Positions 1 to 64,000 of a DNA stretch of 64,000 nucleotides are shown piece by piece. Under the pieces are notes generated by a model. It ran no database searches and was not told the DNA's origin. It saw only the letters and a program-made list of their open reading frames with translations. Each line of letters begins with the position of its first letter. Position 1 is the first letter of the stretch. Location of the stretch: assembly GCA_900318205.1 (NCBI GenBank), contig ONJS01000011.1, positions 20,620 to 84,619 on the forward strand. The letters run 5' to 3'. The stretch comes from an uncultured Prevotellaceae bacterium. Its GTDB lineage: Bacteria > Bacteroidota > Bacteroidia > Bacteroidales > Muribaculaceae. The position numbers were made by a program, and so were the translations under genes.

Positions 1-2
1 CT

Positions 3-2942
3 GCTGGTGTGCGCATCGCCGCCGCTCCTGGTGGTAACGTTTCGGCTGTTTCCATCAATGTTCGTGGCTTCTCGTCAATCACTGGTACCACCCAGCCGCT
101 GATCGTTCTGGACGGTGTGCCCATCCACAATGGCGACACCAACAACGACGGCTATTGGGACAACCAGCGCATCAACTCCAATGGTCTGGTGGACATCAAC
201 CCCGACGATATCGAGAACATCTCGATCCTGAAGGGTGCCGCCGCATCGGCCCTCTACGGTTCAGAGGCTGCCAACGGCGTTGTCATGATCACCACCAAGA
301 AGGGTGCTGCCGGCACTGGCACCAATGTCGAGTTCGGTGTAAACCTGAGCTGGGACAAGGTGGCTTATATGCCCGACATCCAGCGCGAGTTCGGTCCCGG
401 TTATGACAACTGGGTACTGGGTGACGACAACCCCGACGCTCTGACCGGTTTCCGTCAGACCCGCTTCGACCGCGATGGCAACAAGATCTGGACTCCCAAC
501 CGTGAGACCTACTACAGCTATGGTGCCCGCTACGATGGCCGTGAGATGACCTACTTCGACGGTACCAAGCGTCCCTACGAGCCCATCAAGGGTAACCAGT
601 GGAACGAGGTGTTCCGCACCGGTTTCAACCAGGCTTACAACGTGGCCATCACCAACGCCACCGAGAAGAACAATGTTCGTTTCTCTTACACCTACAATGA
701 CGTACAGGCTACTCAGTACAACTCAAACAACAACAAGCACAACTTCAACCTGAGCGGTACCTTCGGTATCACCAAGAACATCAAGTTGAACTATGCTGCT
801 ACCTACATGAGCCAGTACATCAAGAACCGTCCCTACCGTATCAGCCGTATCGTCTGCAACTACTCGGGTATGTTCGGCGGCTTCACCGATGTGAAGTACA
901 TCCGTGAGCACACCATGACCAGCCTGGGTTACATGAACAGCGTTGCTGCTATCAACGGTGGTTCGTCCAACACCCTGACTCCCGACGAGCAGTTCCTCTA
1001 CTCGCCCATGGGCTCGACCTCACTGATCAGCGAGTACTTCTGGAACATCATGGGTAAGGTACAGGAGGAGCGCCACAACCGCTTCATCGGTTCGGTGAAC
1101 CCCACCTGGGAAATCATCCCCGGCCTGACCCTGGGCGCCCGCATCGCTACCGACTTGACCACCGACAAGATCGAGAACAAGAACTACAGTGAGAACTCTC
1201 ACATGTTCTCGAGCAACGGTGAATACAGCGACAGCTATGCTCTGGCTAACAGCAAGTATGAGATCATCTACGGCGACGTGATGTTGAGCTGGGACAAGAC
1301 CTTTAACGATGTCCACAACATTACCGCTAACATCGGTTACAACGCCCGTCAAGAGAACTACTTCCGTTCTAACGTGAGCACCAGCAAGGGTCTGAGCCAG
1401 GAGAACTGGTTCAACCTGAATGCTTCGGTGGGCACCAAGAACGCCGGCATGACCAAGCAGGAATTGCTCCGCACCGGTATGTTCCTGACCGCAAGCTACG
1501 GTTATGACTACTGGGCATACATCGAGGGTACCATCCGCAACGAGAAGACCTCGACCTTGAAGAAGGGTAACAACTCCTTCTGGTATCCTTCGGTGAGCGG
1601 TAGCATTCTGTTCTCCGAGATGCTGAAGGACAAGCGTCCCGACTGGTTTGACTATGGTAAACTCCGCGCTTCGTTCGGTATCGTGGGTAACGCCCCCGGC
1701 ATCTACAGCGCCGTTAACGCCTACAGCCAGGGTACCATCAACCGTGGTGACACCTACATCTACAACTACATCGACACCAGGGTTGGTAACGAGAGTATCC
1801 GTCCTGAGAAGAAGTACGAGTTTGAGGTTGGTCTCGAGGGCAAGTTCTTGCACAATCGTCTGGGCTTCGAGTTCTCGTTCTACAGCAACGATATCAAGGA
1901 TCAGATCCTCCAAACCACCGCTGCTTACTCTATGGGTGCTGCCAGCATGCTGATGAACGTCGGTGAGCTGACCAACAAGGGTGTTGAGTTCAGCCTCTAC
2001 GGCACTCCCGTTCAGACCCCCGACTTCCGTTGGGATCTGCGCGCCAACATTGCCTTCAACAAGAACAAGGTTAAAAAGCTTGCCGATGGTCTTGACATTC
2101 TGGCCCATCAGAACTTTGATAACGGTGCCGCTCAGCTCGAGTCTCACGTTGGTGAGCCTATGGGTGACTGGTACACCTACACCTGGAAGACCGATGACAA
2201 GGGCAACTACCTGACCAGCAACGGTCTCTACATCACCGATACCGAGACCCGTCACAAGGTGGGTAACGCTATGCCTGACGCCGTGGGTGGTTTCGGTACC
2301 AGCTTCACTTGGAAGAACTGGACCCTGGATGCCGCCTTCGACTTCCGCATCGGTGGTGACGTGCTCAACCTGCCGTGGCAGTACTACATGGACACCGGTA
2401 TCATTGGCGAGGCCGTTGGTGCTCGTGATGCCCAGAGCGGCGGTCTGTTCTACTACAGCACTGTTGATGATGTAAACGACAAGTCCAGCATCGTTCAAGT
2501 TAGCGCTCCCGCTGACTACAAGCGCGGCGAGACCATGATCGACGGTCACTACGTTTGGGACAATGGTGTGATCCAGCCCGGTGTTAACGAGGATGGCACC
2601 CCCAACACGACCATCGTTACCCAGTTCGAGATCAACGACATGCAGTATGGTTGGGGTACCAGCTCCACCCAGAGCTATGCTAAGGCTATCCAGGACAACA
2701 GCTACGTTAAGTGCCGTGAGCTCAGCCTCACCTACATGTTGCCCAAGTCGCTGACCAGCAAGTTCGCTTGCAGCCGCCTGTCGATTTCGGCATTTGCCCG
2801 CAACCCGTTCTATGTATATCGTGCTCTCAAGATCTTTGATGCTGAGACCACCGATGGTACCAACTGGATCTACCAAGCACAGGTTGGTGGTTCTACCGCC
2901 AGCACCCGCACCTTTGGTGTATCCCTGCGTGCAAACTTCTAA
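3..2942 (+). CDS. SusC/RagA-type TonB-dependent outer membrane transporter (5' end outside window)
   Basis: TonB-dependent beta-barrel that imports glycans or other large nutrients, working with the SusD-like lipoprotein encoded next. The window opens inside the plug domain: the first residues include NVRGFSS, PLIVLDGVP and ISILKGAAASALYG, all hallmarks of SusC plugs. The remaining ~850 residues are rich in alternating aromatic/polar beta strands, and the chain ends in a typical barrel terminus (VSLRANF, last residue Phe). Signal peptide, carboxypeptidase-like regulatory domain and TonB box lie upstream and cannot be seen. The frame is open from the left edge, so the GTG at 9 is not a real start. 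The substrate cannot be read from the sequence. Confidence 0.95.
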   Translation, partial: AGVRIAAAPGGNVSAVSINVRGFSSITGTTQPLIVLDGVPIHNGDTNNDGYWDNQRINSNGLVDINPDDIENISILKGAAASALYGSEAANGVVMITTKKGAAGTGTNVEFGVNLSWDKVAYMPDIQREFGPGYDNWVLGDDNPDALTGFRQTRFDRDGNKIWTPNRETYYSYGARYDGREMTYFDGTKRPYEPIKGNQWNEVFRTGFNQAYNVAITNATEKNNVRFSYTYNDVQATQYNSNNNKHNFNLSGTFGITKNIKLNYAATYMSQYIKNRPYRISRIVCNYSGMFGGFTDVKYIREHTMTSLGYMNSVAAINGGSSNTLTPDEQFLYSPMGSTSLISEYFWNIMGKVQEERHNRFIGSVNPTWEIIPGLTLGARIATDLTTDKIENKNYSENSHMFSSNGEYSDSYALANSKYEIIYGDVMLSWDKTFNDVHNITANIGYNARQENYFRSNVSTSKGLSQENWFNLNASVGTKNAGMTKQELLRTGMFLTASYGYDYWAYIEGTIRNEKTSTLKKGNNSFWYPSVSGSILFSEMLKDKRPDWFDYGKLRASFGIVGNAPGIYSAVNAYSQGTINRGDTYIYNYIDTRVGNESIRPEKKYEFEVGLEGKFLHNRLGFEFSFYSNDIKDQILQTTAAYSMGAASMLMNVGELTNKGVEFSLYGTPVQTPDFRWDLRANIAFNKNKVKKLADGLDILAHQNFDNGAAQLESHVGEPMGDWYTYTWKTDDKGNYLTSNGLYITDTETRHKVGNAMPDAVGGFGTSFTWKNWTLDAAFDFRIGGDVLNLPWQYYMDTGIIGEAVGARDAQSGGLFYYSTVDDVNDKSSIVQVSAPADYKRGETMIDGHYVWDNGVIQPGVNEDGTPNTTIVTQFEINDMQYGWGTSSTQSYAKAIQDNSYVKCRELSLTYMLPKSLTSKFACSRLSISAFARNPFYVYRALKIFDAETTDGTNWIYQAQVGGSTASTRTFGVSLRANF

Positions 2943-2981
2943 TGCGTGAACCAGTAAAAATTGCAAACAATTAAGAAGACA

Positions 2982-4709
2982 ATGTATATGAAAAAGATAT
3001 TTTTATTGCTCTTTGCCGCAGTTGGTTTGATGACCGCTCTCTCATCGTGCTCTGATGATGACTTCAACGAGAAGTATCCCGATCCGTCAAAGACCACTAC
3101 TGTGGGTGTGCCCCAGGTATTCACCGGCATCATGCACAATGGTAACCGCTGGATGAATCCCACCTACTGGCGCTACTACACCCAGTCCACCACGTCCGGC
3201 TGCTTCTCGGGCGTAATCGGCAATTCCAATGGCCGCGGTCGTTTCCGTGGTGCCAGCGAGGGTTACTTCAACATCCGTTGGCAGGACTACTACAAGATGC
3301 TCACCCAGTACCGTCTGCTTGAGTATAACTACGACAACATGAACGAGACCGAGAAACCCGCCAACGAGATTTTCTATCTGCTGGGTCGCACCCTGGTAGA
3401 GGCTCAGTTGCACGAGGTGCTCTCCATCTGGGGAGACGTGCCCTACAAGGGTGCCGGTACCCTGTGGATGACGGGTGACTATGACGCCGCCAAGCAGGCT
3501 GTTGCCTACGACGATGACGTTGATCTCTACAGGATGATTCTCGACGACCTCAAGGCAGTGGGTGACTACTTCGCTAGTGGCAACGTGAACGCTGCAGGTC
3601 TCAGCTCGCTGGCCCGTCAGGACATTTCCTGCGCCAAGGGTTCGGCCGAGATGTGGCAGAGGTATGTCAACTCGCTGCGTCTGCGCATCGCCCTGCACCT
3701 GGCCACCAATGGTGACCTCACTGGTGAAGCTCGCAATGCCATCGCCGAGATCCTGAACAACCCCAGCAAGTATCCCTTGATCGAGAACAATAATCATAAC
3801 ATGGGTGTTGACGGCGAGACCTCGACCGACGACTACAACTATGGTAAGGGTATCGCCCAGGCTCTCGCTGGTCGCAGCGAAGGCTCTGGTTCACAGGCTA
3901 TGCTCGATGCTATGAATGTTCCCGCCAACGGTATTCCCGATGAGAACACCGACCCCAGGATTGCTGCCATCTATGACTGCAACCCCGACGGTGAGTATGT
4001 TGCCTATGACAACTCCCTGACCGACGCCCAGATCAGTGATATCGCCTCTGCCAAGGACGCCGAATACAAGGAGCGTGGCATCCCCTACTGCAACTACTAC
4101 TGCTACATCGACACCATCGCTATGGCTGGTTGGGCAACCTATCAGGGTAATGCCAACCTGAACGGTATCTGGATCAGCGCAGCCGAGGTTGCTCTGAGCA
4201 AGGCCGAGGCCTATCTGATGGGCTATGGTGTAGGCGCCGATGCTGCAAAGGCTAAGCAGTTCTTCATCGACGGTGTCGCCCTCTCTAACGAGTACTACTG
4301 GGACATGAAGATTGGTTCATCCCTGGCTAAGGACGGCAACGACAGCTACAATGGCTATCGCAGACTGGAAGTTCCCGTTTACGATGATTTCATCGCCTAT
4401 GCCAACAAGATCTGGCAGCCTACTCAGGAGTGTATTGCTACCCAGCTGTGGCTCAACTTCGGTTTCATGAATGAGCTCGAGGCTTGGAACGTTACCCGCC
4501 GCACCGGTTATCCCAACGTGAAGTTCATGAGGGACAACCAGCAGAGTGACTATCCCACTCCTCCCCATCGTCTGCCTTATCCCAGTGATGAGCTGAACTT
4601 CAACTCTACCAACGTCCAGAACGCTATCAAGACCAACTATAGCGAGTCTACTGGTTACTACACCAAGCTCTTCTGGGCCAAGGAGAACTACTATTCACTC
4701 TTTAATTAA
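2982..4709 (+). CDS. SusD/RagB-like nutrient-binding outer membrane lipoprotein
   Basis: Surface lipoprotein that caps the SusC-type transporter encoded 39 bp upstream. About 575 aa, the usual size. The ATG at 2982 begins MYMKK followed by a hydrophobic stretch and the lipobox LSSC, then a DDD run typical of Bacteroidetes surface-export signals. An in-frame TTG at 2961 is rejected because it would put charged residues ahead of the signal peptide; the ATG at 2988 is an equally good start. Helical TPR-like stretches with EAQLHEVL and ISAAEVALSKAEAYL match the SusD fold. No regulator or glycoside hydrolase follows, so the substrate is unknown. Confidence 0.93.
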   Translation: MYMKKIFLLLFAAVGLMTALSSCSDDDFNEKYPDPSKTTTVGVPQVFTGIMHNGNRWMNPTYWRYYTQSTTSGCFSGVIGNSNGRGRFRGASEGYFNIRWQDYYKMLTQYRLLEYNYDNMNETEKPANEIFYLLGRTLVEAQLHEVLSIWGDVPYKGAGTLWMTGDYDAAKQAVAYDDDVDLYRMILDDLKAVGDYFASGNVNAAGLSSLARQDISCAKGSAEMWQRYVNSLRLRIALHLATNGDLTGEARNAIAEILNNPSKYPLIENNNHNMGVDGETSTDDYNYGKGIAQALAGRSEGSGSQAMLDAMNVPANGIPDENTDPRIAAIYDCNPDGEYVAYDNSLTDAQISDIASAKDAEYKERGIPYCNYYCYIDTIAMAGWATYQGNANLNGIWISAAEVALSKAEAYLMGYGVGADAAKAKQFFIDGVALSNEYYWDMKIGSSLAKDGNDSYNGYRRLEVPVYDDFIAYANKIWQPTQECIATQLWLNFGFMNELEAWNVTRRTGYPNVKFMRDNQQSDYPTPPHRLPYPSDELNFNSTNVQNAIKTNYSESTGYYTKLFWAKENYYSLFN

Positions 4710-4745
4710 AGAATGAAGGTCAGTCCTGGTGACTGATTGAGATAA

Positions 4746-4782
4746 AATCCCCGGCAGGCAACAGCTTGCCGGGGATTTTTCT
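4746..4782 (+). terminator. Rho-independent terminator of the SusCD operon
   Basis: Perfect stem AATCCCCGGCA / TGCCGGGGATT around a ~10-nt loop, followed by a T tract, 37 bp after the SusD stop codon. Confidence 0.85.
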
Positions 4783-4826
4783 TGTTCCCGTGATGCTGGC
4801 AACAGCCATCATCACATGTCAGAAGA

Positions 4827-4877
4827 ATCATTAGAGTGCCCAGGGAAACATCGAATATGTTAGCGGTTTGAAGAACC
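4827..4877. repeat. Intergenic direct repeat, left copy
   Basis: About 50 bp beginning ATCATTAGAGTG and running through ATGTTAGCGGTT. It recurs with ~80% identity at 5330-5380. The two copies flank the hairpin array between SusD and fmt. No coding potential that I trust. Confidence 0.7.
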
Positions 4878-4989
4878 CCTGTTTTCCGCACTAGCATTTT
4901 GCAAAAATAAATTTTGTCTGATATTCAGCGATTTAACGTTATGATTTTTGCAAGATGGCCTGTCTTGTGCTATTTTCACCCGGCAAAAA

Positions 4990-5272
4990 AGGTCGGAGAC
5001 CTTGACAAGGCCAGCGGCCTTGAATTGAGGTAGCCCCATGGCGTACAGGCCGATAGGTCTGTGCGGCATGGGGAAGGAGCGTCCAAAGGGAAAGGGCCTC
5101 GAAGGGGGCCACACATTCCAGGCTAAGGAAATGTCGCGGTTAGTGGCCCCTTTCAGGGCCCGTTATTACTGTCCTGACGGTCCCCAGGCTACACAGACCT
5201 TCGGCCTGTGCACCCTAGGGTTTGTGAAATTCAAGGCCGCTGGCCTTGTGCAGGCCTTCGACCTGCTTGGAC
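4990..5272. repeat. Array of short perfect hairpins in the susD-fmt intergenic region
   Basis: The 779-bp gap between SusD and fmt holds at least six consecutive hairpins rather than a gene: AAGGTC-gga-GACCTT (4990-5004), CAAGGCC-agc-GGCCTTG (5006-5022), CCCCATG...CATGGGG (around 5034-5075), a GGCCCC...GGGCCC hairpin near 5145, CAAGGCC-gc-TGGCCTTG (around 5230) and GCAGG-ccttcga-CCTGC (around 5250). Several share the words AAGGCC/GGCCTT, so this may be a REP-like dispersed element. No promoter box is evident. Confidence 0.6.
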
Positions 5273-5329
5273 ACAACAATCGCCATTAATGACTTCACTG
5301 TGTGTCGCAAAGCGGAAATCAGGAAAGAA

Positions 5330-5380
5330 ATCATTAGAGTGTCCGGGAAAACATTGAAGATGTTAGCGGTTCCAAGAACC
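5330..5380. repeat. Intergenic direct repeat, right copy
   Basis: Partner of 4827-4877 (ATCATTAGAGTG...ATGTTAGCGGTT). It ends about 110 bp from the 3' end of fmt. Confidence 0.7.
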
Positions 5381-5488
5381 GATTTCAATGAGAAAGACCA
5401 TGCTGCGAATCTCGGAGAGGTTCGCAGCATGGTCCATGAGCTGAATATAGCAAGTGCCTCGAAGAGGAACTTTGTGATGACAGGCTTT

Positions 5489-6469
5489 TTACTGGCAGTG
5501 TGCGGTGGGGTGAAGGACGTAGCCGCGCAGGAAGGCGTCGGTGTCCATGCGTTTCTTGCCCGACTGCTGCAGGGAGAGGATTTCCAGCCAGCCGTCGCCA
5601 CATGCTACATGCATTCTCTTGCGGTCGGCACGGATAGTGCCAGGCGCAGGGTTCGCATCGGCAGCAAACGGCTCAGGCTCTCCCGTGGCATATACTTTCA
5701 GCGTGGTGGGTTCCTGACCCTCCTCGTTGAGCAGCGTAGTCCAGGCGGCAGGGTAGGGCGACAGGCCGCGGATGTGGTTGTACAGCACCTCGGCGGGACG
5801 GCTCCAGTCGATGCGGCAGGTATCCTTGAAGATCTTGGGGGCGGGTGTTGCCTGTTGCCCGGCAGTGAGCATTTGGTCTTGAGGAATGGGTTTGACGGTG
5901 CCCGCGATGATGGCGTCAACGGTCTCAAGCACCATGTCGGCACCCATCACCATCAGGCGGTCGTGGATGACTTCCACGTTGTCCTGGCGGCCGATGGGGC
6001 ACGAGCGCTGCTGGATGACGTCGCCTGTGTCAATCTCGTGCTTGAGGAAGAAGGTCGTCACACCGGTTTCGGTGTCACCGTTCATCACCGCCCAGTTGAT
6101 GGGCGCGGCACCACGGTAGCGCGGCAGCAGCGACGCATGCAGGTTGAAGGTGCCCAGCGGCGGCATCTGCCACACCGCTTCGGGCAGCATCCTGAAGGCG
6201 ATGACAATAAACAGTTGTGCTTGATAGGACTGCAACTCCTCGATAAAGGCCTCATCCTTGAGGCTCACAGGTTGCAGCACGGGCAGACCTTGCTCCACAG
6301 CATAGCGCTTCACGTCACTCTGCTGCAGCTGGCGCCCGCGGCCTGCGGGCTTGTCGGGCATGGTCACTACGGCGACGACGTTATAACCGCCGTCCACCAG
6401 ACGTTTCAGGCTCTCGACAGCAAAGTCAGGCGTCCCGAAAAAAACGATCTTCAAATCCTCTTTACTCAT
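5489..6469 (-). CDS. fmt: Methionyl-tRNA formyltransferase
   Basis: Formylates initiator Met-tRNA with 10-formyl-THF in the cytoplasm. 326 aa, normal length. The N-terminal hydrolase domain shows VFFGTPDFAVESL, the PAGRG element, and the signature NLHASLLPRYRGAAPINWA containing the formyl-donor-site Asn-x-His pair and the SLLPxYRG loop; GVTTFFL and DTGDVI follow. The C-terminal OB-like tRNA-binding domain fills residues ~210-326. It is the last gene of a minus-strand run (sua5, sugar transferase, ClC, PAP2, fmt), an order partly conserved in Bacteroidales. It sits 45 bp after the PAP2 gene, across a gap of tandem CTCCTAACT-like units. Confidence 0.97.
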   Translation of the reverse strand: MSKEDLKIVFFGTPDFAVESLKRLVDGGYNVVAVVTMPDKPAGRGRQLQQSDVKRYAVEQGLPVLQPVSLKDEAFIEELQSYQAQLFIVIAFRMLPEAVWQMPPLGTFNLHASLLPRYRGAAPINWAVMNGDTETGVTTFFLKHEIDTGDVIQQRSCPIGRQDNVEVIHDRLMVMGADMVLETVDAIIAGTVKPIPQDQMLTAGQQATPAPKIFKDTCRIDWSRPAEVLYNHIRGLSPYPAAWTTLLNEEGQEPTTLKVYATGEPEPFAADANPAPGTIRADRKRMHVACGDGWLEILSLQQSGKKRMDTDAFLRGYVLHPTAHCQ

Positions 6470-6514
6470 AATTGCAATTCAGTTAACTCCTAACTCCTAA
6501 CTTCTCACTCCTAA

Positions 6515-8284
6515 CTAGAAAGAGATGCAAAGGGCGCCGCCCAGTACCCACTGGTGCAGATGCTTGCTTGCACTGCTTTTGAATTCCTGCATGGGATCCC
6601 ATCTGAAAGTCTCAATGAGGTCTTGGCGTACTCTTGGACAGAATTCTTCAATGTACATAAACGGGGCATAGGTGGCAGTATAGGTTTTTTGGGAATAATC
6701 ATAATCGCAGAATACTCGCCACGAGAATGAATTCTTGTAAGCGTAGGTGAGTGAGAGGCCTGTACCAAATTTCATTGAGTGAGAGGCATGGACATTAATG
6801 TAGTCCCATTCTTTGTAGGCAACCACATCACCGTCTTTAAAGAAATGACCATCTTCATCATAGTCAACCTTGTCTCCAAGGAATTTGCCTTGCACGTCAA
6901 TATCGTCCATGATGCTTTCGCCAATCAGTAACTTGGTGCCGATGGCAAAACGGGAGGATAGAGGCAGGCTGAAGTATAGACCGGCATCGGCAGCAAATTC
7001 GGTAATGTGGTCACTTTCAATTTCGATGTCAAAGTGAGTGATGGCATCCTGGAAATCGGGATCTTCGGCAATTTCTTTCAGACTCTTTCTCTCAATATCG
7101 GTAAATTGTGACCAGCCATTGATGGGCGTACTCTTGACGCGAAGGCGTCCGCCAATGCCGATATAGGGGTTGAAGAAGTAGGCACCCTCAACGCCCACAG
7201 CGGTCGCAGAGCGGAATTTGAGCTCGAGGGGGTCCATATCGGGAGAGTCATTAGGATCACCGGGGTCATCGATGCCGAAGTTGAACCCGGGCAATGTCAA
7301 ATGCTTGTTGCCAAGGCCGATGCCCATCGAGATGGAGAAGAATGACGGATTCACGCTCAGGTCGGGATGGTAAGCGAGGTCATTCATCAGCAGGCCTTTG
7401 TCCTTGAAAAGCAGGTCGCAGATGCCGTAAGCTAACTCGGTAGAGAGAATACCAATACCGGCACCCGAGAGCACGTCGCTGATCCAGTGCCTGTTGTTCA
7501 ATACACGCATCACGCCAGTAGCAGTAGCTACCGTATAGCCGCCGATGGAGTACCATGGAGAGCGTGTCAAGCCATATTCCTTGTGCAGGATGGTTGCACC
7601 GACAAAGGCCGTTGCAGTGTGCCCTGAGGGCCATGAGTTGCGAGTAGAGCCATCGGGACGTAACTCGCTGGCGGTGTATTTGATACCGTTGACAAAGGCC
7701 GCCATGACGCCGTAGGATGCCAGTGACGAGGCAAACAGTCGCGGCCAGGATGAGCGGCCCTCAACGCCAGCCATTTTAAGGCCTGCGGTCAGTGCGATGC
7801 CTGAGAACTGGGTGTAGTTGTCAATCTCGCTATGGAAGTTGTACTTAACGAGGCGGATCTTGGTGTTCGTATTATTGTAGTTTTGGCGGAAGGCCTCTTT
7901 CTCGCCCTTCGCTATCATGCCGGCTACGAACAGCGGGATGCCCACCCACGTCTGGTCCTGTAAGAAGGTATAGGGCTTGACGGCAGGGTTGGTGGTGTTC
8001 TTCAAGAATTTGAAATCCGCACCACGATATTTGCGGAAGGTGTCAAGATCATAATCATCCAAACCTAAGGATGCAAGTTGATCGGCTTTGACTGTTGATG
8101 ATACTGTGTCAATGTCATTGACAGGCTCACTATCGGTAGCAATGGCGTCTTGAACGGTCTCGTCGACAATGGTTGCAACCGAGTCATTGATAATCGGTTC
8201 ATTGATACTAGTTTCATCCGTCGCTCCTGCCTTGAATGACAGCAGCGCAACGGCCATTAGGAATAAGATGTAAACTTTCTTCAT
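6515..8284 (-). CDS. PAP2 family phosphatase with C-terminal outer-membrane-like domain
   Basis: 589 aa with an N-terminal signal peptide (MKKVYILFLMAVALLSFKAGA). The central PAP2 domain carries SWPSGHTATAF (PSGH motif with catalytic His) and RVLNNRHWISDVLSGAGIG (SRxxxxxHxxxD-type motif; here the first Ser/Arg pair is replaced by N-N-R). Such enzymes remove phosphate from lipid pyrophosphates or phosphatidic acid. Residues ~300-589 form a second region of alternating beta strands ending in an aromatic-rich terminus (GGALCISF), resembling a small outer-membrane barrel. That fits a periplasmic or outer-membrane location. Substrate not determinable. Confidence 0.88.
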   Translation of the reverse strand: MKKVYILFLMAVALLSFKAGATDETSINEPIINDSVATIVDETVQDAIATDSEPVNDIDTVSSTVKADQLASLGLDDYDLDTFRKYRGADFKFLKNTTNPAVKPYTFLQDQTWVGIPLFVAGMIAKGEKEAFRQNYNNTNTKIRLVKYNFHSEIDNYTQFSGIALTAGLKMAGVEGRSSWPRLFASSLASYGVMAAFVNGIKYTASELRPDGSTRNSWPSGHTATAFVGATILHKEYGLTRSPWYSIGGYTVATATGVMRVLNNRHWISDVLSGAGIGILSTELAYGICDLLFKDKGLLMNDLAYHPDLSVNPSFFSISMGIGLGNKHLTLPGFNFGIDDPGDPNDSPDMDPLELKFRSATAVGVEGAYFFNPYIGIGGRLRVKSTPINGWSQFTDIERKSLKEIAEDPDFQDAITHFDIEIESDHITEFAADAGLYFSLPLSSRFAIGTKLLIGESIMDDIDVQGKFLGDKVDYDEDGHFFKDGDVVAYKEWDYINVHASHSMKFGTGLSLTYAYKNSFSWRVFCDYDYSQKTYTATYAPFMYIEEFCPRVRQDLIETFRWDPMQEFKSSASKHLHQWVLGGALCISF

Positions 8285-8298
8285 AATGCTAGAATGAT

Positions 8299-10134
8299 TT
8301 AATCATATGTGTAGTGTTTCAGTACTTGACGGTAGCTGTTGAATATCTTGCTCTTGGAAACGAAGCCCACATAGTTGCCCTCCTCGTCAACGACGGGCAG
8401 GTTCCAGGCCCCCGTGTCATCAAAGGTCTTCATCACCTTCTCCATCGGTGTGCCAACGACAACTTTGGCGGGCGGAATAGCCATGAAGCGGTTGACGTAC
8501 ATGCGGCGGTACAGGTCGGGGCGGAACATGATGTTGCGGATGTCGTCGAGCTGTACCACGCCCACCAGTTTGCCGCTATCGTCGGTCACCGGGAAGAGGT
8601 TGCGGCGACTCTGGGCAATGATATCAACCATGTCCTTGAGGCTCATGTCGGGGTGGACGACCGAAAAGTCCTTTTCGATCACACTGTCCATCTTCAACAG
8701 GGTGAGCACCGAACGGTCCTTCTGGTGTGTGAGCAGTTCGCCACGCTTGGCGAGACGGCGGGCATAGATGCCGTAGGGTGTGAAGATGTGGCTGATGGCG
8801 TAGCTGCTGGCCGACACGATGAGCAGCGGCAGGAACAAGTCATAGCCACCGGTCATCTCGGCGGTAAGGAAGATAGCCATCAGTGGTGCATGCATGACAC
8901 CAGCCATCACGCCTGCCATACCCATGAGGGCAAAGTTCTTGATGCTCAACGGAGTGGCGGGGTCGATAATGCCGAGGTTATTGAACAGGTAGGCAAAAAA
9001 GACACCTGCCATACAACCCACAAACAGTGAGGGGGCAAAGGTTCCTCCCACACCGCCGCCTCCATTGGTAGCCGCCGTAGCAAACACCTTGAAGGCGCCC
9101 AGGGCAAATAGGAACAGCAGCACGGCAACGGTGTTGTTGCGGAAACTGTAGAAGGGGCTGTTGTTAAAGATGGCGGTGACGTCACCGTTGATGAGGCGGG
9201 TGATGCTCTCGAAGCCTTCACCGTACAGCGGAGGCATCAGGAAGATGAGCACGCTCAGGGTGAGACCACCCACGGCGAAGCGCACCCAGCGGTTGCGCAA
9301 CCGCTTGAAACGGCCCTCGATGCGGTCGATGAGGTTGATGAAATAGAGTGATACGAAGCCGCAGAAGATGCCCAGCAGTACGACATACGGGATGCGTGAG
9401 GCAAAGAACGGTTCACTCTGTGAGAAGAAGAATTCCACATTGTAGCCCGTAAAGACGTAGGCCACTGTAGCGCCAGCCACCGAAGCCACAATTAGTGGGA
9501 TGGCAGCACCGGCCGTGAGGTCCATCATCAGCACCTCGATGGTGAAAAGCAGGCCGGCGATGGGCGCCTTAAAGATGCCGGCGATACCGGCAGCAGCACC
9601 ACATGCCACGAGCATTGCCAGCGTTTGGGGGGTAAGTCTGAAGGCCTGCCCCAGGTTGCTGCCGATGGCTGCACCCGTGAACACGATTGGACCCTCGGCT
9701 CCGACCGAACCACCGAAACCGATGGTTACCGACGAGGCGATGAGCGACGAGTACATATTGTGAATCTTCAGGCGGCTCTTCTTCAGCGCCAGGGCATAAA
9801 GCACGCGCGTGACACCATGCGAGATGGGCTCGCGGGCAATGTAATAGACATAGAGCGTCGCCAGCAGGATGCCGACGGCGGGAAATATCAGATAGGGCAG
9901 GTTGCCCTGCTCAATGATGAAACGACGGGTGAGGAAATCGGCAATCAGTGAGATGAGCGTCTTGAGCAACACGGCTGCCAGGCCTGCTGCAATGCCCACG
10001 ATGAGCGCCAACATCACAACAAAAGTCTTGTCGGGAATATGCTTCTCTCGCCAGATGAGTATCCTCAGCCAGCCGTTTGTCGTTTCGCTGGCAGGAACCT
10101 TGTCTCGTTTTGTCGCTGATTGCTGTGCCATCAC
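8299..10134 (-). CDS. ClC-type chloride channel/antiporter with C-terminal CBS pair
   Basis: 611 aa inner-membrane protein. Transmembrane ClC domain (residues ~30-440) contains the filter motifs GFGGSVGAEGPIVF (GxEGP) and GGGGVGGTFAPSLF (GxFAP). Residues ~460-605 form two CBS modules (SVVHPDMSLKDMVDII and PPAKVVVGTPMEKVMKTF), which often bind adenine nucleotides. The start codon overlaps the stop of the upstream sugar transferase by 4 bp (ATGA), indicating translational coupling. ClC next to sua5 and fmt is a recurring Bacteroidetes arrangement. Whether it is a channel or a H+/Cl- exchanger cannot be settled from what I can see. Confidence 0.93.
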   Translation of the reverse strand: MMAQQSATKRDKVPASETTNGWLRILIWREKHIPDKTFVVMLALIVGIAAGLAAVLLKTLISLIADFLTRRFIIEQGNLPYLIFPAVGILLATLYVYYIAREPISHGVTRVLYALALKKSRLKIHNMYSSLIASSVTIGFGGSVGAEGPIVFTGAAIGSNLGQAFRLTPQTLAMLVACGAAAGIAGIFKAPIAGLLFTIEVLMMDLTAGAAIPLIVASVAGATVAYVFTGYNVEFFFSQSEPFFASRIPYVVLLGIFCGFVSLYFINLIDRIEGRFKRLRNRWVRFAVGGLTLSVLIFLMPPLYGEGFESITRLINGDVTAIFNNSPFYSFRNNTVAVLLFLFALGAFKVFATAATNGGGGVGGTFAPSLFVGCMAGVFFAYLFNNLGIIDPATPLSIKNFALMGMAGVMAGVMHAPLMAIFLTAEMTGGYDLFLPLLIVSASSYAISHIFTPYGIYARRLAKRGELLTHQKDRSVLTLLKMDSVIEKDFSVVHPDMSLKDMVDIIAQSRRNLFPVTDDSGKLVGVVQLDDIRNIMFRPDLYRRMYVNRFMAIPPAKVVVGTPMEKVMKTFDDTGAWNLPVVDEEGNYVGFVSKSKIFNSYRQVLKHYTYD

Positions 10135-11567
10135 ATTCCGCGGCCGGTAAAGACAATTTTGATGGTGTAGATGAGGATTCTCAAGTCGTTGAGCAACGAC
10201 ATGTTGTCAAGGTACATCAGGTCGTAACCGACGCGTTCAACCATCTCGTCAACATTCTTGGCATAGCCGAACTTGACCATGCCCATCGAGGTAATACCCG
10301 GACGCACCTGGTGCAGCAGGGCATAGGAGGGAACGCGTTGCAGAATCTGATCCACATAATACTTGCGCTCGGGGCGCGGACCCACTATCGACATCTCGCC
10401 CTTGAGCACGTTCCAGAACTGGGGCAACTCGTCGATGCGGTACTTGCGCATAAAACGGCCGAAGGGGGTGATGCGGGGGTCGTCATCCGACGACAACTGG
10501 GGCTTGCCGGCAACCTCGGCATCCTGGACCATCGAGCGGAACTTGATGATGTTGAAGGGCTTATTGTGCAAGCCTACGCGCTCCTGCAGGTAGAAAATAG
10601 GCCCCGGACTGGTAGCCTTGATGATGGCTGCCACAATGATGTAGAGCGGTGTGAGAGCCACCAGTGCCACCATCGACACGATGACGTCAATGGCCCGTTT
10701 GATATTCTTACCGCTGTCACTCATGCTGCTGCGTGAGATATTCACGAGAGGTTCGCCATAGATGTCCGAGATGCGCACTTGGCTTTGCATCATGTTGAAC
10801 CGTTCGGGAGAAATCATGATGGGCAAGTCAAGGCTGAAGAGCTTGTTGATGGCGTTCATGTTCTGGTGATTGTCATCACGGCTGGGGACGACAATGAGTT
10901 CCCAGATCTTTTCTTTCTCACACACTTCCTTGAGTTCGTCAAGTTCATAGCAGGGAAGCGGATTGCCCTTCACGGGGTTCTCGCCGGGTATGTTGACAAA
11001 GCCTCGGATGTCATAGCCCGAGAACTTGCGGTGGCTGTTGAGCTTGTTGAAAAACAGTAGGGCTGCCGACCCGCTGCCGATGATGAGGGTGGGGAAGGTC
11101 CACTTGCGTGAAGCAATCTGCTTGTTGGCAGTATTGGTGATGATGGCACGCACCAGATAGACAAAACCGAACAGCATGGCCAACAGGATGAGGATCATCT
11201 CATAGTCGTTGCCGCGGACGCCCACGACGTCGTTGATCAGGGCGATGAAGAAGATGAGCAGCGTGTTGATGACAGCACTGGCGGCGGTCGTCAGCAGTTC
11301 CTGCACGCGCGACTTGCGGCAGACATTATTATAATATCCGCTGAAGATGTAGGTCACCATCATCAGCAAGGGGAACACGATTTGTCCGAGCACCACCATG
11401 TTGCTGGTGAGGTAGCTCGAGAGTGTCGCGTGGCCCACAACGGCACCCATCTTCCAGCGCACGCAGTTATAGGCAAGCCAGGCCAGGTTGGACATCACGA
11501 AGTCACCCAGAACGTACTTGATGCGTTGCAGGTGGGCCTTGTTTGTGATGTCGAGCCTGATTTTCAT
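10131..11567 (-). CDS. Polyprenyl-phosphate sugar-1-phosphate transferase (WcaJ/WbaP-like)
   Basis: 478 aa. N-terminal four transmembrane helices (residues ~20-135), a central CoA-binding-like Rossmann region (PTLIIGSGSAALLF), then a membrane helix (IDVIVSMVALVALTPLYII) and the catalytic domain PF02397 with GPIFYLQERVG, FKIIKFRSM-type (here FNIIKFRSM) and GEMSIVGPRPE. It starts exopolysaccharide or O-glycan synthesis by loading a sugar phosphate on undecaprenyl phosphate. Lies 15 bp after sua5 and overlaps the ClC gene by 4 bp. It is an insertion relative to the common sua5-clc-fmt order. Confidence 0.93.
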   Translation of the reverse strand: MKIRLDITNKAHLQRIKYVLGDFVMSNLAWLAYNCVRWKMGAVVGHATLSSYLTSNMVVLGQIVFPLLMMVTYIFSGYYNNVCRKSRVQELLTTAASAVINTLLIFFIALINDVVGVRGNDYEMILILLAMLFGFVYLVRAIITNTANKQIASRKWTFPTLIIGSGSAALLFFNKLNSHRKFSGYDIRGFVNIPGENPVKGNPLPCYELDELKEVCEKEKIWELIVVPSRDDNHQNMNAINKLFSLDLPIMISPERFNMMQSQVRISDIYGEPLVNISRSSMSDSGKNIKRAIDVIVSMVALVALTPLYIIVAAIIKATSPGPIFYLQERVGLHNKPFNIIKFRSMVQDAEVAGKPQLSSDDDPRITPFGRFMRKYRIDELPQFWNVLKGEMSIVGPRPERKYYVDQILQRVPSYALLHQVRPGITSMGMVKFGYAKNVDEMVERVGYDLMYLDNMSLLNDLRILIYTIKIVFTGRGM

Positions 11568-11582
11568 GTGCGGTAGTCTTGT

Positions 11583-12185
11583 TTAACGGATGATTTTAAA
11601 CGTGCCGTCGCGGCTCAGCAGGATGATGTTGGACGGCTGGTGGGACTGCTGGTCGTCACGGCGATACTGCACGGTATAGTCAACGCCCTTCACGATGGAC
11701 GGGTCAATGTCGGCAAAGGTCTTGGCCGTCGGTTTGCCGCTCACATTGGCCGATGTGGACACGATGGGCTTGCCGTAGCGTTCACACAGTCGGTGGCAGA
11801 ATTCGTCATTGGGAATCCTGATGCCTACGCTCTCTTCCTCACCCAACACGTTGGGGGCAAGGTTATAGGCACCCTCATAGATGATGGTCAGCGGCTTTAC
11901 TGCCACATCAATCAGCTCACGGGCAATCATGGGCACATCCACCACATAGTGGTCAAGGTGCTCGGCACTGTCGATAAGGACGATAAGTGCCTTGCTGTCG
12001 TCGCGCTGTTTCAGCTGATAGATTTTTTTCACAGCCTCGGCATTGGTCGCGTCACAACCGATACCCCACACCGTGTCGGTAGGGTAGAGTATCAGCCCCC
12101 CGGCACTTAACACTTTGAGGCATTGTGTAATATCAGCATCTTGCTGCGCTCTGGCTTTCTGTATTTGTTCTTTGTTTAAACTCAT
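11583..12185 (-). CDS. Threonylcarbamoyl-AMP synthase (Sua5/YrdC/YwlC family)
   Basis: Makes L-threonylcarbamoyl-AMP for the universal t6A tRNA modification. ~200 aa with the YrdC fold: LYPTDTVWGIGCDATN near the N terminus, KQRDDSKALIVL, and VGIRIPNDEFCHRLCERYGKPIVSTSANVSG (shortened: RIPN and STSANVSG are the nucleotide/substrate-binding signatures). I start at the ATG at 12185 (MSLNKEQ), not the upstream ATG at 12239, because the latter lies beyond the predicted -7 box at 12206-12213. First gene of the minus-strand operon that runs through fmt. Confidence 0.95.
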   Translation of the reverse strand: MSLNKEQIQKARAQQDADITQCLKVLSAGGLILYPTDTVWGIGCDATNAEAVKKIYQLKQRDDSKALIVLIDSAEHLDHYVVDVPMIARELIDVAVKPLTIIYEGAYNLAPNVLGEEESVGIRIPNDEFCHRLCERYGKPIVSTSANVSGKPTAKTFADIDPSIVKGVDYTVQYRRDDQQSHQPSNIILLSRDGTFKIIR

Positions 12186-12205
12186 TTCCGATGGTTTACA
12201 ATCTG

Positions 12206-12213
12206 CAAAGATA
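12206..12213 (-). promoter_or_regulatory. Bacteroidetes -7 box for the sua5 operon
   Basis: TATCTTTG on the minus strand (TAnnTTTG consensus), placing the transcription start ~15-20 nt ahead of the sua5 ATG at 12185. Back-to-back with the promoter of the glycosyltransferase. Confidence 0.6.
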
Positions 12214-12319
12214 CTGTAAAATTCCAATAAAACGAACACTTTGTTGCTTTATTATGGCGGTTGTTGGATAAAGATAAGTAAAAAACATGCCATTAGCCGT
12301 TGGAAACAAGAAAAATGAC

Positions 12320-12327
12320 TAATTTTG
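12320..12327 (+). promoter_or_regulatory. -7 box for the glycosyltransferase gene
   Basis: TAATTTTG with a GTTGG about 20 bp upstream as a possible -33 element. Start codon at 12355, giving a ~23-nt leader. Confidence 0.6.
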
Positions 12328-12354
12328 TGGAGTGAATTATAATCTGGAATAGAG

Positions 12355-13350
12355 ATGCCTTATTTTTCAGTAATAGTGCCGGTGTATAACCGGCGAGACG
12401 AGGTGGAGGACCTGTTGAGGAGCCTCACCCAACAGACCGACAAGGATTTTGAGATTATTTTGGTTGAGGACGGCTCGACTGAGCGTTGTGAGGACATCGC
12501 GTTGCGCTACAGCAGTGAGTTGGACCTGCGCTATTTCTATAAAGCCAACGAGGGCCGTTCCATCGCACGCAACTATGGCCTGGAACATGCCACGGGCCAA
12601 TACTTCGTGTTCTTTGACAGCGACTGCGTCATTCCACCCGACTATTTCAAGACGCTGGGTGACGAGTTGGCACGTGAATATGTGCCGTGTTTCGGCGGAC
12701 CTGACGCGGCAAGCCCCGACTTCACCGATGTGCAGAAGGCCATTTCCTTCTCGATGACGTCGTTCCTGACCACGGGCGGCATCCGTGGCGGCAAGGTGCA
12801 GATGGAGAAGTTTGTGCCTCGCTCGTTCAATATGGGCTATTCGCGCGAGGTGTATGAGAAGGTGGGTGGTTTCCGCGAGATGTTCAGCGAGGACATCGAC
12901 ATGAGTACCCGCGTGCGCCAGGCAGGTTTCAACATCCGCTTGATACGTCCCGCCTTTGTCTATCACAAGCGCCGCACCAGCATCAGCAAGTTTGCGCGCC
13001 AGACCTATGTCTTCGGTATGTCGCGCATCACCCTCAAACTGTTGTATCCTGACAGCCTCAAGGCTGTGCACTGCCTGCCCGCTGTGTTCCTCATCGGCTG
13101 CGTGCTGCTGCTGTTGCTCTCATTGTGGAAATCGTGGTTCATCCTTCCCATTCTGCTCTATGCTGCTATGCTGTGGGTGGCTGCCCTCATCGAGACGCGC
13201 AGTTTCAAGATTGCCACCCTTGCCGTGGCGACGAGTTTCACTCAGCTGTGCAGCTACGGTTGGGGCTTCATCAAGGCCTATGTCTGGAAAATCCTCTTGA
13301 AGCACGGCCGTGACATCAACGAGGAAATTAATTTGAGAAAAGGAAAGTAG
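12355..13350 (+). CDS. Family 2 glycosyltransferase with C-terminal membrane anchor
   Basis: 331 aa. GT-A fold: YFSVIVPVYNR, FEIILVEDGS, the DSDC metal-binding DXD-type motif (FDSDCVIPP), FNMGYSREVYEKVGGF and the acceptor-side EDIDMSTR. Residues ~240-305 contain two or three hydrophobic helices (LPAVFLIGCVLLLLLSLW, FILPILLYAAMLWVAALI), so it acts at the inner membrane face. Donor and acceptor are unknown. It is divergent from sua5 and 24 bp upstream of radC. Confidence 0.93.
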   Translation: MPYFSVIVPVYNRRDEVEDLLRSLTQQTDKDFEIILVEDGSTERCEDIALRYSSELDLRYFYKANEGRSIARNYGLEHATGQYFVFFDSDCVIPPDYFKTLGDELAREYVPCFGGPDAASPDFTDVQKAISFSMTSFLTTGGIRGGKVQMEKFVPRSFNMGYSREVYEKVGGFREMFSEDIDMSTRVRQAGFNIRLIRPAFVYHKRRTSISKFARQTYVFGMSRITLKLLYPDSLKAVHCLPAVFLIGCVLLLLLSLWKSWFILPILLYAAMLWVAALIETRSFKIATLAVATSFTQLCSYGWGFIKAYVWKILLKHGRDINEEINLRKGK

Positions 13351-13374
13351 TTCTCCGTTATATCCGTAGTATCC

Positions 13375-14100
13375 ATGCAGGAGGAAAAAGACAGCACCAA
13401 AGTGGCGAGTCGCAACATCAAGGAGACCGTCCCCGAGGAGGACCGCCCACGTGAGAAAGCCAAAAAGCATGGCTTCGGTAGTCTTTCCACTGCCGAACTG
13501 CTCGCCATCCTGTTGAGGGTGGGTACGCCGGGCGAATCGGTCGTTGACCTGTGCCAGCGCATCCTGCGCGACAATAACGGCAAACTCTACGAGATAGCCC
13601 GAAAAGGCATAAAAAACCTGGTCAAGAACTACCACGGCATCGGTGAGGTCAAAGCCATCGAGATTCTCGCTGCACTTGAACTGGCACGCCGCTATCAGCA
13701 GGAGGAATTCCAGGAGCGTTTCAAGATCACCTGCAGCGATGATGCCTATCAGTATCTGCGCACCCGCATGGAGCACCTCGACCACGAGGAAATCATGGTC
13801 GTTCTGCTCAACCATGCCAAGCAGGTTGAGGAGTGTGTGCGCATCAGCAGTGGAGGCACCGCAATGACTGTTGCCGACATCAAGATGATCCTTCGACCCG
13901 CCATTGAGCGCCTGTCCTCGGGCATTATCCTGGCCCACAACCATCCCAGCGACAACCCCAATCCCAGTGTGCAGGACGACCGTCTGACCGAGCGTGTGCA
14001 CCAAGCCTGCAAGGTGATGGACATCCAGTTCGTCGACCACATCATCGTGTGCCGCGGCGGCCGCTACTACAGCTACAACGACCATGCCCGCCTGCTGTAA
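13375..14100 (+). CDS. radC: RadC-family JAB/MPN protein
   Basis: 241 aa, full length. N-terminal helix-hairpin-helix region (GFGSLSTAELLAILLRVG; YHGIGEVKAIEILAALELA) and C-terminal JAB metallo-domain with the zinc motif HNHPSDNPNPS followed by an Asp (D.RLTERV) plus an upstream Glu in VEECVRI. RadC is annotated as DNA-repair-related but its biochemical role is unproven; homologues are also common on mobile elements. This copy looks chromosomal, in line with the preceding glycosyltransferase. Confidence 0.95.
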   Translation: MQEEKDSTKVASRNIKETVPEEDRPREKAKKHGFGSLSTAELLAILLRVGTPGESVVDLCQRILRDNNGKLYEIARKGIKNLVKNYHGIGEVKAIEILAALELARRYQQEEFQERFKITCSDDAYQYLRTRMEHLDHEEIMVVLLNHAKQVEECVRISSGGTAMTVADIKMILRPAIERLSSGIILAHNHPSDNPNPSVQDDRLTERVHQACKVMDIQFVDHIIVCRGGRYYSYNDHARLL

Positions 14101-14147
14101 CGATGAATCTGAAACAAATATCACAAGAATAGTATTTTCAATTTAGA

Positions 14148-15224
14148 ATGGACGAGCAGAAGAACATCAATAAAAATCAAGATAATCAAGTCCTGCCCCA
14201 GCAATTAGTTGACGATGTCAAACTGATTGTGGAGAAAGGCTTGCGTGAGGCCTATCGTTCGGTCAATACTGTTTCGATTTTGACATACTGGAATGTGGGC
14301 AAACGCATCGTTGAAGAGGAGCAGCATGGTGAAAGCAGAGCTACTTACGGTAAGCATCTAATTGATTTTTTATCTCATGAGCTGTCGATACTTTATCCCA
14401 AAGGCTATTCTCCAAGAAACTTGCGTGATTATCGTCAGTTTTATCTGTGTTTCAAAGATTTAGAGATTTGGCACTCGCGAGTGCCAAATCTCACCTGGAC
14501 ACATTACCGCACATTGCTGTCTGTCACGAGCGATGATGCGAGGTACTGGTATGTCAGAGAAGCTTCTTCCCAATCGTGGAGTGTACGCACACTGGCGCGC
14601 AATGTAGGTTCCCAATACTATCATCGCTTGTTGCAGTCCCCCAAAAAAGAAGTTGTAATTAACGAAATGTTACAACTCACTAAACCGTTGAAAGATGAGC
14701 CTCAAGATTTCCTGAAAGACCCTGTTGTAGCAGAGTTCCTTCAGCTCCCCACGAATGCCGCTTTTACCGAAACAGAGCTTGAAAAGGCCATTATCCGCCA
14801 TTTGAAAGAATTCCTACTTGAGATGGGACGAGGATTCGCATTTATGGCCGAACAATACCATATTAGTACCGATGCTGGTGATTTCTTTGTTGACCTGGTA
14901 TTCTACAATGTGGTGCTGAAGTGTTATGTTCTAATTGACCTCAAGACGAAGAAACTCACCCACCAGGATGTGGGACAAATGGATATGTACGTGAGAATGT
15001 TTGATGACCTGAAACGTACTGAGGGTGATAATCCCACCATTGGTTTACTTCTCTGCTCGGATACAAGCAAAGATATAGCAAAATACTCAGTATTGCACGA
15101 CAACAAGCAGCTGTTTGCTGCCAAATATCTGACCTATCTGCCGACCGAAGATGTACTAAGGCGGGAGATTGAGCAGCAAAAAGAATTATTCTATCTGCAG
15201 CATAACAAGAACAATAACCAATAA
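14148..15224 (+). CDS. YhcG-type PD-(D/E)XK nuclease (DUF1016)
   Basis: 358 aa. N-terminal DUF1016_N region (AYRSVNTVSILTYWNVGKRI, EEQHGESRATYGKHLIDFLS, GYSPRNLRDYRQFY), then WTHYRTLL, and a C-terminal PD-(D/E)XK nuclease domain with FFVDLVFYN and LIDLKTKKLTHQDVGQMDMY (Asp...Asp-x-Lys and the GQM helix). The family is scattered on accessory loci and restriction-type islands, suggesting a defence or element-maintenance role, but function is not established. The coding sequence contains a 30-bp perfect palindrome at 14463-14492. Codon use is more A/T-rich than radC, consistent with acquisition. Confidence 0.85.
   Translation: MDEQKNINKNQDNQVLPQQLVDDVKLIVEKGLREAYRSVNTVSILTYWNVGKRIVEEEQHGESRATYGKHLIDFLSHELSILYPKGYSPRNLRDYRQFYLCFKDLEIWHSRVPNLTWTHYRTLLSVTSDDARYWYVREASSQSWSVRTLARNVGSQYYHRLLQSPKKEVVINEMLQLTKPLKDEPQDFLKDPVVAEFLQLPTNAAFTETELEKAIIRHLKEFLLEMGRGFAFMAEQYHISTDAGDFFVDLVFYNVVLKCYVLIDLKTKKLTHQDVGQMDMYVRMFDDLKRTEGDNPTIGLLLCSDTSKDIAKYSVLHDNKQLFAAKYLTYLPTEDVLRREIEQQKELFYLQHNKNNNQ
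14463..14492. repeat. 30-bp perfect palindrome inside the YhcG-type gene
   Basis: GAGATTTGGCACTCG followed immediately by its exact reverse complement with no spacer. It encodes the residues just before WTHYRTLL. Confidence 0.9.
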
Positions 15225-15235
15225 GTAATAAACAT

Positions 15236-16159
15236 ATGAAAAAGTTCTTGAAATACCTTCTCTACATCGTGGTTGGCATCTTTGCCCTGATTGGCATATT
15301 GGTCGTAGGCCGATTATGGTACCTTTATTCCCATGGTTATGACATTCAGATAGTCAGCAGAGAAGACCAACTCGCTGAACGTGCCGAACTGCTCAAGCAG
15401 TCATCGTTCAGTCCCGATACAGTCCAGTATCATTTCACCGTTGTGCAGGACTCGGCCCGTGCTCAGGAAATACGGGAGTACTTTAAATTAGATACCCTCT
15501 ATAGCCCTGATGTCACAACGTGGGAAAAAGCGGTTGCCATCTCTAAGTTCGTGGCTACCAACATCCCGCATGGTGAGCCAGACAGTGTGCCTGATCATTC
15601 CAATGCAATTGACCTGTGGAAGTACACTAGGGAAGTTAATCCCAGTTTCAACTGCCGCATGCATGCCATCCTCAATTATGAGTTGCTGCAGGCAGCCGGC
15701 CTGACTGCCCGTTATGTGACTTGTTTCCCAAAGGACGAGAACGATCAGGATTGTCATGTGGTGAACGAGGTGTGGCTTCCTGAACTGGGCAAGTGGGCCT
15801 TTATTGACTCGGATATGGATGGACATTACTGTACCGACCAGAACGGTACACCGCTCAACCTCTTGGAAATGCGGGAAAAGTATGCTGCGGGAGAGCAAAT
15901 GTTGATGTATCCTGAGTTCAAGGAAGCGACCGCCAATAATAACTATTATTATCGCTACATGGCAAAGAACACTTATTGGTTCGCATGTTGGGAAACGCTC
16001 CATTTCTTCCAGGAAGACGATCTTGCGGCAAAAGTCCAGAATCTCGAGCCACAACGTTTAATCTTGATAGTTCCAGAGGGTTTTGAACAATTCGCTTATT
16101 CCGACCGAGAGGATGTCACCACAACCGATGCATCCCGTTTCTGGGCTTCACCCCAATGA
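15236..16159 (+). CDS. Membrane-anchored transglutaminase-like protein
   Basis: 307 aa. N-terminal hydrophobic helix (YLLYIVVGIFALIGILVVG) anchors it; the rest would be periplasmic. A transglutaminase-like papain fold is suggested by NPSFNCRMHAILNYELLQAAG (Cys in the place of the catalytic Cys), the later CHVVNEVWLPELGKWAFIDSDMDG (catalytic His and Asp), shortened here to CHVVNEVW and WAFIDSD. No known substrate; peptidase-like or non-catalytic roles are both possible. Starts 11 bp after the nuclease gene, with a better match in base composition to downstream genes. Confidence 0.7.
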   Translation: MKKFLKYLLYIVVGIFALIGILVVGRLWYLYSHGYDIQIVSREDQLAERAELLKQSSFSPDTVQYHFTVVQDSARAQEIREYFKLDTLYSPDVTTWEKAVAISKFVATNIPHGEPDSVPDHSNAIDLWKYTREVNPSFNCRMHAILNYELLQAAGLTARYVTCFPKDENDQDCHVVNEVWLPELGKWAFIDSDMDGHYCTDQNGTPLNLLEMREKYAAGEQMLMYPEFKEATANNNYYYRYMAKNTYWFACWETLHFFQEDDLAAKVQNLEPQRLILIVPEGFEQFAYSDREDVTTTDASRFWASPQ

Positions 16160-16192
16160 TTTACATATTAACCATTATAATTCTTTAACCGT

Positions 16193-17041
16193 ATGAGAAT
16201 TTTGAAATTGATGATGTGTGCTGCACTTTCTATGATGGTTGTCACCTCATGTAGCCAGAAAAGCCAGAATAGTGAAAAGGAAAAAGCTTCCAAGGTGTTG
16301 GTATTGTATTACTCCCAGACGTCGAACACCAAGACGGTGGCAACGGAAATTGCCACGCGCCTCAATGCCGACATCGAGGAGATTGCTCTTGTGGAACCCT
16401 ATGACACCGCGTTCCAAGCCACTATCGACCGCTGCAAGGCCGACCGCGAGAAAGGCATCCTGCCCGAGATTAAGCCCTTGAAGTCGAATGTCGCCGATTA
16501 CGACACGATTTTCCTCGGTTATCCCATCTGGTTCGGCACTTACGCTCCACCCATTGCCTCGTTGCTCGAGAAAGTGGACTTGAGCGGCAAGAAGGTGATA
16601 CCGTTCTGCACCTTCGGCAGCGGTGGACTGGAGTCGAGTGTGAAGGATTTGGCCGAGAAGCAGCCCAATGCCAAGATTATGCCTGGTTACGGTGTGCGTG
16701 CCGCTCGCATGGATGCCGTGCCCAAGGAGGTTGAACATTACCTGAAGTCCATCGGTTTCATTAAGGGCGAACTCTTCATGCCCGCCGACTTCCCCGAGCA
16801 GCATCCCGTCAGTGCTGACGAGGTTGCCATCTTTGATGCCGCCGTCAATGGCTATCCGATGCTTAATGCCAAGGCTAAGACCGTTGCATCGCGCACAGCC
16901 CTTGATGGAATAGAGTACCTGTTCACCGCAATGGACATGCCACGCGAGAACAAGCCCGGCATGCCTCCTGCCAGCGAAATCAAAGTCTATGTGCTTGTCG
17001 AGAAAGACCAAGCTCCTGTTTTCACTAGGGTGGTAAGATAA
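16193..17041 (+). CDS. Flavodoxin-domain lipoprotein
   Basis: 282 aa. Signal peptide with lipobox (MMVVTSCSQ), then a flavodoxin-like domain starting VLVLYYSQTSNTKTVA, the classic FMN phosphate loop (S/T-x-T-x-x-T). GYPIWFGTYAPP and FCTFGSGGLESS are isoalloxazine-side loops. About 90 C-terminal residues follow the flavodoxin fold (from about GYPMLNAKAK) and are unassigned. Likely a periplasmic or outer-surface electron-transfer protein. Partner unknown. Confidence 0.85.
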   Translation: MRILKLMMCAALSMMVVTSCSQKSQNSEKEKASKVLVLYYSQTSNTKTVATEIATRLNADIEEIALVEPYDTAFQATIDRCKADREKGILPEIKPLKSNVADYDTIFLGYPIWFGTYAPPIASLLEKVDLSGKKVIPFCTFGSGGLESSVKDLAEKQPNAKIMPGYGVRAARMDAVPKEVEHYLKSIGFIKGELFMPADFPEQHPVSADEVAIFDAAVNGYPMLNAKAKTVASRTALDGIEYLFTAMDMPRENKPGMPPASEIKVYVLVEKDQAPVFTRVVR

Positions 17042-17108
17042 AGAAAAAGCGTGTGTGCCAAAATTCAAGCAGATAGAGTTTTGGCACACAACTTCTAACT
17101 CCTAACCC

Positions 17109-17666
17109 CTAACTGATTTTGGGGTGCTCGGCGAGGTAGCGCCACAGCGGAGCTGCCATGAGGGCCTGTAGTTGGCGGTTCTCACGCAGCATCGCCTCGA
17201 CTTCGTCACGCGTTAGCAGCAGCACTGCGATGTCCTCGCTGGCATCGAGGTGCTGGTCGCTGACACGCTCCACGCCCTCGGCCAGGAAGCAGTGGGTGAT
17301 GTTGTCACAGATGCTGGGATTCTGGCCCACTGTCATGATTTCGCGCCACGTGCCGCCGCCGTAGCCTGTTTCCTCCAGCAGTTCGCGCCGTGCGGCCTGC
17401 AGGGGCGCTTCGCCCTCTTCGACCACGCCGGCACACAATTCGTCAAGCACGATGTCCATGGCATGACGGTACTGCCTGACCATGACAAACTCGCCCTCTC
17501 GGGTAATTGCGATGATGTTGACCCACTCGGGGTATTCCAGCACATAGTGCTCGGGGTTGATACGCCCGTCGGGCAGCTGCACTTTATCGACACGTGCTGT
17601 GAGCCAGGGCCGCTGGATGATGTAGCGGCTCTCGAGCGTGGTCCATTTCTTGATTTCCTTTGCCAT
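17109..17666 (-). CDS. NUDIX hydrolase, ADP-ribose pyrophosphatase-like
   Basis: 185 aa. Complete NUDIX box Gx5Ex7REUxEExGU read in GVVEEGEAPLQAARRELL and EETGY. Preceded by QYRHAMDIVLDELCAG, which in ADP-ribose pyrophosphatases shapes the substrate pocket. Hydrolyses nucleoside-diphosphate-linked compounds in the cytoplasm; ADP-ribose is the best guess. I use the ATG at 17666 (MAKEIKKW); an ATG at 17690 would add eight residues without family support. Its 3' flank holds short CTCCTAAC-like tandem units as after PAP2. Confidence 0.9.
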   Translation of the reverse strand: MAKEIKKWTTLESRYIIQRPWLTARVDKVQLPDGRINPEHYVLEYPEWVNIIAITREGEFVMVRQYRHAMDIVLDELCAGVVEEGEAPLQAARRELLEETGYGGGTWREIMTVGQNPSICDNITHCFLAEGVERVSDQHLDASEDIAVLLLTRDEVEAMLRENRQLQALMAAPLWRYLAEHPKIS

Positions 17667-17736
17667 AATAAAGTTTAGGTTCTCGTTCATATATTATAAC
17701 GTGGAATTGCGCCGAATGGTACTTGATAACGAAAAA

Positions 17737-18339
17737 ATGAGTAACTTTGCGCTCGTGGAAGTGAGGATCATCAAAAAGAAAGGTCGCGAGAAAAAGCTGT
17801 GGTATGCTATCCGCGTGACCTATAACCGCGAACTCAAGGTGAAAGAAGAACTTGACGCTCGCGGCATTAAAAGTTTTGTACCCATGCAGTACCGTCGCGA
17901 GGAACGCAACGGCGTGATGGTGAAACGCCTCGTCCCCAGTATCCACAACCTTATCTTCATCAACCTCACTCCCAGCGAGATGAAGGAATACAGGGAGACC
18001 ACGGCCATGCCCATCCGCTACATCATGGACCGTGAGACCAGCAAACCCATCACGGTGCCCGACCATCAGATGGAGAACTTCATCAAGGTGGCTGGCACCT
18101 ACGAGGAGAAACTCATCTATCTAAATCCCGAGCCGGGTGACTTCAGCCAGGGTGAGCGCGTGCGCATCATCGGTGGACCGTTTGAGGGAGCTGAGGGCGT
18201 CTTTGTGCGCATCAAGCGCGATCGCCGCGTGCTCATCAACATCCCGGGTGTGGTCGCTGTAGCCACAACTCACGTTCACCTGTCGATGCTCGAAAAGATC
18301 ACCGACCCCGATCCAAATCAATTAGACAACGCTTTATAA
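17737..18339 (+). CDS. UpxY-like transcription antiterminator (NusG paralogue)
   Basis: NusG N-terminal domain ([20 protein letters not shown], shortened: WYAIRV then [19 protein letters not shown] is the NGN core) followed by a KOW domain ([19 protein letters not shown]). Such proteins bind elongating polymerase at the head of polysaccharide operons and suppress premature termination. About 200 aa. The start is uncertain: ATG 17737 gives MSNFAL, but the -7 box TAACTTTG at 17742-17749 would make GTG 17755 or 17761 the start. It heads gmd and fcl 7 bp downstream rather than a full capsule locus. Confidence 0.88.
17742..17749 (+). promoter_or_regulatory. Possible -7 box for the upxY-like/gmd/fcl operon
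   Basis: TAACTTTG. If used, the transcript begins near 17754 and forces a GTG start for the upxY-like gene. Confidence 0.45.
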
Positions 18340-18346
18340 TACCGAT

Positions 18347-19429
18347 ATGAACGAGAACAATCAGAGAGTCGCCCTCATCACGGGCATTACCGGTCAGGAT
18401 GGATCCTATCTTGCCGAATTCCTGTTGGACAAGGGCTATGAGGTGCATGGCATCATCCGTCGCAGCAGCAGTTTCAATACGGGTCGCATCGAGCACCTAT
18501 ACCTTGACGAGTGGGTGCGCGACATGAAGCAGCGCCGCCTCATCAACCTGCACTATGGTGACATGACCGACAGCAGTTCGCTCATCCGTATCATCGAGAA
18601 GACCCGACCCGACGAGATTTACAACCTGGCGGCACAGAGTCATGTCAAGGTATCGTTCGATGTGCCTGAATACACTGCCGAGACCGATGCAGTGGGTACG
18701 CTGCGACTCATCGAGGCGGTGCGCATCGCAGGCCGTGAGAAGGGAACCCGCATCTATCAGGCAAGCACCAGCGAACTCTATGGCAAGGTGCAGGAGGTGC
18801 CTCAGAGCGAGACTACGCCATTCTATCCCCGCAGTCCCTATGGTTGCGCCAAGCTCTACTCGTTCTGGATTATGAAGAATTACCGCGAGAGTTACGGTAT
18901 GTTCTGCGCCAACGGCATCCTGTTCAACCATGAGAGTGAGCGTCGTGGCGAGACCTTTGTGACGCGTAAGATCACGGTGGCTGCCGCACGCATCGTCAAC
19001 GGCCTCCAGGATAAACTCTATCTGGGAAACCTCAATGCCCTACGTGACTGGGGTTATGCCCGTGACTACGTGGAATGTATGTGGCTCATCCTGCAGCAGC
19101 CCGAGCCCGACGACTTTGTCATCGCCACTGGCGAGTACCACACGGTGAGGGAATTCTGCACCCTGGCGTTCCATCATGCCGGCATCGAACTGCAGTGGCA
19201 AGGCGAGGGGCTCTATGAAAAGGGTATCGACAAGGCAACTGGCAAGGTGCTGGTAGAGGTGGATCCCAAGTACTTCCGTCCTGCCGAGGTCGATCAGCTC
19301 CTGGGAGACCCCACTAAGGCCAAGAACGTACTGGGCTGGAACCCGCGCAAGACCTCCTTCGAGGACCTCGTTCGCATCATGGTGGAATACGACTTGCAGC
19401 ACATCAAGAAGATCTACCACCTCAAATAA
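18347..19429 (+). CDS. gmd: GDP-mannose 4,6-dehydratase
   Basis: First step of GDP-L-fucose synthesis (GDP-mannose to GDP-4-keto-6-deoxymannose), cytoplasmic. 360 aa, standard length. Short-chain dehydrogenase fold with [18 protein letters not shown] (NADP-binding GxxGxxG), [18 protein letters not shown], catalytic [11 protein letters not shown] and [12 protein letters not shown] (YxxxK), and [10 protein letters not shown] which is diagnostic for Gmd. It is followed by fcl after 56 bp that include short tandem AACCCTATCA units. Bacteroidales fucosylate capsule and surface glycoproteins through this pathway. Confidence 0.97.
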
Positions 19430-19485
19430 TTCCATAACACCTCATCAAACCCTATTACACCCTATCAAACCCTATCAAGGATAGC

Positions 19486-20556
19486 ATGGAAAAAAACTCA
19501 AAAATCTATGTGGCAGGCCATCGGGGACTCGTGGGCAGCGCCATCTGGAACAACTTACAACGCAAGGGTTATACCAACCTTATCGGCCGCACCCATCAGG
19601 AACTTGATCTGATGGATGCCGCTGCCGTGAAGCGCTTCTTTGACGAGGAACAGCCCGAATATGTCGTGCTCGCTGCAGCCCATGTGGGCGGCATCATGGC
19701 TAATTTAAAATACCGCGCCGATTTTATCTTCCAGAACCTCGCTATTCAGCAGAACGTCATCGGTGAGAGTTGGCGTCACGGCGTGAAGAAACTGCTCTTC
19801 CTGGGCAGCACTTGCATCTATCCGCGTGAGGCACCGCAGCCCATCGGCGAGAATGCCCTGCTCACATCGCCGCTGGAATATACCAATGAGCCCTATGCCA
19901 TCGCCAAGATTGCGGGCATGAAGATGTGCGAGAGTTTCAATCTGCAGTACGGCACCAATTTCATCGCCGTAATGCCCACTAATCTCTACGGTCCTCGTGA
20001 CAATTTCAACCTTGAGACCAGCCACGTCATGCCGGCCATGATCAGGAAAATGCACCTCGCCAAACTGTTGAATGAGGGTGACATGGCAGGTGTCCGCACC
20101 GATCTGGACCGCCGCCCCGTCGAGGGAGTTGACGGCAGCGCCAACGATGAGCAAATTGTTGCATTGTTGGAAAAATACGGCATCCTCAAGGACAGCCTGC
20201 GCCTGTGGGGAACTGGTGCGCCGATACGGGAGTTCCTGTGGAGCGAGGATATGGCCGACGCCAGCGTGTATTGCCTGGAGCACATTGACTTCAAGGATGT
20301 ACGTGGCGAGGGCGAGGAAGTGCGCAACTGCCACATTAACATAGGCAGTGGCAAGGAAGTCACTATCCGCCAGCTTGCCGAACTGGTCAAAGCCACTGTT
20401 GGATACCGTGGCACTATAGAGTGGGACAGCACCAAGCCCGACGGCACCCTGCGCAAACTCACCGACGTGAGCAAGCTGCACGCCCTCGGCTGGCACCACA
20501 CCATGGAGCTTGAGGACGGCGTTCCCGCCCTCTACCGCTGGTATTTGGATAATTAA
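19486..20556 (+). CDS. fcl: GDP-L-fucose synthase
   Basis: Epimerase/reductase that converts GDP-4-keto-6-deoxymannose to GDP-L-fucose. 356 aa. YVAGHRGLVGSAIW is the NADP loop, AAAHVGGIMANLKY the Fcl signature, LGSTCIYPR and NEPYAIAKIAGMKMCESF hold the catalytic Ser and YxxxK, followed by MPTNLYGPRDNF. An insert around residues 190-225 (DRRPVEGVDGSAND) is seen in the longer Bacteroidetes form. Co-transcribed with gmd. Confidence 0.97.
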   Translation: MEKNSKIYVAGHRGLVGSAIWNNLQRKGYTNLIGRTHQELDLMDAAAVKRFFDEEQPEYVVLAAAHVGGIMANLKYRADFIFQNLAIQQNVIGESWRHGVKKLLFLGSTCIYPREAPQPIGENALLTSPLEYTNEPYAIAKIAGMKMCESFNLQYGTNFIAVMPTNLYGPRDNFNLETSHVMPAMIRKMHLAKLLNEGDMAGVRTDLDRRPVEGVDGSANDEQIVALLEKYGILKDSLRLWGTGAPIREFLWSEDMADASVYCLEHIDFKDVRGEGEEVRNCHINIGSGKEVTIRQLAELVKATVGYRGTIEWDSTKPDGTLRKLTDVSKLHALGWHHTMELEDGVPALYRWYLDN

Positions 20557-20617
20557 GCCGCGCTCATAGGCGGTTTTGAGAGAGTAATGTAATAAGCAAT
20601 CAACCGATATAACCATT

Positions 20618-21241
20618 ATGAAAGTTTTATTGATCAACGGCAGTGCCCGCCGTGAGGGCAACACATTCGTCGCCTTGTCCGAGGTGGCGCGCCAGCTCGA
20701 GAAGCATGGTGTGGAAACTGAAATCGTGCAGCTGGGCAATAAGCCCGTGCGCGGCTGCATCGCTTGCGGCCAGTGTATGATTCGTGGCTTGGGACGTTGT
20801 GCGTTTGATGATGACGTCTGCAATCGCATCGTGGAGAAACTTGATGATATTGATGCGCTGGTAGTCGGGTCGCCCGTCTATTATGGTCAGCCCAATGGCG
20901 CCCTGCTGGCAGTGATGCAGCGCCTGCTTTTCTCGGCCAGTGGCAAGCTGGAGAACAAGCCCGCAGCCAATATCGCCGTTTGCCGTCGCGGCGGTGCCAC
21001 GGCAGCGTTCCAGACGATGAACATGATGTTCCAGATGGTCAATATGCCGCTGGTCACCTCGCAATATTGGAACATAGCCTATGGCCGTGACGCGGGAGAG
21101 GCAGCCCAGGATGCCGAGGGTATGCAGACCATGCGCACGCTGGCGGACAACATGGCCTGGCTGCTGAAGAAAATCCATGCCGGCAACAACCTCGACTATC
21201 CCGAGCGCGAGGAGTGGCAGCCCATGCACTTTATCAGATAA
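20618..21241 (+). CDS. NADPH-dependent FMN reductase / iron-sulfur flavoprotein family
   Basis: 207 aa flavodoxin-like fold. VLLINGSARREGNTF is the FMN phosphate loop. GCIACGQCMIRGLGRC carries the compact cysteine motif typical of iron-sulfur flavoproteins (Cys-x2-Cys-x2-Cys-type plus a later Cys), and VVGSPVYYGQPNGALLA the flavin-side loop. Probably a soluble NAD(P)H-dependent oxidoreductase. The adjacent gene is a distant paralogue. Confidence 0.88.
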   Translation: MKVLLINGSARREGNTFVALSEVARQLEKHGVETEIVQLGNKPVRGCIACGQCMIRGLGRCAFDDDVCNRIVEKLDDIDALVVGSPVYYGQPNGALLAVMQRLLFSASGKLENKPAANIAVCRRGGATAAFQTMNMMFQMVNMPLVTSQYWNIAYGRDAGEAAQDAEGMQTMRTLADNMAWLLKKIHAGNNLDYPEREEWQPMHFIR

Positions 21242-21275
21242 TAATTAGTGATAATCATTTAATATATAATCTATT

Positions 21276-21923
21276 ATGAAAAAGATAATAATCATTGACG
21301 GCGGACCTCGCAAGGCTATGAACACCGCGCAGATGTTAAAACGGTTTGCCGAGGGCGCCATGTCAGTCAGCGAGCAGATTGAAGTGAAGACGGTGCGCCT
21401 GTATGAACTGGATTACAAGGGCTGCATGTCGTGCATGGCATGTAAGATAAAGGGTAGGGCATCCAATGTCTGCAAGTTCAAGGACGCACTGACTCCCGTT
21501 CTGGAAGAGATTGCCCAGGCCGACGGCTTGGTGATGGGCTCACCCATCTATTTCGGTGATGTCACGGGACAGATGCGCACTTTCCTCGAGCGCTTGGCAT
21601 TCCCGTGGCTGTCCTATAACGACTACAGCATGACTGCCCCCAAGAAGATGCCCGTGGTGCTGATGGAAACCATGAACGGCACACCTGACCGCAACAATAG
21701 CCAGGGTTATGGCTCAATGGAGTATTGCATCGCGACAGCCCTGGGCCAGCCCGAGCGCCTCATCGCTTACAACACCTATCAAGTCAAGGATTACAACCGC
21801 TTTGAACTGGCAGGTTTCTCCGAGGAAGCCAAGCGCCAATACCGCGACGAGCATTGGGAAAAAGACCTGCAGCAGGCCTTCGATGCCGGCCGCCACATGG
21901 CTATGGGCATCCTGGAATCATAA
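21276..21923 (+). CDS. NADPH-dependent FMN reductase / iron-sulfur flavoprotein family, second copy
   Basis: 215 aa. IIIIDGGPRKAMNTAQML replaces the usual NGSxRxxxNT loop, GCMSCMACKIKG is the cysteine cluster and VMGSPIYFGDVTGQMRTFLE the flavin loop. Same fold as the preceding gene, 34 bp away, but low identity, so the pair is old. Electron donor and substrate unknown. Confidence 0.87.
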   Translation: MKKIIIIDGGPRKAMNTAQMLKRFAEGAMSVSEQIEVKTVRLYELDYKGCMSCMACKIKGRASNVCKFKDALTPVLEEIAQADGLVMGSPIYFGDVTGQMRTFLERLAFPWLSYNDYSMTAPKKMPVVLMETMNGTPDRNNSQGYGSMEYCIATALGQPERLIAYNTYQVKDYNRFELAGFSEEAKRQYRDEHWEKDLQQAFDAGRHMAMGILES

Positions 21924-21976
21924 TAGCAGGCGCAGATTAAGCAAATCTCTGTACGGATAAAATAATTGATCGAGTT

Positions 21977-23188
21977 ATGAAGAGGGAACTTTCGGGCGGC
22001 TGTGGCATCATGGCATTGGCTTTTTCGCTGCTTTGTATCATCGCCGGCATTGTAGCCGTGTTTGACATGCGCGCCGAGGGTGGTGGGGGCGACGGTGCTT
22101 TAGGGTTGCTGGTGTTTGTCGGTATCCTGTCGCCGCTCATCTATTGGGGATATGTGATGCTCTACAAGTTCCTACGCCCTGGTGAACCGGTAAGATTCAG
22201 TAAGAAGATGGTACGATGTGGCGGTGCGGCCTTGCTGGCGTTGGTCATCTTTGCGTTGTGGGCAGCGCTGACGAGCAAGAATCCCCCCAAGACTCCCGAT
22301 CCCATCACCGAGATTGCCCAGGAACCCAACGAGCCCAAAGACAGCGTGGTCATCACCGAGGTGATGGAAGGTGACCCCTACAAGGAACTGGACGAACTCA
22401 TTGGTCTGGAATCGGTCAAGGAAGAGGTGCACACCATCGCCTATTTCGCCAAAATCCAACAGCAGCGCAAAGCACAGGGCCTGAAGGTGCCCAAGATGTC
22501 GTTCCACCTCGTGTTCACCGGCAGCCCTGGTACGGGTAAGACCACTGTGGCGCGCATTGTGGCTCGCATCTACAAGGACCTGGGAATCCTCAAGAGTGGA
22601 CACACCGTGGAGACCGATCGCTCGGGTCTCGTAGCAGAGTATGTGGGACAGACCGCCACCAAGACCAACGCCGTGATCGATTCGGCGCTCAACGGTGTGC
22701 TGTTCATCGACGAGGCCTATGCCCTTGTGCCCGAGAACGCCAGTAACGACTACGGCCAGGAGGCTATCTCCACTCTGCTCAAGCGTATGGAGGACGACCG
22801 CGACAAGTTGGTGGTCATTATTGCAGGCTATCCTAACGAGATGAAACGCTTCATCGACTCCAACCCGGGCCTGCAGTCGCGCTTCACGCGCTACATCAAT
22901 TTCCCCGACTACAGTGAGCAGGAACTGTTTGACATCTTCAAGCTGTACCTCAACAAGAACCAGTACACCATCACCGACGATGCGGCACAGCTGCTCAAGG
23001 AGAACCTGGACTATGTCGTAGCCCACAAGACCAAGAACTTCGGCAACGCCCGCTTTGTGCGCAACATCTTTGAACGCGCCGTCGAGCAACAGGCCAACCG
23101 CCTGTCGGCCCAACGCAGCATCAGCGACGACGAACTGTCCGTGCTGACCAAGGAAGACATCGAGAACGCCTTCAAGGCAAGGAAATAA
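21977..23188 (+). CDS. Membrane-anchored AAA+ ATPase, CbbX/SpoVK-like
   Basis: 403 aa. Two N-terminal transmembrane helices (ALAFSLLCIIAGIVAVF, and ALLALVIFALWAAL near residue 80), then a CbxX/CfxQ-type AAA+ module: IGLESVKEEVHTI, Walker A GSPGTGKTT at about residues 182-190, YVGQTATKTNAVIDSALNGV with Walker B VLFIDEAYAL, and the arginine finger region LQSRFTRYINFPDY. CbbX-like proteins remodel protein complexes; membrane-anchored versions are common in Bacteroidetes but uncharacterised. Followed 18 bp later by a small secreted protein. Confidence 0.88.
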   Translation: MKRELSGGCGIMALAFSLLCIIAGIVAVFDMRAEGGGGDGALGLLVFVGILSPLIYWGYVMLYKFLRPGEPVRFSKKMVRCGGAALLALVIFALWAALTSKNPPKTPDPITEIAQEPNEPKDSVVITEVMEGDPYKELDELIGLESVKEEVHTIAYFAKIQQQRKAQGLKVPKMSFHLVFTGSPGTGKTTVARIVARIYKDLGILKSGHTVETDRSGLVAEYVGQTATKTNAVIDSALNGVLFIDEAYALVPENASNDYGQEAISTLLKRMEDDRDKLVVIIAGYPNEMKRFIDSNPGLQSRFTRYINFPDYSEQELFDIFKLYLNKNQYTITDDAAQLLKENLDYVVAHKTKNFGNARFVRNIFERAVEQQANRLSAQRSISDDELSVLTKEDIENAFKARK

Positions 23189-23206
23189 TAAAAACAGCGA
23201 ACCGTC

Positions 23207-23764
23207 ATGACCAGATACTTCATCATCACGTTCATCGTGCTGCTGATGGCATCGACGACCATGCCGTCACGTGCCCAGGAGATAACCAAAGCCGAGATGG
23301 CACGCATCCGCGCCGCCTATAGCGCCGCCAAAGAGCGAGTAGAACTCAACAGCCATGCCCAGGAGCAGAACGTCCCCCGCAGCGACATGGAGATTGTCAG
23401 CCATTACGTTATCCCGGGATGTGGTCCCACCGAGGAAGTCATCCACTACTATTTCACGCTCGACGAAGATCCCGTATTGGGAACACCCTATTACAAACTC
23501 TACTTCATTTCCACCACCTACAACGTGGCGGCCCGCAAGTTCTATCAAGAGTTCCTTTTTAGTGAAGATGGCTCCGACCTGCTGTTCTTCTTCCAAAGCA
23601 ATGATGCCCTGGACGGCGGCACCGACGAGACGCATTATTACTACGGCAAGAACGGCATCCACAAGTCCATCAACGGAACCGCCGAACTCGACGAAGTCTT
23701 TGCCGCCCGCAAAGCCGACGACCTAAAAACCGCCTTCACCCACCTCCTAAACAAAGACTACTAA
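23207..23764 (+). CDS. Secreted protein of unknown function
   Basis: 185 aa with a clear signal peptide ending MPSRAQ. The mature part is acidic with several Tyr-rich strands (IHYYFTLDEDPVLGTPYYKL). I do not recognise the family. Short distance from the AAA+ gene suggests one transcript. Confidence 0.8.
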   Translation: MTRYFIITFIVLLMASTTMPSRAQEITKAEMARIRAAYSAAKERVELNSHAQEQNVPRSDMEIVSHYVIPGCGPTEEVIHYYFTLDEDPVLGTPYYKLYFISTTYNVAARKFYQEFLFSEDGSDLLFFFQSNDALDGGTDETHYYYGKNGIHKSINGTAELDEVFAARKADDLKTAFTHLLNKDY

Positions 23765-23914
23765 TAAAACCACCTCCTTGTTAATGATCCTCAAGCCCCC
23801 CAAACCTATCACTAGATAATTCTAACACAATCTTGGTACACCCCATTGCACACATGATTTTTGACCTATAGGTAAATTATGGTGATTGCTAGCACGTCTA
23901 TACGCACCTCATTC
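23765..23914. other. Non-coding stretch after the core segment
   Basis: With the repeat at 23915-23989 and the following 170 bp, this makes a 394-bp gene-free region. Between 23990 and 24158 I see only a T/A-rich sequence. It marks the change from higher-GC core genes to the accessory block. Confidence 0.5.
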
Positions 23915-23989
23915 GTTAGATTGTTAACACTTTAAAAGCCATATGGTAACATCTAACACGTGTTATGTATCAAATCTAGCAGTAAAAAA
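23915..23989. repeat. Left ~75-bp boundary repeat with TAACACGTGTTA palindrome
   Basis: GTTAGATTGTTAACA, then TTTAAAA, CATAT, ATCTAACACGTGTTAT, CTAGCAGTAAAAA in this order. The same order and spacing occur at 33689-33767. TAACACGTGTTA is a perfect 12-bp palindrome. Confidence 0.8.
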
Positions 23990-24158
23990 TACACTATGTA
24001 GCACTATTATACCAGTGCTAAGGGCGAACGAACATCTTCTACAATGCACTTATAACTTTAGCAGTAATCCTACTGACAAGAGAAGGCTTTAAAGCAGAGG
24101 AAATAGGAAGAAGTGAAGAGAAAAGATTAACCTCACGATTATCCCTTAGATGTTTGTC

Positions 24159-25247
24159 TCATTTTTTGTGTCCATCCCAATCTTCCCAAGAAGATCTGAA
24201 CATCTGGTAGCCACGACTTTCCCATTTTTCTCTGATGCGTTTCATTTTGCTTTGTATGTCTCGACGATGACTGTCGTTGTACTCGTCTTCCCAATAGGTG
24301 TTCATCTTAATCAGTTGAGATTCATAACCTGAATATGATTTTTGATCTCTATTCTTGGCTTCAACGTCATTGCCTGATTGCTTAGACTTGCCCGATGATT
24401 TGCTCCCTGTTCTAGTAGATGATCCAGACAAACCTGTATCGGTGTCATCATCATATTCTCCGCCATCATTCTTTGAGGTGATTTCGTTAACCAATGCCAT
24501 CATCGTGGCGCCGGCCTTCTTGAATTCTTCAAATGCACCAGAGATTGCTTTATTAAAATTTGCCTTAGCGGTAGCTGCCTGCTCTTTGTATTTTTCTGAG
24601 GAACTGATAAGCTCACTGCTATCATCCTTGTAATTGATGGTTTCCCACTCTCCATCATAGGATAGGTATAGCCCGATGCCTTTCTGGGTGCCATTCTTGA
24701 AATGGCTTTGCCATACATCACCATTGCCAAAAATGATGGCACCAAAGCCGTTTACTTCTTTTCCTGATAATTCACCCACATAGGTACTTCCGTTTCCTAA
24801 ATCAACAAGAGAGAAGTATCGTTTTAGTGAAGGATTGGATGATGGATAAGCTTCTGTAGGTTTATCATCTGAAAACTGACCCTGGTAGATGACATCACCA
24901 TTCTCATTGTAACAAATACCCGAGCCCGACTTCTTGCCATCTTTGAAATTCCCAACATACACTTGACACCCTTCACAATTCAATACCTGATTTGATGCCA
25001 GCAACAATCCGTAACCAGTCACAGCATTCATGTAAAAGTCACCTACATATACCGATCCGTCCTTGAATTGGTATAGGCCCATACCGTTGCGTTTCCCTTT
25101 AATAATTTGGCCCTTGAATTTTTCCTTCCCCTTTTTTTCAGTAGCAATTTCAAATGATTTGGAAAAGGCGCTGATAGATTCTTGGGATTGAGCATTAATG
25201 AAGTTTGCACAGAATGCAAACATAAGAAAACATATGATAAATCTCAT
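24159..25247 (-). CDS. Secreted MORN-repeat protein
   Basis: 362 aa from the ATG at 25247 (MRFIICFLMFAFCANFINAQ, a signal peptide); the upstream in-frame ATG at 25340 is rejected. About five MORN-like units (GQIIKGKRNGMGLYQFKDGS, VYVGDF, YVGNFKDGKKSGSGICY, YQGQFSDDKPTEAYP, YVGELSGKEVNGFGAI). A Ser/Lys-rich low-complexity linker (SGSSTRTGSKSSGKSKQSG) precedes a charged helical C terminus. MORN repeats usually mediate membrane or protein contacts. 92 bp downstream of another small secreted protein; probably co-transcribed. Confidence 0.8.
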   Translation of the reverse strand: MRFIICFLMFAFCANFINAQSQESISAFSKSFEIATEKKGKEKFKGQIIKGKRNGMGLYQFKDGSVYVGDFYMNAVTGYGLLLASNQVLNCEGCQVYVGNFKDGKKSGSGICYNENGDVIYQGQFSDDKPTEAYPSSNPSLKRYFSLVDLGNGSTYVGELSGKEVNGFGAIIFGNGDVWQSHFKNGTQKGIGLYLSYDGEWETINYKDDSSELISSSEKYKEQAATAKANFNKAISGAFEEFKKAGATMMALVNEITSKNDGGEYDDDTDTGLSGSSTRTGSKSSGKSKQSGNDVEAKNRDQKSYSGYESQLIKMNTYWEDEYNDSHRRDIQSKMKRIREKWESRGYQMFRSSWEDWDGHKK

Positions 25248-25339
25248 TTTGTTGAAAATATAAAGTAAAATAAAAAAGAGCAACACCTCTAAAACAAGTC
25301 TTGAGAAGGCGTTACTCGTTGTGCAATCATTAAAGAACA

Positions 25340-25834
25340 TTATTGTTGAATATACTCGGGAAGCATTTCATACTTTTTGTCGTTCAGCATCTTTTGGGCA
25401 TCTTTCTCGGAAATCTCTTTAAGACGGATGTCTTTAATGCCCTTGTTCTCTAGCATAATGTAGTGAACCGAGCCTTCAGTGAGATTCAATTGAATTTCGG
25501 TATCTAATTCTGAAACAGCGAGAGTGCCGACGTTTGTGAATTTGAAATCAATCGAGAATAACGCTTTTCCCTCTTCATTGATAACGCATTTCTTCTTGCA
25601 GGGGTTATAACTGACTGAGGCAATTTTCATCGGGCCGATTGGATTGATGGTCTTTTTCACAGATCCTCTTAATTCGCCAATTTCCTGACCGTTCATCTTT
25701 AATGTGATTTCGCTATTGTCAAATGATTTTGCAAAGAAATAAACTGTGCTCTGAGCGTAAGCCCCAATTGCGGCAAGCCCCATCATTAAAATAAACACGG
25801 CGATTCTCGATTGGTTTAATAGCAAATGCTTCAT
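25340..25834 (-). CDS. Small secreted protein of unknown function
   Basis: 164 aa starting at ATG 25834 (MKHLLLNQSR) with a signal peptide ending AIGAYAQ. Mature part predicted mostly beta (ITLKMNGQEIGELRG, YIMLENKGIKDIRLKEI). An upstream ATG at 25924 would add 30 unlikely residues. No family recognised. Confidence 0.72.
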   Translation of the reverse strand: MKHLLLNQSRIAVFILMMGLAAIGAYAQSTVYFFAKSFDNSEITLKMNGQEIGELRGSVKKTINPIGPMKIASVSYNPCKKKCVINEEGKALFSIDFKFTNVGTLAVSELDTEIQLNLTEGSVHYIMLENKGIKDIRLKEISEKDAQKMLNDKKYEMLPEYIQQ

Positions 25835-26645
25835 TGTCTTAGCCCTGATGTGTGTCGGGCACAACTGATAAATGATGAATAATAATGCTATACATTTTTG
25901 ATAGCAAAGAATAAAAACAAACATAAAAGCCGCTTACAATCAAGTGATTGAATGGTGCTGTCGCAGACTGGCATGGGCAGAAAAACAGGGCATCTTGTTT
26001 TGACGTAGCCTATCTGAGGTTTCCATCTGCCAATAATAATCACCTGTGCTAACTACCAATTAATGAACAACAAGCTTTTATGACAACATGGGTTGCCTAG
26101 GCAATTCCATGGCAAAAATACGCATTATATTTCACAATTTAAGCGATAATGGTGAGAAATGTCAAAATTATTCTATGAAAAGCAAAAACGAAATATTCAG
26201 TCAAAGACAAAGGACCATGTTTCAATTGCCCGCATTACATGTCTTTCATGCTGGTTTAATCAAGTGAGAGCTCGTTATAAAATCTTGGTATATAATATAT
26301 TGTTAAAGAATTATACTTTGGCACGGTAATTGCAGATATAGGTTCGAACTCATAATTTTTGGAGGACTCCAAAAACCCTTTATTTATCGGGGTTTCCAAA
26401 GATTTCGACACATCCAAAGGGTGCAAAAATTGCCACCACAAAATTAGGCTATTTTTCTGGTTCAACCAAGGGAAAAAGCCTATTATTTTTTTGCGAACCA
26501 TTTTTGACCAAGCATTACGATTGATTCTAGTTTTGCCCAATTTTTCCAGATACGCCCTGATATGGATTATATGTTACAACCTTTTTAAAAATTCTACTAA
26601 CACCAATTTGTCTGCATCTAATTCGTAGTGAATCGTTGAGATATA
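25835..26645. other. AT-rich gene-poor region with hairpins
   Basis: No convincing gene in about 800 bp. It contains a perfect hairpin TTTTTGGAG-ga-CTCCAAAAA (26356-26375) and a terminator-like hairpin at 26444-26490. Two overlapping opposite-strand ORFs across the same bases are probably fortuitous. Confidence 0.5.
26444..26490 (+). terminator. Terminator-like hairpin with T tract
   Basis: TAGGCT-a-TTTTTC paired with GAAAAA-g-CCTA around a ~14-nt loop, followed by ATTATTTTTTT. No protein gene ends here on the plus strand, so a small transcript starting between 26280 and 26360 is possible. Confidence 0.45.
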
Positions 26646-26969
26646 TTAATCATATAGGTCAGAATAGTACTCTTCAAGATTCTCTACTGGGAGTTGTATA
26701 GGAACGTCTCTATTGGGTCTAACATGAAGACTTTCATCCGCGATCACAGGCACCCTTTTACAGACGCATTGCCGTTTGCAAACAACAGAATCTTCGTCTT
26801 TAATCATGAAGATCATTCCTTGCTGCAAATATTTCTTATACATTTCAGAGTATTCACCTTTATAATAAACCACACCATCCTCATCCTTTAGTCGAGCATA
26901 GGGCGCTACACAAAAATCAGTGAATTCTTCATCAGATTCAAAGAAAACAATGTTATCCTTTATTTCCAT
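26646..26969 (-). CDS. Small hypothetical protein
   Basis: 107 aa. Acidic start (MEIKDNIVFFESDEEFTDF), a Cys cluster in the middle (VVCKRQCVCKRVPVIAD) and acidic C terminus (LEEYYSDLYD). The cluster Cys-x3-Cys-x-Cys is unusual for a cytoplasmic protein of this size. Family not recognised; kept because codon use is even and no better frame overlaps. Confidence 0.55.
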   Translation of the reverse strand: MEIKDNIVFFESDEEFTDFCVAPYARLKDEDGVVYYKGEYSEMYKKYLQQGMIFMIKDEDSVVCKRQCVCKRVPVIADESLHVRPNRDVPIQLPVENLEEYYSDLYD

Positions 26970-27198
26970 AATAATCTTGACGATTAACCTATCATCGTGA
27001 GGCTTCTGTGGTTTAACGAGTTAGTGTTCGCTTTACAAGAAACACATGAGCCGAATAATTCTATTATATGAACAATTCTTTGCCATGTACTTATACTTCA
27101 GCTACAAAATTACAACATTTTTAGTAACAAAACAACAATCTATCTCAAGCATTTACTCGCCTTTGGTATTACAGTGTGAACGGGAATAGGCCGGAATT

Positions 27199-28088
27199 CT
27201 ATTGCCGGTACTTGATCTGGAAGTAGTCGAGCAGAGCCTTGAAGTTGTCCTGGGCCGTGAGGCAGGTATCGAGCAGGAAGCCTTTGGTGCGGGGCCATTC
27301 TCGAAGGCCTCGGTAGTAGGACATCTTTAGGTCGTCGGTGATGTTGAAGGGAACAATGCTTGCCGACAAGCATTCCTTGAACATAATCAGACGCCCCACA
27401 CATCCGTTACCGTCCTGGAATGGGTGAATTGCCTCGAAACGTTGATGGAAGTCGATAATGTCCTCCAAGCTGTGTTTCTTGATGGCGTTATATTCTTGCA
27501 GCATATCCCTCACTTGGCGGGAACGTCGGACGGTGCCGCTGTTTCCACTCCACCCACCTCATTGGGCAGTCGCTTATAGTCACCCACGGCAAACCAAGTT
27601 TTACGGGAATCGGACGTGCCGGACTTGAGCATAAGGTGCAACTGCTTAATGAATGATTCTGTCAACATTGCCCCTGCCGACTCAATGATCAAGTCGATGC
27701 AGCGGAAGTGATTGGCCGTTTCGATAATATCATCCACATTGACAGCCTCGTCCGTGATACCGATAGTGTTGGTTTCAAAGATATACCGCGTTTGGTCATG
27801 GGTCAGACGGCTACCCTCAATATGATTGGAATTATAAGTAAGGTCAATTTGGACACGATGGTAAATGCCGCCCTTTACCTTTCCTACCTGTTGTTCCTGG
27901 AGTGCTGTCAGTAGAGGTGACGTCTTTGCCTTTTTCTTACGACCAGGTAAAACGGTATCGGCGGGCACATTCCATGACTTCCCCACGAGATAGGCACCGT
28001 CAATCTTCCCGCTCGCACAGTAGTTACGGGCGGTGCGTTCCGAGACATTGAACTTCTCGGCGAATTGCTTCACTGATAAATACTCCAT
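27199..28088 (-). pseudogene. Fic-domain AMPylase/antitoxin-type protein, broken by a one-base frameshift
   Basis: Two overlapping frames read as one Fic protein. 28088-27510 gives an HTH (YLSVKQFAEKFNVSERTARNY), the class II inhibitory helix (TYNSNHIEGS; S-x3-E-G) and the Fic core as far as PSDVPAK. 27513-27199 continues with RDMLQEYNAIKKHSL and the catalytic motif HPFQDGNGCVGR (family HPFxxGNGRxxR, here Cys at the R-adjacent position). The frames overlap in the bases AAGTGAGG; one extra G would fuse them. Fic proteins transfer AMP to target proteins and the inhibitory helix keeps them off. The lesion could be a true mutation, a sequencing error or a coupling site. Confidence 0.8.
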
Positions 28089-28123
28089 CGTTCTAGCGGC
28101 AAGAAAAATCCATTATACCGCCG

Positions 28124-28153
28124 CAAATATACCCATTCCTGCCGACATCGGCA
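28124..28153 (-). promoter_or_regulatory. fic promoter with palindromic operator
   Basis: TATATTTG (-7 box, minus strand, 28124-28131) with the palindrome TGCCGA-ca-TCGGCA at 28140-28153 between the -7 and -33 positions. The word CGGCAAGAAAAAT is repeated at ~28098 and ~28149, either side of the promoter. The HTH in the Fic protein could be the autoregulator. Confidence 0.55.
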
Positions 28154-28474
28154 AGAAAAATACGCGAAACCATCCAATTAGCCCACTCGAGGCAGCAATT
28201 GATCAAATACATTTCTTCCGAAGGCAGCCATTAGTACAGATTTTATTGTCCAATATAGTTAACCTATGTTAATATTATTAAATTTATATTTAAAAATTTC
28301 TATCTCGGAATCCTTATTTTTCGACCCTTCAAATTGAAATAATATACATACAATATATACATAAGTTTTAAATAAGTTCCAAATAAGATAGACCTAAAAA
28401 ATCGACAAATTTATACACTTAAATACCTATATAATAGCGCATTATGTTGGTATTGCAGGTTCGAAAAATAGTGG
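28154..28474. other. AT-rich divergent intergenic region
   Basis: Between the fic promoter and the -7 box of the ParB-like gene. Very A/T-rich, no gene, no hairpin that I would defend. Confidence 0.5.
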
Positions 28475-28482
28475 TACCTTTG
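28475..28482 (+). promoter_or_regulatory. -7 box for the ParB-like gene
   Basis: TACCTTTG with TTG 19 bp upstream (28453-28455) as -33. Start codon 28549, leader ~62 nt. Confidence 0.6.
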
Positions 28483-28548
28483 CAGTGCATTACGATAATC
28501 GGAGTGCATAAAATACAATTTTATACAATATTTATAAAGTTTAGAACA

Positions 28549-29691
28549 ATGAAACATCTCAGAATTAACGAGAATGATTTCGAGGCTCAGGCCTTGAATG
28601 AGGAGGTAACTGCCATCGCAGCTACGAGTGTAAACAATGTACCCGCATGCGAGGGCGAAGTAGATGACCTGCATGAAGCTGGCGGCACACCTGCAGATGA
28701 GGAACTGGATTCCAGCTCCAATCTTGGGGAGCAAGAGCAGAAGCCACTGATGAAGGAGCGTGTGGTTCACACCTTGAAGAAAAAAACCTTGAGTAAGGTT
28801 CTCGTCATCAAGTCGAATCGCAAGGATTCCAGGCAGATCAAGGCCAAACAGAGGTCATGCCTTAAGCATGGTATGCTCGTAAGCGCCCTCTTCGCCGATG
28901 CGACTGCCGCCTTCGATGCCGGTTACGTACTTGTCAATCCCATCACGGGTGAAGTGGTTAAGAATCGCGAGGAAACCTTTGGCAAGCTAGTGATCATGGA
29001 GGGCAACAACAGGTTCTGGGCATGGCTTGCCGAGGTAGAGCGCATTAAAGAGGAGAAGCGCAAGTCCAAGGGCAAGGGCGAAAGCAAAGCTGAGAAGCCC
29101 TTTGAGTATACGTTCACTTATCGCCACATCACCGATCCCCAGGTGTTCAAGGACCAGTATCGCCACATCAACATCGACAATGTGCCCACCAAGACCAAGG
29201 ATTTCGCTCGCGACTTCCTGGACACCGAGAAGGCCAACAAGATTATCGCCGCCTACGCCGGCAAAATCGACCGTGGCCTCACCCCTAAGGCTGCAGGCTT
29301 TGCCACCAAGGGCAAGGAGGTGAAGAAAGCGGATGTTCAGTCCCTCCTGGCGGGTAAGGTGCCTAGCGTCTTCAACGACGGTGACACCGAGGATATCGAA
29401 CTCTATCAGATGGTCTTCGACGGCGTGTGTGAGGGCTTCGGCATCGAGAAGGACGCGCCTATCAAGAACAAGGTCCTCAAAGGCACCTTTATCTGGCACT
29501 GGACGGCCAAGAAGATCCACGAGGACGACGGGAATAAGCGCATCGATGTCGCAGACAAGGTAATCAATATGTTTACCGGCATGTCAGCACAGGATAGCGA
29601 ACGTATCAACAACGCCGAGAAGACCGAGACCCAAACCCGCGAGCAGGTCATCCACGGCATCCTCGATGAAATGTACAATCGCGACAAGTAA
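28549..29691 (+). CDS. ParB-like N-terminal domain protein of unknown role
   Basis: 380 aa from ATG 28549 (MKHLRINENDF); the long in-frame upstream extension lies before the -7 box and is not used. Residues ~95-165 resemble a ParB/Srx fold: GMLVSALFADATAAFDAGY and LVIMEGNNRFWAWLAE, the latter like ParB box GNxR. A Lys/Glu-rich segment (KSKGKGESKAEK) and a helical C terminus follow. It may bind DNA or nucleotides; homologues that I can recall are on Bacteroidales mobile elements. Assignment is weak. A GC-rich hairpin terminator follows. Confidence 0.6.
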   Translation: MKHLRINENDFEAQALNEEVTAIAATSVNNVPACEGEVDDLHEAGGTPADEELDSSSNLGEQEQKPLMKERVVHTLKKKTLSKVLVIKSNRKDSRQIKAKQRSCLKHGMLVSALFADATAAFDAGYVLVNPITGEVVKNREETFGKLVIMEGNNRFWAWLAEVERIKEEKRKSKGKGESKAEKPFEYTFTYRHITDPQVFKDQYRHINIDNVPTKTKDFARDFLDTEKANKIIAAYAGKIDRGLTPKAAGFATKGKEVKKADVQSLLAGKVPSVFNDGDTEDIELYQMVFDGVCEGFGIEKDAPIKNKVLKGTFIWHWTAKKIHEDDGNKRIDVADKVINMFTGMSAQDSERINNAEKTETQTREQVIHGILDEMYNRDK

Positions 29692-29712
29692 TAACAAACA
29701 TTTACTATGCAC

Positions 29713-29750
29713 GCCCCTCGTTATTGGGCAGCCGTCTGACGGCGAGGGGC
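29713..29750 (+). terminator. Terminator after the ParB-like gene
   Basis: GCCCCTCG / CGAGGGGC outer stem enclosing GCCGTC-t-GACGGC, followed by TTTAATAATT. Confidence 0.65.
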
Positions 29751-29879
29751 TTTAATAATTGAAGTTACAGAGAAAGTTTAAAGTCTCCGCTTGCAGGGCA
29801 AGAAGTCATTGAAGACTATTCGCCTCACTGCACAGCTTAGATCTAATTCCACGGGGCAAGCTACCGGCCCTACCCTAAC

Positions 29880-30120
29880 GGCAGCAAGCGATCCTTGACA
29901 TCGTGGGTGTACCGATCACTAAAATCGGCTGGGTTTGGCGCTCCCCCTGTCGTAAAGCGAGCCCACCCAATCAACGGCGTTGGAATCAACCAATGTCACA
30001 ATTTAGATACTATGACGAAGATCATATGTTTTCTCCGTGCCAGTCACGCCGGTGGCGTGGCTCGCGCAGGTGCAGTAGCAGCATCGACCGAACAGATGCT
30101 CACGACGAGTCAATTAGCCG
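29880..30120 (+). ncRNA. Candidate structured leader or RNA upstream of the Gp37/Gp68-like gene
   Basis: Gene-free, GC-richer than its surroundings, with a series of stems: CCGAT/ATCGG (29912-29928), CGCT/AGCG with flanking TGGG/CCCA (29930-29965), perfect CACGCC-ggt-GGCGTG (30045-30059) and AGCATC/GATGCT (30080-30100). No promoter box found. It could be a 5' UTR structure of the gene at 30143 or a separate RNA; no known family recognised. Confidence 0.35.
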
Positions 30121-30142
30121 AATTATTAACCAAAACAGAATT

Positions 30143-30904
30143 ATGCCAATGACAAATACTTTAATTTCTTGGACTGAAATGTCCTGGAACCCTGTCACGG
30201 GCTGCTCTCATGCTGGTACGGATGAATGTGACAACTGCTATGCTCGCTCTATGGCCTCGCGCCTAGAGGGTATGGGCAATCCGCGCTACAGCAACGGTTT
30301 CAAGGTGACATGTCACCCCGAAGCCTTGAAAGAGCCGTTGGCTACGGATCCCAACAAGGAGTTCATGTGCTTCCTGCCTTCAATGGGAGACCTGTTCCAC
30401 GATGACGTGCCTGAGTCGTTTATCGACCAGGTAATTGGCGTCGTCATGAGCACGCCCTGGATCACTTTTCAGATCCTCACCAAGCGCAGCGCCCGTATGG
30501 CCAGCTACTTCAGCTCGCACCGTTGCCCAGCTAATGCTTGGCTTGGTGTAACATGTGGTTGCAAGAAGTCTCTCGTCAGAGTCGATGACTTGCGCGGCAT
30601 TGCTGCTCCCGTCCGCTGGCTGAGCATTGAGCCTTGCCTTAGTGACCTGGCCAATGAGGGTCTCGATTTGACCGGCATTGATTGGATCATCGTCGGTGGG
30701 GAGAGCTGTCAGCGTGCGCGTCCCATGGAACCAGCGTGGGCGATGAACCTGAAGCAGCTCGCCGACGCCAGCGGCACCTCATTCTTTTTCAAGCAATGGG
30801 GTACCTGGGGCGAGGACAACGTTCGTCGCAGCAAGGAGGCCAACGGCCACCTGCTCGGTGGTGTTGAGTATCACAACTACCCGACACCGCGTTTGATCTA
30901 CTAA
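30143..30904 (+). CDS. Phage Gp37/Gp68-like protein (DUF5131), radical-SAM-like cysteine motif
   Basis: 253 aa from ATG 30143 (MPMTNTLISW); MTNTL at 30149 is equally possible. ISWTEMSWNPVTGCSHAG then CDNCYARSMA gives the Cys...Cys-x2-Cys-Tyr cluster of this family, which resembles a radical SAM fold. Later motifs WLGVTCGCKK, RWLSIEPCLSDL, WIIVGGESC and FFFKQWGTWGE are the family's conserved blocks. Proteins of this family occur in phages and mobile elements and are often beside a three-Cys-motif partner (TcmP); no partner is visible here. Enzymatic reaction unknown. Confidence 0.85.
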   Translation: MPMTNTLISWTEMSWNPVTGCSHAGTDECDNCYARSMASRLEGMGNPRYSNGFKVTCHPEALKEPLATDPNKEFMCFLPSMGDLFHDDVPESFIDQVIGVVMSTPWITFQILTKRSARMASYFSSHRCPANAWLGVTCGCKKSLVRVDDLRGIAAPVRWLSIEPCLSDLANEGLDLTGIDWIIVGGESCQRARPMEPAWAMNLKQLADASGTSFFFKQWGTWGEDNVRRSKEANGHLLGGVEYHNYPTPRLIY

Positions 30905-30915
30905 TCCTTTATTAT

Positions 30916-30941
30916 GCGTGGGCGGTTCACGCCGCCCATGC
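30916..30941 (+). terminator. Terminator hairpin after the Gp37/Gp68-like gene
   Basis: GCGTGGGCGG / CCGCCCATGC around TTCACG (one G-T pair), then TTTATTAATTT. First of three successive hairpins in 106 bp. Confidence 0.65.
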
Positions 30942-30962
30942 TTTATTAATTTACATTTTTTT

Positions 30963-31021
30963 GTTCCCGGGTGACCTGGGAACACCGCAACAGGAAAGTC
31001 CTGTTGTGTAATTATTTTTTT
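30963..31021 (+). terminator. Two further hairpins, the second with a T tract
   Basis: GTTCCC...GGGAAC (30963-30983) followed by CAACAGGA-aag-TCCTGTTG (30988-31006) and TTATTTTTTT. Why one gene needs three hairpins is not clear; the last may end a short transcript that begins between them. Confidence 0.55.
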
Positions 31022-31038
31022 AAATCATAGTGAAAACT

Positions 31039-31455
31039 ATGGCTAAAAGAAATCTGATTTCCACGCGCAAGTGGAGAAAAACTTTGTCAACTATTATTCG
31101 CAACCATCAGCACGTGGATGGCCAGAGTTACCGAATAATGAAGTTCGGTGAGAGCAACCTCCGTTACAAGCCTTGGGACGTTCATACGCACCAGGCGGGC
31201 ACCGTCGATTGCAGGATCTTCATTCAGACAAGATTGGAGGACAATATCAGCGCAAGCAATCGCGAGGCGCTGGAGAGACTGTTCCGGTCACTTACAGAGC
31301 AGGAAGAGGAGTACTCAACCCGCAAGGAACAAGAACTGACAACTCGCCTCAATGGCAGGCGCTATGTTGATGAGCCCGAGATCAAGCGTAAAGGGCTAGT
31401 CGCTTGTGGCATGGTTCTTCTTGCCGCCATTGTTTTTGGGGCTTCTAAAAAGTGA
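31039..31455 (+). CDS. Hypothetical protein with C-terminal membrane helix
   Basis: 138 aa from ATG 31039 (MAKRNLISTRKW). Basic N terminus, a middle part that looks like an alpha/beta domain (YKPWDVHTHQAGTVDCRIFI), and a single C-terminal hydrophobic helix (LVACGMVLLAAIVFGASKK), a tail-anchor arrangement. Nearly abuts the next gene (6-bp gap), so the two are probably a functional pair. Confidence 0.65.
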   Translation: MAKRNLISTRKWRKTLSTIIRNHQHVDGQSYRIMKFGESNLRYKPWDVHTHQAGTVDCRIFIQTRLEDNISASNREALERLFRSLTEQEEEYSTRKEQELTTRLNGRRYVDEPEIKRKGLVACGMVLLAAIVFGASKK

Positions 31456-31460
31456 TCGGC

Positions 31461-33218
31461 ATGGGATTTTTCAATAAAATTGGTCAAGTATTTAGCGGAG
31501 GCCTCGACGACATCATTCCGCCCGACGACGAGAAGTCATTCGACGAACTCGAGCAAGAAGACAACGACTACGTGAAGATTGGCGTCGGCCCAACTGACTA
31601 TACCGGGTCGGTGTCAAATCTTGGCAAAGTCTTCCGCATCTGTATGACCGCTGGCGCTATTATCGGTGGCAGCGTCGTAGGCTATAGGGGCATAAAAGGT
31701 CTGTTCAATTACATGAAGGACCGAAAGAAAGCCCAGGAAGAGATCGAGCGTATCAATGCCAGAAAAGAAGCTGACATTGCAAAGATTAACGCTCAGGCCG
31801 AGGCTAACATCCGTGTAGTTGAAGCTAAGGCGAAAGCCAAAGCTGAGGCGAAAGCGCAACAGCAAGCACGCCAATGCTCGCAGCAGTCATACGGTGACTC
31901 CTCGGACCCCGATGACAACGATTGGTGGTTGGATGAGTTCAACAGAAATCACCCTCTCCCGATTGACGCTCTGCCCGATGACTTTGCAACGGTGATTAGC
32001 GGGTCTGACCCTGACATTGCTCCCGCAATGTTCTTTCACCTATGTTCCATGTATGGTGCCTATTGTTTCTCGCGGGTGATAGCCAAAAAGAGAGATGATG
32101 AGATACGCCGCCCCAACCTCCAGGTCGTCATCGAAGCCATGCCGGGAATGGGAAAGAGTCTGTTCCGTAACGTGCATCAGATGTTATTCCGCCGCGTGAT
32201 CGATGAGGACAAGCGGAAGTTGAATTCCCCAAAAGCCAAAGATAATGAGAAAAAACTCATTATCCAGACGGTAGGGATAGACATCTCAAGCGCTAGGCTC
32301 CAGCAAATCTTGGAGTCCAACCAAGGCGTGCATGTCTATATCTTCGACAGTGAAATTGCCACTGCCACAAACAAAGACCTCTCAGTCATTCTGCGTAAGG
32401 CTTTCGATAACGATGATGTGAGCCGCGGGCGAATGCATAAAGAGCAGAATGGATCTTGCGAAGCTGTGGCGAACATAACTCTCACTGGCGCTGATGAAAA
32501 TGTTGAAACATTCATCAAGAATATAGCCACTGTCGCTGGTGGCGGCGCTTCCAGGGTTTGTTGGTGCGTGTTACCTCTCATGAGCGATAGCAATGACGCT
32601 CCCATCAGCCTTCATGAGGGCCCAGAACTTGAACTCATTAGAGACCATATCGATGAATATCGGCATAAGTACGTATTCACCACTGATGACGGTGAGGACA
32701 CTGCCGTGGATTTGGTAGAGATCAAGGATTTTGACTATGTGATGTCAGAATTAAACCGATGGGAAATGAAGCAGGTTGAATTGTCCAGAGAGACCAATGA
32801 CGAGGTCAGAAAACTGATCCGTTGGCGTATTTCCACCATTGCTATGCATATAGGAATTGTTATGCATATGATGATTCAACCTGATGGCGACACGGAGAAG
32901 ATGGATCAGGTTATCCAGATGGTAATCTACGCCGCTGAATACTGCATGTCCCGTTATCTACTGAAGTTTGGAGCCGAGCACAGTAAGATGGTACAAAACT
33001 TCAAGAGAAAAGAACGCGTCCCCCGACAGCGATTACACCGACAAGGCGGTCAGGCTCCTTATAACTCACCTGCCGCCAAGGACGAGGAGTTGGAGCAACG
33101 CCGTGTCGATGTGATACGTCTCAAGATGGAAGGGCTCAATCAACATCAAATTGCACAAGAGTTGAATTTGCATGACGCTCAAGTAGCGCGAATCTTGGAG
33201 AAAGAGGGCTTGAAGTAG
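31461..33218 (+). CDS. Membrane P-loop protein with coiled coil and C-terminal HTH
   Basis: 585 aa. N-terminal hydrophobic helix (FRICMTAGAIIGGSVVGY), a long charged coiled coil of Glu/Lys/Ala repeats (residues ~85-140), a P-loop EAMPGMGKSL at about residues 226-235, and a C-terminal helix-turn-helix (EGLNQHQIAQELNLHDAQVARIL). The middle recalls the DUF3987 primase/helicase-associated ATPases of Bacteroidales mobile elements (VYIFDSEIATATNKDLSVIL, GSCEAVANITLTG). Possibly a membrane-tethered replication or stress ATPase. The fusion of TM, coiled coil and HTH is unusual. Confidence 0.6.
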   Translation: MGFFNKIGQVFSGGLDDIIPPDDEKSFDELEQEDNDYVKIGVGPTDYTGSVSNLGKVFRICMTAGAIIGGSVVGYRGIKGLFNYMKDRKKAQEEIERINARKEADIAKINAQAEANIRVVEAKAKAKAEAKAQQQARQCSQQSYGDSSDPDDNDWWLDEFNRNHPLPIDALPDDFATVISGSDPDIAPAMFFHLCSMYGAYCFSRVIAKKRDDEIRRPNLQVVIEAMPGMGKSLFRNVHQMLFRRVIDEDKRKLNSPKAKDNEKKLIIQTVGIDISSARLQQILESNQGVHVYIFDSEIATATNKDLSVILRKAFDNDDVSRGRMHKEQNGSCEAVANITLTGADENVETFIKNIATVAGGGASRVCWCVLPLMSDSNDAPISLHEGPELELIRDHIDEYRHKYVFTTDDGEDTAVDLVEIKDFDYVMSELNRWEMKQVELSRETNDEVRKLIRWRISTIAMHIGIVMHMMIQPDGDTEKMDQVIQMVIYAAEYCMSRYLLKFGAEHSKMVQNFKRKERVPRQRLHRQGGQAPYNSPAAKDEELEQRRVDVIRLKMEGLNQHQIAQELNLHDAQVARILEKEGLK

Positions 33219-33249
33219 GTAGCATCTATTGGTTGACACTTGCTAAGGA

Positions 33250-33276
33250 AAGGAGGTTTATCGACCTCCTTTTTTT
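33250..33276 (+). terminator. Terminator of the two-gene membrane ATPase operon
   Basis: AAGGAGGT / ACCTCCTT around TTATCG, followed by seven T. Confidence 0.85.
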
Positions 33277-33280
33277 GTAC

Positions 33281-33660
33281 CTTTTTATGGTGAGTATTAG
33301 CAGCCTGGCGCTGGAGCCGTACTAGCCGTTGGCTTTCGCCGTGCGGGTGTTCGCATTGCAATAGGACATCATCGCATCTGCTCCACGATTAGAGTGTCAA
33401 TCCAGCCAAGGTAGTGCCCTCTGCGAGTCCGTTTCTAGTCGTTGCCGGTATACGTTGTCCGGTGCTGTGCGGCCGCTCACCCGTGAATGATGTTCCAAGC
33501 GCCTCCAGCATACCGACCACGTTGCTCGGGTTATATAGCATTGTTGGTTACCGCAAATAAATAGCATCTGCGCTTAACGCCGCTCCTAGCGGCATGACGG
33601 GCGAGGCGCATGAAAGCCATATCACCAAATTCCAGTTATCTCAGCAACACAGGAGTGAAG
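33281..33660. other. GC-rich gene-free region with a strong hairpin
   Basis: No ORF with plausible codon use. A hairpin TGCGC...GCGCA encloses GCCGCT-cct-AGCGGC (33569-33610). The base composition is higher than the neighbouring AT-rich repeat, so a structured RNA or decayed gene is possible; I cannot assign it. Confidence 0.4.
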
Positions 33661-33688
33661 AGAATGTAATATCTAACACGTCTAACAC

Positions 33689-33767
33689 GTTAGATTGTTA
33701 ACAGTTTAAAATTCATATAGTTAACACTATCTAACACGTGTTATATAACAAGTCTAACAGCAAAAAA
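33689..33767. repeat. Right ~79-bp boundary repeat with TAACACGTGTTA palindrome
   Basis: Right partner of 23915-23989. It is preceded by two more copies of the word TCTAACACG (33671-33690), giving four CTAACACG words in 65 bp on this side. Confidence 0.8.
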
Positions 33768-33840
33768 GCAATATGAAATCCCACTTTATAATATGTCCGT
33801 CTGAGATCGCTTAGCAGCCTTATATGTAAGAGAAACACAT

Positions 33841-34076
33841 GCCCCCGAGAGGACCGCCGGCAACATTGAGCACGCTGGCGGCATGGGGGCAAAGACAACA
33901 TATAACCCGATGGTAAGGACTGGGCGGCGAAGAGTCACCCAGCACCTCCATCACCAGGCGTTATTACCTGTCGGGGAGACCGTGCCCTCAAGACGGCACA
34001 ATCAAACCAACAGCGAGCCTGGAAAGAAGCGAGCGAGGCTGACACCGAGGAGGTGCCGGTCTCGCCTTCTTTTTTC
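33841..34076 (+). ncRNA. Candidate ~235-nt structured RNA ending in an intrinsic terminator
   Basis: Successive stems: GCCCCC/GGGGGC (33841-33846 with 33885-33890) enclosing CCGCC/GGCGG (33854-33858 with 33877-33881); GATGG..AGG.CTGGG with CCCAG..CCT.CCATC (33909-33924 with 33938-33952); CCAGGC/GCCTGG (33954-33959 with 34017-34022) enclosing GTGCC/GGCAC (33982-33999); and a terminator GCGAGGCTG.CACC / GGTG.CGGTCTCGC (34033-34065, two G-T pairs) with a T run. No ORF explains the sequence. Not a family I recognise (not tmRNA, RNase P, SRP or a group II intron by any hallmark). Confidence 0.5.
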
Positions 34077-34079
34077 GTC

Positions 34080-35354
34080 TCAGTTCCTTAAACATCCGAT
34101 TGGGACCACATAGACACCGTCCTTCCGTCTGTATGCATATGCGCCTGTACCGGTCAGCACCATGAGGAATGATGGGTCTTTCATTTTTGTAGTATCTATC
34201 TTCGCCGCGAGTGACTTCAAGTTAGTAGCGCCTTCCTCAATCAACGTGTCTCCCCCCAACTTGATCTCAATCAGGCCGTATATTCCGTTCCGGCGGTGCA
34301 AGACGGCATCACACTCCAGTCCATTCCTGTCCCTGTAATGATACAGGCCGCCGTCAAGCACATCAGCAAACACGCGAAGGTCACGCACAGCCAGGGCCTC
34401 AAAGAAAAGGCCAAATGTGTTCAGGTCATTCAGGAAATCTGCCGGTCCGATACCCAATGAAGCGACACCGATTGAGGGATCAGTGAAATACCTTGTGTCG
34501 CTCGTCCTTATCGCCGTCTTGCTGCGCAGGTTGGGATTCCATGCCCTCATGTCCTCAATGACAAAGATCCTTTTCAAAGCCTTCACGTAGGAGGCCACCG
34601 TGTCATCATTTAAAGTGGCATTGTCGTTATCCCTCATGTCGGCGCAGATGACGCTGTAGTTCACCGCCGCGCCCTGGTGCCTCGCGTAAGACCTCATTAG
34701 CAGTTTCACGCGCTCTGGATCACGATCCACACCGTCAGCACGTTGTATGTCGTAATGCACCACAGCGTCGTAATAGTCCAATGCCTGATCCAGGGCAATG
34801 TCACCTTCCATCAGCGATGCCTGGGGCCAACCACCGCGACAGGTCAAGTAGGCTAATTGCTCAATATCTATCTTGTTCTCCGCAAAAATCTCCTTTGGCG
34901 CATCAAATAGGTCGCCCAGGCTGATCTCGCCAGACGACTCTCCGGACTCATAGAGGCTCATTGGACGCATCAATAGCCTGGTGATACGCCCCGTCCCCGT
35001 ATGCTCTATCTCATTCTCATTTACTGGCACAGCAGAACCTGTCAGTATAAACTGACCTAGTTTGGAGCGTTCGTCAACCTCCGACCGCACACTATCCCAC
35101 AGCGCTGGTATCGTCTGCCATTCATCGATCAGCCGAGGTGTGTCTCCTTTCAGCAGCAGTGACGGGTTCATCTCTGCAAGTTGCCTGCTGGAACGCAGCA
35201 CGCCAGTATTACCCAATTTGAGCACACTGTTTGCTTTACGCATAGCGGTGGTAGTCTTTCCGCACCACTTGGCACCTTCCACTAGTACGGCGCCCTTGCC
35301 TTTTAATTTACGCTCCAATAGGGCATCTACTATTCTTGCCTTGTAATCAGCCAT
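34080..35354 (-). CDS. ATPase with DUF4143 (AAA_14/DUF4143 family)
   Basis: 424 aa from the ATG at 35354 (MADYKARIV); a second ATG lies 6 bp upstream. Walker A GAKWCGKTT near residue 30, Walker B region PSLLLKGDTPRLIDEWQ, sensor LTGSAVP, then the DUF4143 domain with the nuclease-like DAVLHRRNGIYGLIEIKLGG (E-x-K) near the C terminus. Widespread in gut Bacteroidales, often in many paralogues; function unknown. The gene ends 4 bp from the terminator of the candidate RNA on the other strand. Confidence 0.9.
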   Translation of the reverse strand: MADYKARIVDALLERKLKGKGAVLVEGAKWCGKTTTAMRKANSVLKLGNTGVLRSSRQLAEMNPSLLLKGDTPRLIDEWQTIPALWDSVRSEVDERSKLGQFILTGSAVPVNENEIEHTGTGRITRLLMRPMSLYESGESSGEISLGDLFDAPKEIFAENKIDIEQLAYLTCRGGWPQASLMEGDIALDQALDYYDAVVHYDIQRADGVDRDPERVKLLMRSYARHQGAAVNYSVICADMRDNDNATLNDDTVASYVKALKRIFVIEDMRAWNPNLRSKTAIRTSDTRYFTDPSIGVASLGIGPADFLNDLNTFGLFFEALAVRDLRVFADVLDGGLYHYRDRNGLECDAVLHRRNGIYGLIEIKLGGDTLIEEGATNLKSLAAKIDTTKMKDPSFLMVLTGTGAYAYRRKDGVYVVPIGCLRN

Positions 35355-35377
35355 ATACATGAAGTTTTATTTGTTCG

Positions 35378-35446
35378 TTCGGGAGTTTGGTGCATGTTGT
35401 TTCGGGAGTTTGACGCATTTCCTTTCGGGAGTTTGGCGCAAAAGTA
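35378..35446 (-). promoter_or_regulatory. DUF4143 ATPase promoter with three 23-bp-spaced operator-like repeats
   Basis: TACTTTTG (-7, minus strand, 35439-35446). Three copies of TTCGGGAGTTTG start at 35378, 35401 and 35424, exactly 23 bp apart, covering the transcription start and leader. A two-turn spacing suggests cooperative protein binding on one DNA face, or a repeated RNA-binding site. Confidence 0.65.
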
Positions 35447-35490
35447 CACATTATCCTTGAAATGACCAAAAGAAAAACGGCATAATAAGC

Positions 35491-35604
35491 GTCACATCGA
35501 AGGCCATACACCTGACGATGATCACCACCTATGGCATCCAGCCCGGAGGCTATTCCGACGACATCCAAAGCCAAGTCACCATGAACGACCTGTTTGTGAA
35601 ATGA
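35491..35604 (+). pseudogene. 3' remnant of an AAA-type ATPase gene
   Basis: 38 codons in one frame ending in TGA: AIHLTMITTYGIQPGGYSDD and SQVTMNDLFVK. This matches the C-terminal end of the large Bacteroidales ATPase/nuclease-like family that ends TTYGVxxNxYSxxVQSxVTxDDLF. No start or upstream domain remains; the 5' side runs directly into the DUF4143 promoter. Confidence 0.65.
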
Positions 35605-35709
35605 GCACCAGGAGCCAAGTGGATGGACAGCACTGGAATTGACAAAAATGTGCGTTAATCAGCCAAATCTATCAAAAAGAATGACATTTGGCTTGTTTAT
35701 GCACAATAA

Positions 35710-36402
35710 TCACCCGATAGGTTCAGATGAATAGCTTGTTTCACACGTCAAATCGCTGTCTAAGGTGAGGTTGATTTCGAGGTTGAAGTCTCGCACATAG
35801 ATGAGGTCAAACAGACTAAATGGCATGTGGGTGTACAAGTTGTGGAACGGATGTATGAGGTTCATGTCTTGGGACCATTCTCGATCCAGGCTCTCTATGT
35901 TCCAATTATTCAGCTCTTCAGAAAGATATAATAGTTCAACAAGCGACGGTGGGGCTAAGTTCTTACGCATCATGATGCGACGGGAACAGCCGTCGTCGTC
36001 ATAGAGCGGGACATAGCCTTGCGTAAGGATTTCCCAGATGGTTTCGGCACGCTCGCTTTGGACGGGATGGCCTTTGGGATATTGGTATCCTAGTTTACAT
36101 TTGGCTGTGATTTCAAACTCGCCCCAGTAATCATCACGTGCCATGTATTCGTGATACAAGATTATTGTCTTCTCGTACAATGTGGATAGAGCCTTTGTTA
36201 ACGCTTGGTTAAAACCGATAAGCAATTTAGCAGTCTCGCTATCATATCGATTAAACTCACGCAACAGGAGCCATCGTTCACGTAACAGCTGTTGCAACGT
36301 TTCCCCGGGCAAGAGGTTGCGATGATATTCCTCAACTATAGCCTTTTCGATAGCGACCACCTGTGGATTCTCAAAAACGCTTCTGATATAAGATGTCAAC
36401 AT
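35710..36402 (-). CDS. Hypothetical protein
   Basis: 230 aa, mostly helical (EKAIVEEYHRNLLPGETLQQ, ALSTLYEKTIILYHEYM). A histidine-containing stretch (IHPFHNLYTHMPFSLFDLIY) near residue 190 stands out. No family recognised. Divergent from the DUF2779 gene with overlapping promoter region. Confidence 0.65.
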   Translation of the reverse strand: MLTSYIRSVFENPQVVAIEKAIVEEYHRNLLPGETLQQLLRERWLLLREFNRYDSETAKLLIGFNQALTKALSTLYEKTIILYHEYMARDDYWGEFEITAKCKLGYQYPKGHPVQSERAETIWEILTQGYVPLYDDDGCSRRIMMRKNLAPPSLVELLYLSEELNNWNIESLDREWSQDMNLIHPFHNLYTHMPFSLFDLIYVRDFNLEINLTLDSDLTCETSYSSEPIG

Positions 36403-36428
36403 ATTTCGATTCTTGATTGATGTTTAGA

Positions 36429-36436
36429 CAAAAATA
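36429..36436 (-). promoter_or_regulatory. -7 box for the minus-strand hypothetical gene
   Basis: TATTTTTG on the minus strand, 27 bp upstream of the start at 36402. Confidence 0.55.
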
Positions 36437-36468
36437 CAATGATTATTGGTAAAAAGCAAGGAATTTGT

Positions 36469-36476
36469 TAATTTTG
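36469..36476 (+). promoter_or_regulatory. -7 box for the DUF2779 gene
   Basis: TAATTTTG, transcription start ~36481, ATG at 36496. It sets the start at 36496 instead of the TTG at 36487. Confidence 0.65.
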
Positions 36477-36495
36477 TGGGCAAAATTTGACCATT

Positions 36496-38595
36496 ATGAA
36501 TAATACCGTTAAGAAACAGAAACTCTTTACCAAGTCGGCGTTCAAGATTGCGCTTGAGTGTCCCAACAAGTTGTATTACTATCGTAATCCGGAAGTCTAT
36601 ACCAATGCTGATGTGGAGGATGAGTTCCTGCAGGCGTTGGCTGAAGGTGGTTTCCAGGTGGGTGAACTTGCCAAGATTTATTGCGGGGTACCTCCTGAGA
36701 ACGACATCGAGGAGCTGGACTACGACTCTGCGTTGCGTCGCACCCAGGAGCTGATGCAGCAAGAGCAGGTGAATATCGCCGAGGCAGCCTTCCGCTATGG
36801 CAACTTGTTCGTGAGGGTCGATGTGCTGCAACGCAACGGAAACCATATCGAGTTGATTGAGGTCAAAGCCAAGTCGTGGGACCCCGAGGAGGATACGTTC
36901 TATGGCAAGAAGCCTGAGGGTAGCGTTAAGAATGACATCCGGCCTTACGTCTATGACGTGGCGTTCCAGAAGTATGTCGTCACACTTGCGCTTCAGGAGC
37001 TGTATCCTGACCGGCATTTTACGGTGAAGGCTCGTTTGATGATGGCCGACAAGAGCAAGACTGCCGACATCAACGGTTTGAATCAGCTGTTCAAAATCAA
37101 GAAAGTGAATAATCGCGCTCGTGTCGAGACAGCGCCTGATGCGATGCAACAGCTGGCTCATTCCCAGGTTCAAGTGCTCACGGCTTTTGACGTGGATGCG
37201 TTGTGTGACCGTGTTATTGCTGGCGATACTGCCGAGCAAGGCAAGGACGACTTTATGCTTAACATGAAGTTCCTGGATTATGTCGATGCGATGTCACAGT
37301 ATTACTGCAAAAACGAGCCATACCCTGACATCATGCTGGGGGCGAAGTGTTTCAAGTGCCAGTTCCAGAGCGATGGCACTGATGGAAAGCAAGATGGCTA
37401 CCGCGAATGCTGGAGAAAGGCGGCACATTTTGCCGACAGTGACTTCGACCAACCGTTGGTCAAGGACTTGTGGAAGCAATATGTCAAGTGTGATGTGTGG
37501 GTCAAAGACGGAATCTACAAGATGGCCGATATCACCGAGGAACAGTTAGAACGTCATGCAGATAAAAAGTCTGGGCCCGGGTTGGACCACAAGGAACGCA
37601 AGTGGCTGCAAATTGCCATGATGACTGGCAACCAAGAGGTGCTCAGCGACTATGCCGCCGACATCCATGACGGGGTCTATCTTGACATTGAGGGCCTCAA
37701 GGCCGAGATGGCCAAGTGGAAGTTCCCGTTACACATGATAGATTTCGAGACTACGGCGGTCGCCTTGCCCTATTATGAGGGGATGCGCCCTTACGAGCAG
37801 GTGGCTTTTCAGTTCTCGCACCACATCATTGAGCAGACCGCCGACGGGGGCTACACCATCCGCCATGCAGGGCAGTACCTCAACGAGGATGTGAGCCAAT
37901 TCCCCAACTTTGAGTTTGTGCGGGCTTTGCGGGAGCAGTTGGCACATGACGAGGGCACCATCTTCCGCTATGCGCCCCACGAGAATTCCATCCTGCGTGC
38001 CATCTACAAGCAATTGGAGGAGAGTACAGAGCCCGATAAGCAGGAATTGATGGACTTCATCGACAAGATTACCCATGTCAAGGACAAAAAGACTCACAAG
38101 ATGCTCCATCAAGGCAAGCGCGACATGGTCGATCTGTGGGAGGTGGTTAAGCGATACTTCTATGAGCCTAAGGAGATGGGTGGCAGCAACAGCATCAAGG
38201 TGGTGTTACCCGCCGTGCTCAATGCCTCGCAGTTTCTCAAGGATAAATACTCCAAGCCCATCTACGGCAAAGAGATACCAAGCCAAAATATATCCTCGAC
38301 CAAACCTATCAAATGGATTGCCTTTGATGCATCAGGCCACGTCGAGAATCCATACCACTTGTTGCCTTCCGTGAGCGATTTGCTCGGCATTGGCATCATC
38401 GATGACGAGATGCTCGAGAGCATGGGCAACGACATGACCATTGCCAACGGTGGCGCAGCCCTCACAGCCTACAACAAACTGATGTTCTGCGACGGCAGCA
38501 TGAATGATGCCCTACGCGAAGCCCTGCTCCGCTACTGCGAACTCGACACCATGGCCATGGTCTTCATCTGGGAATTTTTCAACCAACACATTTAA
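36496..38595 (+). CDS. DUF2779 protein: Cas4/RecB-like nuclease fused to DEDD-type exonuclease-like domain
   Basis: 699 aa. N-terminal FTKSAFKIALECPNKLYYY with a Cys, a PD-(D/E)XK core (VDVLQRN...IELIEVKAKSW) near residue 120, and Cys residues at ~283, 286 and 302 (KCFKCQFQ, YRECW), together consistent with a Cas4/AddB-like 4Fe-4S nuclease. The C-terminal DUF2779 domain has IDFETT at ~416, HENSILRAIY, and YCELD at ~680-684, which fits a DEDDy exonuclease (D-E...Y-x3-D). Substrate presumably nucleic acid. It is 18 bp upstream of a second nuclease-fold gene, so the two form a small operon. Confidence 0.75.
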   Translation: MNNTVKKQKLFTKSAFKIALECPNKLYYYRNPEVYTNADVEDEFLQALAEGGFQVGELAKIYCGVPPENDIEELDYDSALRRTQELMQQEQVNIAEAAFRYGNLFVRVDVLQRNGNHIELIEVKAKSWDPEEDTFYGKKPEGSVKNDIRPYVYDVAFQKYVVTLALQELYPDRHFTVKARLMMADKSKTADINGLNQLFKIKKVNNRARVETAPDAMQQLAHSQVQVLTAFDVDALCDRVIAGDTAEQGKDDFMLNMKFLDYVDAMSQYYCKNEPYPDIMLGAKCFKCQFQSDGTDGKQDGYRECWRKAAHFADSDFDQPLVKDLWKQYVKCDVWVKDGIYKMADITEEQLERHADKKSGPGLDHKERKWLQIAMMTGNQEVLSDYAADIHDGVYLDIEGLKAEMAKWKFPLHMIDFETTAVALPYYEGMRPYEQVAFQFSHHIIEQTADGGYTIRHAGQYLNEDVSQFPNFEFVRALREQLAHDEGTIFRYAPHENSILRAIYKQLEESTEPDKQELMDFIDKITHVKDKKTHKMLHQGKRDMVDLWEVVKRYFYEPKEMGGSNSIKVVLPAVLNASQFLKDKYSKPIYGKEIPSQNISSTKPIKWIAFDASGHVENPYHLLPSVSDLLGIGIIDDEMLESMGNDMTIANGGAALTAYNKLMFCDGSMNDALREALLRYCELDTMAMVFIWEFFNQHI

Positions 38596-38613
38596 CTTAA
38601 TAAAAACACAACT

Positions 38614-39987
38614 ATGACTGACGTAGAACAATTATTACTAGATTTCAATAGAAATCCCGATAATCGTGAACTTCAAGATTTCTATTCAAGAAAGTCCATG
38701 ATGGAAATGATGGGGGTTGCCCGTAGCGAAGTGGCACACAGTGCTTTCCTAGCATGGCTCCTTAGCGGAAAAGATGTTTGTGTTCATTCAGCAGACTCTC
38801 CGTTGATGTGGTTATTTCAAGTACTTGTTTTGCGAGAATACACTTCACAATCCATTTTTTTTAGCAATGACATAAAAACCAGGATATTGAACCGCAGCCT
38901 AGGTTTTGAAATTCTAGAAGTCGTTCCTGAAAAAAAAATCAATCAGATATCTGGCAATTATTTTAGTTCAAACTACCCGAACAGAAAACCAAGCGAAGAC
39001 AAACTTGATGTATATATCAAAGGCCGATTTGACAATGGGGAAATCTTTGAGATATTCATTGAGAATAAGATCCTATCGCCCGAAGAGGGTCCCAAGAGCG
39101 GAAAGAACATGAAATTGACGGGCTATGATGACCAGTGGCAAACCCAGCGCTATTATCAAGCCACATCCGGTAATGGAAACAACTTAAAATTATATGTTTA
39201 TCTGCGACCTGATAAGTTATCACCTGTCTCTAAATCTGCCTGCAATTGCAAACAGTATATTCAGATTTGTTACCAAGACTTACTTGATTACATTCTTATT
39301 CCATTAACTCAAAATGATGATCTTGCAGAACGCTCAAAAATATTAGTGCAAGAATATATTGATAGCTTAAGCATCCCCACTACAGACACAAGTGCCCATA
39401 AACGAATCGTCATGGCATCGACTCAAGACGAGATGAAATGGATTAACTTGTTCATAGAGAGAAATAAGCAGCTAATGTTTCTTATGCTAAAAGCCATGTG
39501 CAGTAAGAAAAACAGCAAGCTACTATCAGCGGATGAAGAATTGTTGTTAGACTTTGCTGAGTATAATAAGAATCTTATTTATGCAATAGCAAATATGATA
39601 GAGGACAAATCGGTGAATTTGGATGATTTATATGATTATAGCAAGCCTGTAAGTGGATATCTTATTGAACCTTTGTTTGCCATCTTCAAAGACAGCTCTT
39701 TCGGTTTTGAGTTCGCCAAGAGGTTTGCAATTCACAATGAGTCAAAGGTTAATAGTATTAATGACTTAAATAAATTGCTATCCACAGAAATTTCTTTGGT
39801 AACAACGGGAATATACTACAACTCTTCAACCATACAATTACAATGCAGGAAAATCGATGATTTCAAAAAATTCGACCTGTACGCTACGACAGGCACATGG
39901 CAAAAGGGAGACAAAGGATTGCTAACGAGACTCATGAATGCTCTGAATAAGAATCCATTGAGCTACTTTAGCTGGACTGTCATTTAA
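38614..39987 (+). CDS. PD-(D/E)XK nuclease-superfamily protein (PF14281-like)
   Basis: 457 aa. KLDVYIKG (Asp132) and EIFIENKI (Glu150-x-Lys152) form the PD-(D/E)XK core, with QTQRYYQ helix following. N terminus NRELQDFYSRKSMMEMMGVAR and SEVAHSAFLAWLL is typical of this family. Low GC compared with the DUF2779 gene upstream, but tightly spaced (18 bp). It is paralogous to 56134-57495. Family members lie in defence-rich islands; activity not shown. Confidence 0.82.
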   Translation: MTDVEQLLLDFNRNPDNRELQDFYSRKSMMEMMGVARSEVAHSAFLAWLLSGKDVCVHSADSPLMWLFQVLVLREYTSQSIFFSNDIKTRILNRSLGFEILEVVPEKKINQISGNYFSSNYPNRKPSEDKLDVYIKGRFDNGEIFEIFIENKILSPEEGPKSGKNMKLTGYDDQWQTQRYYQATSGNGNNLKLYVYLRPDKLSPVSKSACNCKQYIQICYQDLLDYILIPLTQNDDLAERSKILVQEYIDSLSIPTTDTSAHKRIVMASTQDEMKWINLFIERNKQLMFLMLKAMCSKKNSKLLSADEELLLDFAEYNKNLIYAIANMIEDKSVNLDDLYDYSKPVSGYLIEPLFAIFKDSSFGFEFAKRFAIHNESKVNSINDLNKLLSTEISLVTTGIYYNSSTIQLQCRKIDDFKKFDLYATTGTWQKGDKGLLTRLMNALNKNPLSYFSWTVI

Positions 39988-40130
39988 GCTTCATTCTAAC
40001 GAAGTTTTATAGGCCGTATAAAGAATTATATTTGGAGAGAGGGCATTTTTAGCTGGAGATTCATTCTGATTTTACTCAATATCGTAACATCGCATCTGCG
40101 ACTTGTCTTGTAAGTTCCATGCCTTAGGTG

Positions 40131-40209
40131 TGTCAATTTTTTACGACAGGAGATTCAAGTTTTCCTGACGGGGAAACGGAATGTGGGTAAATGATTCCTT
40201 CTACTTTTG
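40131..40209 (+). promoter_or_regulatory. Island promoter P1: bipartite operator plus -7 box
   Basis: TGTCAATTTTTTACGACA starts at 40131, second half TTCAAGTTTTCCTGACGG ends 40171, -7 box TACTTTTG at 40202 (71 bp from element start). Most diverged of six copies. Leader ~30 nt to the small membrane protein. Confidence 0.75.
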
Positions 40210-40243
40210 CGGTGTGAAATCGTTAGAAGTAGGAGGAATTATT

Positions 40244-40366
40244 ATGTTTTGGTTTATCATCGGAATCGTAATTGCGCTGCTGGGTGGGTTCATCATCCTC
40301 TCGGCGCAGCGCCATGTAATGAATGTCATCGGCGGGATCATCCAGACGATCTTGTCACTTTTTTGA
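40244..40366 (+). CDS. 40-aa single-helix membrane protein, MFWF family
   Basis: MFWFIIGIVIALLGGFIILS then AQRHVMNVIGGIIQTILSLF. One Gly-rich hydrophobic helix with an amphipathic tail. A paralogue of 47 aa lies at 57763-57906, also directly under an island promoter and also close to an Xre-type regulator. Preceded by AGGAGG, an unusually good Shine-Dalgarno for this phylum. Function unknown; size and shape would suit a small toxin or membrane-protein regulator. Confidence 0.65.
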   Translation: MFWFIIGIVIALLGGFIILSAQRHVMNVIGGIIQTILSLF

Positions 40367-40481
40367 ACTACGAACCTTTAGCTCAGCGAAGCCAATTTCG
40401 AATTGAACTAATGGGCATCCGCATATATTTTTACGAATTATTTTCACATCAATTAATCATAACAAAAACAAGAACAAGAAC

Positions 40482-40865
40482 ATGGAATCTAACATATTTA
40501 TCAATCAAGTCACGGAACTTTATGCAGCGGCATTGGCCGAGGCCATAGCGCTGTTGAAGAACAACGAGAACGGGCGATACATCGCCATCCCGAACTGGGA
40601 GGATGAGGTGGCTGCCACTTCTTGGAACGATGTGCCTATCAGCATCTGGGGTGTCGGTCTTAATGACGACGAGCACATTTGCGTCAGGGCTTTTGTCAAC
40701 AATGTTGGATACGGCTACACCGAAGACGACTTCCCCCAGGACTGGACCGATATCACTGTAGAGAAGATCAACGCATCTTGTTATCCCGAGCTCTATCGTT
40801 TTGTCGCCGATAATATCGGCAAGGCGATGTCGAAGGAAGATGCCGATAACGTCGAATGGGAGTAA
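40482..40865 (+). CDS. Hypothetical acidic protein
   Basis: 127 aa. Helical start (FINQVTELYAAALAEAIALL) then EVAATSWNDVPISIWGVGL. Strongly acidic C terminus. No family recognised. Same strand as P1 and 115 bp after the small membrane gene; likely in its transcript. Confidence 0.6.
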   Translation: MESNIFINQVTELYAAALAEAIALLKNNENGRYIAIPNWEDEVAATSWNDVPISIWGVGLNDDEHICVRAFVNNVGYGYTEDDFPQDWTDITVEKINASCYPELYRFVADNIGKAMSKEDADNVEWE

Positions 40866-40915
40866 CACTGTTAAGCCAATCAGAAAGCTCAGATTAATCA
40901 GTTGTTGATTTTTTG

Positions 40916-40996
40916 TGTCTAGTTTTTCCGACAGGTGGTGTAAAGATATACCGACGGAATTGTGTGGGACGGGTCGAAAGATTCGTCCTACTTTTG
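40916..40996 (+). promoter_or_regulatory. Island promoter P2: bipartite operator plus -7 box
   Basis: TGTCTAGTTTTTCCGACA at 40916, second half TGTAAAGATATACCGACGG ending 40957, -7 box TACTTTTG at 40989 (73 bp). Drives the Xre-type regulator gene, along with a second promoter at 41059. Confidence 0.85.
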
Positions 40997-41058
40997 CAAT
41001 GTCATTTTTTGAAGGGGGATAATTGGAATTCATTATTTGCTTTTTCAGATAAAAACAT

Positions 41059-41066
41059 TATTTTTG
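41059..41066 (+). promoter_or_regulatory. Second -7 box before the Xre-type regulator
   Basis: TATTTTTG giving a very short leader to ATG 41082. It lacks the island operator. Confidence 0.5.
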
Positions 41067-41081
41067 TATATCAAAATTATT

Positions 41082-42257
41082 ATGAAGAGTATGGAAAAAT
41101 ATCACGTTGGACATGAGATTGAGAAGGAATTGCGTGCTCAGGGGAAGTCGGCAAGGTGGTTGGCTGATAAGATTTGTCTGACGCCGCAAGCTGTGTATGA
41201 CATCTTTAAAAGGGAGTACATCTCCACCGCACGCTTAATAAAGATTCAGCGTGCACTGGAGCGCGACTTTTTCATGGAATATTCTAAATATATTAAAAAT
41301 GGGGGTGTTGTCGCTGATGAGGAAGACGAGAGCGTAATCAAGGAACGCTTCGAGATGCTGATGCCCGAGGACAAGCTGCATGTTCTTGACTGGGAGAAGT
41401 ATTATGAACTGGCCGAAGAGTTTGTCATGACTGAGCATCACAAGCCACTGATTATCTACACAAACGACTGGGCTGCACAAACAAGTGTGATTAATAATGT
41501 TGCCGATGCTGAGCTTGGCATTGGAAAAGTGCATAATCTCGACTTGAAGGATGAACGCAAGAAGGGAAAGACTGACGATGATATGGTCCAAATTGTAAAG
41601 GCTATGCCGCACCCCATTATCCAAGTGGTGAGCCCGAGCGGTGACAATGACTTCCATTTCTTGGTTTCTTTGGCCCAAGTTACTGGCAAGAAGGTGTTCG
41701 CTTATTGCAGGGTACTCCAAACGATCAACAATTATACCAATGTTCCAGAGTATCATGACACAACCATCAAGCCTTTCGGTGCATGGCATGAGCAAATCCA
41801 TTTTGCTTTTGTTGATGACAATCGCCAGTCCTACAGGCAGACGCGCCAGTTGTTTTTAGCAGATTGGGGTGAGGACATCTTGAGCTTTCTCAAGGCACAC
41901 ATGCCAGACCTGCTCAACGACAAAGACCACAATACTATTTTGGAATGGCTGAACAATCCCGAGTCACTCTATGAAGCCTATCGAACATGGCTTGATGCTC
42001 GGGCCAGAAAACAAGCTTGGCTTAAAGATTTTACTCTCATGTTCATGGACGATAAGTTGAACTTCAAGCAAGATGGTTCTCGTTGGTCCATCAGTCTGCC
42101 GGTGGACTATATAACCGAGAATACCTACAAAAACAAATTGATGAAGGACTCCCTTCGACGATTGTCCATGTGGATTGAGATCCAAAACGATTACATCGTT
42201 GACTTTGAAGGGTCTTTAAGGCAAAGTTATCTTGGAGATGATGCTTGTGAAGAATAA
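41082..42257 (+). CDS. Xre-type HTH regulator with degenerate nucleotide-binding-like C-terminal domain (copy A)
   Basis: 391 aa; ATG 41091 (MEKYHVG) also possible and fits the paralogue's start better. HTH: ELRAQGKSARWLADKICLTP and AVYDIFKREYISTARLI, followed by RALERDFFMEYSKYI as in Bacteroidetes Xre proteins. The C-terminal ~270 residues are unassigned; HKPLIIYTNDWAAQTSVINN sits where a P-loop would be but lacks GK[ST]. Same architecture as 57934-59451, though only weakly similar. Candidate binder of the six island operators. Confidence 0.7.
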   Translation: MKSMEKYHVGHEIEKELRAQGKSARWLADKICLTPQAVYDIFKREYISTARLIKIQRALERDFFMEYSKYIKNGGVVADEEDESVIKERFEMLMPEDKLHVLDWEKYYELAEEFVMTEHHKPLIIYTNDWAAQTSVINNVADAELGIGKVHNLDLKDERKKGKTDDDMVQIVKAMPHPIIQVVSPSGDNDFHFLVSLAQVTGKKVFAYCRVLQTINNYTNVPEYHDTTIKPFGAWHEQIHFAFVDDNRQSYRQTRQLFLADWGEDILSFLKAHMPDLLNDKDHNTILEWLNNPESLYEAYRTWLDARARKQAWLKDFTLMFMDDKLNFKQDGSRWSISLPVDYITENTYKNKLMKDSLRRLSMWIEIQNDYIVDFEGSLRQSYLGDDACEE

Positions 42258-42296
42258 AAAGAGTGGAATTGTGGCACATCTTTATCAAAAATGATG

Positions 42297-42304
42297 TATT
42301 TTTG
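42297..42304 (+). promoter_or_regulatory. -7 box for the 67-aa gene
   Basis: TATTTTTG; leader of ~67 nt to ATG 42376 containing the shared leader element. Confidence 0.6.
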
Positions 42305-42323
42305 TGGAAAGAAAAAAGAGGTT

Positions 42324-42349
42324 GCCAAATCGCTTGAAAGGAAGTAGGC
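42324..42349 (+). promoter_or_regulatory. Shared leader element, copy L1
   Basis: GCCAAATCGCTTGAAAGGAA-GTAGGC, two or three bases different from L2-L4. Ends 26 nt before the start codon. Confidence 0.75.
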
Positions 42350-42375
42350 ATTTAACTAATAAATGAAGAACGAAT

Positions 42376-42579
42376 ATGGGAAACTATCATGTGAAATTCC
42401 GCGTCCATTACGTTGGCGGAACGACCGATGAATTCGACGAAGTAATCAGTGAGGAAAAGTACCATTGGTACTCCGATGGCAGTCAAGGCTCAAGCCGTAT
42501 GGCTGCTCTGGCTGAACAGCATGACTACAAGGGTCGCAAGGTCAACTACGTGACAATGTCACTGATAAAGATTGTCTGA
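42376..42579 (+). CDS. Small hypothetical protein
   Basis: 67 aa (MGNYHVKFRVHYVGGTTDEF ... VTMSLIKIV). Predicted beta-alpha-beta. The start MxxYxVxFxV resembles the 57-aa protein at 53318. Expressed from its own promoter with the shared leader. Confidence 0.65.
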   Translation: MGNYHVKFRVHYVGGTTDEFDEVISEEKYHWYSDGSQGSSRMAALAEQHDYKGRKVNYVTMSLIKIV

Positions 42580-42613
42580 TAAGTTGTTTATCTGGGCAAT
42601 GTTCAGATATAAA

Positions 42614-42898
42614 ATGAGTAGGAGCAAGTTACGTAGCCAGTGGATGAGGAATAAGTTTGATTCTGACGAACACAATCCCCACAAATATGATGAGATGCCC
42701 AAGAATTCGGTTCCTAAGCATATCAACATGCGTTGCGACATGTCGACGGTCGCTTGGCTGCAAGAGAGTGGCTCTTTTGGTGGTCACAAGGTCCGGCACG
42801 CAGGGCACCGAATGGTCAGTGGCATTGTCCGTCAGAAGATGAGAGAGGAATTGCGTGAGGAAATCGCCAATGAACTCGACCCAAAGAGTAAAGAATAA
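42614..42898 (+). CDS. Small basic hypothetical protein
   Basis: 94 aa from ATG 42614 (MSRSKLRSQWMRNKF); an earlier in-frame ATG at 42572 overlaps the previous gene and is less likely. Mixed Arg/Lys-rich ends, C-terminal helix EELREEIANELDPKSKE. No family recognised; may bind nucleic acid by composition. Confidence 0.55.
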   Translation: MSRSKLRSQWMRNKFDSDEHNPHKYDEMPKNSVPKHINMRCDMSTVAWLQESGSFGGHKVRHAGHRMVSGIVRQKMREELREEIANELDPKSKE

Positions 42899-42924
42899 CC
42901 GATTCATTTTGTGGTAAATAGAAT

Positions 42925-43004
42925 CGTCCAGTTTTTCCGACACAAGGTGTCAAGTTATACCGACGGATATTTGTAGGTCGGATTGGGGATTCGATATAAT
43001 TTTG
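42925..43004 (+). promoter_or_regulatory. Island promoter P3: bipartite operator plus -7 box
   Basis: CGTCCAGTTTTTCCGACA at 42925, second half TGTCAAGTTATACCGACGG ending 42966, -7 box TAATTTTG at 42997 (72 bp). The leader starts with a long hairpin (GCAGCG...CGCTGC, 43004-43041) and is ~67 nt long. Confidence 0.9.
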
Positions 43005-43075
43005 CAGCGTCAAACCTTCGGAGAGTGGGATTTGGCGCTGCTTAAGATTATTCATCAATTAAAACATATCGAGTT

Positions 43076-43981
43076 ATGACAGTAAAAGAATTAAAGAACG
43101 CCCTGCAGGGCATCAGCGAGCCTATCGACCGCATCGCCGGTTTCTGTGACAACTACGACCAGATGTTTGACCACTGCGAGGTGCGTGTTAACGAGAACAC
43201 CGTGGAAATTGACACTAGTGAGGATCTTTTCAAACCCGAGAATTTCCAGCCTGTTGCCGAATCCATCGCCCGGATTCTTGCCTTGCCCGTAGAGGTGGAC
43301 GAGCACTTTGTTTTGTATGAGGGTGCGGACAATCAAGCCGAGACCTGCCTGCTCACGCGTGATATCCGCAGGGTCAACGTCGTGCAGAGCACAGCGGGGA
43401 CTGGCATCAGCTTGCAGGGGCCGCAGCCGAGTGGTGTGCTGAATAGGGGCTTATATGTAACCAAGCTGTTCGTGAACGATGAGCGCGCCAAGTCGCTCAA
43501 CGAGATGTTCTGCGACTTTCTGGAGGATATGGAAGCGACCTGCGATCAAGCCATCATTGAAGATCGCAATGAGGGGGTTTTTATTCAGATCGTCACCGAT
43601 GAGTTCTCGAGTGCATCGTTGATAGCCCTGATGGCCGGCACATTCAAGGATGTGGTTTTCTGCCGCGTTCCGTTTGACAGCAGTGATGAGGTGATCAATC
43701 GACTAACGAACGACTATGAAGGCAGCTGCTGGGGCAAGCATGCAGCCGTCTACGTGCCTGCCGATGACCGTGAAAGTGTTATCAACCATGAGCATTATAA
43801 GTATTGCATTCAGGATATGGTCTATGCCAAGACAGAATGCGATACCGAGCAGGAGGCAGTGCAGTTCATCGCCGAGCACAACCCCGACAAGGAACTGGGC
43901 GACATTGCAGTGCGCTTTGTCAGCCGCTATATCGAGAATCCTCTTGACCTCATTCTGAAGCCTTGGCCAGAAGATGAATGA
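43076..43981 (+). CDS. Hypothetical protein of the island regulon
   Basis: 301 aa, acidic, no signal peptide or membrane helix. N-terminal MTVKELKNALQGISEPIDRI, a beta-rich middle and C-terminal YIENPLDLILKPWPEDE. No recognised motif or catalytic pattern. High GC3 like the surrounding host genes, unlike the nuclease-fold genes of the island. Confidence 0.7.
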   Translation: MTVKELKNALQGISEPIDRIAGFCDNYDQMFDHCEVRVNENTVEIDTSEDLFKPENFQPVAESIARILALPVEVDEHFVLYEGADNQAETCLLTRDIRRVNVVQSTAGTGISLQGPQPSGVLNRGLYVTKLFVNDERAKSLNEMFCDFLEDMEATCDQAIIEDRNEGVFIQIVTDEFSSASLIALMAGTFKDVVFCRVPFDSSDEVINRLTNDYEGSCWGKHAAVYVPADDRESVINHEHYKYCIQDMVYAKTECDTEQEAVQFIAEHNPDKELGDIAVRFVSRYIENPLDLILKPWPEDE

Positions 43982-44017
43982 TTACGAGTAATCATTGAAT
44001 AATTCAGCAAAATTGAC

Positions 44018-44025
44018 TATATTTG
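44018..44025 (+). promoter_or_regulatory. -7 box for the esterase-fusion gene
   Basis: TATATTTG; ~28-nt leader to ATG 44058. It also argues against the ATG at 43995. Confidence 0.6.
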
Positions 44026-44057
44026 CATTCAAATTAATCCACAAATCAATTATACGT

Positions 44058-45197
44058 ATGAACGAAAAGAAGATAAAAGTGTTTGCCCAAGTTGGAGACG
44101 ATTTGCTTTTTGATGTATCTGTGACTGTTCCTCAAGATGTTTGGGATGAGGAAGTGGACGGGCTCGAAGATGCGGTGAGAGACGATATTGAGAACTGTGA
44201 TGACGATGAGGACTTCGAGCAAGACCTTGCTGATGAGCCTTATTATGGTGGCTATATCGGTTCAGCTGATGGCTGTAGTCATGGTTATACTTCTGCACAC
44301 GGACGTATAGCTTACCACTTGGTCTCATGTCAGTTCGGAAGTATACTTGCACGTCTCGGAGTTCTTGAGCAGCTTCGTGATGCCATCGTCAAGGATCTTG
44401 TTGAGAGTGATACCGAACATCAGCATGAGAAGGAGTTGCAGATGCTGAAAGGTATCAAAAACTTTGTGCAAGCGATGTTGGGAGAAGATGAGGATGATTA
44501 CGAGTGTTACGAAGGTAGTGGCAGCGATAGTGACGAAGAACAGGTTATTACTATCTGGGATCGCTATCCTCTTGAACTGTTAGACGAACTAGCCGAAAGG
44601 GTCTATGGCATTCCACAAAAGAAAACAATCGTTTATTTACACGGTTACGGATCCAGCAGCCAAAGCAATACAGCGAAATATCTGGCCAAGAAGATGCCAG
44701 AATACAACGTGATTGCCCCTGACATTCCGGTCGACCCAGTGGAGGCTCTGCCATTTCTGAAGGATTATTGTGAAACCCATCATGCTGACCTGGTGATTGG
44801 CACCAGCATGGGAGGCATGTATGCCATGCAGATGCCCAAATGTCTGCGCATCTGCGTTAACCCGGCTCTGTATCTATCTCAGGTGAAGGATGTCCTCCAG
44901 GTGGGCACCTTTGAGTACTTCCAGCCGACAGCCGATGGCAGAACACACTACACGATTACCGAAGAGATTATCCAGCATTTCAAGGAGATGGAGGCGCACC
45001 TGTTTGGCCGTGAGACAAGTGAAGGCAGGTATAACTGTTGGGGCTTCTTTGCCGACGGTGACACGCTCGTCAACTGCAAGGACGAGTTCGCCCAGCATTT
45101 TACTCATGTGGAAGACTTCCACGGCGAGCACCGCATGAACAATCAAGTCCTCCGTGACATCATCATTCCCGCCGCCAAAAGAATCCTCACAGAGTAA
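44058..45197 (+). CDS. Acidic domain fused to a YqiA-like alpha/beta hydrolase
   Basis: 379 aa. Residues 1-180 form a very acidic unassigned domain (EDEDDYECYEGSGSDSDEEQ). Residues ~185-379 are a UPF0227/YqiA-like esterase: TIVYLHGYGSSSQSNTAKYL (oxyanion loop), VIAPDIPVDP, nucleophile elbow GTSMGG, and a C-terminal HRMNNQ region with the catalytic His. Probable soluble esterase. The N-terminal fusion is not usual for the family, where the esterase stands alone at ~190 aa. Confidence 0.8.
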   Translation: MNEKKIKVFAQVGDDLLFDVSVTVPQDVWDEEVDGLEDAVRDDIENCDDDEDFEQDLADEPYYGGYIGSADGCSHGYTSAHGRIAYHLVSCQFGSILARLGVLEQLRDAIVKDLVESDTEHQHEKELQMLKGIKNFVQAMLGEDEDDYECYEGSGSDSDEEQVITIWDRYPLELLDELAERVYGIPQKKTIVYLHGYGSSSQSNTAKYLAKKMPEYNVIAPDIPVDPVEALPFLKDYCETHHADLVIGTSMGGMYAMQMPKCLRICVNPALYLSQVKDVLQVGTFEYFQPTADGRTHYTITEEIIQHFKEMEAHLFGRETSEGRYNCWGFFADGDTLVNCKDEFAQHFTHVEDFHGEHRMNNQVLRDIIIPAAKRILTE

Positions 45198-45203
45198 CGA
45201 GCA

Positions 45204-46052
45204 GTGAAATCCAAACGAAAAATCCCCGCCTGGCTGGAGAAATGGCAGTCGGAGTTCCGACCTTGCGTTGACGTGTGCAAGGACTTAGAGACAGAAGCCT
45301 TGTCCAAGCAGTTGACTCCTGAACAACAGGAGGAAGTGAAAATGATGATTAGGATGTATGTCGAAATAGACAGTGGCATTCATCGTGCTATAAGTGATGC
45401 CCATAAAAAAATATGGGATGCATTGTTCCCTCTGGAGGACGAGATTATAAAATATTGGCATGAGAATGGCTACTACAATTTGGTGATTGATCAAAACGGG
45501 AAAAAGGGCGTGAAGAACCTGGACTTCAGTGTAGCCTTGTCTCCTGAATATGAGGCGGTGCGCTTCACTTACGATGAGTCTGTGTTTTTCTATGGTCTGG
45601 CGAGTTATTTTGTAGTCAAGCAAGATGGGAAATGGGGTATTGTCAATAACGAGCACGATGTTTTGGTGCCTTTTGAATATGATGATATCTATCGCAAACC
45701 AGAGAATTTTAGTGAGTTCGTTCTGGTGAAAGAAGGCAAGCAGGGGGTAGCCTATCTTGACGACAATGAAGTCACAATTCCCGTCCCTGTTACCATGGAT
45801 GCAGTCTATTATGTCCAAAAATGGGATTTGACACTATTCTCTAAGGATGGCAAGTGGGGTTGGTGGTGGCATGAACCCGACAAGTCCGGCATCTTTAAGA
45901 ACTATAGCGAACCCCTATATGACGAAATCTTCGTCCAGCGCTGGCAAGACAGAAATATGGATGAAAAGGTTGATGATTATATCATTGCCCGAAAAGGCGA
46001 TGACCTCCACTGGATCCTCTACTGGTCCATAGATTGTCATGAAGTGACATGA
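45204..46052 (+). CDS. WG-repeat-like protein
   Basis: 282 aa starting at GTG 45204, 6 bp after the esterase stop. Helical N terminus, then WG-type units (NGKKGVKNLDF, QDGKWGIVNNEHDVLVPFEY, EGKQGVAYLDD, KDGKWGWWWHEPDKSG). WG repeats form beta folds of unknown binding role. Likely co-translated with the upstream gene. Confidence 0.75.
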   Translation: MKSKRKIPAWLEKWQSEFRPCVDVCKDLETEALSKQLTPEQQEEVKMMIRMYVEIDSGIHRAISDAHKKIWDALFPLEDEIIKYWHENGYYNLVIDQNGKKGVKNLDFSVALSPEYEAVRFTYDESVFFYGLASYFVVKQDGKWGIVNNEHDVLVPFEYDDIYRKPENFSEFVLVKEGKQGVAYLDDNEVTIPVPVTMDAVYYVQKWDLTLFSKDGKWGWWWHEPDKSGIFKNYSEPLYDEIFVQRWQDRNMDEKVDDYIIARKGDDLHWILYWSIDCHEVT

Positions 46053-46171
46053 AGCAGAGTTCGATCCATTACCCAATAACTGAACATTCTGATGAATCTG
46101 GTTCATCCACTCCCTATTGCAAATGAAAAGAGTCAGAGCAATCAATATATTCAGTTGTTCCCATAATAAAT

Positions 46172-47014
46172 TTAGAAAAGATTTACTAAATGTTGCCATT
46201 GTGTGTTGGTAATATTGTTAACAAGATTCCCTTGACTCAACCATACACGTTGCCTATTTTTTAACAATAACTTATTGGGGTATGTTCGTAGCCTATACCC
46301 AATATTATTATCTGTGATATTGTACCATTCATTCTCCTTCCGCATGATGATGATTACTTTTCCCGCATTCATTGCCTCCTCTATAAGCCAATTACGGTAT
46401 TCATATGATGGCAGATAATCAGGAAATTTAAAGCCTCTATTTGAATGATAGGGGAAGTACTCAATAAAAAAGATTTTTGGATCTCTTCCCAGTTGTTGCC
46501 TTAGAGAACTCCACATCTCTCTATGCCAAAAATTCCCAACATGAGGCCTTGGGTTAACACTGGTAACTATAGGCCTTTGTTTCTGAGGAGTATTAAAATA
46601 GTTATCAAGTATTTGATCCCGAAGTTTCAAATTATCATATATCGGTTTGCCAGTCTCGAATATGCATCCATCGTCTCGAAAACGATGACTAAGTACATCT
46701 TGATTATACTTTTCAAGAACACCATTTCCATCATTAGCCTGAATAAAATCAAGATCAAGTTCTCCTGGATTCATATTAAGACAATAGACGTTACTGTTGA
46801 CATCTCCCCAAAATGGCTCTGGGAAATAATTAAAAGATAGATCTATATGCTTTTTCAGATTTGGATCATTTCTATCATTTCTATTAATGTATTTCACATA
46901 TTGCGAAGAGCCAAATGGCACTATTTTATTACCTCTTATTTGTATCGGATAATTCTTGTCACAATCAGCGATAGTATTTGACCAACTGATATTTAGCCAT
47001 GGGTTACTTGCCAT
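46172..47014 (-). CDS. Hypothetical protein, possible uracil-DNA-glycosylase-like fold
   Basis: 280 aa, minus strand in a plus-strand island. DVNSNVYCLNMNPGE resembles the NPG loop of UDG-like proteins, and IVTSVNPRPHVGNFWHREMW, FFIEYFPYH and IIIMRKENEW would be later core strands. The match is only to loop patterns; alternative folds are open. AT-rich, likely acquired separately. Confidence 0.5.
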   Translation of the reverse strand: MASNPWLNISWSNTIADCDKNYPIQIRGNKIVPFGSSQYVKYINRNDRNDPNLKKHIDLSFNYFPEPFWGDVNSNVYCLNMNPGELDLDFIQANDGNGVLEKYNQDVLSHRFRDDGCIFETGKPIYDNLKLRDQILDNYFNTPQKQRPIVTSVNPRPHVGNFWHREMWSSLRQQLGRDPKIFFIEYFPYHSNRGFKFPDYLPSYEYRNWLIEEAMNAGKVIIIMRKENEWYNITDNNIGYRLRTYPNKLLLKNRQRVWLSQGNLVNNITNTQWQHLVNLF

Positions 47015-47308
47015 AATAATTTCATTGATTTGGGTTGTTTTCTATCTTCTAGCTCAGCAAATATATAATAAAAATTAATAACGATGAAAACAACAATTAC
47101 CTCATAATAGATTGTTCCCATTTGTGGGAAGTATATAGAAATCCAATATTTTTTGTAAACAAATGATTTGCTGATAATTGCATTTATTTTTGTATGAATA
47201 GTTACATGGCTATTATCAGAATGTTAAAGTTGGTTAAAATTTTGAATTTTTGCCTTTTTGAGGGATACTTATATAGAGTGAAATCTTTTTCTAAAACCAA
47301 ATTTGACT

Positions 47309-47698
47309 ATGAGATTACAGATGCCAGAACTTCCTTGTTTTAAGCCGCGGGCTGTGGTCGGTGACGTTGTGTATTACATTTCGCCCAATAATCGATTTGC
47401 CGTGAAACGAGCAACTGTTGTTGAGATTCAGCATTTGGGTAGCGAGTATCGTCAAGTGATGAGTAATGGCGATGTTGTTGTCAAAGATGCCCATTCGATT
47501 GAAGATCACACGACGTTTGCCAGCCGTGAAGATGCTGTGCAGTTCATTATCGCCAGCCTTATTGAGCGTATCAACGACCACAAAACACGTATCGCCACGT
47601 TGCAGCATGAGTTAGAAGTGAGTGAACGAGTACTCGCCACGCTGCAAAAGCAATACCCAGATATGTCAAAAGCCTTGAGCGCATTTAGGATCTTTTAG
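47309..47698 (+). CDS. Small protein with SH3-like start and C-terminal coiled coil
   Basis: 129 aa from ATG 47309. AVVGDVVYYISPNNRFAVKR reads like a small SH3/KOW-type beta barrel; residues ~85-125 are a coiled coil (RINDHKTRIATLQHELEV). Phage-like proteins of this shape exist but no function is known. The 294-bp gap before it is AT-rich with the string AATTTTGAATTTTTGCC, similar to parts of the two AT-rich elements at 48090 and 48890. Confidence 0.6.
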   Translation: MRLQMPELPCFKPRAVVGDVVYYISPNNRFAVKRATVVEIQHLGSEYRQVMSNGDVVVKDAHSIEDHTTFASREDAVQFIIASLIERINDHKTRIATLQHELEVSERVLATLQKQYPDMSKALSAFRIF

Positions 47699-47732
47699 AA
47701 AACAAGTGCCAGGATATGGCACTTTGTTGACC

Positions 47733-47740
47733 TACCTTTG
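47733..47740 (+). promoter_or_regulatory. -7 box in the gap before the alpha-CTD-like gene
   Basis: TACCTTTG just after a hairpin GTGCCA-ggata-TGGCAC. A transcript from ~47745 would cover the hairpins at 47975-48075 and the gene at 48174. Confidence 0.5.
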
Positions 47741-47744
47741 CAGT

Positions 47745-47879
47745 ATGAAAAGGGAAATGGCCCCAATTTTCTTAATGAGAGTTAAAATCTTGAGCGATTT
47801 TTGGCTACCTCGACGATTTTTAGTATATTTTATCTCGGGAAAAATCAACCACGATAATAAAGAATACATAAACGAATGA
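47745..47879 (+). CDS. Possible 44-aa basic peptide
   Basis: MKREMAPIFLMRVKILSDFW then LPRRFLVYFISGKINHDNKEYINE. Starts at the predicted transcription start, so it would be leaderless. No support beyond position; could be chance. Confidence 0.25.
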   Translation: MKREMAPIFLMRVKILSDFWLPRRFLVYFISGKINHDNKEYINE

Positions 47880-47974
47880 GCATCAGTTTTAGTGTCAACA
47901 ATTCCAGTCTGGTGAACCTTGTTCACAATGCTCCCTGCAACCAACGAGTTGCCTTTATCCCTCTCGCCTCATAA

Positions 47975-48075
47975 AAAGCATTTACCGCGCCAATTGTACG
48001 CGGCGCGGTGTGCCCTCTCCGCAAGGGCCGAAAAAGTTGCCATGTTCACACCTCTACAAGAGGCTCTAATTCAGT
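47975..48075 (+). ncRNA. Three consecutive strong hairpins (candidate RNA or leader)
   Basis: ACCGCGCC...GGCGCGGT (around 47987-48012, perfect 8 bp), GCCCT...AGGGC (around 48012-48030) and CCTCT-aca-AGAGG (around 48051-48064) follow each other upstream of the alpha-CTD-like gene. The 475-bp gap 47699-48173 otherwise holds one promoter box and an AT-rich element at 48090. Confidence 0.35.
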
Positions 48076-48089
48076 GAATTAAAAATTTT

Positions 48090-48125
48090 GTTCAAAAATA
48101 ATCGCTGAATTTTTGAATTTTTTTG
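48090..48125. repeat. AT-rich element Q1 before the alpha-CTD-like gene
   Basis: GTTCAAAAATAATCGCTGAA followed by a T-rich half. Near-identical sequence Q2 precedes the gene at 49007. A- and T-tracts at this distance from a start look like UP-element DNA. Confidence 0.55.
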
Positions 48126-48173
48126 TCCAAAGTAATATATAAAACGCGAATTTAACTTTAAACAATAACAACT

Positions 48174-48380
48174 ATGACAACGATTAAGACTTCATCACTG
48201 AGAACTTACAGCCGCGTACACAACTACCTCTACAACAAGCACATCGAGTGCTGGGGTGACCTTGAAAAACTTGAAATCAGCTTCTTCGGTCTCAACCGGG
48301 AAGAAACCGACCAACTCCTTGAAAAATTCCTCAAACACTTCCACTTGAAACCAGCCGTGCAGCGAAACCTCGCTGCATGA
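48174..48380 (+). CDS. Free-standing RNA polymerase alpha-CTD-like protein
   Basis: 68 aa. Residues 13-30, SRVHNYLYNKHIECWGDL, align without a gap to the first helix and turn of the alpha-subunit CTD (E. coli VRSANCLKAEAIHYIGDL). Arg14 and Asn17 fall at the DNA-contacting Arg265 and Asn268, and Leu19, Ile24, Gly28, Asp29 and Leu30 also match. The C-terminal helix (NREETDQLLEKFLKHFHL) is placed like the last CTD helix, but the NLGKKS turn is not kept and ~6 residues are missing. If right, it is a soluble domain that could bind AT-rich DNA or compete with alpha. Followed by a terminator and then a sigma-fragment gene. Confidence 0.5.
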   Translation: MTTIKTSSLRTYSRVHNYLYNKHIECWGDLEKLEISFFGLNREETDQLLEKFLKHFHLKPAVQRNLAA

Positions 48381-48403
48381 GTTTTCTCAACGGGAAGGGC
48401 ATG

Positions 48404-48427
48404 GTGAGCCCTTAATTTTGGGCTCAC
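48404..48427 (+). terminator. Terminator after the alpha-CTD-like gene
   Basis: Perfect GTGAGCCC / GGGCTCAC around TTAATTTT (the T run is in the loop, with few after the stem), 23 bp after the stop. Confidence 0.6.
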
Positions 48428-48498
48428 TTGTGCCTGGCAAATATAGCACCTCTATTTTTATTTTTTTCTCAAATACTATCACCCCCAAAATTTGAAAT

Positions 48499-48876
48499 AT
48501 GACAAACGAGCAATTAGATGAATTTTTGGCAGAAATTGGCCGCATGCCCTTGCTCACTCACGAAGAGGAGCTTGTGCTCTTGAAGGCAGTGCAGGAGAAT
48601 GGTGTGGAGTGCGACGAGATGAAGCTGTTGGAAAAAGCCAACATGCGCTTTGTTGTCAGTTTGATCAACCAGTATCAAAACCGTGGACTGACGTTTGAAG
48701 AGCTGATTAATGTGGCAACGGCTGGACTGAGGATGGCTGCAGAGCACTATGACTTCGATGCCGACAACAAGTTTATTGCCAATGCCGTTGGATTGATGCG
48801 CAAGCAACTTGAACAGGCCATCGCTGAAAAGGCAGCATCGGACGAGCCCAATAACAACGAGCTTGAAAACGACTAG
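48499..48876 (+). CDS. Sigma-70 region 1.2-2 fragment protein without regions 3 and 4
   Basis: 125 aa. Region 1.2: LDEFLAEIGRMPLLTHEEE. Region 2.1: KANMRFVVSLINQYQNRGLT (residues 46-65), nearly identical to primary sigma factors. Region 2.2: FEELINVATAGLRMAAEHYD, where the Q-E-G-N clamp-helix contact residues are replaced by N-V-A-T. Region 2.3: NKFIANAVGLMRKQL, where the DNA-melting aromatics are gone (E. coli Y425 to N90, Y430 to N95, W433/W434 to G98/L99). The chain then ends in a short acidic tail. It keeps the fold but loses core-clamp and melting residues, so a decoy, anti-sigma-like or scaffold role is likelier than initiation. Not a truncation artefact: the stop is clean and codon use is even. 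Confidence 0.75.
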   Translation: MTNEQLDEFLAEIGRMPLLTHEEELVLLKAVQENGVECDEMKLLEKANMRFVVSLINQYQNRGLTFEELINVATAGLRMAAEHYDFDADNKFIANAVGLMRKQLEQAIAEKAASDEPNNNELEND

Positions 48877-48889
48877 ATTTTCGGATTCC

Positions 48890-48924
48890 GTTCAAAAAAA
48901 ACGCTGAAATTTTTTAATTTTTTG
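48890..48924. repeat. AT-rich element Q2 after the sigma-fragment gene
   Basis: GTTCAAAAAAAACGCTGAAA followed by a T-rich half; partner of Q1 (48090). Lies ahead of the LRR-type gene at 49007. Confidence 0.55.
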
Positions 48925-48957
48925 GTGAGTTTTTACAAATTATAAAAAGAGAGACAT

Positions 48958-48986
48958 CCGAAACGCTCACTCAAAGGGAGTAGGAA
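48958..48986 (+). promoter_or_regulatory. Shared leader element, diverged copy L5
   Basis: CCGAAACGCTCACTCAAAGG then GAGTAGGAA, aligning with CCGAATCGCTTGAAAGG-CGTAGGC of L2-L4. Ends 20 nt before ATG 49007. Confidence 0.5.
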
Positions 48987-49006
48987 CAACTCAAAAAAGA
49001 AATATT

Positions 49007-49429
49007 ATGGGATTAGCAGTAACAAATTATGGTGTGAAATTTTTCAGGAATGGTGTTGAAGTCACTAATGGTGTAAAGATTACCCAAGACCAGGTCGCCG
49101 TCGGTTCAGCTTGTGAGAACCCTGTCTGCATCATTTTTCCGCATTATGTCACCGAAATCAAGGACCACGCCTTTCAGGACATCGACTCTCTCGAGGCTAT
49201 CTACATTCCCGAGGGATTGAAGGAGATTGGTCTCAATGCCTTTGCCGGCTGCACCAACCTGCGGCAGGTCATTGTTCATGACTCCATCGAGACCATCGAG
49301 TACGGTCAACCTCAATGCAAATGGGATATCTCCACAGGCAGGCAATGTGACCACCTTGCCGAGATGCTAAGAAAAGGAGGCTATGAAGTGCATCTCTACA
49401 AGAGCGGTGAGAACTTTTCCTGGGACTGA
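49007..49429 (+). CDS. BspA-like leucine-rich repeat protein, short
   Basis: 140 aa with about two LRR_5/BspA-type units: VTEIKDHAFQDIDSLEAIYI and LKEIGLNAFAGCTNLRQVIV, the typical xxxIxxxAFxxCxxLxxVxI pattern. No signal peptide, so cytoplasmic, unlike BspA itself. Follows the AT-rich element Q2 and a diverged leader element. Confidence 0.78.
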   Translation: MGLAVTNYGVKFFRNGVEVTNGVKITQDQVAVGSACENPVCIIFPHYVTEIKDHAFQDIDSLEAIYIPEGLKEIGLNAFAGCTNLRQVIVHDSIETIEYGQPQCKWDISTGRQCDHLAEMLRKGGYEVHLYKSGENFSWD

Positions 49430-49474
49430 TTAACGCATCATTTAACTACAAACAATAATTTATAATCAAGCATT

Positions 49475-49969
49475 ATGGAAGAGAACAAGAAAAAGAAAAC
49501 TGTGTATGTTGACATGGATAATGTGCTGGTGGATTTCCAGAGTGGTCTTAGCCGAGTGACCGAAGCGATTACAACAGAGTACGCTGATGATGGCACGGGC
49601 AAGCCACATTACGATGACATCCCTAACATTTTCTCGCTGATGGACCCTGTGCCCGGAGCCATTGCAGCCATGCAGGAGTTGAGCAAATACTTTGAGCTCT
49701 ACATCCTCAGTACAGCTCCGTGGCATAATCCCACGGCATGGTACGACAAACTGGAATGGGTGCAGCGCTACTTCGGTAGTGATGAAGATTCAATCTTCTA
49801 CAAGCGACTTATCATCTCGCACCACAAGAACCTCAATCGTGGCGACTTCTTGATTGATGACCGTAGAAAGAATGGTGCGGATCAGTTTGAAGGCGAACTG
49901 ATAGAATTTGGCTCAGCAAAGTTCCCCGACTGGCCGACGGTAGTAGAGTATTTATGTAATCATCGATAA
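49475..49969 (+). CDS. 5'(3')-deoxyribonucleotidase-like HAD phosphatase
   Basis: 164 aa. HAD motif I TVYVDMDNVLVDFQ (DxDxV), motif II YILSTAPW (S/T), motif III region KRLIISHHKNLNRGD and motif IV FLIDDRRKN (DD). The VDMDNVLVDF signature is that of NT5C-type (deoxy)ribonucleotidases. Dephosphorylates nucleoside monophosphates; such enzymes on mobile DNA may alter nucleotide pools. 13 bp before the next gene. Confidence 0.85.
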   Translation: MEENKKKKTVYVDMDNVLVDFQSGLSRVTEAITTEYADDGTGKPHYDDIPNIFSLMDPVPGAIAAMQELSKYFELYILSTAPWHNPTAWYDKLEWVQRYFGSDEDSIFYKRLIISHHKNLNRGDFLIDDRRKNGADQFEGELIEFGSAKFPDWPTVVEYLCNHR

Positions 49970-49982
49970 AACACTTTAGCAA

Positions 49983-50912
49983 ATGAAAACAGTAGATTTA
50001 GAAGCCCTTAAACAGCGACTCGAGGCAGCACGTAACGGAGACCGTGAACAACAGAAAAGGTTTCTCTCGTCAATCAACTATCACGAGAATTGCGTTGTGA
50101 TTAATGAGATGAATGACTCGGACTTGCAGTGGATTACTCCTCTCGCCCTTGAACTTTTCACACCGGCTGTTGATGTGCTTGTCAGTGGTATGACCAACAA
50201 GTATCGCCATTGGGAAGAGGATTTTCTTGACGAAGATACCGGGGAAACTGTAACCGTTTTGCGCTCTGAATCCATCGATGGCGAGACGGTCTTCACCTGC
50301 GATGATGCGATTATTGACCAAATCGGCAAGAATACCCTCGCCTCTATAGACTCACTTAACAACGACGAGTTGAAGGATTTGTGGTTTTGGTGCAGGTCTG
50401 CAGAAGTCATGAATGCCATCGACGAGGAACTTTATCGACGTGGTGATCCTGATACCATTTGCCATCGTGGCGACCTTTACCAGTATGGTGATGAAGAGCA
50501 TGGCATCTTCATCGACTATAACAAGGCGAAAACCTACTATGACCGCATCGGTGAAGAATTTGATCCCGTGAAGGTTGCCCGCAAGAACCGCAATGATGCC
50601 GTAAACGTCGAATACCCCGATTTCGCCACCTACCATATCCAGGGTGATGATGTGCCTGCTGTGAAAATTTTGCTCATGGAACTCTACGAGAAATACGGCG
50701 AGCATTCCGAGCCGTTCATGTATCTGCCACTTGAAATGGTGATGAAGGCACTCGTGGGTTCTGATGCCTACGTGGGTTACATCCAGTCCATCGATGATCG
50801 GGAACCTTGCACATTTGAAGTCGAGTTCTATGGCGCCAGAATCGACTGCCTGAAATATGCCCTGTTGCAAGCCTTCCCTAACTTGGAAGTGGAAGTGACT
50901 GAGCATGATTGA
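49983..50912 (+). CDS. Hypothetical protein with a Sel1-like repeat
   Basis: 309 aa, acidic. The segment GDLYQYGDEEHGIFIDYNKA then KTYYDRIGEEFD matches one Sel1/TPR-like unit. The rest, including N-terminal VDLEALKQRLEAARNGDREQ, is unassigned. Probably in one transcript with the nucleotidase. Confidence 0.65.
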   Translation: MKTVDLEALKQRLEAARNGDREQQKRFLSSINYHENCVVINEMNDSDLQWITPLALELFTPAVDVLVSGMTNKYRHWEEDFLDEDTGETVTVLRSESIDGETVFTCDDAIIDQIGKNTLASIDSLNNDELKDLWFWCRSAEVMNAIDEELYRRGDPDTICHRGDLYQYGDEEHGIFIDYNKAKTYYDRIGEEFDPVKVARKNRNDAVNVEYPDFATYHIQGDDVPAVKILLMELYEKYGEHSEPFMYLPLEMVMKALVGSDAYVGYIQSIDDREPCTFEVEFYGARIDCLKYALLQAFPNLEVEVTEHD

Positions 50913-50986
50913 CATTCCCCCATTACGAAGTTTTGTGATAATAAATGCAGTCTGTGTGTTGTCAAATACTATACAAAAAAGAGAAG

Positions 50987-51166
50987 ATGAACAAGGACAA
51001 GATTTTTATGGTAACGATTCATGTCGTTGCAGGCATATTGATGATTGCTGTGTGTTGGACACCAGCGGTAGTAGGCGATATCTCGTTGTGGAACAAGTTG
51101 TTCTGCACGTTGGCTATTATTCTCCTGCTGCGTTTTCATTATTGGTGTCAGCAGTATGAGCCATGA
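50987..51166 (+). CDS. Small two-helix membrane protein
   Basis: 59 aa from ATG 50987 (MNKDKIFMVT); the ATG at 50945 extension is less likely. Two hydrophobic segments (VTIHVVAGILMIAVCW and LFCTLAIILLLRF). Preceded by AGAAG. No family recognised. Confidence 0.5.
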   Translation: MNKDKIFMVTIHVVAGILMIAVCWTPAVVGDISLWNKLFCTLAIILLLRFHYWCQQYEP

Positions 51167-51175
51167 CATAGTGGG

Positions 51176-51255
51176 TGTCAAGTTTTTCCGACAGGCGGTG
51201 TCCAGTTTAACCGACGGAAAATCCTTTTTCTGGTCAGTGAACGCCAGTAACTTTG
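51176..51255 (+). promoter_or_regulatory. Island promoter P4: bipartite operator plus -7 box
   Basis: TGTCAAGTTTTTCCGACA at 51176, second half TGTCCAGTTTAACCGACGG ending 51217, -7 box TAACTTTG at 51248 (72 bp). The closest match to the two-half consensus, with both halves 18-19 bp and 23 bp apart. Confidence 0.9.
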
Positions 51256-51259
51256 CACC

Positions 51260-51487
51260 ATGAAAAATAAAATGAATATGAAGATTATGGTTAAATTGAT
51301 TTTTGCATTTTTGTTATTTCTGGCGACTCTCGCCGTTATCTGCTTTCCGCTGTTCGTGCTGTGGATGGGCATTTTTGCCCCTCTTTCCTTCTGGGGGCAC
51401 GTTGCTGTGACTGCCCTCGGCCTGTTCCTGTGCTATCTGGTCAAGCCTGTGTCGATTCTTACCGGTAATGATTATCAACTTTTCTAA
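51260..51487 (+). CDS. Small two-helix membrane protein of the island regulon
   Basis: 75 aa, two hydrophobic helices (LIFAFLLFLATLAVICF and VAVTALGLFLCYLV). ATG 51260 lies at the predicted transcription start; ATGs at 51272, 51278 or 51287 may be the real start. 12 bp ahead of the AAA+ gene; the two share promoter P4. Possibly a membrane partner for the ATPase. Confidence 0.6.
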   Translation: MKNKMNMKIMVKLIFAFLLFLATLAVICFPLFVLWMGIFAPLSFWGHVAVTALGLFLCYLVKPVSILTGNDYQLF

Positions 51488-51499
51488 AAACAATTGCCA

Positions 51500-53167
51500 A
51501 TGAACGAGATTGAACAAATCGTCGAAAAGATGACGCAATTTGAGGTTATCGAGAGTGTGGTGCGCAATGCCCAGAATTCAGAATTGGATGCCGCGTTCTT
51601 TGAACACGTCGGCCCTTTCCTGAAAAAAATAGCCGACAGGCAAAACCTTACCGAAGATCAGGCACTGATGTTCTGCCTGATGATGAACTTCTGCGACAGT
51701 TCCCACATCAGGTTGGGTGAACTGGCTCGCCATACGGGGCTGTCCACCGTTCATCTGTTGAAGTACCTTAACGACATCGATGAACTGGTCAAACGTGGTT
51801 TCCTCAAGTTGACCATCAGACATAACGACGGAGGCTACGCCATCCGTCATGAGGTAATCAAGGCCCTGAAGCAGGACAAGGCTTTTGAGATGGAAAGTCA
51901 TCGTGGCATCTCTTGCCCTGAGCTGTTCGACTTGATTGGGCAAATTTTGAACGATGAGGATGATTACGACGCTCAACAGGAGCAAATTCTGAATCTGCTC
52001 CAGGATAATCCTCAATTGCACATAGCACAGGTCATCAAGGGGCACCAGCTCAATGCTGATGATACCATGTTACTGATACTGTTTTGTTTCCTGTATGTGG
52101 ACAATGATGACGACATGGTACGGATTTCTGACCTCGGCGAACTCATCGACAGCCAGCGCCTTTTGCGCTCATGGAACCGCTCTTTGTCGAGGGAACAACA
52201 TATATTGCAGGAAAAGAAACTGATTGAGTTTAATAACTTCAGCCCGATGATTGACACTCGTTACTTTCGCTTGACCGACGAGGCCAAGGCCGACTTGTTG
52301 AGCGAAATGGACATCTGCGTCAAGAAGAAATCGAAGAAGAAAGAGTTGCCCAAGGACTTTGTCGGTTATAAGAGCGTTGTGGCCAAACAGATGTTCTACA
52401 CCCGCGACAACCAGGCTCAAGTGGAACGTCTCTCGCAATTGCTTGAGGAGAAGAAGTTCCGCGACGTGTGCCGCCATATGAAGGAACGTGGCATGCGCAC
52501 CGGCTTTGCCTGTTTGTTCTACGGCGCTCCTGGAACCGGAAAGACCGAGACCGTTATGCAACTCGCTCGTCAGATGAAGCGCAACGTCATGGTGGTAGAC
52601 TTCTCGCAGATCCGCAGCAAGTGGGTAGGCGACAGCGAGAAGAACATCAAGGGCGTCTTCACGCGCTATCGTGAAATGTGTACACAAATGCGTCGCAAAC
52701 CCATATTGCTCTTCAATGAGGCCGATGCCGTCATCAATACCCGTCAGGAGCAGGCCACACGTAGCGTGGACAAGATGGAGAACACCATGCAGAATATCAT
52801 CCTGCAGGAGATGGAGCAGTTTGACGGCATCATGATTGCCACCACCAATCTGGCCCAGAGCATGGACCCGGCCTTCGAGCGCCGTTTCTTGTATAAAATC
52901 ATGTTCGAGCGCCCCGATGCCAGCGTGAGAGCCAACCTCTGGCAGGAGATGATACCGGAACTGGACACTGAGGAATGCCAAGCACTCGGCGAGCAGTTTG
53001 ACTTCAGCGGCGGCCAGATCGAGAACGTGGCCCGCAAGTATGCCATTAACACCATCCTCAACGACATCAAGCCGAGTAACCGCTTGAGCGAGTTAATCGC
53101 TCTCAGCCGCGAGGAATGCATCAACGACACCCAGTCAACGCGAACCCACGTCGGCTTCGTCGCATGA
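51500..53167 (+). CDS. AAA+ ATPase with long N-terminal helical/winged-helix region
   Basis: 555 aa from ATG 51500 (MNEIEQIVEKM). N-terminal ~270 residues contain a winged-helix-like segment (GLSTVHLLKYLNDIDELVKR). AAA+ module: Walker A YGAPGTGKTE at ~342, SKWVGDSEKNIKGVFTRY, Walker B ILLFNEADAV (Asn in place of the usual Asp before Glu), sensor 1 MIATTNLAQ, arginine finger DPAFERRFL. The fold is that of the large ATP-dependent remodeller family of Bacteroidetes islands. Expressed from P4 with a small membrane protein. Target unknown. Confidence 0.83.
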   Translation: MNEIEQIVEKMTQFEVIESVVRNAQNSELDAAFFEHVGPFLKKIADRQNLTEDQALMFCLMMNFCDSSHIRLGELARHTGLSTVHLLKYLNDIDELVKRGFLKLTIRHNDGGYAIRHEVIKALKQDKAFEMESHRGISCPELFDLIGQILNDEDDYDAQQEQILNLLQDNPQLHIAQVIKGHQLNADDTMLLILFCFLYVDNDDDMVRISDLGELIDSQRLLRSWNRSLSREQHILQEKKLIEFNNFSPMIDTRYFRLTDEAKADLLSEMDICVKKKSKKKELPKDFVGYKSVVAKQMFYTRDNQAQVERLSQLLEEKKFRDVCRHMKERGMRTGFACLFYGAPGTGKTETVMQLARQMKRNVMVVDFSQIRSKWVGDSEKNIKGVFTRYREMCTQMRRKPILLFNEADAVINTRQEQATRSVDKMENTMQNIILQEMEQFDGIMIATTNLAQSMDPAFERRFLYKIMFERPDASVRANLWQEMIPELDTEECQALGEQFDFSGGQIENVARKYAINTILNDIKPSNRLSELIALSREECINDTQSTRTHVGFVA

Positions 53168-53317
53168 ATTAGAAAAACTGATTCATCTGAATAATCTGAA
53201 CAAATCAGCACCCATTCGTCGTCCTGTTGAGCAGCAAGACTAGCGGCTCACGGAGGCGGATGCCAATTCAGAAAACTCAGATGAATTAGTTGTTGAATTA
53301 ACCCAAACAAAGTTATT

Positions 53318-53491
53318 ATGGAACGATACAAAGTTTATTTTAAAATCAAGGGAGACGATTGTCTCAACATTTACCATACCAGTGCCACCTGTGAACAAGA
53401 GGCCATCTGGCAATGGCAAGCCAGCTTCTTTGCCAAATATAACGAGTGCGAATTTCTCGGCGTGAAACTAGCTTCACTAGAGAATAATTAG
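53318..53491 (+). CDS. 57-aa protein whose end overlaps the next gene's promoter
   Basis: MERYKVYFKIKGDDCLNIYH ... FAKYNECEFLGVKL. Even codon use. A decayed copy of its 3' half plus promoter occurs at 54888-54971. The stop TAG is immediately followed by the -7 box TAAATTTG (53492). Distantly like the 67-aa protein at 42376. Function unknown. Confidence 0.65.
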   Translation: MERYKVYFKIKGDDCLNIYHTSATCEQEAIWQWQASFFAKYNECEFLGVKLASLENN

Positions 53492-53499
53492 TAAATTTG
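53492..53499 (+). promoter_or_regulatory. -7 box for the metalloprotease-like gene
   Basis: TAAATTTG directly after the 57-aa ORF stop; leader ~66 nt to ATG 53570, with leader element L2. No island operator upstream. Confidence 0.65.
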
Positions 53500-53521
53500 C
53501 CACATCTATTCAAAAGAGAAA

Positions 53522-53547
53522 GCCGAATCGCTTGAAAGGACGTAGGC
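53522..53547 (+). promoter_or_regulatory. Shared leader element, copy L2
   Basis: CGCTTGAAAGGACGTAGGC preceded by GCCGAAT, identical to L3 and L4. Ends 22 nt before ATG 53570. Confidence 0.8.
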
Positions 53548-53569
53548 AGTAAATTATAATGACTATATT

Positions 53570-54826
53570 ATGCAAGGATTTAACGGAGCAGATTATCAAG
53601 ATGATGATGATGAACTTGTTGATCCGCAGACAACAAGAAGAACTCTATACACCGAGAGTTCTCGCCACCTAGTAATTACCGGTTGGTCGGAAAGAAGTAT
53701 TGACCTAAACAAGCTTACCTCATCTCTTGATATCCCTAATGAAGAAATGGTTAATTGTTTCAGAGACAAGAACGGCTTCTATTGTTGGGTGCTATCATTA
53801 AGCGGGAAGCTTATAGCAAACACTGAATGCGATTTGGGTTCTATCATCGTAGGCTGTTTGCCTTACCTTAATAATTATATCAATGTTGCTCTTGTTTATT
53901 TAGAGAAACAGGAGGGTGGTAATAATATAAACATAATCAAATACTACTTTCATGATATAATAACAGAGAGTAATAAAAAACAAAAAATAAATATATTACA
54001 AGTAAAAATTAATGACTTATTTTCTGAAACGATTGAAGAGAAAGTGTTTTGCCCTACTTTGTGTAAGGATATAGTAAATCATTATTTGGCGCTAGGAATA
54101 AATAGAGCAAGTACCTGTGTTAATCCAGAAGATGTCAATGGAAATCTTAGTAAACTTAAAGATAATAATTTCGATTTCCCCAGTAACGTTTTGCCAGAGT
54201 TTTCCCTGTTTAATTATCATCTAGATAACTTATCCAAGTTACCAATACTATTAAGTTTCAAGGATATTCAGCATACTGAATTATGGAAAAGCCAAGATTG
54301 GGGAGCAGAGTATGAGGATTATATCCCCAAAACACCAGTTTTTGGCTATTATTCTTCTCATGATGAAGATGGATGCAAAGGTCCACATATTGTTTTATGT
54401 CCTTTAAACATCAAGAATGCAGCAAATGAAGAGGATGCAGTCAAACTGGATATTGATGAGCTGTTGATATATAAAATTGTACTCATACATGAACTTGCTC
54501 ATGCTATGATGGATAAGAATCATGTATCTTTGAACTCGTTATTCTCTCGCGCCATGGAAGAGTCATTAGCTAATATGATTACATTGCAATGGTTTGAGAA
54601 ATTTGACCATTCAAATTATAAAAAAGTTAAGTCATTCATAGAAACTCAACCTGAGATTTATAAATTTGGTATCAATCAGTTTGAAGCTGGTGTTGATTGG
54701 ACAAAATGGCGTGACAGTAAGAAGATGCATAAATTGCTAAAAGAATGGTTTGATAAGTGCTTTGTTCCAGAACTCTTAGAACAACCCCAAAAGGTTCGTG
54801 CTGAATATAATCGCGTTTTGAAATAG
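53570..54826 (+). CDS. Putative zinc metalloprotease with HExxH motif
   Basis: 418 aa, AT-rich, no signal peptide. LIHELAHAMMD at His307-Glu308-x2-His311 and SRAMEESLANMITLQ, whose Glu330/331 lies 19-20 residues further, as the third ligand in gluzincin-like proteases (E-x2-A-N/D). N-terminal two-thirds are unassigned (ILYTESSRHLVITGWSERS at the start). Intracellular proteases of this shape are seen in toxin-antitoxin and defence-type loci. Substrate unknown. Confidence 0.72.
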   Translation: MQGFNGADYQDDDDELVDPQTTRRTLYTESSRHLVITGWSERSIDLNKLTSSLDIPNEEMVNCFRDKNGFYCWVLSLSGKLIANTECDLGSIIVGCLPYLNNYINVALVYLEKQEGGNNINIIKYYFHDIITESNKKQKINILQVKINDLFSETIEEKVFCPTLCKDIVNHYLALGINRASTCVNPEDVNGNLSKLKDNNFDFPSNVLPEFSLFNYHLDNLSKLPILLSFKDIQHTELWKSQDWGAEYEDYIPKTPVFGYYSSHDEDGCKGPHIVLCPLNIKNAANEEDAVKLDIDELLIYKIVLIHELAHAMMDKNHVSLNSLFSRAMEESLANMITLQWFEKFDHSNYKKVKSFIETQPEIYKFGINQFEAGVDWTKWRDSKKMHKLLKEWFDKCFVPELLEQPQKVRAEYNRVLK

Positions 54827-54887
54827 ACTAAAAAGCAAAAGTAACAAATGTACAGAATAATTATTGTATATTTACCATTGGATTGTT

Positions 54888-54962
54888 AAGCCAGTCCACT
54901 TCGCCAAGTACAACAAGTGCGAATTTATTGGCGTGAAACTTGCATTCCCGAAAAATAACCGC
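54888..54962 (+). pseudogene. Decayed 3' half of the 57-aa gene
   Basis: Reads FAKYNKCEFIGVKLAFPKNNR-stop in frame against FAKYNECEFLGVKLASLENN of the gene at 53318, with mostly third-position and conservative changes, so it was once functional. The 5' half is missing and one base is inserted upstream. Confidence 0.75.
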
Positions 54963-54970
54963 TAACTTTG
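54963..54970 (+). promoter_or_regulatory. -7 box for the DUF3791/DUF3990 operon
   Basis: TAACTTTG right after the decayed copy, matching the relation between 53491 and 53492. Leader ~37 nt to ATG 55012. Confidence 0.6.
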
Positions 54971-55011
54971 CGCATTGAGAGAATAGGTTAAACGTGAAAT
55001 AGAGAATAGCC

Positions 55012-55233
55012 ATGTCCAATTTGGTGCTGGATAAAATAGAATACCTCATCTTGCTGGTGGCAGAATTTGCCGCTCTATGCAAAGTGACCGAGGCACAAGC
55101 CTATCGCTATCTGAGCGGGTATGGAGCCCTTGAGTTGTGCGATAAGCATTACAATATCATGCATACGCTCTCGGTTGACGACAATATCCAGACACTGCGA
55201 TCCTACTGTCAGCGGAAAGGAGGGACATTATGA
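55012..55233 (+). CDS. DUF3791 family protein (putative antitoxin-side partner)
   Basis: 73 aa. LLVAEFAALCKVTEAQAYRY then LSGYGALELCDKHYNIMHTL fits the DUF3791 pattern. These proteins usually precede a DUF3990 protein. Its stop overlaps the start of the next gene by 4 bp (ATGA). Confidence 0.75.
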   Translation: MSNLVLDKIEYLILLVAEFAALCKVTEAQAYRYLSGYGALELCDKHYNIMHTLSVDDNIQTLRSYCQRKGGTL

Positions 55234-55700
55234 AACTTTACCACGGCACAACTGTTGATATAGAGCAGATTGATTTATCAAAGTCCAGACCGAACAAGGA
55301 CTTTGGACGTGCTTTTTATCTTTCAACCGAAGAGGCTCAAGCAATGGAGATGGCTCAATTCAAGGCGGCATTCGAGGATGCCACACCGATTGTCAACGTC
55401 TATGAGTTCGACGATAACCTGTTTGAACAATTCCGTTGCAAGCGATTTGAAGAGTACACAACCGAATGGGCACACTTTGTCTATGATCATCGCACAGAGC
55501 CCAATGGATGCACCCTACACGATTTTGACATCGTTTACGGCCCGATAGCAAATGACCGTATCGGAGCCCAAATCGCCCGTTTCAAGCAAGGTTACATTAC
55601 GTTTGATGAATTTCTCAAACGCATTCAATACATCAAGGGTATCACTTTCCAATATGCCTTTTGCACACAAAGGTCTGTTGACAAATTAGTAAAGTTATGA
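55230..55700 (+). CDS. DUF3990 protein, ADP-ribosyltransferase-like toxin candidate
   Basis: 156 aa. MKLYHGTTVDIEQIDLSKSR, DFGRAFYLSTEEAQAMEMA and VYEFDDN match the DUF3990 core, which has an ADP-ribosyltransferase-like fold (Y-H-G start, G-x-FY-S/T strand). Flanked by overlapping small genes, as for a toxin-antitoxin unit. Biochemical activity is not demonstrated here. Confidence 0.8.
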   Translation: MKLYHGTTVDIEQIDLSKSRPNKDFGRAFYLSTEEAQAMEMAQFKAAFEDATPIVNVYEFDDNLFEQFRCKRFEEYTTEWAHFVYDHRTEPNGCTLHDFDIVYGPIANDRIGAQIARFKQGYITFDEFLKRIQYIKGITFQYAFCTQRSVDKLVKL

Positions 55701-55921
55701 ACGTGTCCAGCGCTGAATTCCAAAACATGAAAGCCGATATCGTGAAGGACATGATATCCAGGCTTATGGACGAGCGTGGACTCTCCATGCAAGAGGCTTT
55801 TGATGCAGTATATTCTTCCCGTTTGTTTGAGAAATTAAACGACCCCAGCACTGGCCTTTATTTCCAGTCTTCTGGATACGTCTATAGTTACCTGAAAGAC
55901 GAATTGGGCGATTTTAACTGA
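55697..55921 (+). CDS. Small third gene of the DUF3791/DUF3990 operon
   Basis: 74 aa, overlapping the DUF3990 stop by 4 bp. Helical (MKADIVKDMISRLMDERG, SMQEAFDAVYSSRLFEKL) with a GLYFQSSGYVYSYLKDEL end, like the DUF3791-type or small YefM-like accompaniments of DUF3990 loci. Could be the antitoxin. Confidence 0.72.
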   Translation: MNVSSAEFQNMKADIVKDMISRLMDERGLSMQEAFDAVYSSRLFEKLNDPSTGLYFQSSGYVYSYLKDELGDFN

Positions 55922-55979
55922 AGGATTTCGCTCAAATATGCCGATGAGAAGATATTGAAACGTCCTTGACCACTTTTAG

Positions 55980-56059
55980 TGTCCAGTTTTTCCGACACCG
56001 CTGTCAAGAACCATGATACATGAATATTTGGCTGGATTTGACAGTGTGAAGTATTTTTG
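55980..56059 (+). promoter_or_regulatory. Island promoter P5: operator plus -7 box
   Basis: TGTCCAGTTTTTCCGACA at 55980 then only the core TGTCAAG of a second half, -7 box TATTTTTG at 56052 (72 bp). The next ~45 bp are nearly identical to P6. Leader 70 nt with leader element L3. Confidence 0.9.
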
Positions 56060-56081
56060 CATCGTCAAAATGAAAGAAAAA

Positions 56082-56107
56082 GCCGAATCGCTTGAAAGGA
56101 CGTAGGC
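56082..56107 (+). promoter_or_regulatory. Shared leader element, copy L3
   Basis: GCCGAAT then CGCTTGAAAGGACGTAGGC, 26 nt before ATG 56134. Confidence 0.8.
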
Positions 56108-56133
56108 GAAATATTATTTTCAAAAAACTGAAT

Positions 56134-57495
56134 ATGGGAAAAAGCAACTGGGAACAAATGTTTCTGTTCAATAATGATCCAAATGTAAACAAACTAAGAA
56201 ATCTTTATTCAACTCCTTCTTGGTTTGAAGTCTTGGGTGTTGACAGAATTGAGGCATTGCACAGCAATTTCATTGCATGGTTTTTAGGTAATACTAAACT
56301 GGGGCTCAACCAGAGTGAGAATGCCATGACGAGATTCATTGATGTTGTTATAAAGCAAAGCAAGATTCAGAAAGTAGAAGGAGTAGATGACGACCTTATC
56401 AATTCTGTAGCGGCGAGAGATATCGCAATAAAAGACATTAATATCGATAAGGAAGTATCATATAAAGATAGCAAGAACAACAATCGAATCGATCTGATTG
56501 TCACATGCGATATTTGTGTGAATAACGTAGATAAGGAGCTTGTCCTCTTTATCGAGAACAAAGTTGGAGCCAATGAAACGTTCAACCAGAAAAGTGACAA
56601 GTTTCAAACCCAGGTATATTTTGATCAATACCATAATGATTCATACTCTAACCAGATTCAACTCTTTGTTTTCTTATCTCCTTATGACAACGCAAAATGT
56701 GATTGCGACGATTTCATAAGAATTACCTATAAAGACTTACTGATGCATGTACTTGTGCCAACGATGAAATACGTCACTATTAGTGAACACGACAGATTGT
56801 TCATTATGGAGTATGTACGAACTCTTGGTGCTCAAGTTATGAATCATCAAGATTTGGGTTTTGTCATTGCTATAACTGATAACGAAAAGGAAGCATATTC
56901 TGAGATTTACAAGTCATATGAATCATTATTCTTGAATGCAATGGCAGCAAAGATTTCGGAACGATATGGGAAAAGCTCAATACCAACAAAGAATAAGTGG
57001 TCTGCGAAATTAAAAGAATGGGAATTAACTTTTTCAGATAAACCAGATAAGCAACTAATCGCTTTCTGGGATAGCAATAGTGCTTTTATTAAAAACACAA
57101 TTGATATTGCTGGACCTGAAAATAAGAACGAACTGGTAAATGCAATTAATGTCATTCTCAAGGATCGAAGTGAGTTTGTTGTAGAATATTCGGGACAAAG
57201 AATCCGTGTCAATAAGAGCCATTTGGCTGCTGAGATTGTTAGAGCATACATAACATTAAAGGCGCTTAATGAAAATGACTCTGATAAATTGAAAGATTTT
57301 TTCAGAGGCATTCGTGAGCCGTTCATTATTGAGGAGGTGCCTTGTCGTAGTGGTAATAACAGAAAAATTTATGATCCTGTAACCTTGGGGCCCAAAACAA
57401 TCTGGATTCCCAACAATTGTTGGCCTGCTGGTGGCCGTCAGTTTAGAAGATTACTTAAGGTCGCTAATAAGGTTGACGGTTTGACATTAGAATAG
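56134..57495 (+). CDS. PD-(D/E)XK nuclease-superfamily protein (PF14281-like), second copy
   Basis: 453 aa from ATG 56134 (MGKSNWEQM), which the leader element defines; the longer frame from 56092 is rejected. RIDLIVTC (Asp120) and LFIENKVG (Glu141-x-Lys143) form the nuclease core, then QTQVYFDQYHND. N-terminal LYSTPSWFEVLGVDRIEALH and SNFIAWFLG match the paralogue at 38614. AT-rich. Unlike that paralogue it has no DUF2779 neighbour and is under the island operator. Confidence 0.82.
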   Translation: MGKSNWEQMFLFNNDPNVNKLRNLYSTPSWFEVLGVDRIEALHSNFIAWFLGNTKLGLNQSENAMTRFIDVVIKQSKIQKVEGVDDDLINSVAARDIAIKDINIDKEVSYKDSKNNNRIDLIVTCDICVNNVDKELVLFIENKVGANETFNQKSDKFQTQVYFDQYHNDSYSNQIQLFVFLSPYDNAKCDCDDFIRITYKDLLMHVLVPTMKYVTISEHDRLFIMEYVRTLGAQVMNHQDLGFVIAITDNEKEAYSEIYKSYESLFLNAMAAKISERYGKSSIPTKNKWSAKLKEWELTFSDKPDKQLIAFWDSNSAFIKNTIDIAGPENKNELVNAINVILKDRSEFVVEYSGQRIRVNKSHLAAEIVRAYITLKALNENDSDKLKDFFRGIREPFIIEEVPCRSGNNRKIYDPVTLGPKTIWIPNNCWPAGGRQFRRLLKVANKVDGLTLE

Positions 57496-57610
57496 CTTAC
57501 ACAAATTTTGTATAATTGCTATAGATTGAGTATATTTGCCATTGGATTGTAGAAGCACTCCAATGGCATTTGGATAGAAACCAGTATGTGCTCATGACAT
57601 AAACTTTTAG

Positions 57611-57690
57611 TGTCCAGTTTTTCCGACACGGCTGTAAAGAACTATGATACATGAATATTTGGCTTGCTTTGGCGATGTAGAGTAATTTTG
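57611..57690 (+). promoter_or_regulatory. Island promoter P6: operator plus -7 box
   Basis: TGTCCAGTTTTTCCGACA at 57611, partial second half TGTAAAG, -7 box TAATTTTG at 57683 (72 bp). About 130 bp of P5 and P6, including the leader, are ~85-90% identical, a recent duplication or strong selection. Confidence 0.9.
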
Positions 57691-57712
57691 CATCGTCAAA
57701 GTGAAAGAGAAA

Positions 57713-57738
57713 GCCGAATCGCTTGAAAGGACGTAGGC
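57713..57738 (+). promoter_or_regulatory. Shared leader element, copy L4
   Basis: GCCGAAT then CGCTTGAAAGGACGTAGGC, 24 nt before ATG 57763. Confidence 0.8.
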
Positions 57739-57762
57739 AACATTTTTAAAGATATTCATGTT

Positions 57763-57906
57763 ATGTTTTGGTTTTTGTTAGGTGTTGTCATTGCCGTGTT
57801 GGGTGGATTGGCCCTCGTAGCCGCCATTCGAGTGGTTATCGCAATCCTTGGCGGAGTTCTGAAACTGGTTTTCGGGATATTCAGCATCTTTGGCCACAAA
57901 GATTAA
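57763..57906 (+). CDS. 47-aa membrane protein, MFWF family, second copy
   Basis: MFWFLLGVVIAVLGGLALVA then AIRVVIAILGGVLKLV and FGIFSIFGHKD. Same MFWF[IL][IL]G[IV]VIA[LV]LGG start as the protein at 40244. Followed 27 bp later by an Xre-type regulator gene. Not annotated by length filters; found by its promoter and leader. Confidence 0.7.
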   Translation: MFWFLLGVVIAVLGGLALVAAIRVVIAILGGVLKLVFGIFSIFGHKD

Positions 57907-57933
57907 TTCAGTAACAAATAAGTATAAACAATA

Positions 57934-59451
57934 ATGGAAAAACCAATAGGACAAATCATCAGAGAAGAAGTGGATCGTCAAGGTCTGACGATTGACGAGT
58001 TTGCGAAGCGCATTTGCACATCACGCACCAATGCCTATGGCATTTTCAGCCGCTTGAGCATAGACATGGAGTTGCTTAAACGCATATCTAAAGTGTTGCA
58101 TCGCAACTTTTTTGCTGATATGGCACAGCAGATGAACTTGCAGTTGGATATATTGCCCGAAGAGGCAACCATGGCCAATGCTAAACTGGGATCACTGGTT
58201 CACCCTCTTGAAAAAGAATTAGATGGCACAGTATATTCCGAAGCCACATTCAGCAAGGACCGTGAAGGGCTCAAGGCATTGCTCAAGGAGTATTTTGAGA
58301 GCGATCACCGCATCCCGTTGCTCGTCCTCGAGACGGGTTACACCTTTGGCGCCCGCGAGGTGGTCAAGCAGGTAGCCAGTGAGGTCTTCTATAGTGCCGG
58401 CTCCGCTCCGTGCCCCAGGGTGCTGGAGATGCCACGAGTAAAGTCCATGCCCGCCAAAGTGTTGATCGACTACATTGACTGCAATACTTTTGATTCCATC
58501 GAAGCCAGTGACGAACGTCTGAACGAGATCTGTCGCATCCAGGGCGATGTGAACAAGAAGTTCGTATGCATCATCCATGCAAATCCTGTCGTGTCATGGT
58601 CTGCAGCGGATAGCGCTCGGTCGTTTGACCAGTGGGGGTGTGAAATGTCCATTTTTCCTTCACGTTGTGAACAGTTCTTTATCTCGGTTTACTGTTGGAA
58701 CCGCAATAGCCTCCTGTCTTGGGCAACGGATGCCGGGCTGCATGAGTATGTGATCAATTACATCCGCAAGCACCAGATTCCTGATGGCGTTCGCAAGGAT
58801 TATCAACTGGAGAACGCCTATCAGTCCTTCTTCGAGGTGCTTATGGGTCTGCCGCCCTTGCATCATGGCATCGACTATCCCACACCTCAAGCCTATCTGC
58901 AGAGCGAGTGGCAATATGCATCGGATTTCATCACCAATCAAGGAGATCTCACCCAGGAACTGCATCTGCGTCACTTCATCCTGGACATCATAGCTTTCAA
59001 CGAACCCGAAGCCGCTAAGTATCTCCCTGCCTATCAAACGCCGATGAAAACTATCGAGTGCAATATCGAGGTAGATGGTTTTATGGTTGATTGCGAGAAG
59101 ATTAAGCTGACAGCTGACGAATTCGGAACACTCACCTACTTGTATTATCAGGCTCGAACGACCGACCTCAAGATGCTCGATGATGAATCCTTTGAAACGC
59201 TTTTCTTTGAGTGGCTGGAAGACCACCATCCCTTGATGGCCCAGGCCCTCATCAGAGCTGCCGAAGACAGACTTGTCGAACTCTTGGCCGAGGACTTTGA
59301 TGGCTATTACCGCGACCACATCCCCCACGAGGCACCCTACAGCATCGACAGCTACTGGACTATCCAGCCAGATTTGAAGTACAACATCATGCCCTACAAC
59401 CTCCCCAAATGGAAATCCTGGCAGCAAACCGATAATATCACTAATGATTGA
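57934..59451 (+). CDS. Xre-type HTH regulator with large C-terminal domain (copy B)
   Basis: 505 aa. IGQIIREEVDRQGLTIDEFA and YGIFSRLSIDMELLKRISKV form the HTH; HRNFFADMAQQMN follows as in copy A. The C-terminal 400 residues are unassigned: IPLLVLETGYTFGAREVVKQ sits at a P-loop-like position without GK[ST]. A Trp/Tyr-rich C terminus follows. Same overall plan as 41082-42257. It lies behind P6 and the MFWF protein, so it may regulate its own promoter and the other five. Confidence 0.7.
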   Translation: MEKPIGQIIREEVDRQGLTIDEFAKRICTSRTNAYGIFSRLSIDMELLKRISKVLHRNFFADMAQQMNLQLDILPEEATMANAKLGSLVHPLEKELDGTVYSEATFSKDREGLKALLKEYFESDHRIPLLVLETGYTFGAREVVKQVASEVFYSAGSAPCPRVLEMPRVKSMPAKVLIDYIDCNTFDSIEASDERLNEICRIQGDVNKKFVCIIHANPVVSWSAADSARSFDQWGCEMSIFPSRCEQFFISVYCWNRNSLLSWATDAGLHEYVINYIRKHQIPDGVRKDYQLENAYQSFFEVLMGLPPLHHGIDYPTPQAYLQSEWQYASDFITNQGDLTQELHLRHFILDIIAFNEPEAAKYLPAYQTPMKTIECNIEVDGFMVDCEKIKLTADEFGTLTYLYYQARTTDLKMLDDESFETLFFEWLEDHHPLMAQALIRAAEDRLVELLAEDFDGYYRDHIPHEAPYSIDSYWTIQPDLKYNIMPYNLPKWKSWQQTDNITND

Positions 59452-59457
59452 CGAGAT

Positions 59458-59667
59458 ATGGTAAGGATTGAATTTTCCAATTCCAAGGTAGAGGGTCTTA
59501 ACAAGTCTGTGACGTGGGACGACTACAAAGCAGAACGCTTCTTTGTGTACCTGTCCAATGGCCAAATTAATCCAGCGTTATTAAATGAGGGCCCGTATAC
59601 TTTGACAGATCTCATTTATCGCGATGAGGACAATATGATCTTTGATACCGTCACTTTTATTCCGTAA
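59458..59667 (+). CDS. Small hypothetical protein
   Basis: 69 aa (MVRIEFSNSKVEGLNKSVTW ... DEDNMIFDTVTFIP), 6 bp after the regulator stop and likely co-translated. Not recognised. Confidence 0.6.
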   Translation: MVRIEFSNSKVEGLNKSVTWDDYKAERFFVYLSNGQINPALLNEGPYTLTDLIYRDEDNMIFDTVTFIP

Positions 59668-59696
59668 TCTTAGCAAAAACTCAGATGCAAAAAAAT

Positions 59697-59747
59697 AATC
59701 GAGTAGGTCAGAAAACGATAGTTCTCTTTCTTACTCGATTAATTTTT
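59697..59747. terminator. Bidirectional terminator at the end of the island
   Basis: AATCGAGTA / TACTCGATT stem with AGAAA/TTTCT inside, T tract on the plus side and A tract on the minus side. Sits between the island and the minus-strand recombinase genes. Confidence 0.7.
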
Positions 59748-59787
59748 GTCTTTACACCACATCAATCTCGTGCAAAGCTAATCGTGG

Positions 59788-60009
59788 TCAATAAGTTTTG
59801 ATTCTTTTTGCCACCCGGATGTACTTGGCGTTGGGATATTTCTTCCTCGCCTTGTAGTGTACATATATTCGGCTCTTACACATACTCTCGATATGAATTC
59901 GCTTGCCATCCACTTCAACTTCATAAGTGTAGATAGTGGGGATGGGCATTTTGGTGGTAGTGTTTCCAGCCCACCATTCAATCAATAATTCTCTAATCGT
60001 CTTGATCAT
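59788..60009 (-). CDS. Small hypothetical protein coupled to the recombinase
   Basis: 73 aa (MIKTIRELLIEWWAGNTTTK ... VAKRIKTY), basic, overlapping the end of the recombinase frame by 4 bp (ATGA). Not recognised. Confidence 0.6.
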   Translation of the reverse strand: MIKTIRELLIEWWAGNTTTKMPIPTIYTYEVEVDGKRIHIESMCKSRIYVHYKARKKYPNAKYIRVAKRIKTY

Positions 60010-60665
60010 TTCAGTTGATATCGGTTTATGAGGATTGATACCTGCTTGGCGGTAAATTTACCTCCTCTGCTGGTCGTGAAACCCTCGTTGTTTAGTGTTC
60101 TAGCCATCTCGCTCAGGTTGTTGGTTTCTCTTACCAGAATCTTCAGCATGGCAACCGCTCGTTTATTGTGAGGGTTGTTAGCTGCTTTCTCTTGGTTCGT
60201 CTGCCGGCTGTTCGTGATAGCTTTTTCCATATTGCCCGTTAAGTTCTCCGGTTTACCAAGTTGACATCCTTGCTCCTTTTTGACTTGTAGGGCTGCTCTG
60301 GTACGCTGACGGATCAATCCAGCCTCATATTCACTGATGGCCGCGATGATAGTCAATACCAGTCTATTTGCTCTTGGGAAGTCACAGAATACGATTTCTA
60401 TGCCTGAATCCAAAAGCTGGCTCGTAAAGGTCACGTTTCTTGATAGTCGATCCATTTTGGCGACGATCAGTGTGGCCTTCATCTTCTTGCAGAGTTCCAA
60501 TGCTTCGTGTAGTTTGGGACGCTGAGTTTTTCGTCCGCTCTCAATTTCCACGAATTCAGCTATCGGTTCTTCTCCGCTAAGATAGTTTCTGATAATTTCT
60601 TGTTGTGCTTGTAATCCCAATCCTGACACACCTTGCCGTTAAGCCACATATGCATTATTATCCAT
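60006..60665 (-). pseudogene. Serine recombinase (resolvase family) lacking its catalytic serine segment
   Basis: The 207-aa frame 60629-60006 reads SGLGLQAQQEIIRNYL, LIVAKMDRLSRN, VLTIIAAISEYEAGLIRQRT and a C-terminal HTH (EMARTLNNEGFTTSRGGKF), the serine recombinase order. Upstream in the same frame, ATG 60665 gives MDNNAYVA, then TAA (60641-60639), then RQGVSGLGL. Family proteins read ...AYVAYxRVSTxxQGxSGLGL, so about six codons holding the catalytic Y-x-R-x-S are missing and a stop has formed at the join. No intact start upstream. Inactive as it stands. Confidence 0.8.
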
Positions 60666-60749
60666 TGTTTGAAATATATTAAACCGTCGTTTAGTATTGT
60701 TCAAGAAAGGTGGGACCCTCCAAAATCGCCTGGAAAATCCCACTTTCTC

Positions 60750-61106
60750 TCATTTTTCCGTTTCTGTGATAATGCCGTATTCTTGAGAAATGCGTTCTTG
60801 GTAGTTTTCACATTTCTCCACAGCATCATCAATAATAGAAATCAAATTGTCAACGAAGATGTGCTCTATCGTTTTCAAAGTTTCGCCCTCTTCGGAAATG
60901 AGCGTTACTTCAAATAGATCTTCACCCTCGTTTAACACCACTTGAACGTAGCCGGTGTGAAGAAATCCTTGTACATGAAATTTCACACCGACGTCAACGA
61001 TAGTAATGGTAGCCGGATTTATTCCCCAGCTCATTACGACAAAAGGATTGGTTCTAAAGATGCTGAGGATATAACCAGCAATCTCTTTGTTATAATCTTC
61101 GTCCAT
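60750..61106 (-). CDS. Hypothetical mobile-element protein
   Basis: 118 aa from ATG 61106 (MDEDYNKEI); ATG 61112 overlaps the upstream gene by 4 bp and may be the translated start. Acidic, with FHVQGFLHTGYVQVVLNEGE and DLFEVTLISEEGE; the same shape occurs in Bacteroidales conjugative and mobilizable elements. Function unknown. Confidence 0.65.
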   Translation of the reverse strand: MDEDYNKEIAGYILSIFRTNPFVVMSWGINPATITIVDVGVKFHVQGFLHTGYVQVVLNEGEDLFEVTLISEEGETLKTIEHIFVDNLISIIDDAVEKCENYQERISQEYGIITETEK

Positions 61107-61108
61107 AA

Positions 61109-61312
61109 TCATTTCCTCCTTTTGTTTTTGTTGATTTCACTGATGAGCCTTCGGTTGAGTGCATTGAGTGCCTTATACAACCGTTCATAGCTCTTTTCGT
61201 ACTTAGTGCCTTGTAACCTCAGTCCGGCACTCACAAAATGGTTGGCTGCATCGAACACGTCTTTCTGTGCCCAACGAAGCTCTTGCAGTTGTTGTTGATC
61301 GGTCAGTCTCAT
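61109..61312 (-). CDS. Small basic hypothetical protein
   Basis: 67 aa, helical (AQKDVFDAANHFVSAGLRLQ), Lys/Arg-rich end (ISEINKNKRRK). Not recognised. 4-bp overlap with the next gene suggests an operon. Confidence 0.6.
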   Translation of the reverse strand: MRLTDQQQLQELRWAQKDVFDAANHFVSAGLRLQGTKYEKSYERLYKALNALNRRLISEINKNKRRK

Positions 61313-61318
61313 AGTCGT

Positions 61319-61552
61319 TCAGTTTAAATAAGTGTTGTTTACTACGGTTTTGTAATAGCTTCCGGGGCCAGGTATTCTCACTTTCTTGAATACCATCTTC
61401 CACCATTCGCTTTTTAGGTCGGGTTTCTCGTTCATCAGCATCTCAACGATTGCCGGATGGATGGGAAAACAGTACTGGAGTGCCCTTTTCTTGCTTCCGT
61501 CGCTAAGGCTGTTCCAATACTTCAATGTCATTTTCTTTGTTTTCTGTGCCAT
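61319..61552 (-). CDS. Small basic hypothetical protein
   Basis: 77 aa from ATG 61552 (MAQKTKKMTLKYW). The long upstream ATG at 61609 lies inside a hairpin (GAAGGC...GCCTTC, 61571-61606) and is rejected. Not recognised. Confidence 0.6.
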   Translation of the reverse strand: MAQKTKKMTLKYWNSLSDGSKKRALQYCFPIHPAIVEMLMNEKPDLKSEWWKMVFKKVRIPGPGSYYKTVVNNTYLN

Positions 61553-61614
61553 TGTTGTTTGTGATTTATGAAGAAGGCCCCCACATGTTAGTTTTGTGAG
61601 AGCCTTCATTCTGG

Positions 61615-62544
61615 TTAATAATGTTTAGCGTAATATTCTTCTTCCTTTTTCCAGAAATCCAAGTCCGCTTTTACCATCTCATAAGTGGATTTCAGCTCTG
61701 TCCTGTCAAGTCTGGGATTGTGTTGTTGGTAAGCTGCTTCGATTTCACCAAAACTTAAATCTGGATACGTCTGAAGCAACTCATACAGTTCATCGTAGTA
61801 TTCGTAAAAGTAATCGTCGAACCCATAGAATCCTCCCATCTTGTAATCATACTCATGAGGATAGGTTTCCGTACAGTTCTTAATTATATGCTCGACGAAT
61901 GACAAGCAATTAAGAAGGTCTCGTTTTACTATAAACTCGTGGTCTGTGTGGGGTTCGTAATACCCGCAGCTCATGTTCACGGCACTGACAGCAAGACCAT
62001 TCTCTTTAAGGGTAAGCACATCAGTCATCATACCTTCCTCAAGATGATAACCGAATTGCTCATGTTCAGTAGCCTCAATAAATTCTTTAGAGCTTATTTC
62101 AGTTGAGCAGATGGAAGTGATAAGGTCTGAACTTCCTCGTCTATCACACTGAATCACAAATCTCACGTCCTTGAAGACGAAAAATGCTACTTTAAGGTTG
62201 TCGTATTTCATCAGACACTTCAGGCAGATCCATACACCATTTTTATCGTCTGCCCCTAATCCTTCAAGTCTTTTATTCTTGGGACTGTAGCCGAAAATGA
62301 TGTCCTTGGTCTCGATAGCCTGAAAATCTCGTGAATGAATGCTTTGTACTTGATCTATGTGAGCGACCAAGCACGGGTAGGTATCAGAAACACCCTTCGT
62401 TACATAGATGTTTCCAATTTCTCGGTCAATATCAATTCTCGCTCCTGGGATATTGGTCTTAATCCACCAAAGCAGAAATTTGATCATCTTCTGTTCCTTT
62501 CCACTCTTGCTGTGAATGGAATAAAGCTTTTTCAATAGTTTCAT
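61615..62544 (-). CDS. M20-type peptidase-like protein with a missing catalytic segment
   Basis: 309 aa. LVAHIDQVQSI and LEGLGADDKNGVWI are the metal-ligand His/Asp motifs of M20 peptidases, and FVIQCDRRGSSDL a later conserved block. Between them the sequence reads KVAFFVFKDVRF, whereas peptidases of this type carry FFVxEExGxxGS (catalytic Glu-Glu) before the ...FFxDxRF block; 17-18 residues appear to be absent. In-frame, so it may be a deliberate loss of activity or a deletion between TTC repeats. Substrate unknown. Confidence 0.7.
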   Translation of the reverse strand: MKLLKKLYSIHSKSGKEQKMIKFLLWWIKTNIPGARIDIDREIGNIYVTKGVSDTYPCLVAHIDQVQSIHSRDFQAIETKDIIFGYSPKNKRLEGLGADDKNGVWICLKCLMKYDNLKVAFFVFKDVRFVIQCDRRGSSDLITSICSTEISSKEFIEATEHEQFGYHLEEGMMTDVLTLKENGLAVSAVNMSCGYYEPHTDHEFIVKRDLLNCLSFVEHIIKNCTETYPHEYDYKMGGFYGFDDYFYEYYDELYELLQTYPDLSFGEIEAAYQQHNPRLDRTELKSTYEMVKADLDFWKKEEEYYAKHY

Positions 62545-62550
62545 ATTTCA

Positions 62551-63960
62551 CTAAGCTTCGATAAGAGCCTCCTCCTCGACTTCTACAAGGGGCAGCTCGG
62601 TTTGTTCATTAATCTCGTCGTAAAGTTGGTCGCCTATACGGAACAGAATTTCACAGTTCACATAGACGTCAATCATGTCGATGCATACATTTTGAGGCTC
62701 GTAAATATTGAGTTCTGGGTTCCAAGCATTATAGGTAGTAAGATCCTCAGCGTTTTCATAATATTTTGAATCCAACGCTGAATAGAACCAGTTGTCCTTC
62801 TTGTATTGAAGTTCAGCAGCATCTTTACACTTCTGGCAGCAATAATACTCACCGGTCAACTCTGATTTAAACAGTTCGTCAGCATAATACTCCGGCGAAA
62901 GCATAGTACCACCACACTCGGGACATTCATCAAGATCATCCTCGTGGTAGTAATTATCCGACCAATACGTAAATTCACTTAAGTCGTCGCTATCACAGGT
63001 AATAGAGCTATTATGATAGATCACATCCGTCACCTCAAATGCGTCCCGATCGTGAAACTCGTCGTAAAACATCTCGTCTTCTTCCTCGTCCTCGAGTTGC
63101 CCGTTGGTGGTATCGAGATTATACGAGTAATCTGAATCAGTGTAATTGTAAGCGATATTCGAATCCAAATTATAGTATTTGAAACTGTCCTGGTAACTGA
63201 GCTTATCTTCCCAGTCCAAGTTGCATTCAATACGGAACTTCTTATGTGAAAGTGAGTTTCCTTCGATGTCAACAAAGCCTCTTGAATTTCCACAGTCGGC
63301 CCCTACGATTTTAAAGCCATCGATCTCTCCGGCTTTAATAAGGGCATCTACCAAAGCTCTCTTCAAAATATCCGATTGATCTTTAGCGTATTGCCTCTCA
63401 GCTAAACGCCATACTTTATCCTCTTCGTCGAGTACCTCAGTAAAGATAACACAACGAGCCAAAATGATACCGTCTTCATCCACGAGTCTAGCAGCTTTAG
63501 CTTTTACACTGTCCCGATAGAAAGAATGAAAACCTCGGTCAATCATGCAGCTATTAAAACCGCTCGAACATGCTTCACCACTGTAAATCTCAGCAAAGTC
63601 ATGATCCACAATCAAAGTGAAATTGGGTAAGGTACCAGCAATGTAAACCTGCCAGTCTTGACTAAACTCCTCACAAAGCCAAGTCTTAACCTGTTGTGGG
63701 AGTGCTTGTCCAATGTTAGTTTCATCGATGAGTTTGCTGTAAAAACGTCCAGCTCTCATCTTGAAAATTCCGTCATTGTTGTCGTGATTGATATAGCGAA
63801 CGAATGCTATTGATCCATCTTCTGGGATTCCGCGATATGAGTCTGTTTCATATACATCGCTGTGAAAAGTGGTCCCGTTCAAAACCACAGTATAGTCGAG
63901 GCCCTGATGAACCCCGGCATCTGCAATCATCTTCGTTAACGTGGTCTTCATCTCAGCCAT
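62551..63960 (-). CDS. Large hypothetical mobile-element protein with zinc-ribbon-like cysteines
   Basis: 469 aa from ATG 63960 (MAEMKTT); ATG 63951 is also possible. Acidic, Tyr/Asp-rich low-complexity middle (YNYTDSDYSYNLDTTN). C-terminal CPECGG and YCCQKCKDAA form a likely zinc ribbon. It precedes the M20-like gene by 7 bp. Known only as a hypothetical of Bacteroidales elements, as far as I can tell. Confidence 0.65.
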   Translation of the reverse strand: MAEMKTTLTKMIADAGVHQGLDYTVVLNGTTFHSDVYETDSYRGIPEDGSIAFVRYINHDNNDGIFKMRAGRFYSKLIDETNIGQALPQQVKTWLCEEFSQDWQVYIAGTLPNFTLIVDHDFAEIYSGEACSSGFNSCMIDRGFHSFYRDSVKAKAARLVDEDGIILARCVIFTEVLDEEDKVWRLAERQYAKDQSDILKRALVDALIKAGEIDGFKIVGADCGNSRGFVDIEGNSLSHKKFRIECNLDWEDKLSYQDSFKYYNLDSNIAYNYTDSDYSYNLDTTNGQLEDEEEDEMFYDEFHDRDAFEVTDVIYHNSSITCDSDDLSEFTYWSDNYYHEDDLDECPECGGTMLSPEYYADELFKSELTGEYYCCQKCKDAAELQYKKDNWFYSALDSKYYENAEDLTTYNAWNPELNIYEPQNVCIDMIDVYVNCEILFRIGDQLYDEINEQTELPLVEVEEEALIEA

Positions 63961-64000
63961 ACTCTTGATAGCCAGAAGCGACCAGTCGTCACGTTCCCTG

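What the first reader, a model, noticed from the sequence alone, without database searches (positions are those of the whole stretch)
40131..57690. Six island promoters share a bipartite operator at a fixed 71-73 bp from the -7 box
TGTCCAGTTTTTCCGACA starts at 40131, 40916, 42925, 51176, 55980 and 57611; the -7 box TAnnTTTG starts 71, 73, 72, 72, 72 and 72 bp later. In four copies a second half (TGTCAAGTTATACCGACGG-like) follows 23 bp after the first. Fixed spacing means the element works with the polymerase at -79 to -37. This defines a regulon inside the island: a small membrane protein, an Xre-like regulator, a 301-aa protein, a membrane protein/AAA+ pair, a nuclease and a second membrane protein/regulator pair.
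Basis: seen in the sequence. Interest (0 to 1): 0.88.

Follow-up and report, generated by a model that had tools for sequence, protein, structure and literature searches.

The report
Shared switch for a gene island
Six promoters in one bacterial gene island carry the same DNA docking site at a fixed distance from the start signal, and relatives keep this arrangement next to a gene for a DNA-binding protein, so the island is probably switched as one unit by its own regulator.

Summary
Six promoters (40131-57690) carry TGTC-N10-GACA with TAnnTTTG starting 71-73 bp later. The 'second half' is a second copy of the operator (site B, 49-50 bp before the box).

The genome holds no other site at <=2 mismatches. 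Six more species of the genus have 20 such promoters; conservation starts at site A. Other genera have a single operator 50-51 bp before the box. A family scan allowing 31 spacings gave 18 of 19 hits at 50-51 or 71-73.

An island HTH protein (HTH391, 41082-42257) tracks the operator: homologues beyond the bare HTH occur in 7 of 101 genus genomes, all with operator promoters, and in five genomes of other genera, all with the operator before the HTH gene. Exceptions: G318's homologue lacks the HTH, G355 has an operator but only a stop-containing copy of the second HTH protein (HTH505), G209 has a site without HTH391. HTH391, HTH505 or both may bind.

Best reading: an autoregulated activator of a defence-like island. 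Activation is inferred from position; no binding or expression was measured.

The parts
40131..40148 (+). operator site A of the TM40 promoter (weakest copy)
40153..40170 (+). weak site B
   Evidence: 5 mismatches to TGTCNAGTTATACCGACG
40202..40209 (+). -7 box TACTTTTG
   Evidence: 71 bp after A
40244..40366 (+). TM40, 40-aa small membrane protein
   Evidence: ORF; 82.5% identical homologue behind the same operator in G318
40916..40933 (+). site A of the HTH391 promoter P1
40939..40956 (+). site B of P1
40989..40996 (+). -7 box of P1, TACTTTTG
   Evidence: 73 bp after A
41059..41066 (+). candidate operator-less second promoter P2, box TATTTTTG
   Evidence: second box in 5 of 6 HTH391 promoters (not in G017, whose start codon is 100 bp from A), 0 of 13 other operator genes tested
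41082..42257 (+). HTH391, candidate regulator (HTH_3-like N-terminus; start at 41082 or 41091)
42925..42942 (+). site A of the 301-aa gene
42948..42965 (+). site B (no mismatch to the B consensus)
42997..43004 (+). -7 box TAATTTTG
   Evidence: 72 bp after A
43004..43041 (+). inverted repeat spanning the predicted start region of the 301-aa gene
   Evidence: 14 predicted pairs in 6 orthologues, no pair with changes on both sides
43076..43981 (+). 301-aa protein, no family match
51176..51193 (+). site A of TM75-AAA+
51199..51216 (+). site B
51248..51255 (+). -7 box TAACTTTG
   Evidence: 72 bp after A
51260..51487 (+). TM75 small membrane protein
51494..53167 (+). AAA+ ATPase, C-terminal half resembling IetA
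   Evidence: Pfam AAA 4.3e-25; PADLOC IetA 4.4e-29 over residues 300-544
55980..55997 (+). site A of the nuclease-like gene
56002..56019 (+). diverged site B
56052..56059 (+). -7 box TATTTTTG
   Evidence: 72 bp after A
56134..57495 (+). PDDEXK_4 nuclease-like protein
   Evidence: Pfam 1.2e-15; PADLOC PDC-S26 6.8e-20
57611..57628 (+). site A of TM47-HTH505
57633..57650 (+). diverged site B
57683..57690 (+). -7 box TAATTTTG
   Evidence: 72 bp after A
57763..57906 (+). TM47 small membrane protein, 42.5% identical to TM40 over 40 residues
57934..59451 (+). HTH505, second candidate regulator

Best explanation
The 18-bp element TGTC-N10-GACA is the operator of an island-encoded HTH transcription factor: HTH391, its paralogue HTH505, or both. 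The factor binds just upstream of the core promoter, in this genus on two tandem copies about two helical turns apart. From there it most likely activates sigma-ABfr-type promoters by contacting RNA polymerase, driving its own gene and a set of small membrane proteins, an AAA+ ATPase, a nuclease-like protein and proteins of unknown function. HTH391 would be made at a basal level from an operator-less second promoter and amplify itself when its C-terminal part senses a signal. Shown: the sites, their geometry and conservation, the co-occurrence with the HTH gene, and the conserved second -7 box. Inferred: binding, dimers, activation rather than repression, the signal, and a defence or stress role.
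For: Sites and spacing. Island-only in the genome at <=2 mismatches. Seven species of the genus carry 26 promoters with A-to-box 71 (10), 72 (13), 73 (3); one search listed sites with <=2 mismatches whether or not a box followed, and all A sites among them had it. Orthologous promoters (25 of the 26; G336:41000 has no group): A 78-90% and box 92-100% identical, versus 27-36% for the 50 bp upstream of A, ungapped. Co-occurrence in the genus: HTH391 homologues beyond the bare HTH in 7 of 101 genomes, all 7 with operator promoters that the motif search also found; among the TGTC-N10-GACA hits with a box in all 101 genomes, the AGTTTTTC-type core is seen only in these seven (read by eye). Other genera: homologues at 31-41% identity in G279, G006 and G374 have a single operator 50-51 bp before a box directly in front of the HTH gene (0, 3 and 4 mismatches to A); G006 and G374 have further copies before other genes. 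Prediction test: the pattern alone then found G201 and G210, and both have HTH391 homologues beside the sites. 52 loci whose match was only the bare HTH domain contain no TGTC-N10-GACA. Second -7 box: 5 of 6 HTH391 promoters versus 0 of 13 others tested.
Against: G318 keeps three operators although its HTH391 homologue lacks the HTH; it has HTH505. G336 and G017 have operators and HTH391 but no HTH505 match. G355 has an operator promoter (site A with a 1-bp insertion, site B, box) without an HTH391 match, and its HTH505 homologue contains two in-frame stops. So neither protein alone explains all genomes. G209 has a site at exactly 50 bp and no HTH391-family match in a 94%-complete genome. The -33 box is no weaker than in leader promoters without the operator (TTTG 4 of 26 versus 3 of 22, TTG 11 of 26 versus 12 of 22), so this gives no sign of activator dependence. 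BrxR is thought to repress also from a box upstream of a promoter (R-BOX2), so position is not decisive. The site is only a 4-bp dyad around an asymmetric core. No binding or expression data exist.
Confidence: 0.63

Rival explanations
1. Same sites and same HTH proteins, but as a repressor that silences the island until a signal releases it, as BrxR does for a BREX island.
For: BrxR represses a defence island from inverted repeats, and its second box, R-BOX2, lies upstream of PbrxA, where the authors hypothesise repression (PMC9122601; abstract and sections 18 and 23 read). Autoregulation fits either sign. The -33 box is not weaker than elsewhere.
Against: The sites end about 30 bp before the -7 box, upstream of the core promoter, while BrxR R-BOX1 lies immediately downstream of its promoter. 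Spacing precise to 1-2 bp is not needed for occlusion. P2 before HTH391 carries no operator.
Confidence: 0.25
2. A regulator encoded elsewhere in the genome binds the site, and the HTH genes are only passengers or targets.
For: G209 has the site at 50 bp without an HTH391-family match; G318 lost the HTH of HTH391; G355 has the operator without HTH391 and with a stop-containing HTH505 copy.
Against: All six genomic sites lie in the island, and HTH391 comes with the operator in 7 of 7 genus genomes and in five genomes of other genera.
Confidence: 0.07
3. The repeats are copied promoter cassettes without regulatory function.
For: The 55972-56115 and 57603-57746 stretches are 89% identical, so promoter copying did happen.
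Against: Site A is conserved where upstream sequence is not, sites differ in sequence yet keep spacing, and other genera keep the single site at 50-51 bp.
Confidence: 0.03
4. The element is an extended promoter read by an alternative sigma factor or an UP element for the polymerase alpha subunit.
For: Fixed distance to the -7 box.
Against: The -7 box is the ordinary sigma-ABfr type, the element is an 18-bp dyad-ended sequence rather than plain A+T-rich DNA, and in the scans and 101 sites at these spacings come with the HTH gene, G209 excepted.
Confidence: 0.02

Closest known systems
BrxR / CapW WYL-domain regulators of defence islands
   Same: island-encoded HTH protein controlling more than one promoter of a defence-like island through repeated dyad operators
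   Different: no WYL match; operator always upstream of the core promoter at fixed spacing, whereas R-BOX1 is just downstream of its promoter and R-BOX2 upstream of PbrxA; Bacteroidales; probably activator; six promoters against two R-BOXes
P2 Ogr / P4 Delta activation of phage late promoters
   Same: TGT-N12-ACA element repeated before every late operon of one phage (PMC3931495, passages); a position near -55 is recalled, and the site B centre here is near -53 by inference
   Different: Ogr is a CX2CX22CX4C zinc-finger protein; HTH391 and HTH505 have no such motif and an HTH instead
short XRE (Cro/CI-type HTH) proteins common in Bacteroidales
   Same: the N-terminal 70 or so residues
   Different: HTH391 and HTH505 carry about 300-430 further residues of unknown fold; the 52 loci of short matches examined lack the operator dyad

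Membership tests
XRE / Cro-CI HTH proteins | HTH_3-type domain | tested here: met
   8 of 8 HTH391 members (best 4.3e-6) and 4 of 5 HTH505 members (best 1.1e-4) match HTH_3 at E <= 0.1; the two window proteins score 20.8 and 21.4 bits, below Pfam's cut-off of 23
BrxR / CapW | WYL domain | tested here: not met
   no WYL match at E <= 0.1 in any of 13 members
BrxR / CapW | repression from operators at the promoter | tested here: inconclusive
   sites end about 30 bp upstream of the -7 box, unlike R-BOX1 but not clearly unlike R-BOX2; sign of regulation not testable
Ogr / Delta | CX2CX22CX4C zinc finger | tested here: not met
   C..C, 18-26 residues, C....C found in 2 ORFs of the eight stretches scanned, neither a candidate regulator
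Ogr / Delta | TGT-N12-ACA site before each operon | tested here: met
   26 A sites: T22 G25 T26 and A26 C26 A21
sigma-ABfr promoter | -7 TAnnTTTG | tested here: met
   6 of 6
sigma-ABfr promoter | -33 TTTG | tested here: inconclusive
   TTTG in 4 of 26 operator promoters and 3 of 22 others; PMC7366714 (passage) says it was not identified in Flavobacterium johnsoniae
AAA+/STAND-type regulators | AAA+ domain after the HTH | tested here: inconclusive
   low-confidence model (pLDDT 64.7); the top Foldseek hits are mostly AAA+/P-loop proteins, with some Rgg2 HTH regulators, but none at E <= 0.001; no AAA match in Pfam for either protein family
IetAS defence | IetA ATPase with subtilisin-like IetS partner | tested here: not met
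   the AAA+ protein matches the NCBIfam model with 96.1 bits against a cut-off of 510; no subtilisin-family Pfam match among the island proteins scanned, which were not all ORFs

The most novel reading that the evidence does not exclude
A new class of Bacteroidales island master activators: an HTH fused to a degenerate nucleotide-binding or AAA+-like sensor, paired with its own operator at a fixed place before the -7 box. Different islands would use different operator codes with the same logic. A second code, GAACCAACAAGAACC with the box starting 48 bp after its start in all 10 places examined, already exists in the genus and, in G017, beside the HTH391 operator.
Probability: 0.3. Interest if true: 0.78.

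Novelty: new variant of a known kind. Interest (0 to 1): 0.62.

Why it matters
How multi-gene defence-like islands are switched on as a unit is poorly known; my searches showed no account of it for Bacteroidales, though only listings and three papers were seen. Here the operator, its geometry and candidate regulators are defined well enough to be tested with one or two proteins and one reporter. The operator can also serve as bait: it led to islands in other genera, and genes behind it are candidate members of one response even when they match no family.

Tried and rejected
Rfam on 34000-61000 gave only two snoRNA matches below their gathering scores. A missing -33 box as a sign of activator dependence was tested and is not supported. 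Generic TGTC-N10-GACA with a box at offset 46-76 hits 60 of 101 genus genomes, more than its backwards control; many of these hits are one recurring, apparently coding stretch ending GATATCTTTG or the like, so the dyad alone is not specific and the TTTTTC core is needed. The <=2-mismatch genus search hits 38 of 101 genomes, mostly with single hits at a rate comparable to its backwards control; I did not check the box at every one of those, but one search covers those with intact TGTC and GACA ends. G060 has an exact site without a box. Viral contigs: 6 exact sites, none with the box, and no relative of the regulator. Plasmids: no HTH391 relative; the phage collection was not searched. Solved structures: only weak matches of the HTH to 8tac_A (E 0.031 and 0.0026) and one chance-level hit. 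The HTH505 model (pLDDT 37.5) was not searched. The typed motif letters occur in one unrelated amphibian paper. Of ten literature searches I saw listings, and opened three papers in part.
Full report
The six sites are real. TAnnTTTG follows at 71, 73, 72, 72, 72, 72; a random position in the island has a box at 71-73 with probability 0.0031. The window's genome as held (3.62 Mb, 53 contigs, 94.8% complete) has six sites at <=2 mismatches, all here, with one hit for the backwards control.

Site B (TGTCNAGTTATACCGACG) lies 49-50 bp before the box and 21-23 bp after A (B was placed by taking the best of four offsets, so its spacing is slightly favoured). Nineteen of 26 promoters have B with <=5 mismatches. 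Of the other seven, five are of the HTH505/nuclease type and share TGTNNAGAA...GATAC.

Relatives in the genus. Around the candidate regulator I fetched stretches of six other species. With the window there are 26 promoters, A-to-box 71 (10), 72 (13), 73 (3). Sites with <=2 mismatches were listed whether or not a box followed, and all A sites among them had it; two with 3 and 4 mismatches (G193) were listed because they had it. Ungapped identity between orthologous promoters (25 of 26) is 0.27-0.36 in the 50 bp upstream of A, 0.78-0.90 in A, 0.61-0.86 in B, 0.71-0.78 in the spacer, 0.92-1.0 in the box and 0.40-0.65 after it. Conservation thus starts at A. An eighth genus genome, G355, has A with a 1-bp insertion, B and the box before a TM75-like protein.

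Targets of the 26: HTH391 (6), the 301-aa protein (6, one running off its contig without a readable ORF), TM75 (6, followed at once by the AAA+ ORF in 4, by a 94-aa piece in G336, by none in G193), TM47 or a 222-aa protein with HTH505 further on (4), TM40 (2), a 133-aa protein (1) and the nuclease-like gene (1, window). The nuclease homologue in G260 (68%) has a promoter without the operator, while the window copy has a 144-bp duplicate (89%) of the TM47-HTH505 promoter. So cargo can be brought under control by promoter copying.

The regulator. HTH391 has an HTH_3-like N-terminus. At E <= 0.001, 39 of 101 genus genomes match it, most by the HTH domain alone; homologues beyond the bare HTH occur in 7 (G000, G349, G260, G017, G193, G336, G318), and all 7 carry operator promoters. 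In a 397-genome family sample, 11 genomes match at E <= 1e-12: six of this genus, three others with more than the bare HTH (G006, G279 and the contig-end piece in G374, 31-41% identity), and two with the HTH alone (G271, G200). G006, G279 and G374 have the operator directly before the HTH gene, as a single copy 50-51 bp from the box (3, 0 and 4 mismatches to A). In G374 a second operator stands before a small membrane protein and a protein about 21% identical to the 222-aa protein of G260 and G193.

Spacing-blind test. Over 297 family genomes, TGTNNNNTTTTTCCGACA with TAnnTTTG at any of 31 offsets (46-76) gave 19 hits in 9 genomes; 18 lie at 50, 51, 71, 72 or 73, one at 75 (G226); the backwards control gave 2 hits, both in G199. 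Several hits are orthologous, so they are not independent. G201 and G210, found only by this pattern, then proved to have HTH391 homologues next to the sites (the G201 one is cut by the contig end, the G210 one is split over two frames). G209 (offset 50) and G226 (offset 75) have no HTH391-family match. In genome contigs, 61 exact sites in 60 stretches gave six with the box at 51 or 71-73 (L030, L046, L059 twice, L064, L039), all on contigs with HTH391; the other 55 have no box at those offsets.

Which protein binds is open. HTH505 homologues longer than the HTH occur in six genus genomes (G000, G318, G260, G193, G349, and G355 with two in-frame stops). It is related to HTH391 over the HTH and the start of the next domain (98.7% probability). 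G336 and G017 have operators with HTH391 only. G318 has operators with HTH505 and an HTH391 homologue that lacks its HTH. G355 has no HTH391 match. G209 has none of the HTH391 family; HTH505 was not searched there.

Sign of regulation. Position (upstream of the core promoter, fixed within 1-2 bp) argues for contact with polymerase. A second, operator-less -7 box follows P1 in 5 of 6 HTH391 promoters (not in G017) and in 0 of 13 other operator genes; the six TM75 promoters, with their short leaders, and the contig-end one were not in that test. This is as expected for a basal promoter feeding an autoregulated factor, but does not by itself tell activator from repressor. The -33 box is not weaker than elsewhere, and BrxR's R-BOX2 is upstream of a promoter too.

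Function of the island is inferred. PDDEXK_4 nuclease-like genes matching PADLOC PDC-S26 (38614, 56134), an IetA-like AAA+ (51494) and a DUF2779 gene (36493) suggest defence or stress, but many island proteins scanned match nothing. The HTH391 model is of low confidence and its fold matches, mostly AAA+/P-loop, are not significant.

Known systems. BrxR also controls a defence island from repeated dyads but is a WYL repressor (PMC9122601; abstract and sections 18 and 23 read). P2 Ogr uses the same TGT-N12-ACA spacing for activation of several operons (PMC3931495, passages) but is a zinc-finger protein. HTH391 lacks the defining protein feature of each. The -7 consensus is from PMC7366714 (passage).

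Noticed in passing
42324-42349, 53522-53547, 56082-56107, 57713-57738: A 5'-leader element GCCGAATCGCTTGAAAGGACGTAGGC. At <=1 mismatch it is in 23 of 101 genus genomes with no backwards-control hit; in 26 of 30 loci a -7 box starts 23-45 nt before its core, and it mostly stands about 45-55 nt before start codons of unrelated genes. Not part of the regulon, no Rfam match; possible new leader RNA or translation element.
   Followed up: partly
L140 -19641 and -18371, L145, L151, L153, L253-L261: A second operator code, GAACCAACAAGAACC, with the -7 box starting 48 bp after its start at 10 of 10 places examined (9 pattern hits in 7 of 101 genomes, control 0, plus the L153 variant). The L153 copy precedes a TM40/TM47-like protein, and G017 has two copies beside its HTH391 operator.
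   Followed up: partly
48499-48876: A 125-aa protein matching only sigma-70 region 1.2 and part of region 2 (Pfam 1.2e-5 and 6.9e-4), with a homologue in G193: a truncated sigma-like protein in the island.
   Followed up: no
53570-54826: A 418-aa protein without a Pfam match that holds HELAH, a zinc-peptidase-like HExxH motif (read from the translation; the motif's meaning is recalled).
   Followed up: no
55230-55700: DUF3990 protein (Pfam 1.2e-44) with a weak ADP-ribosyltransferase match.
   Followed up: no
53428-53500 and 54899-54971: A 73-bp promoter-proximal stretch repeated at 74% identity, another sign of promoter copying in the island.
   Followed up: no
60006-60629: Serine resolvase gene just right of the operator genes (Pfam 1.5e-22), possible mobility gene.
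   Followed up: no
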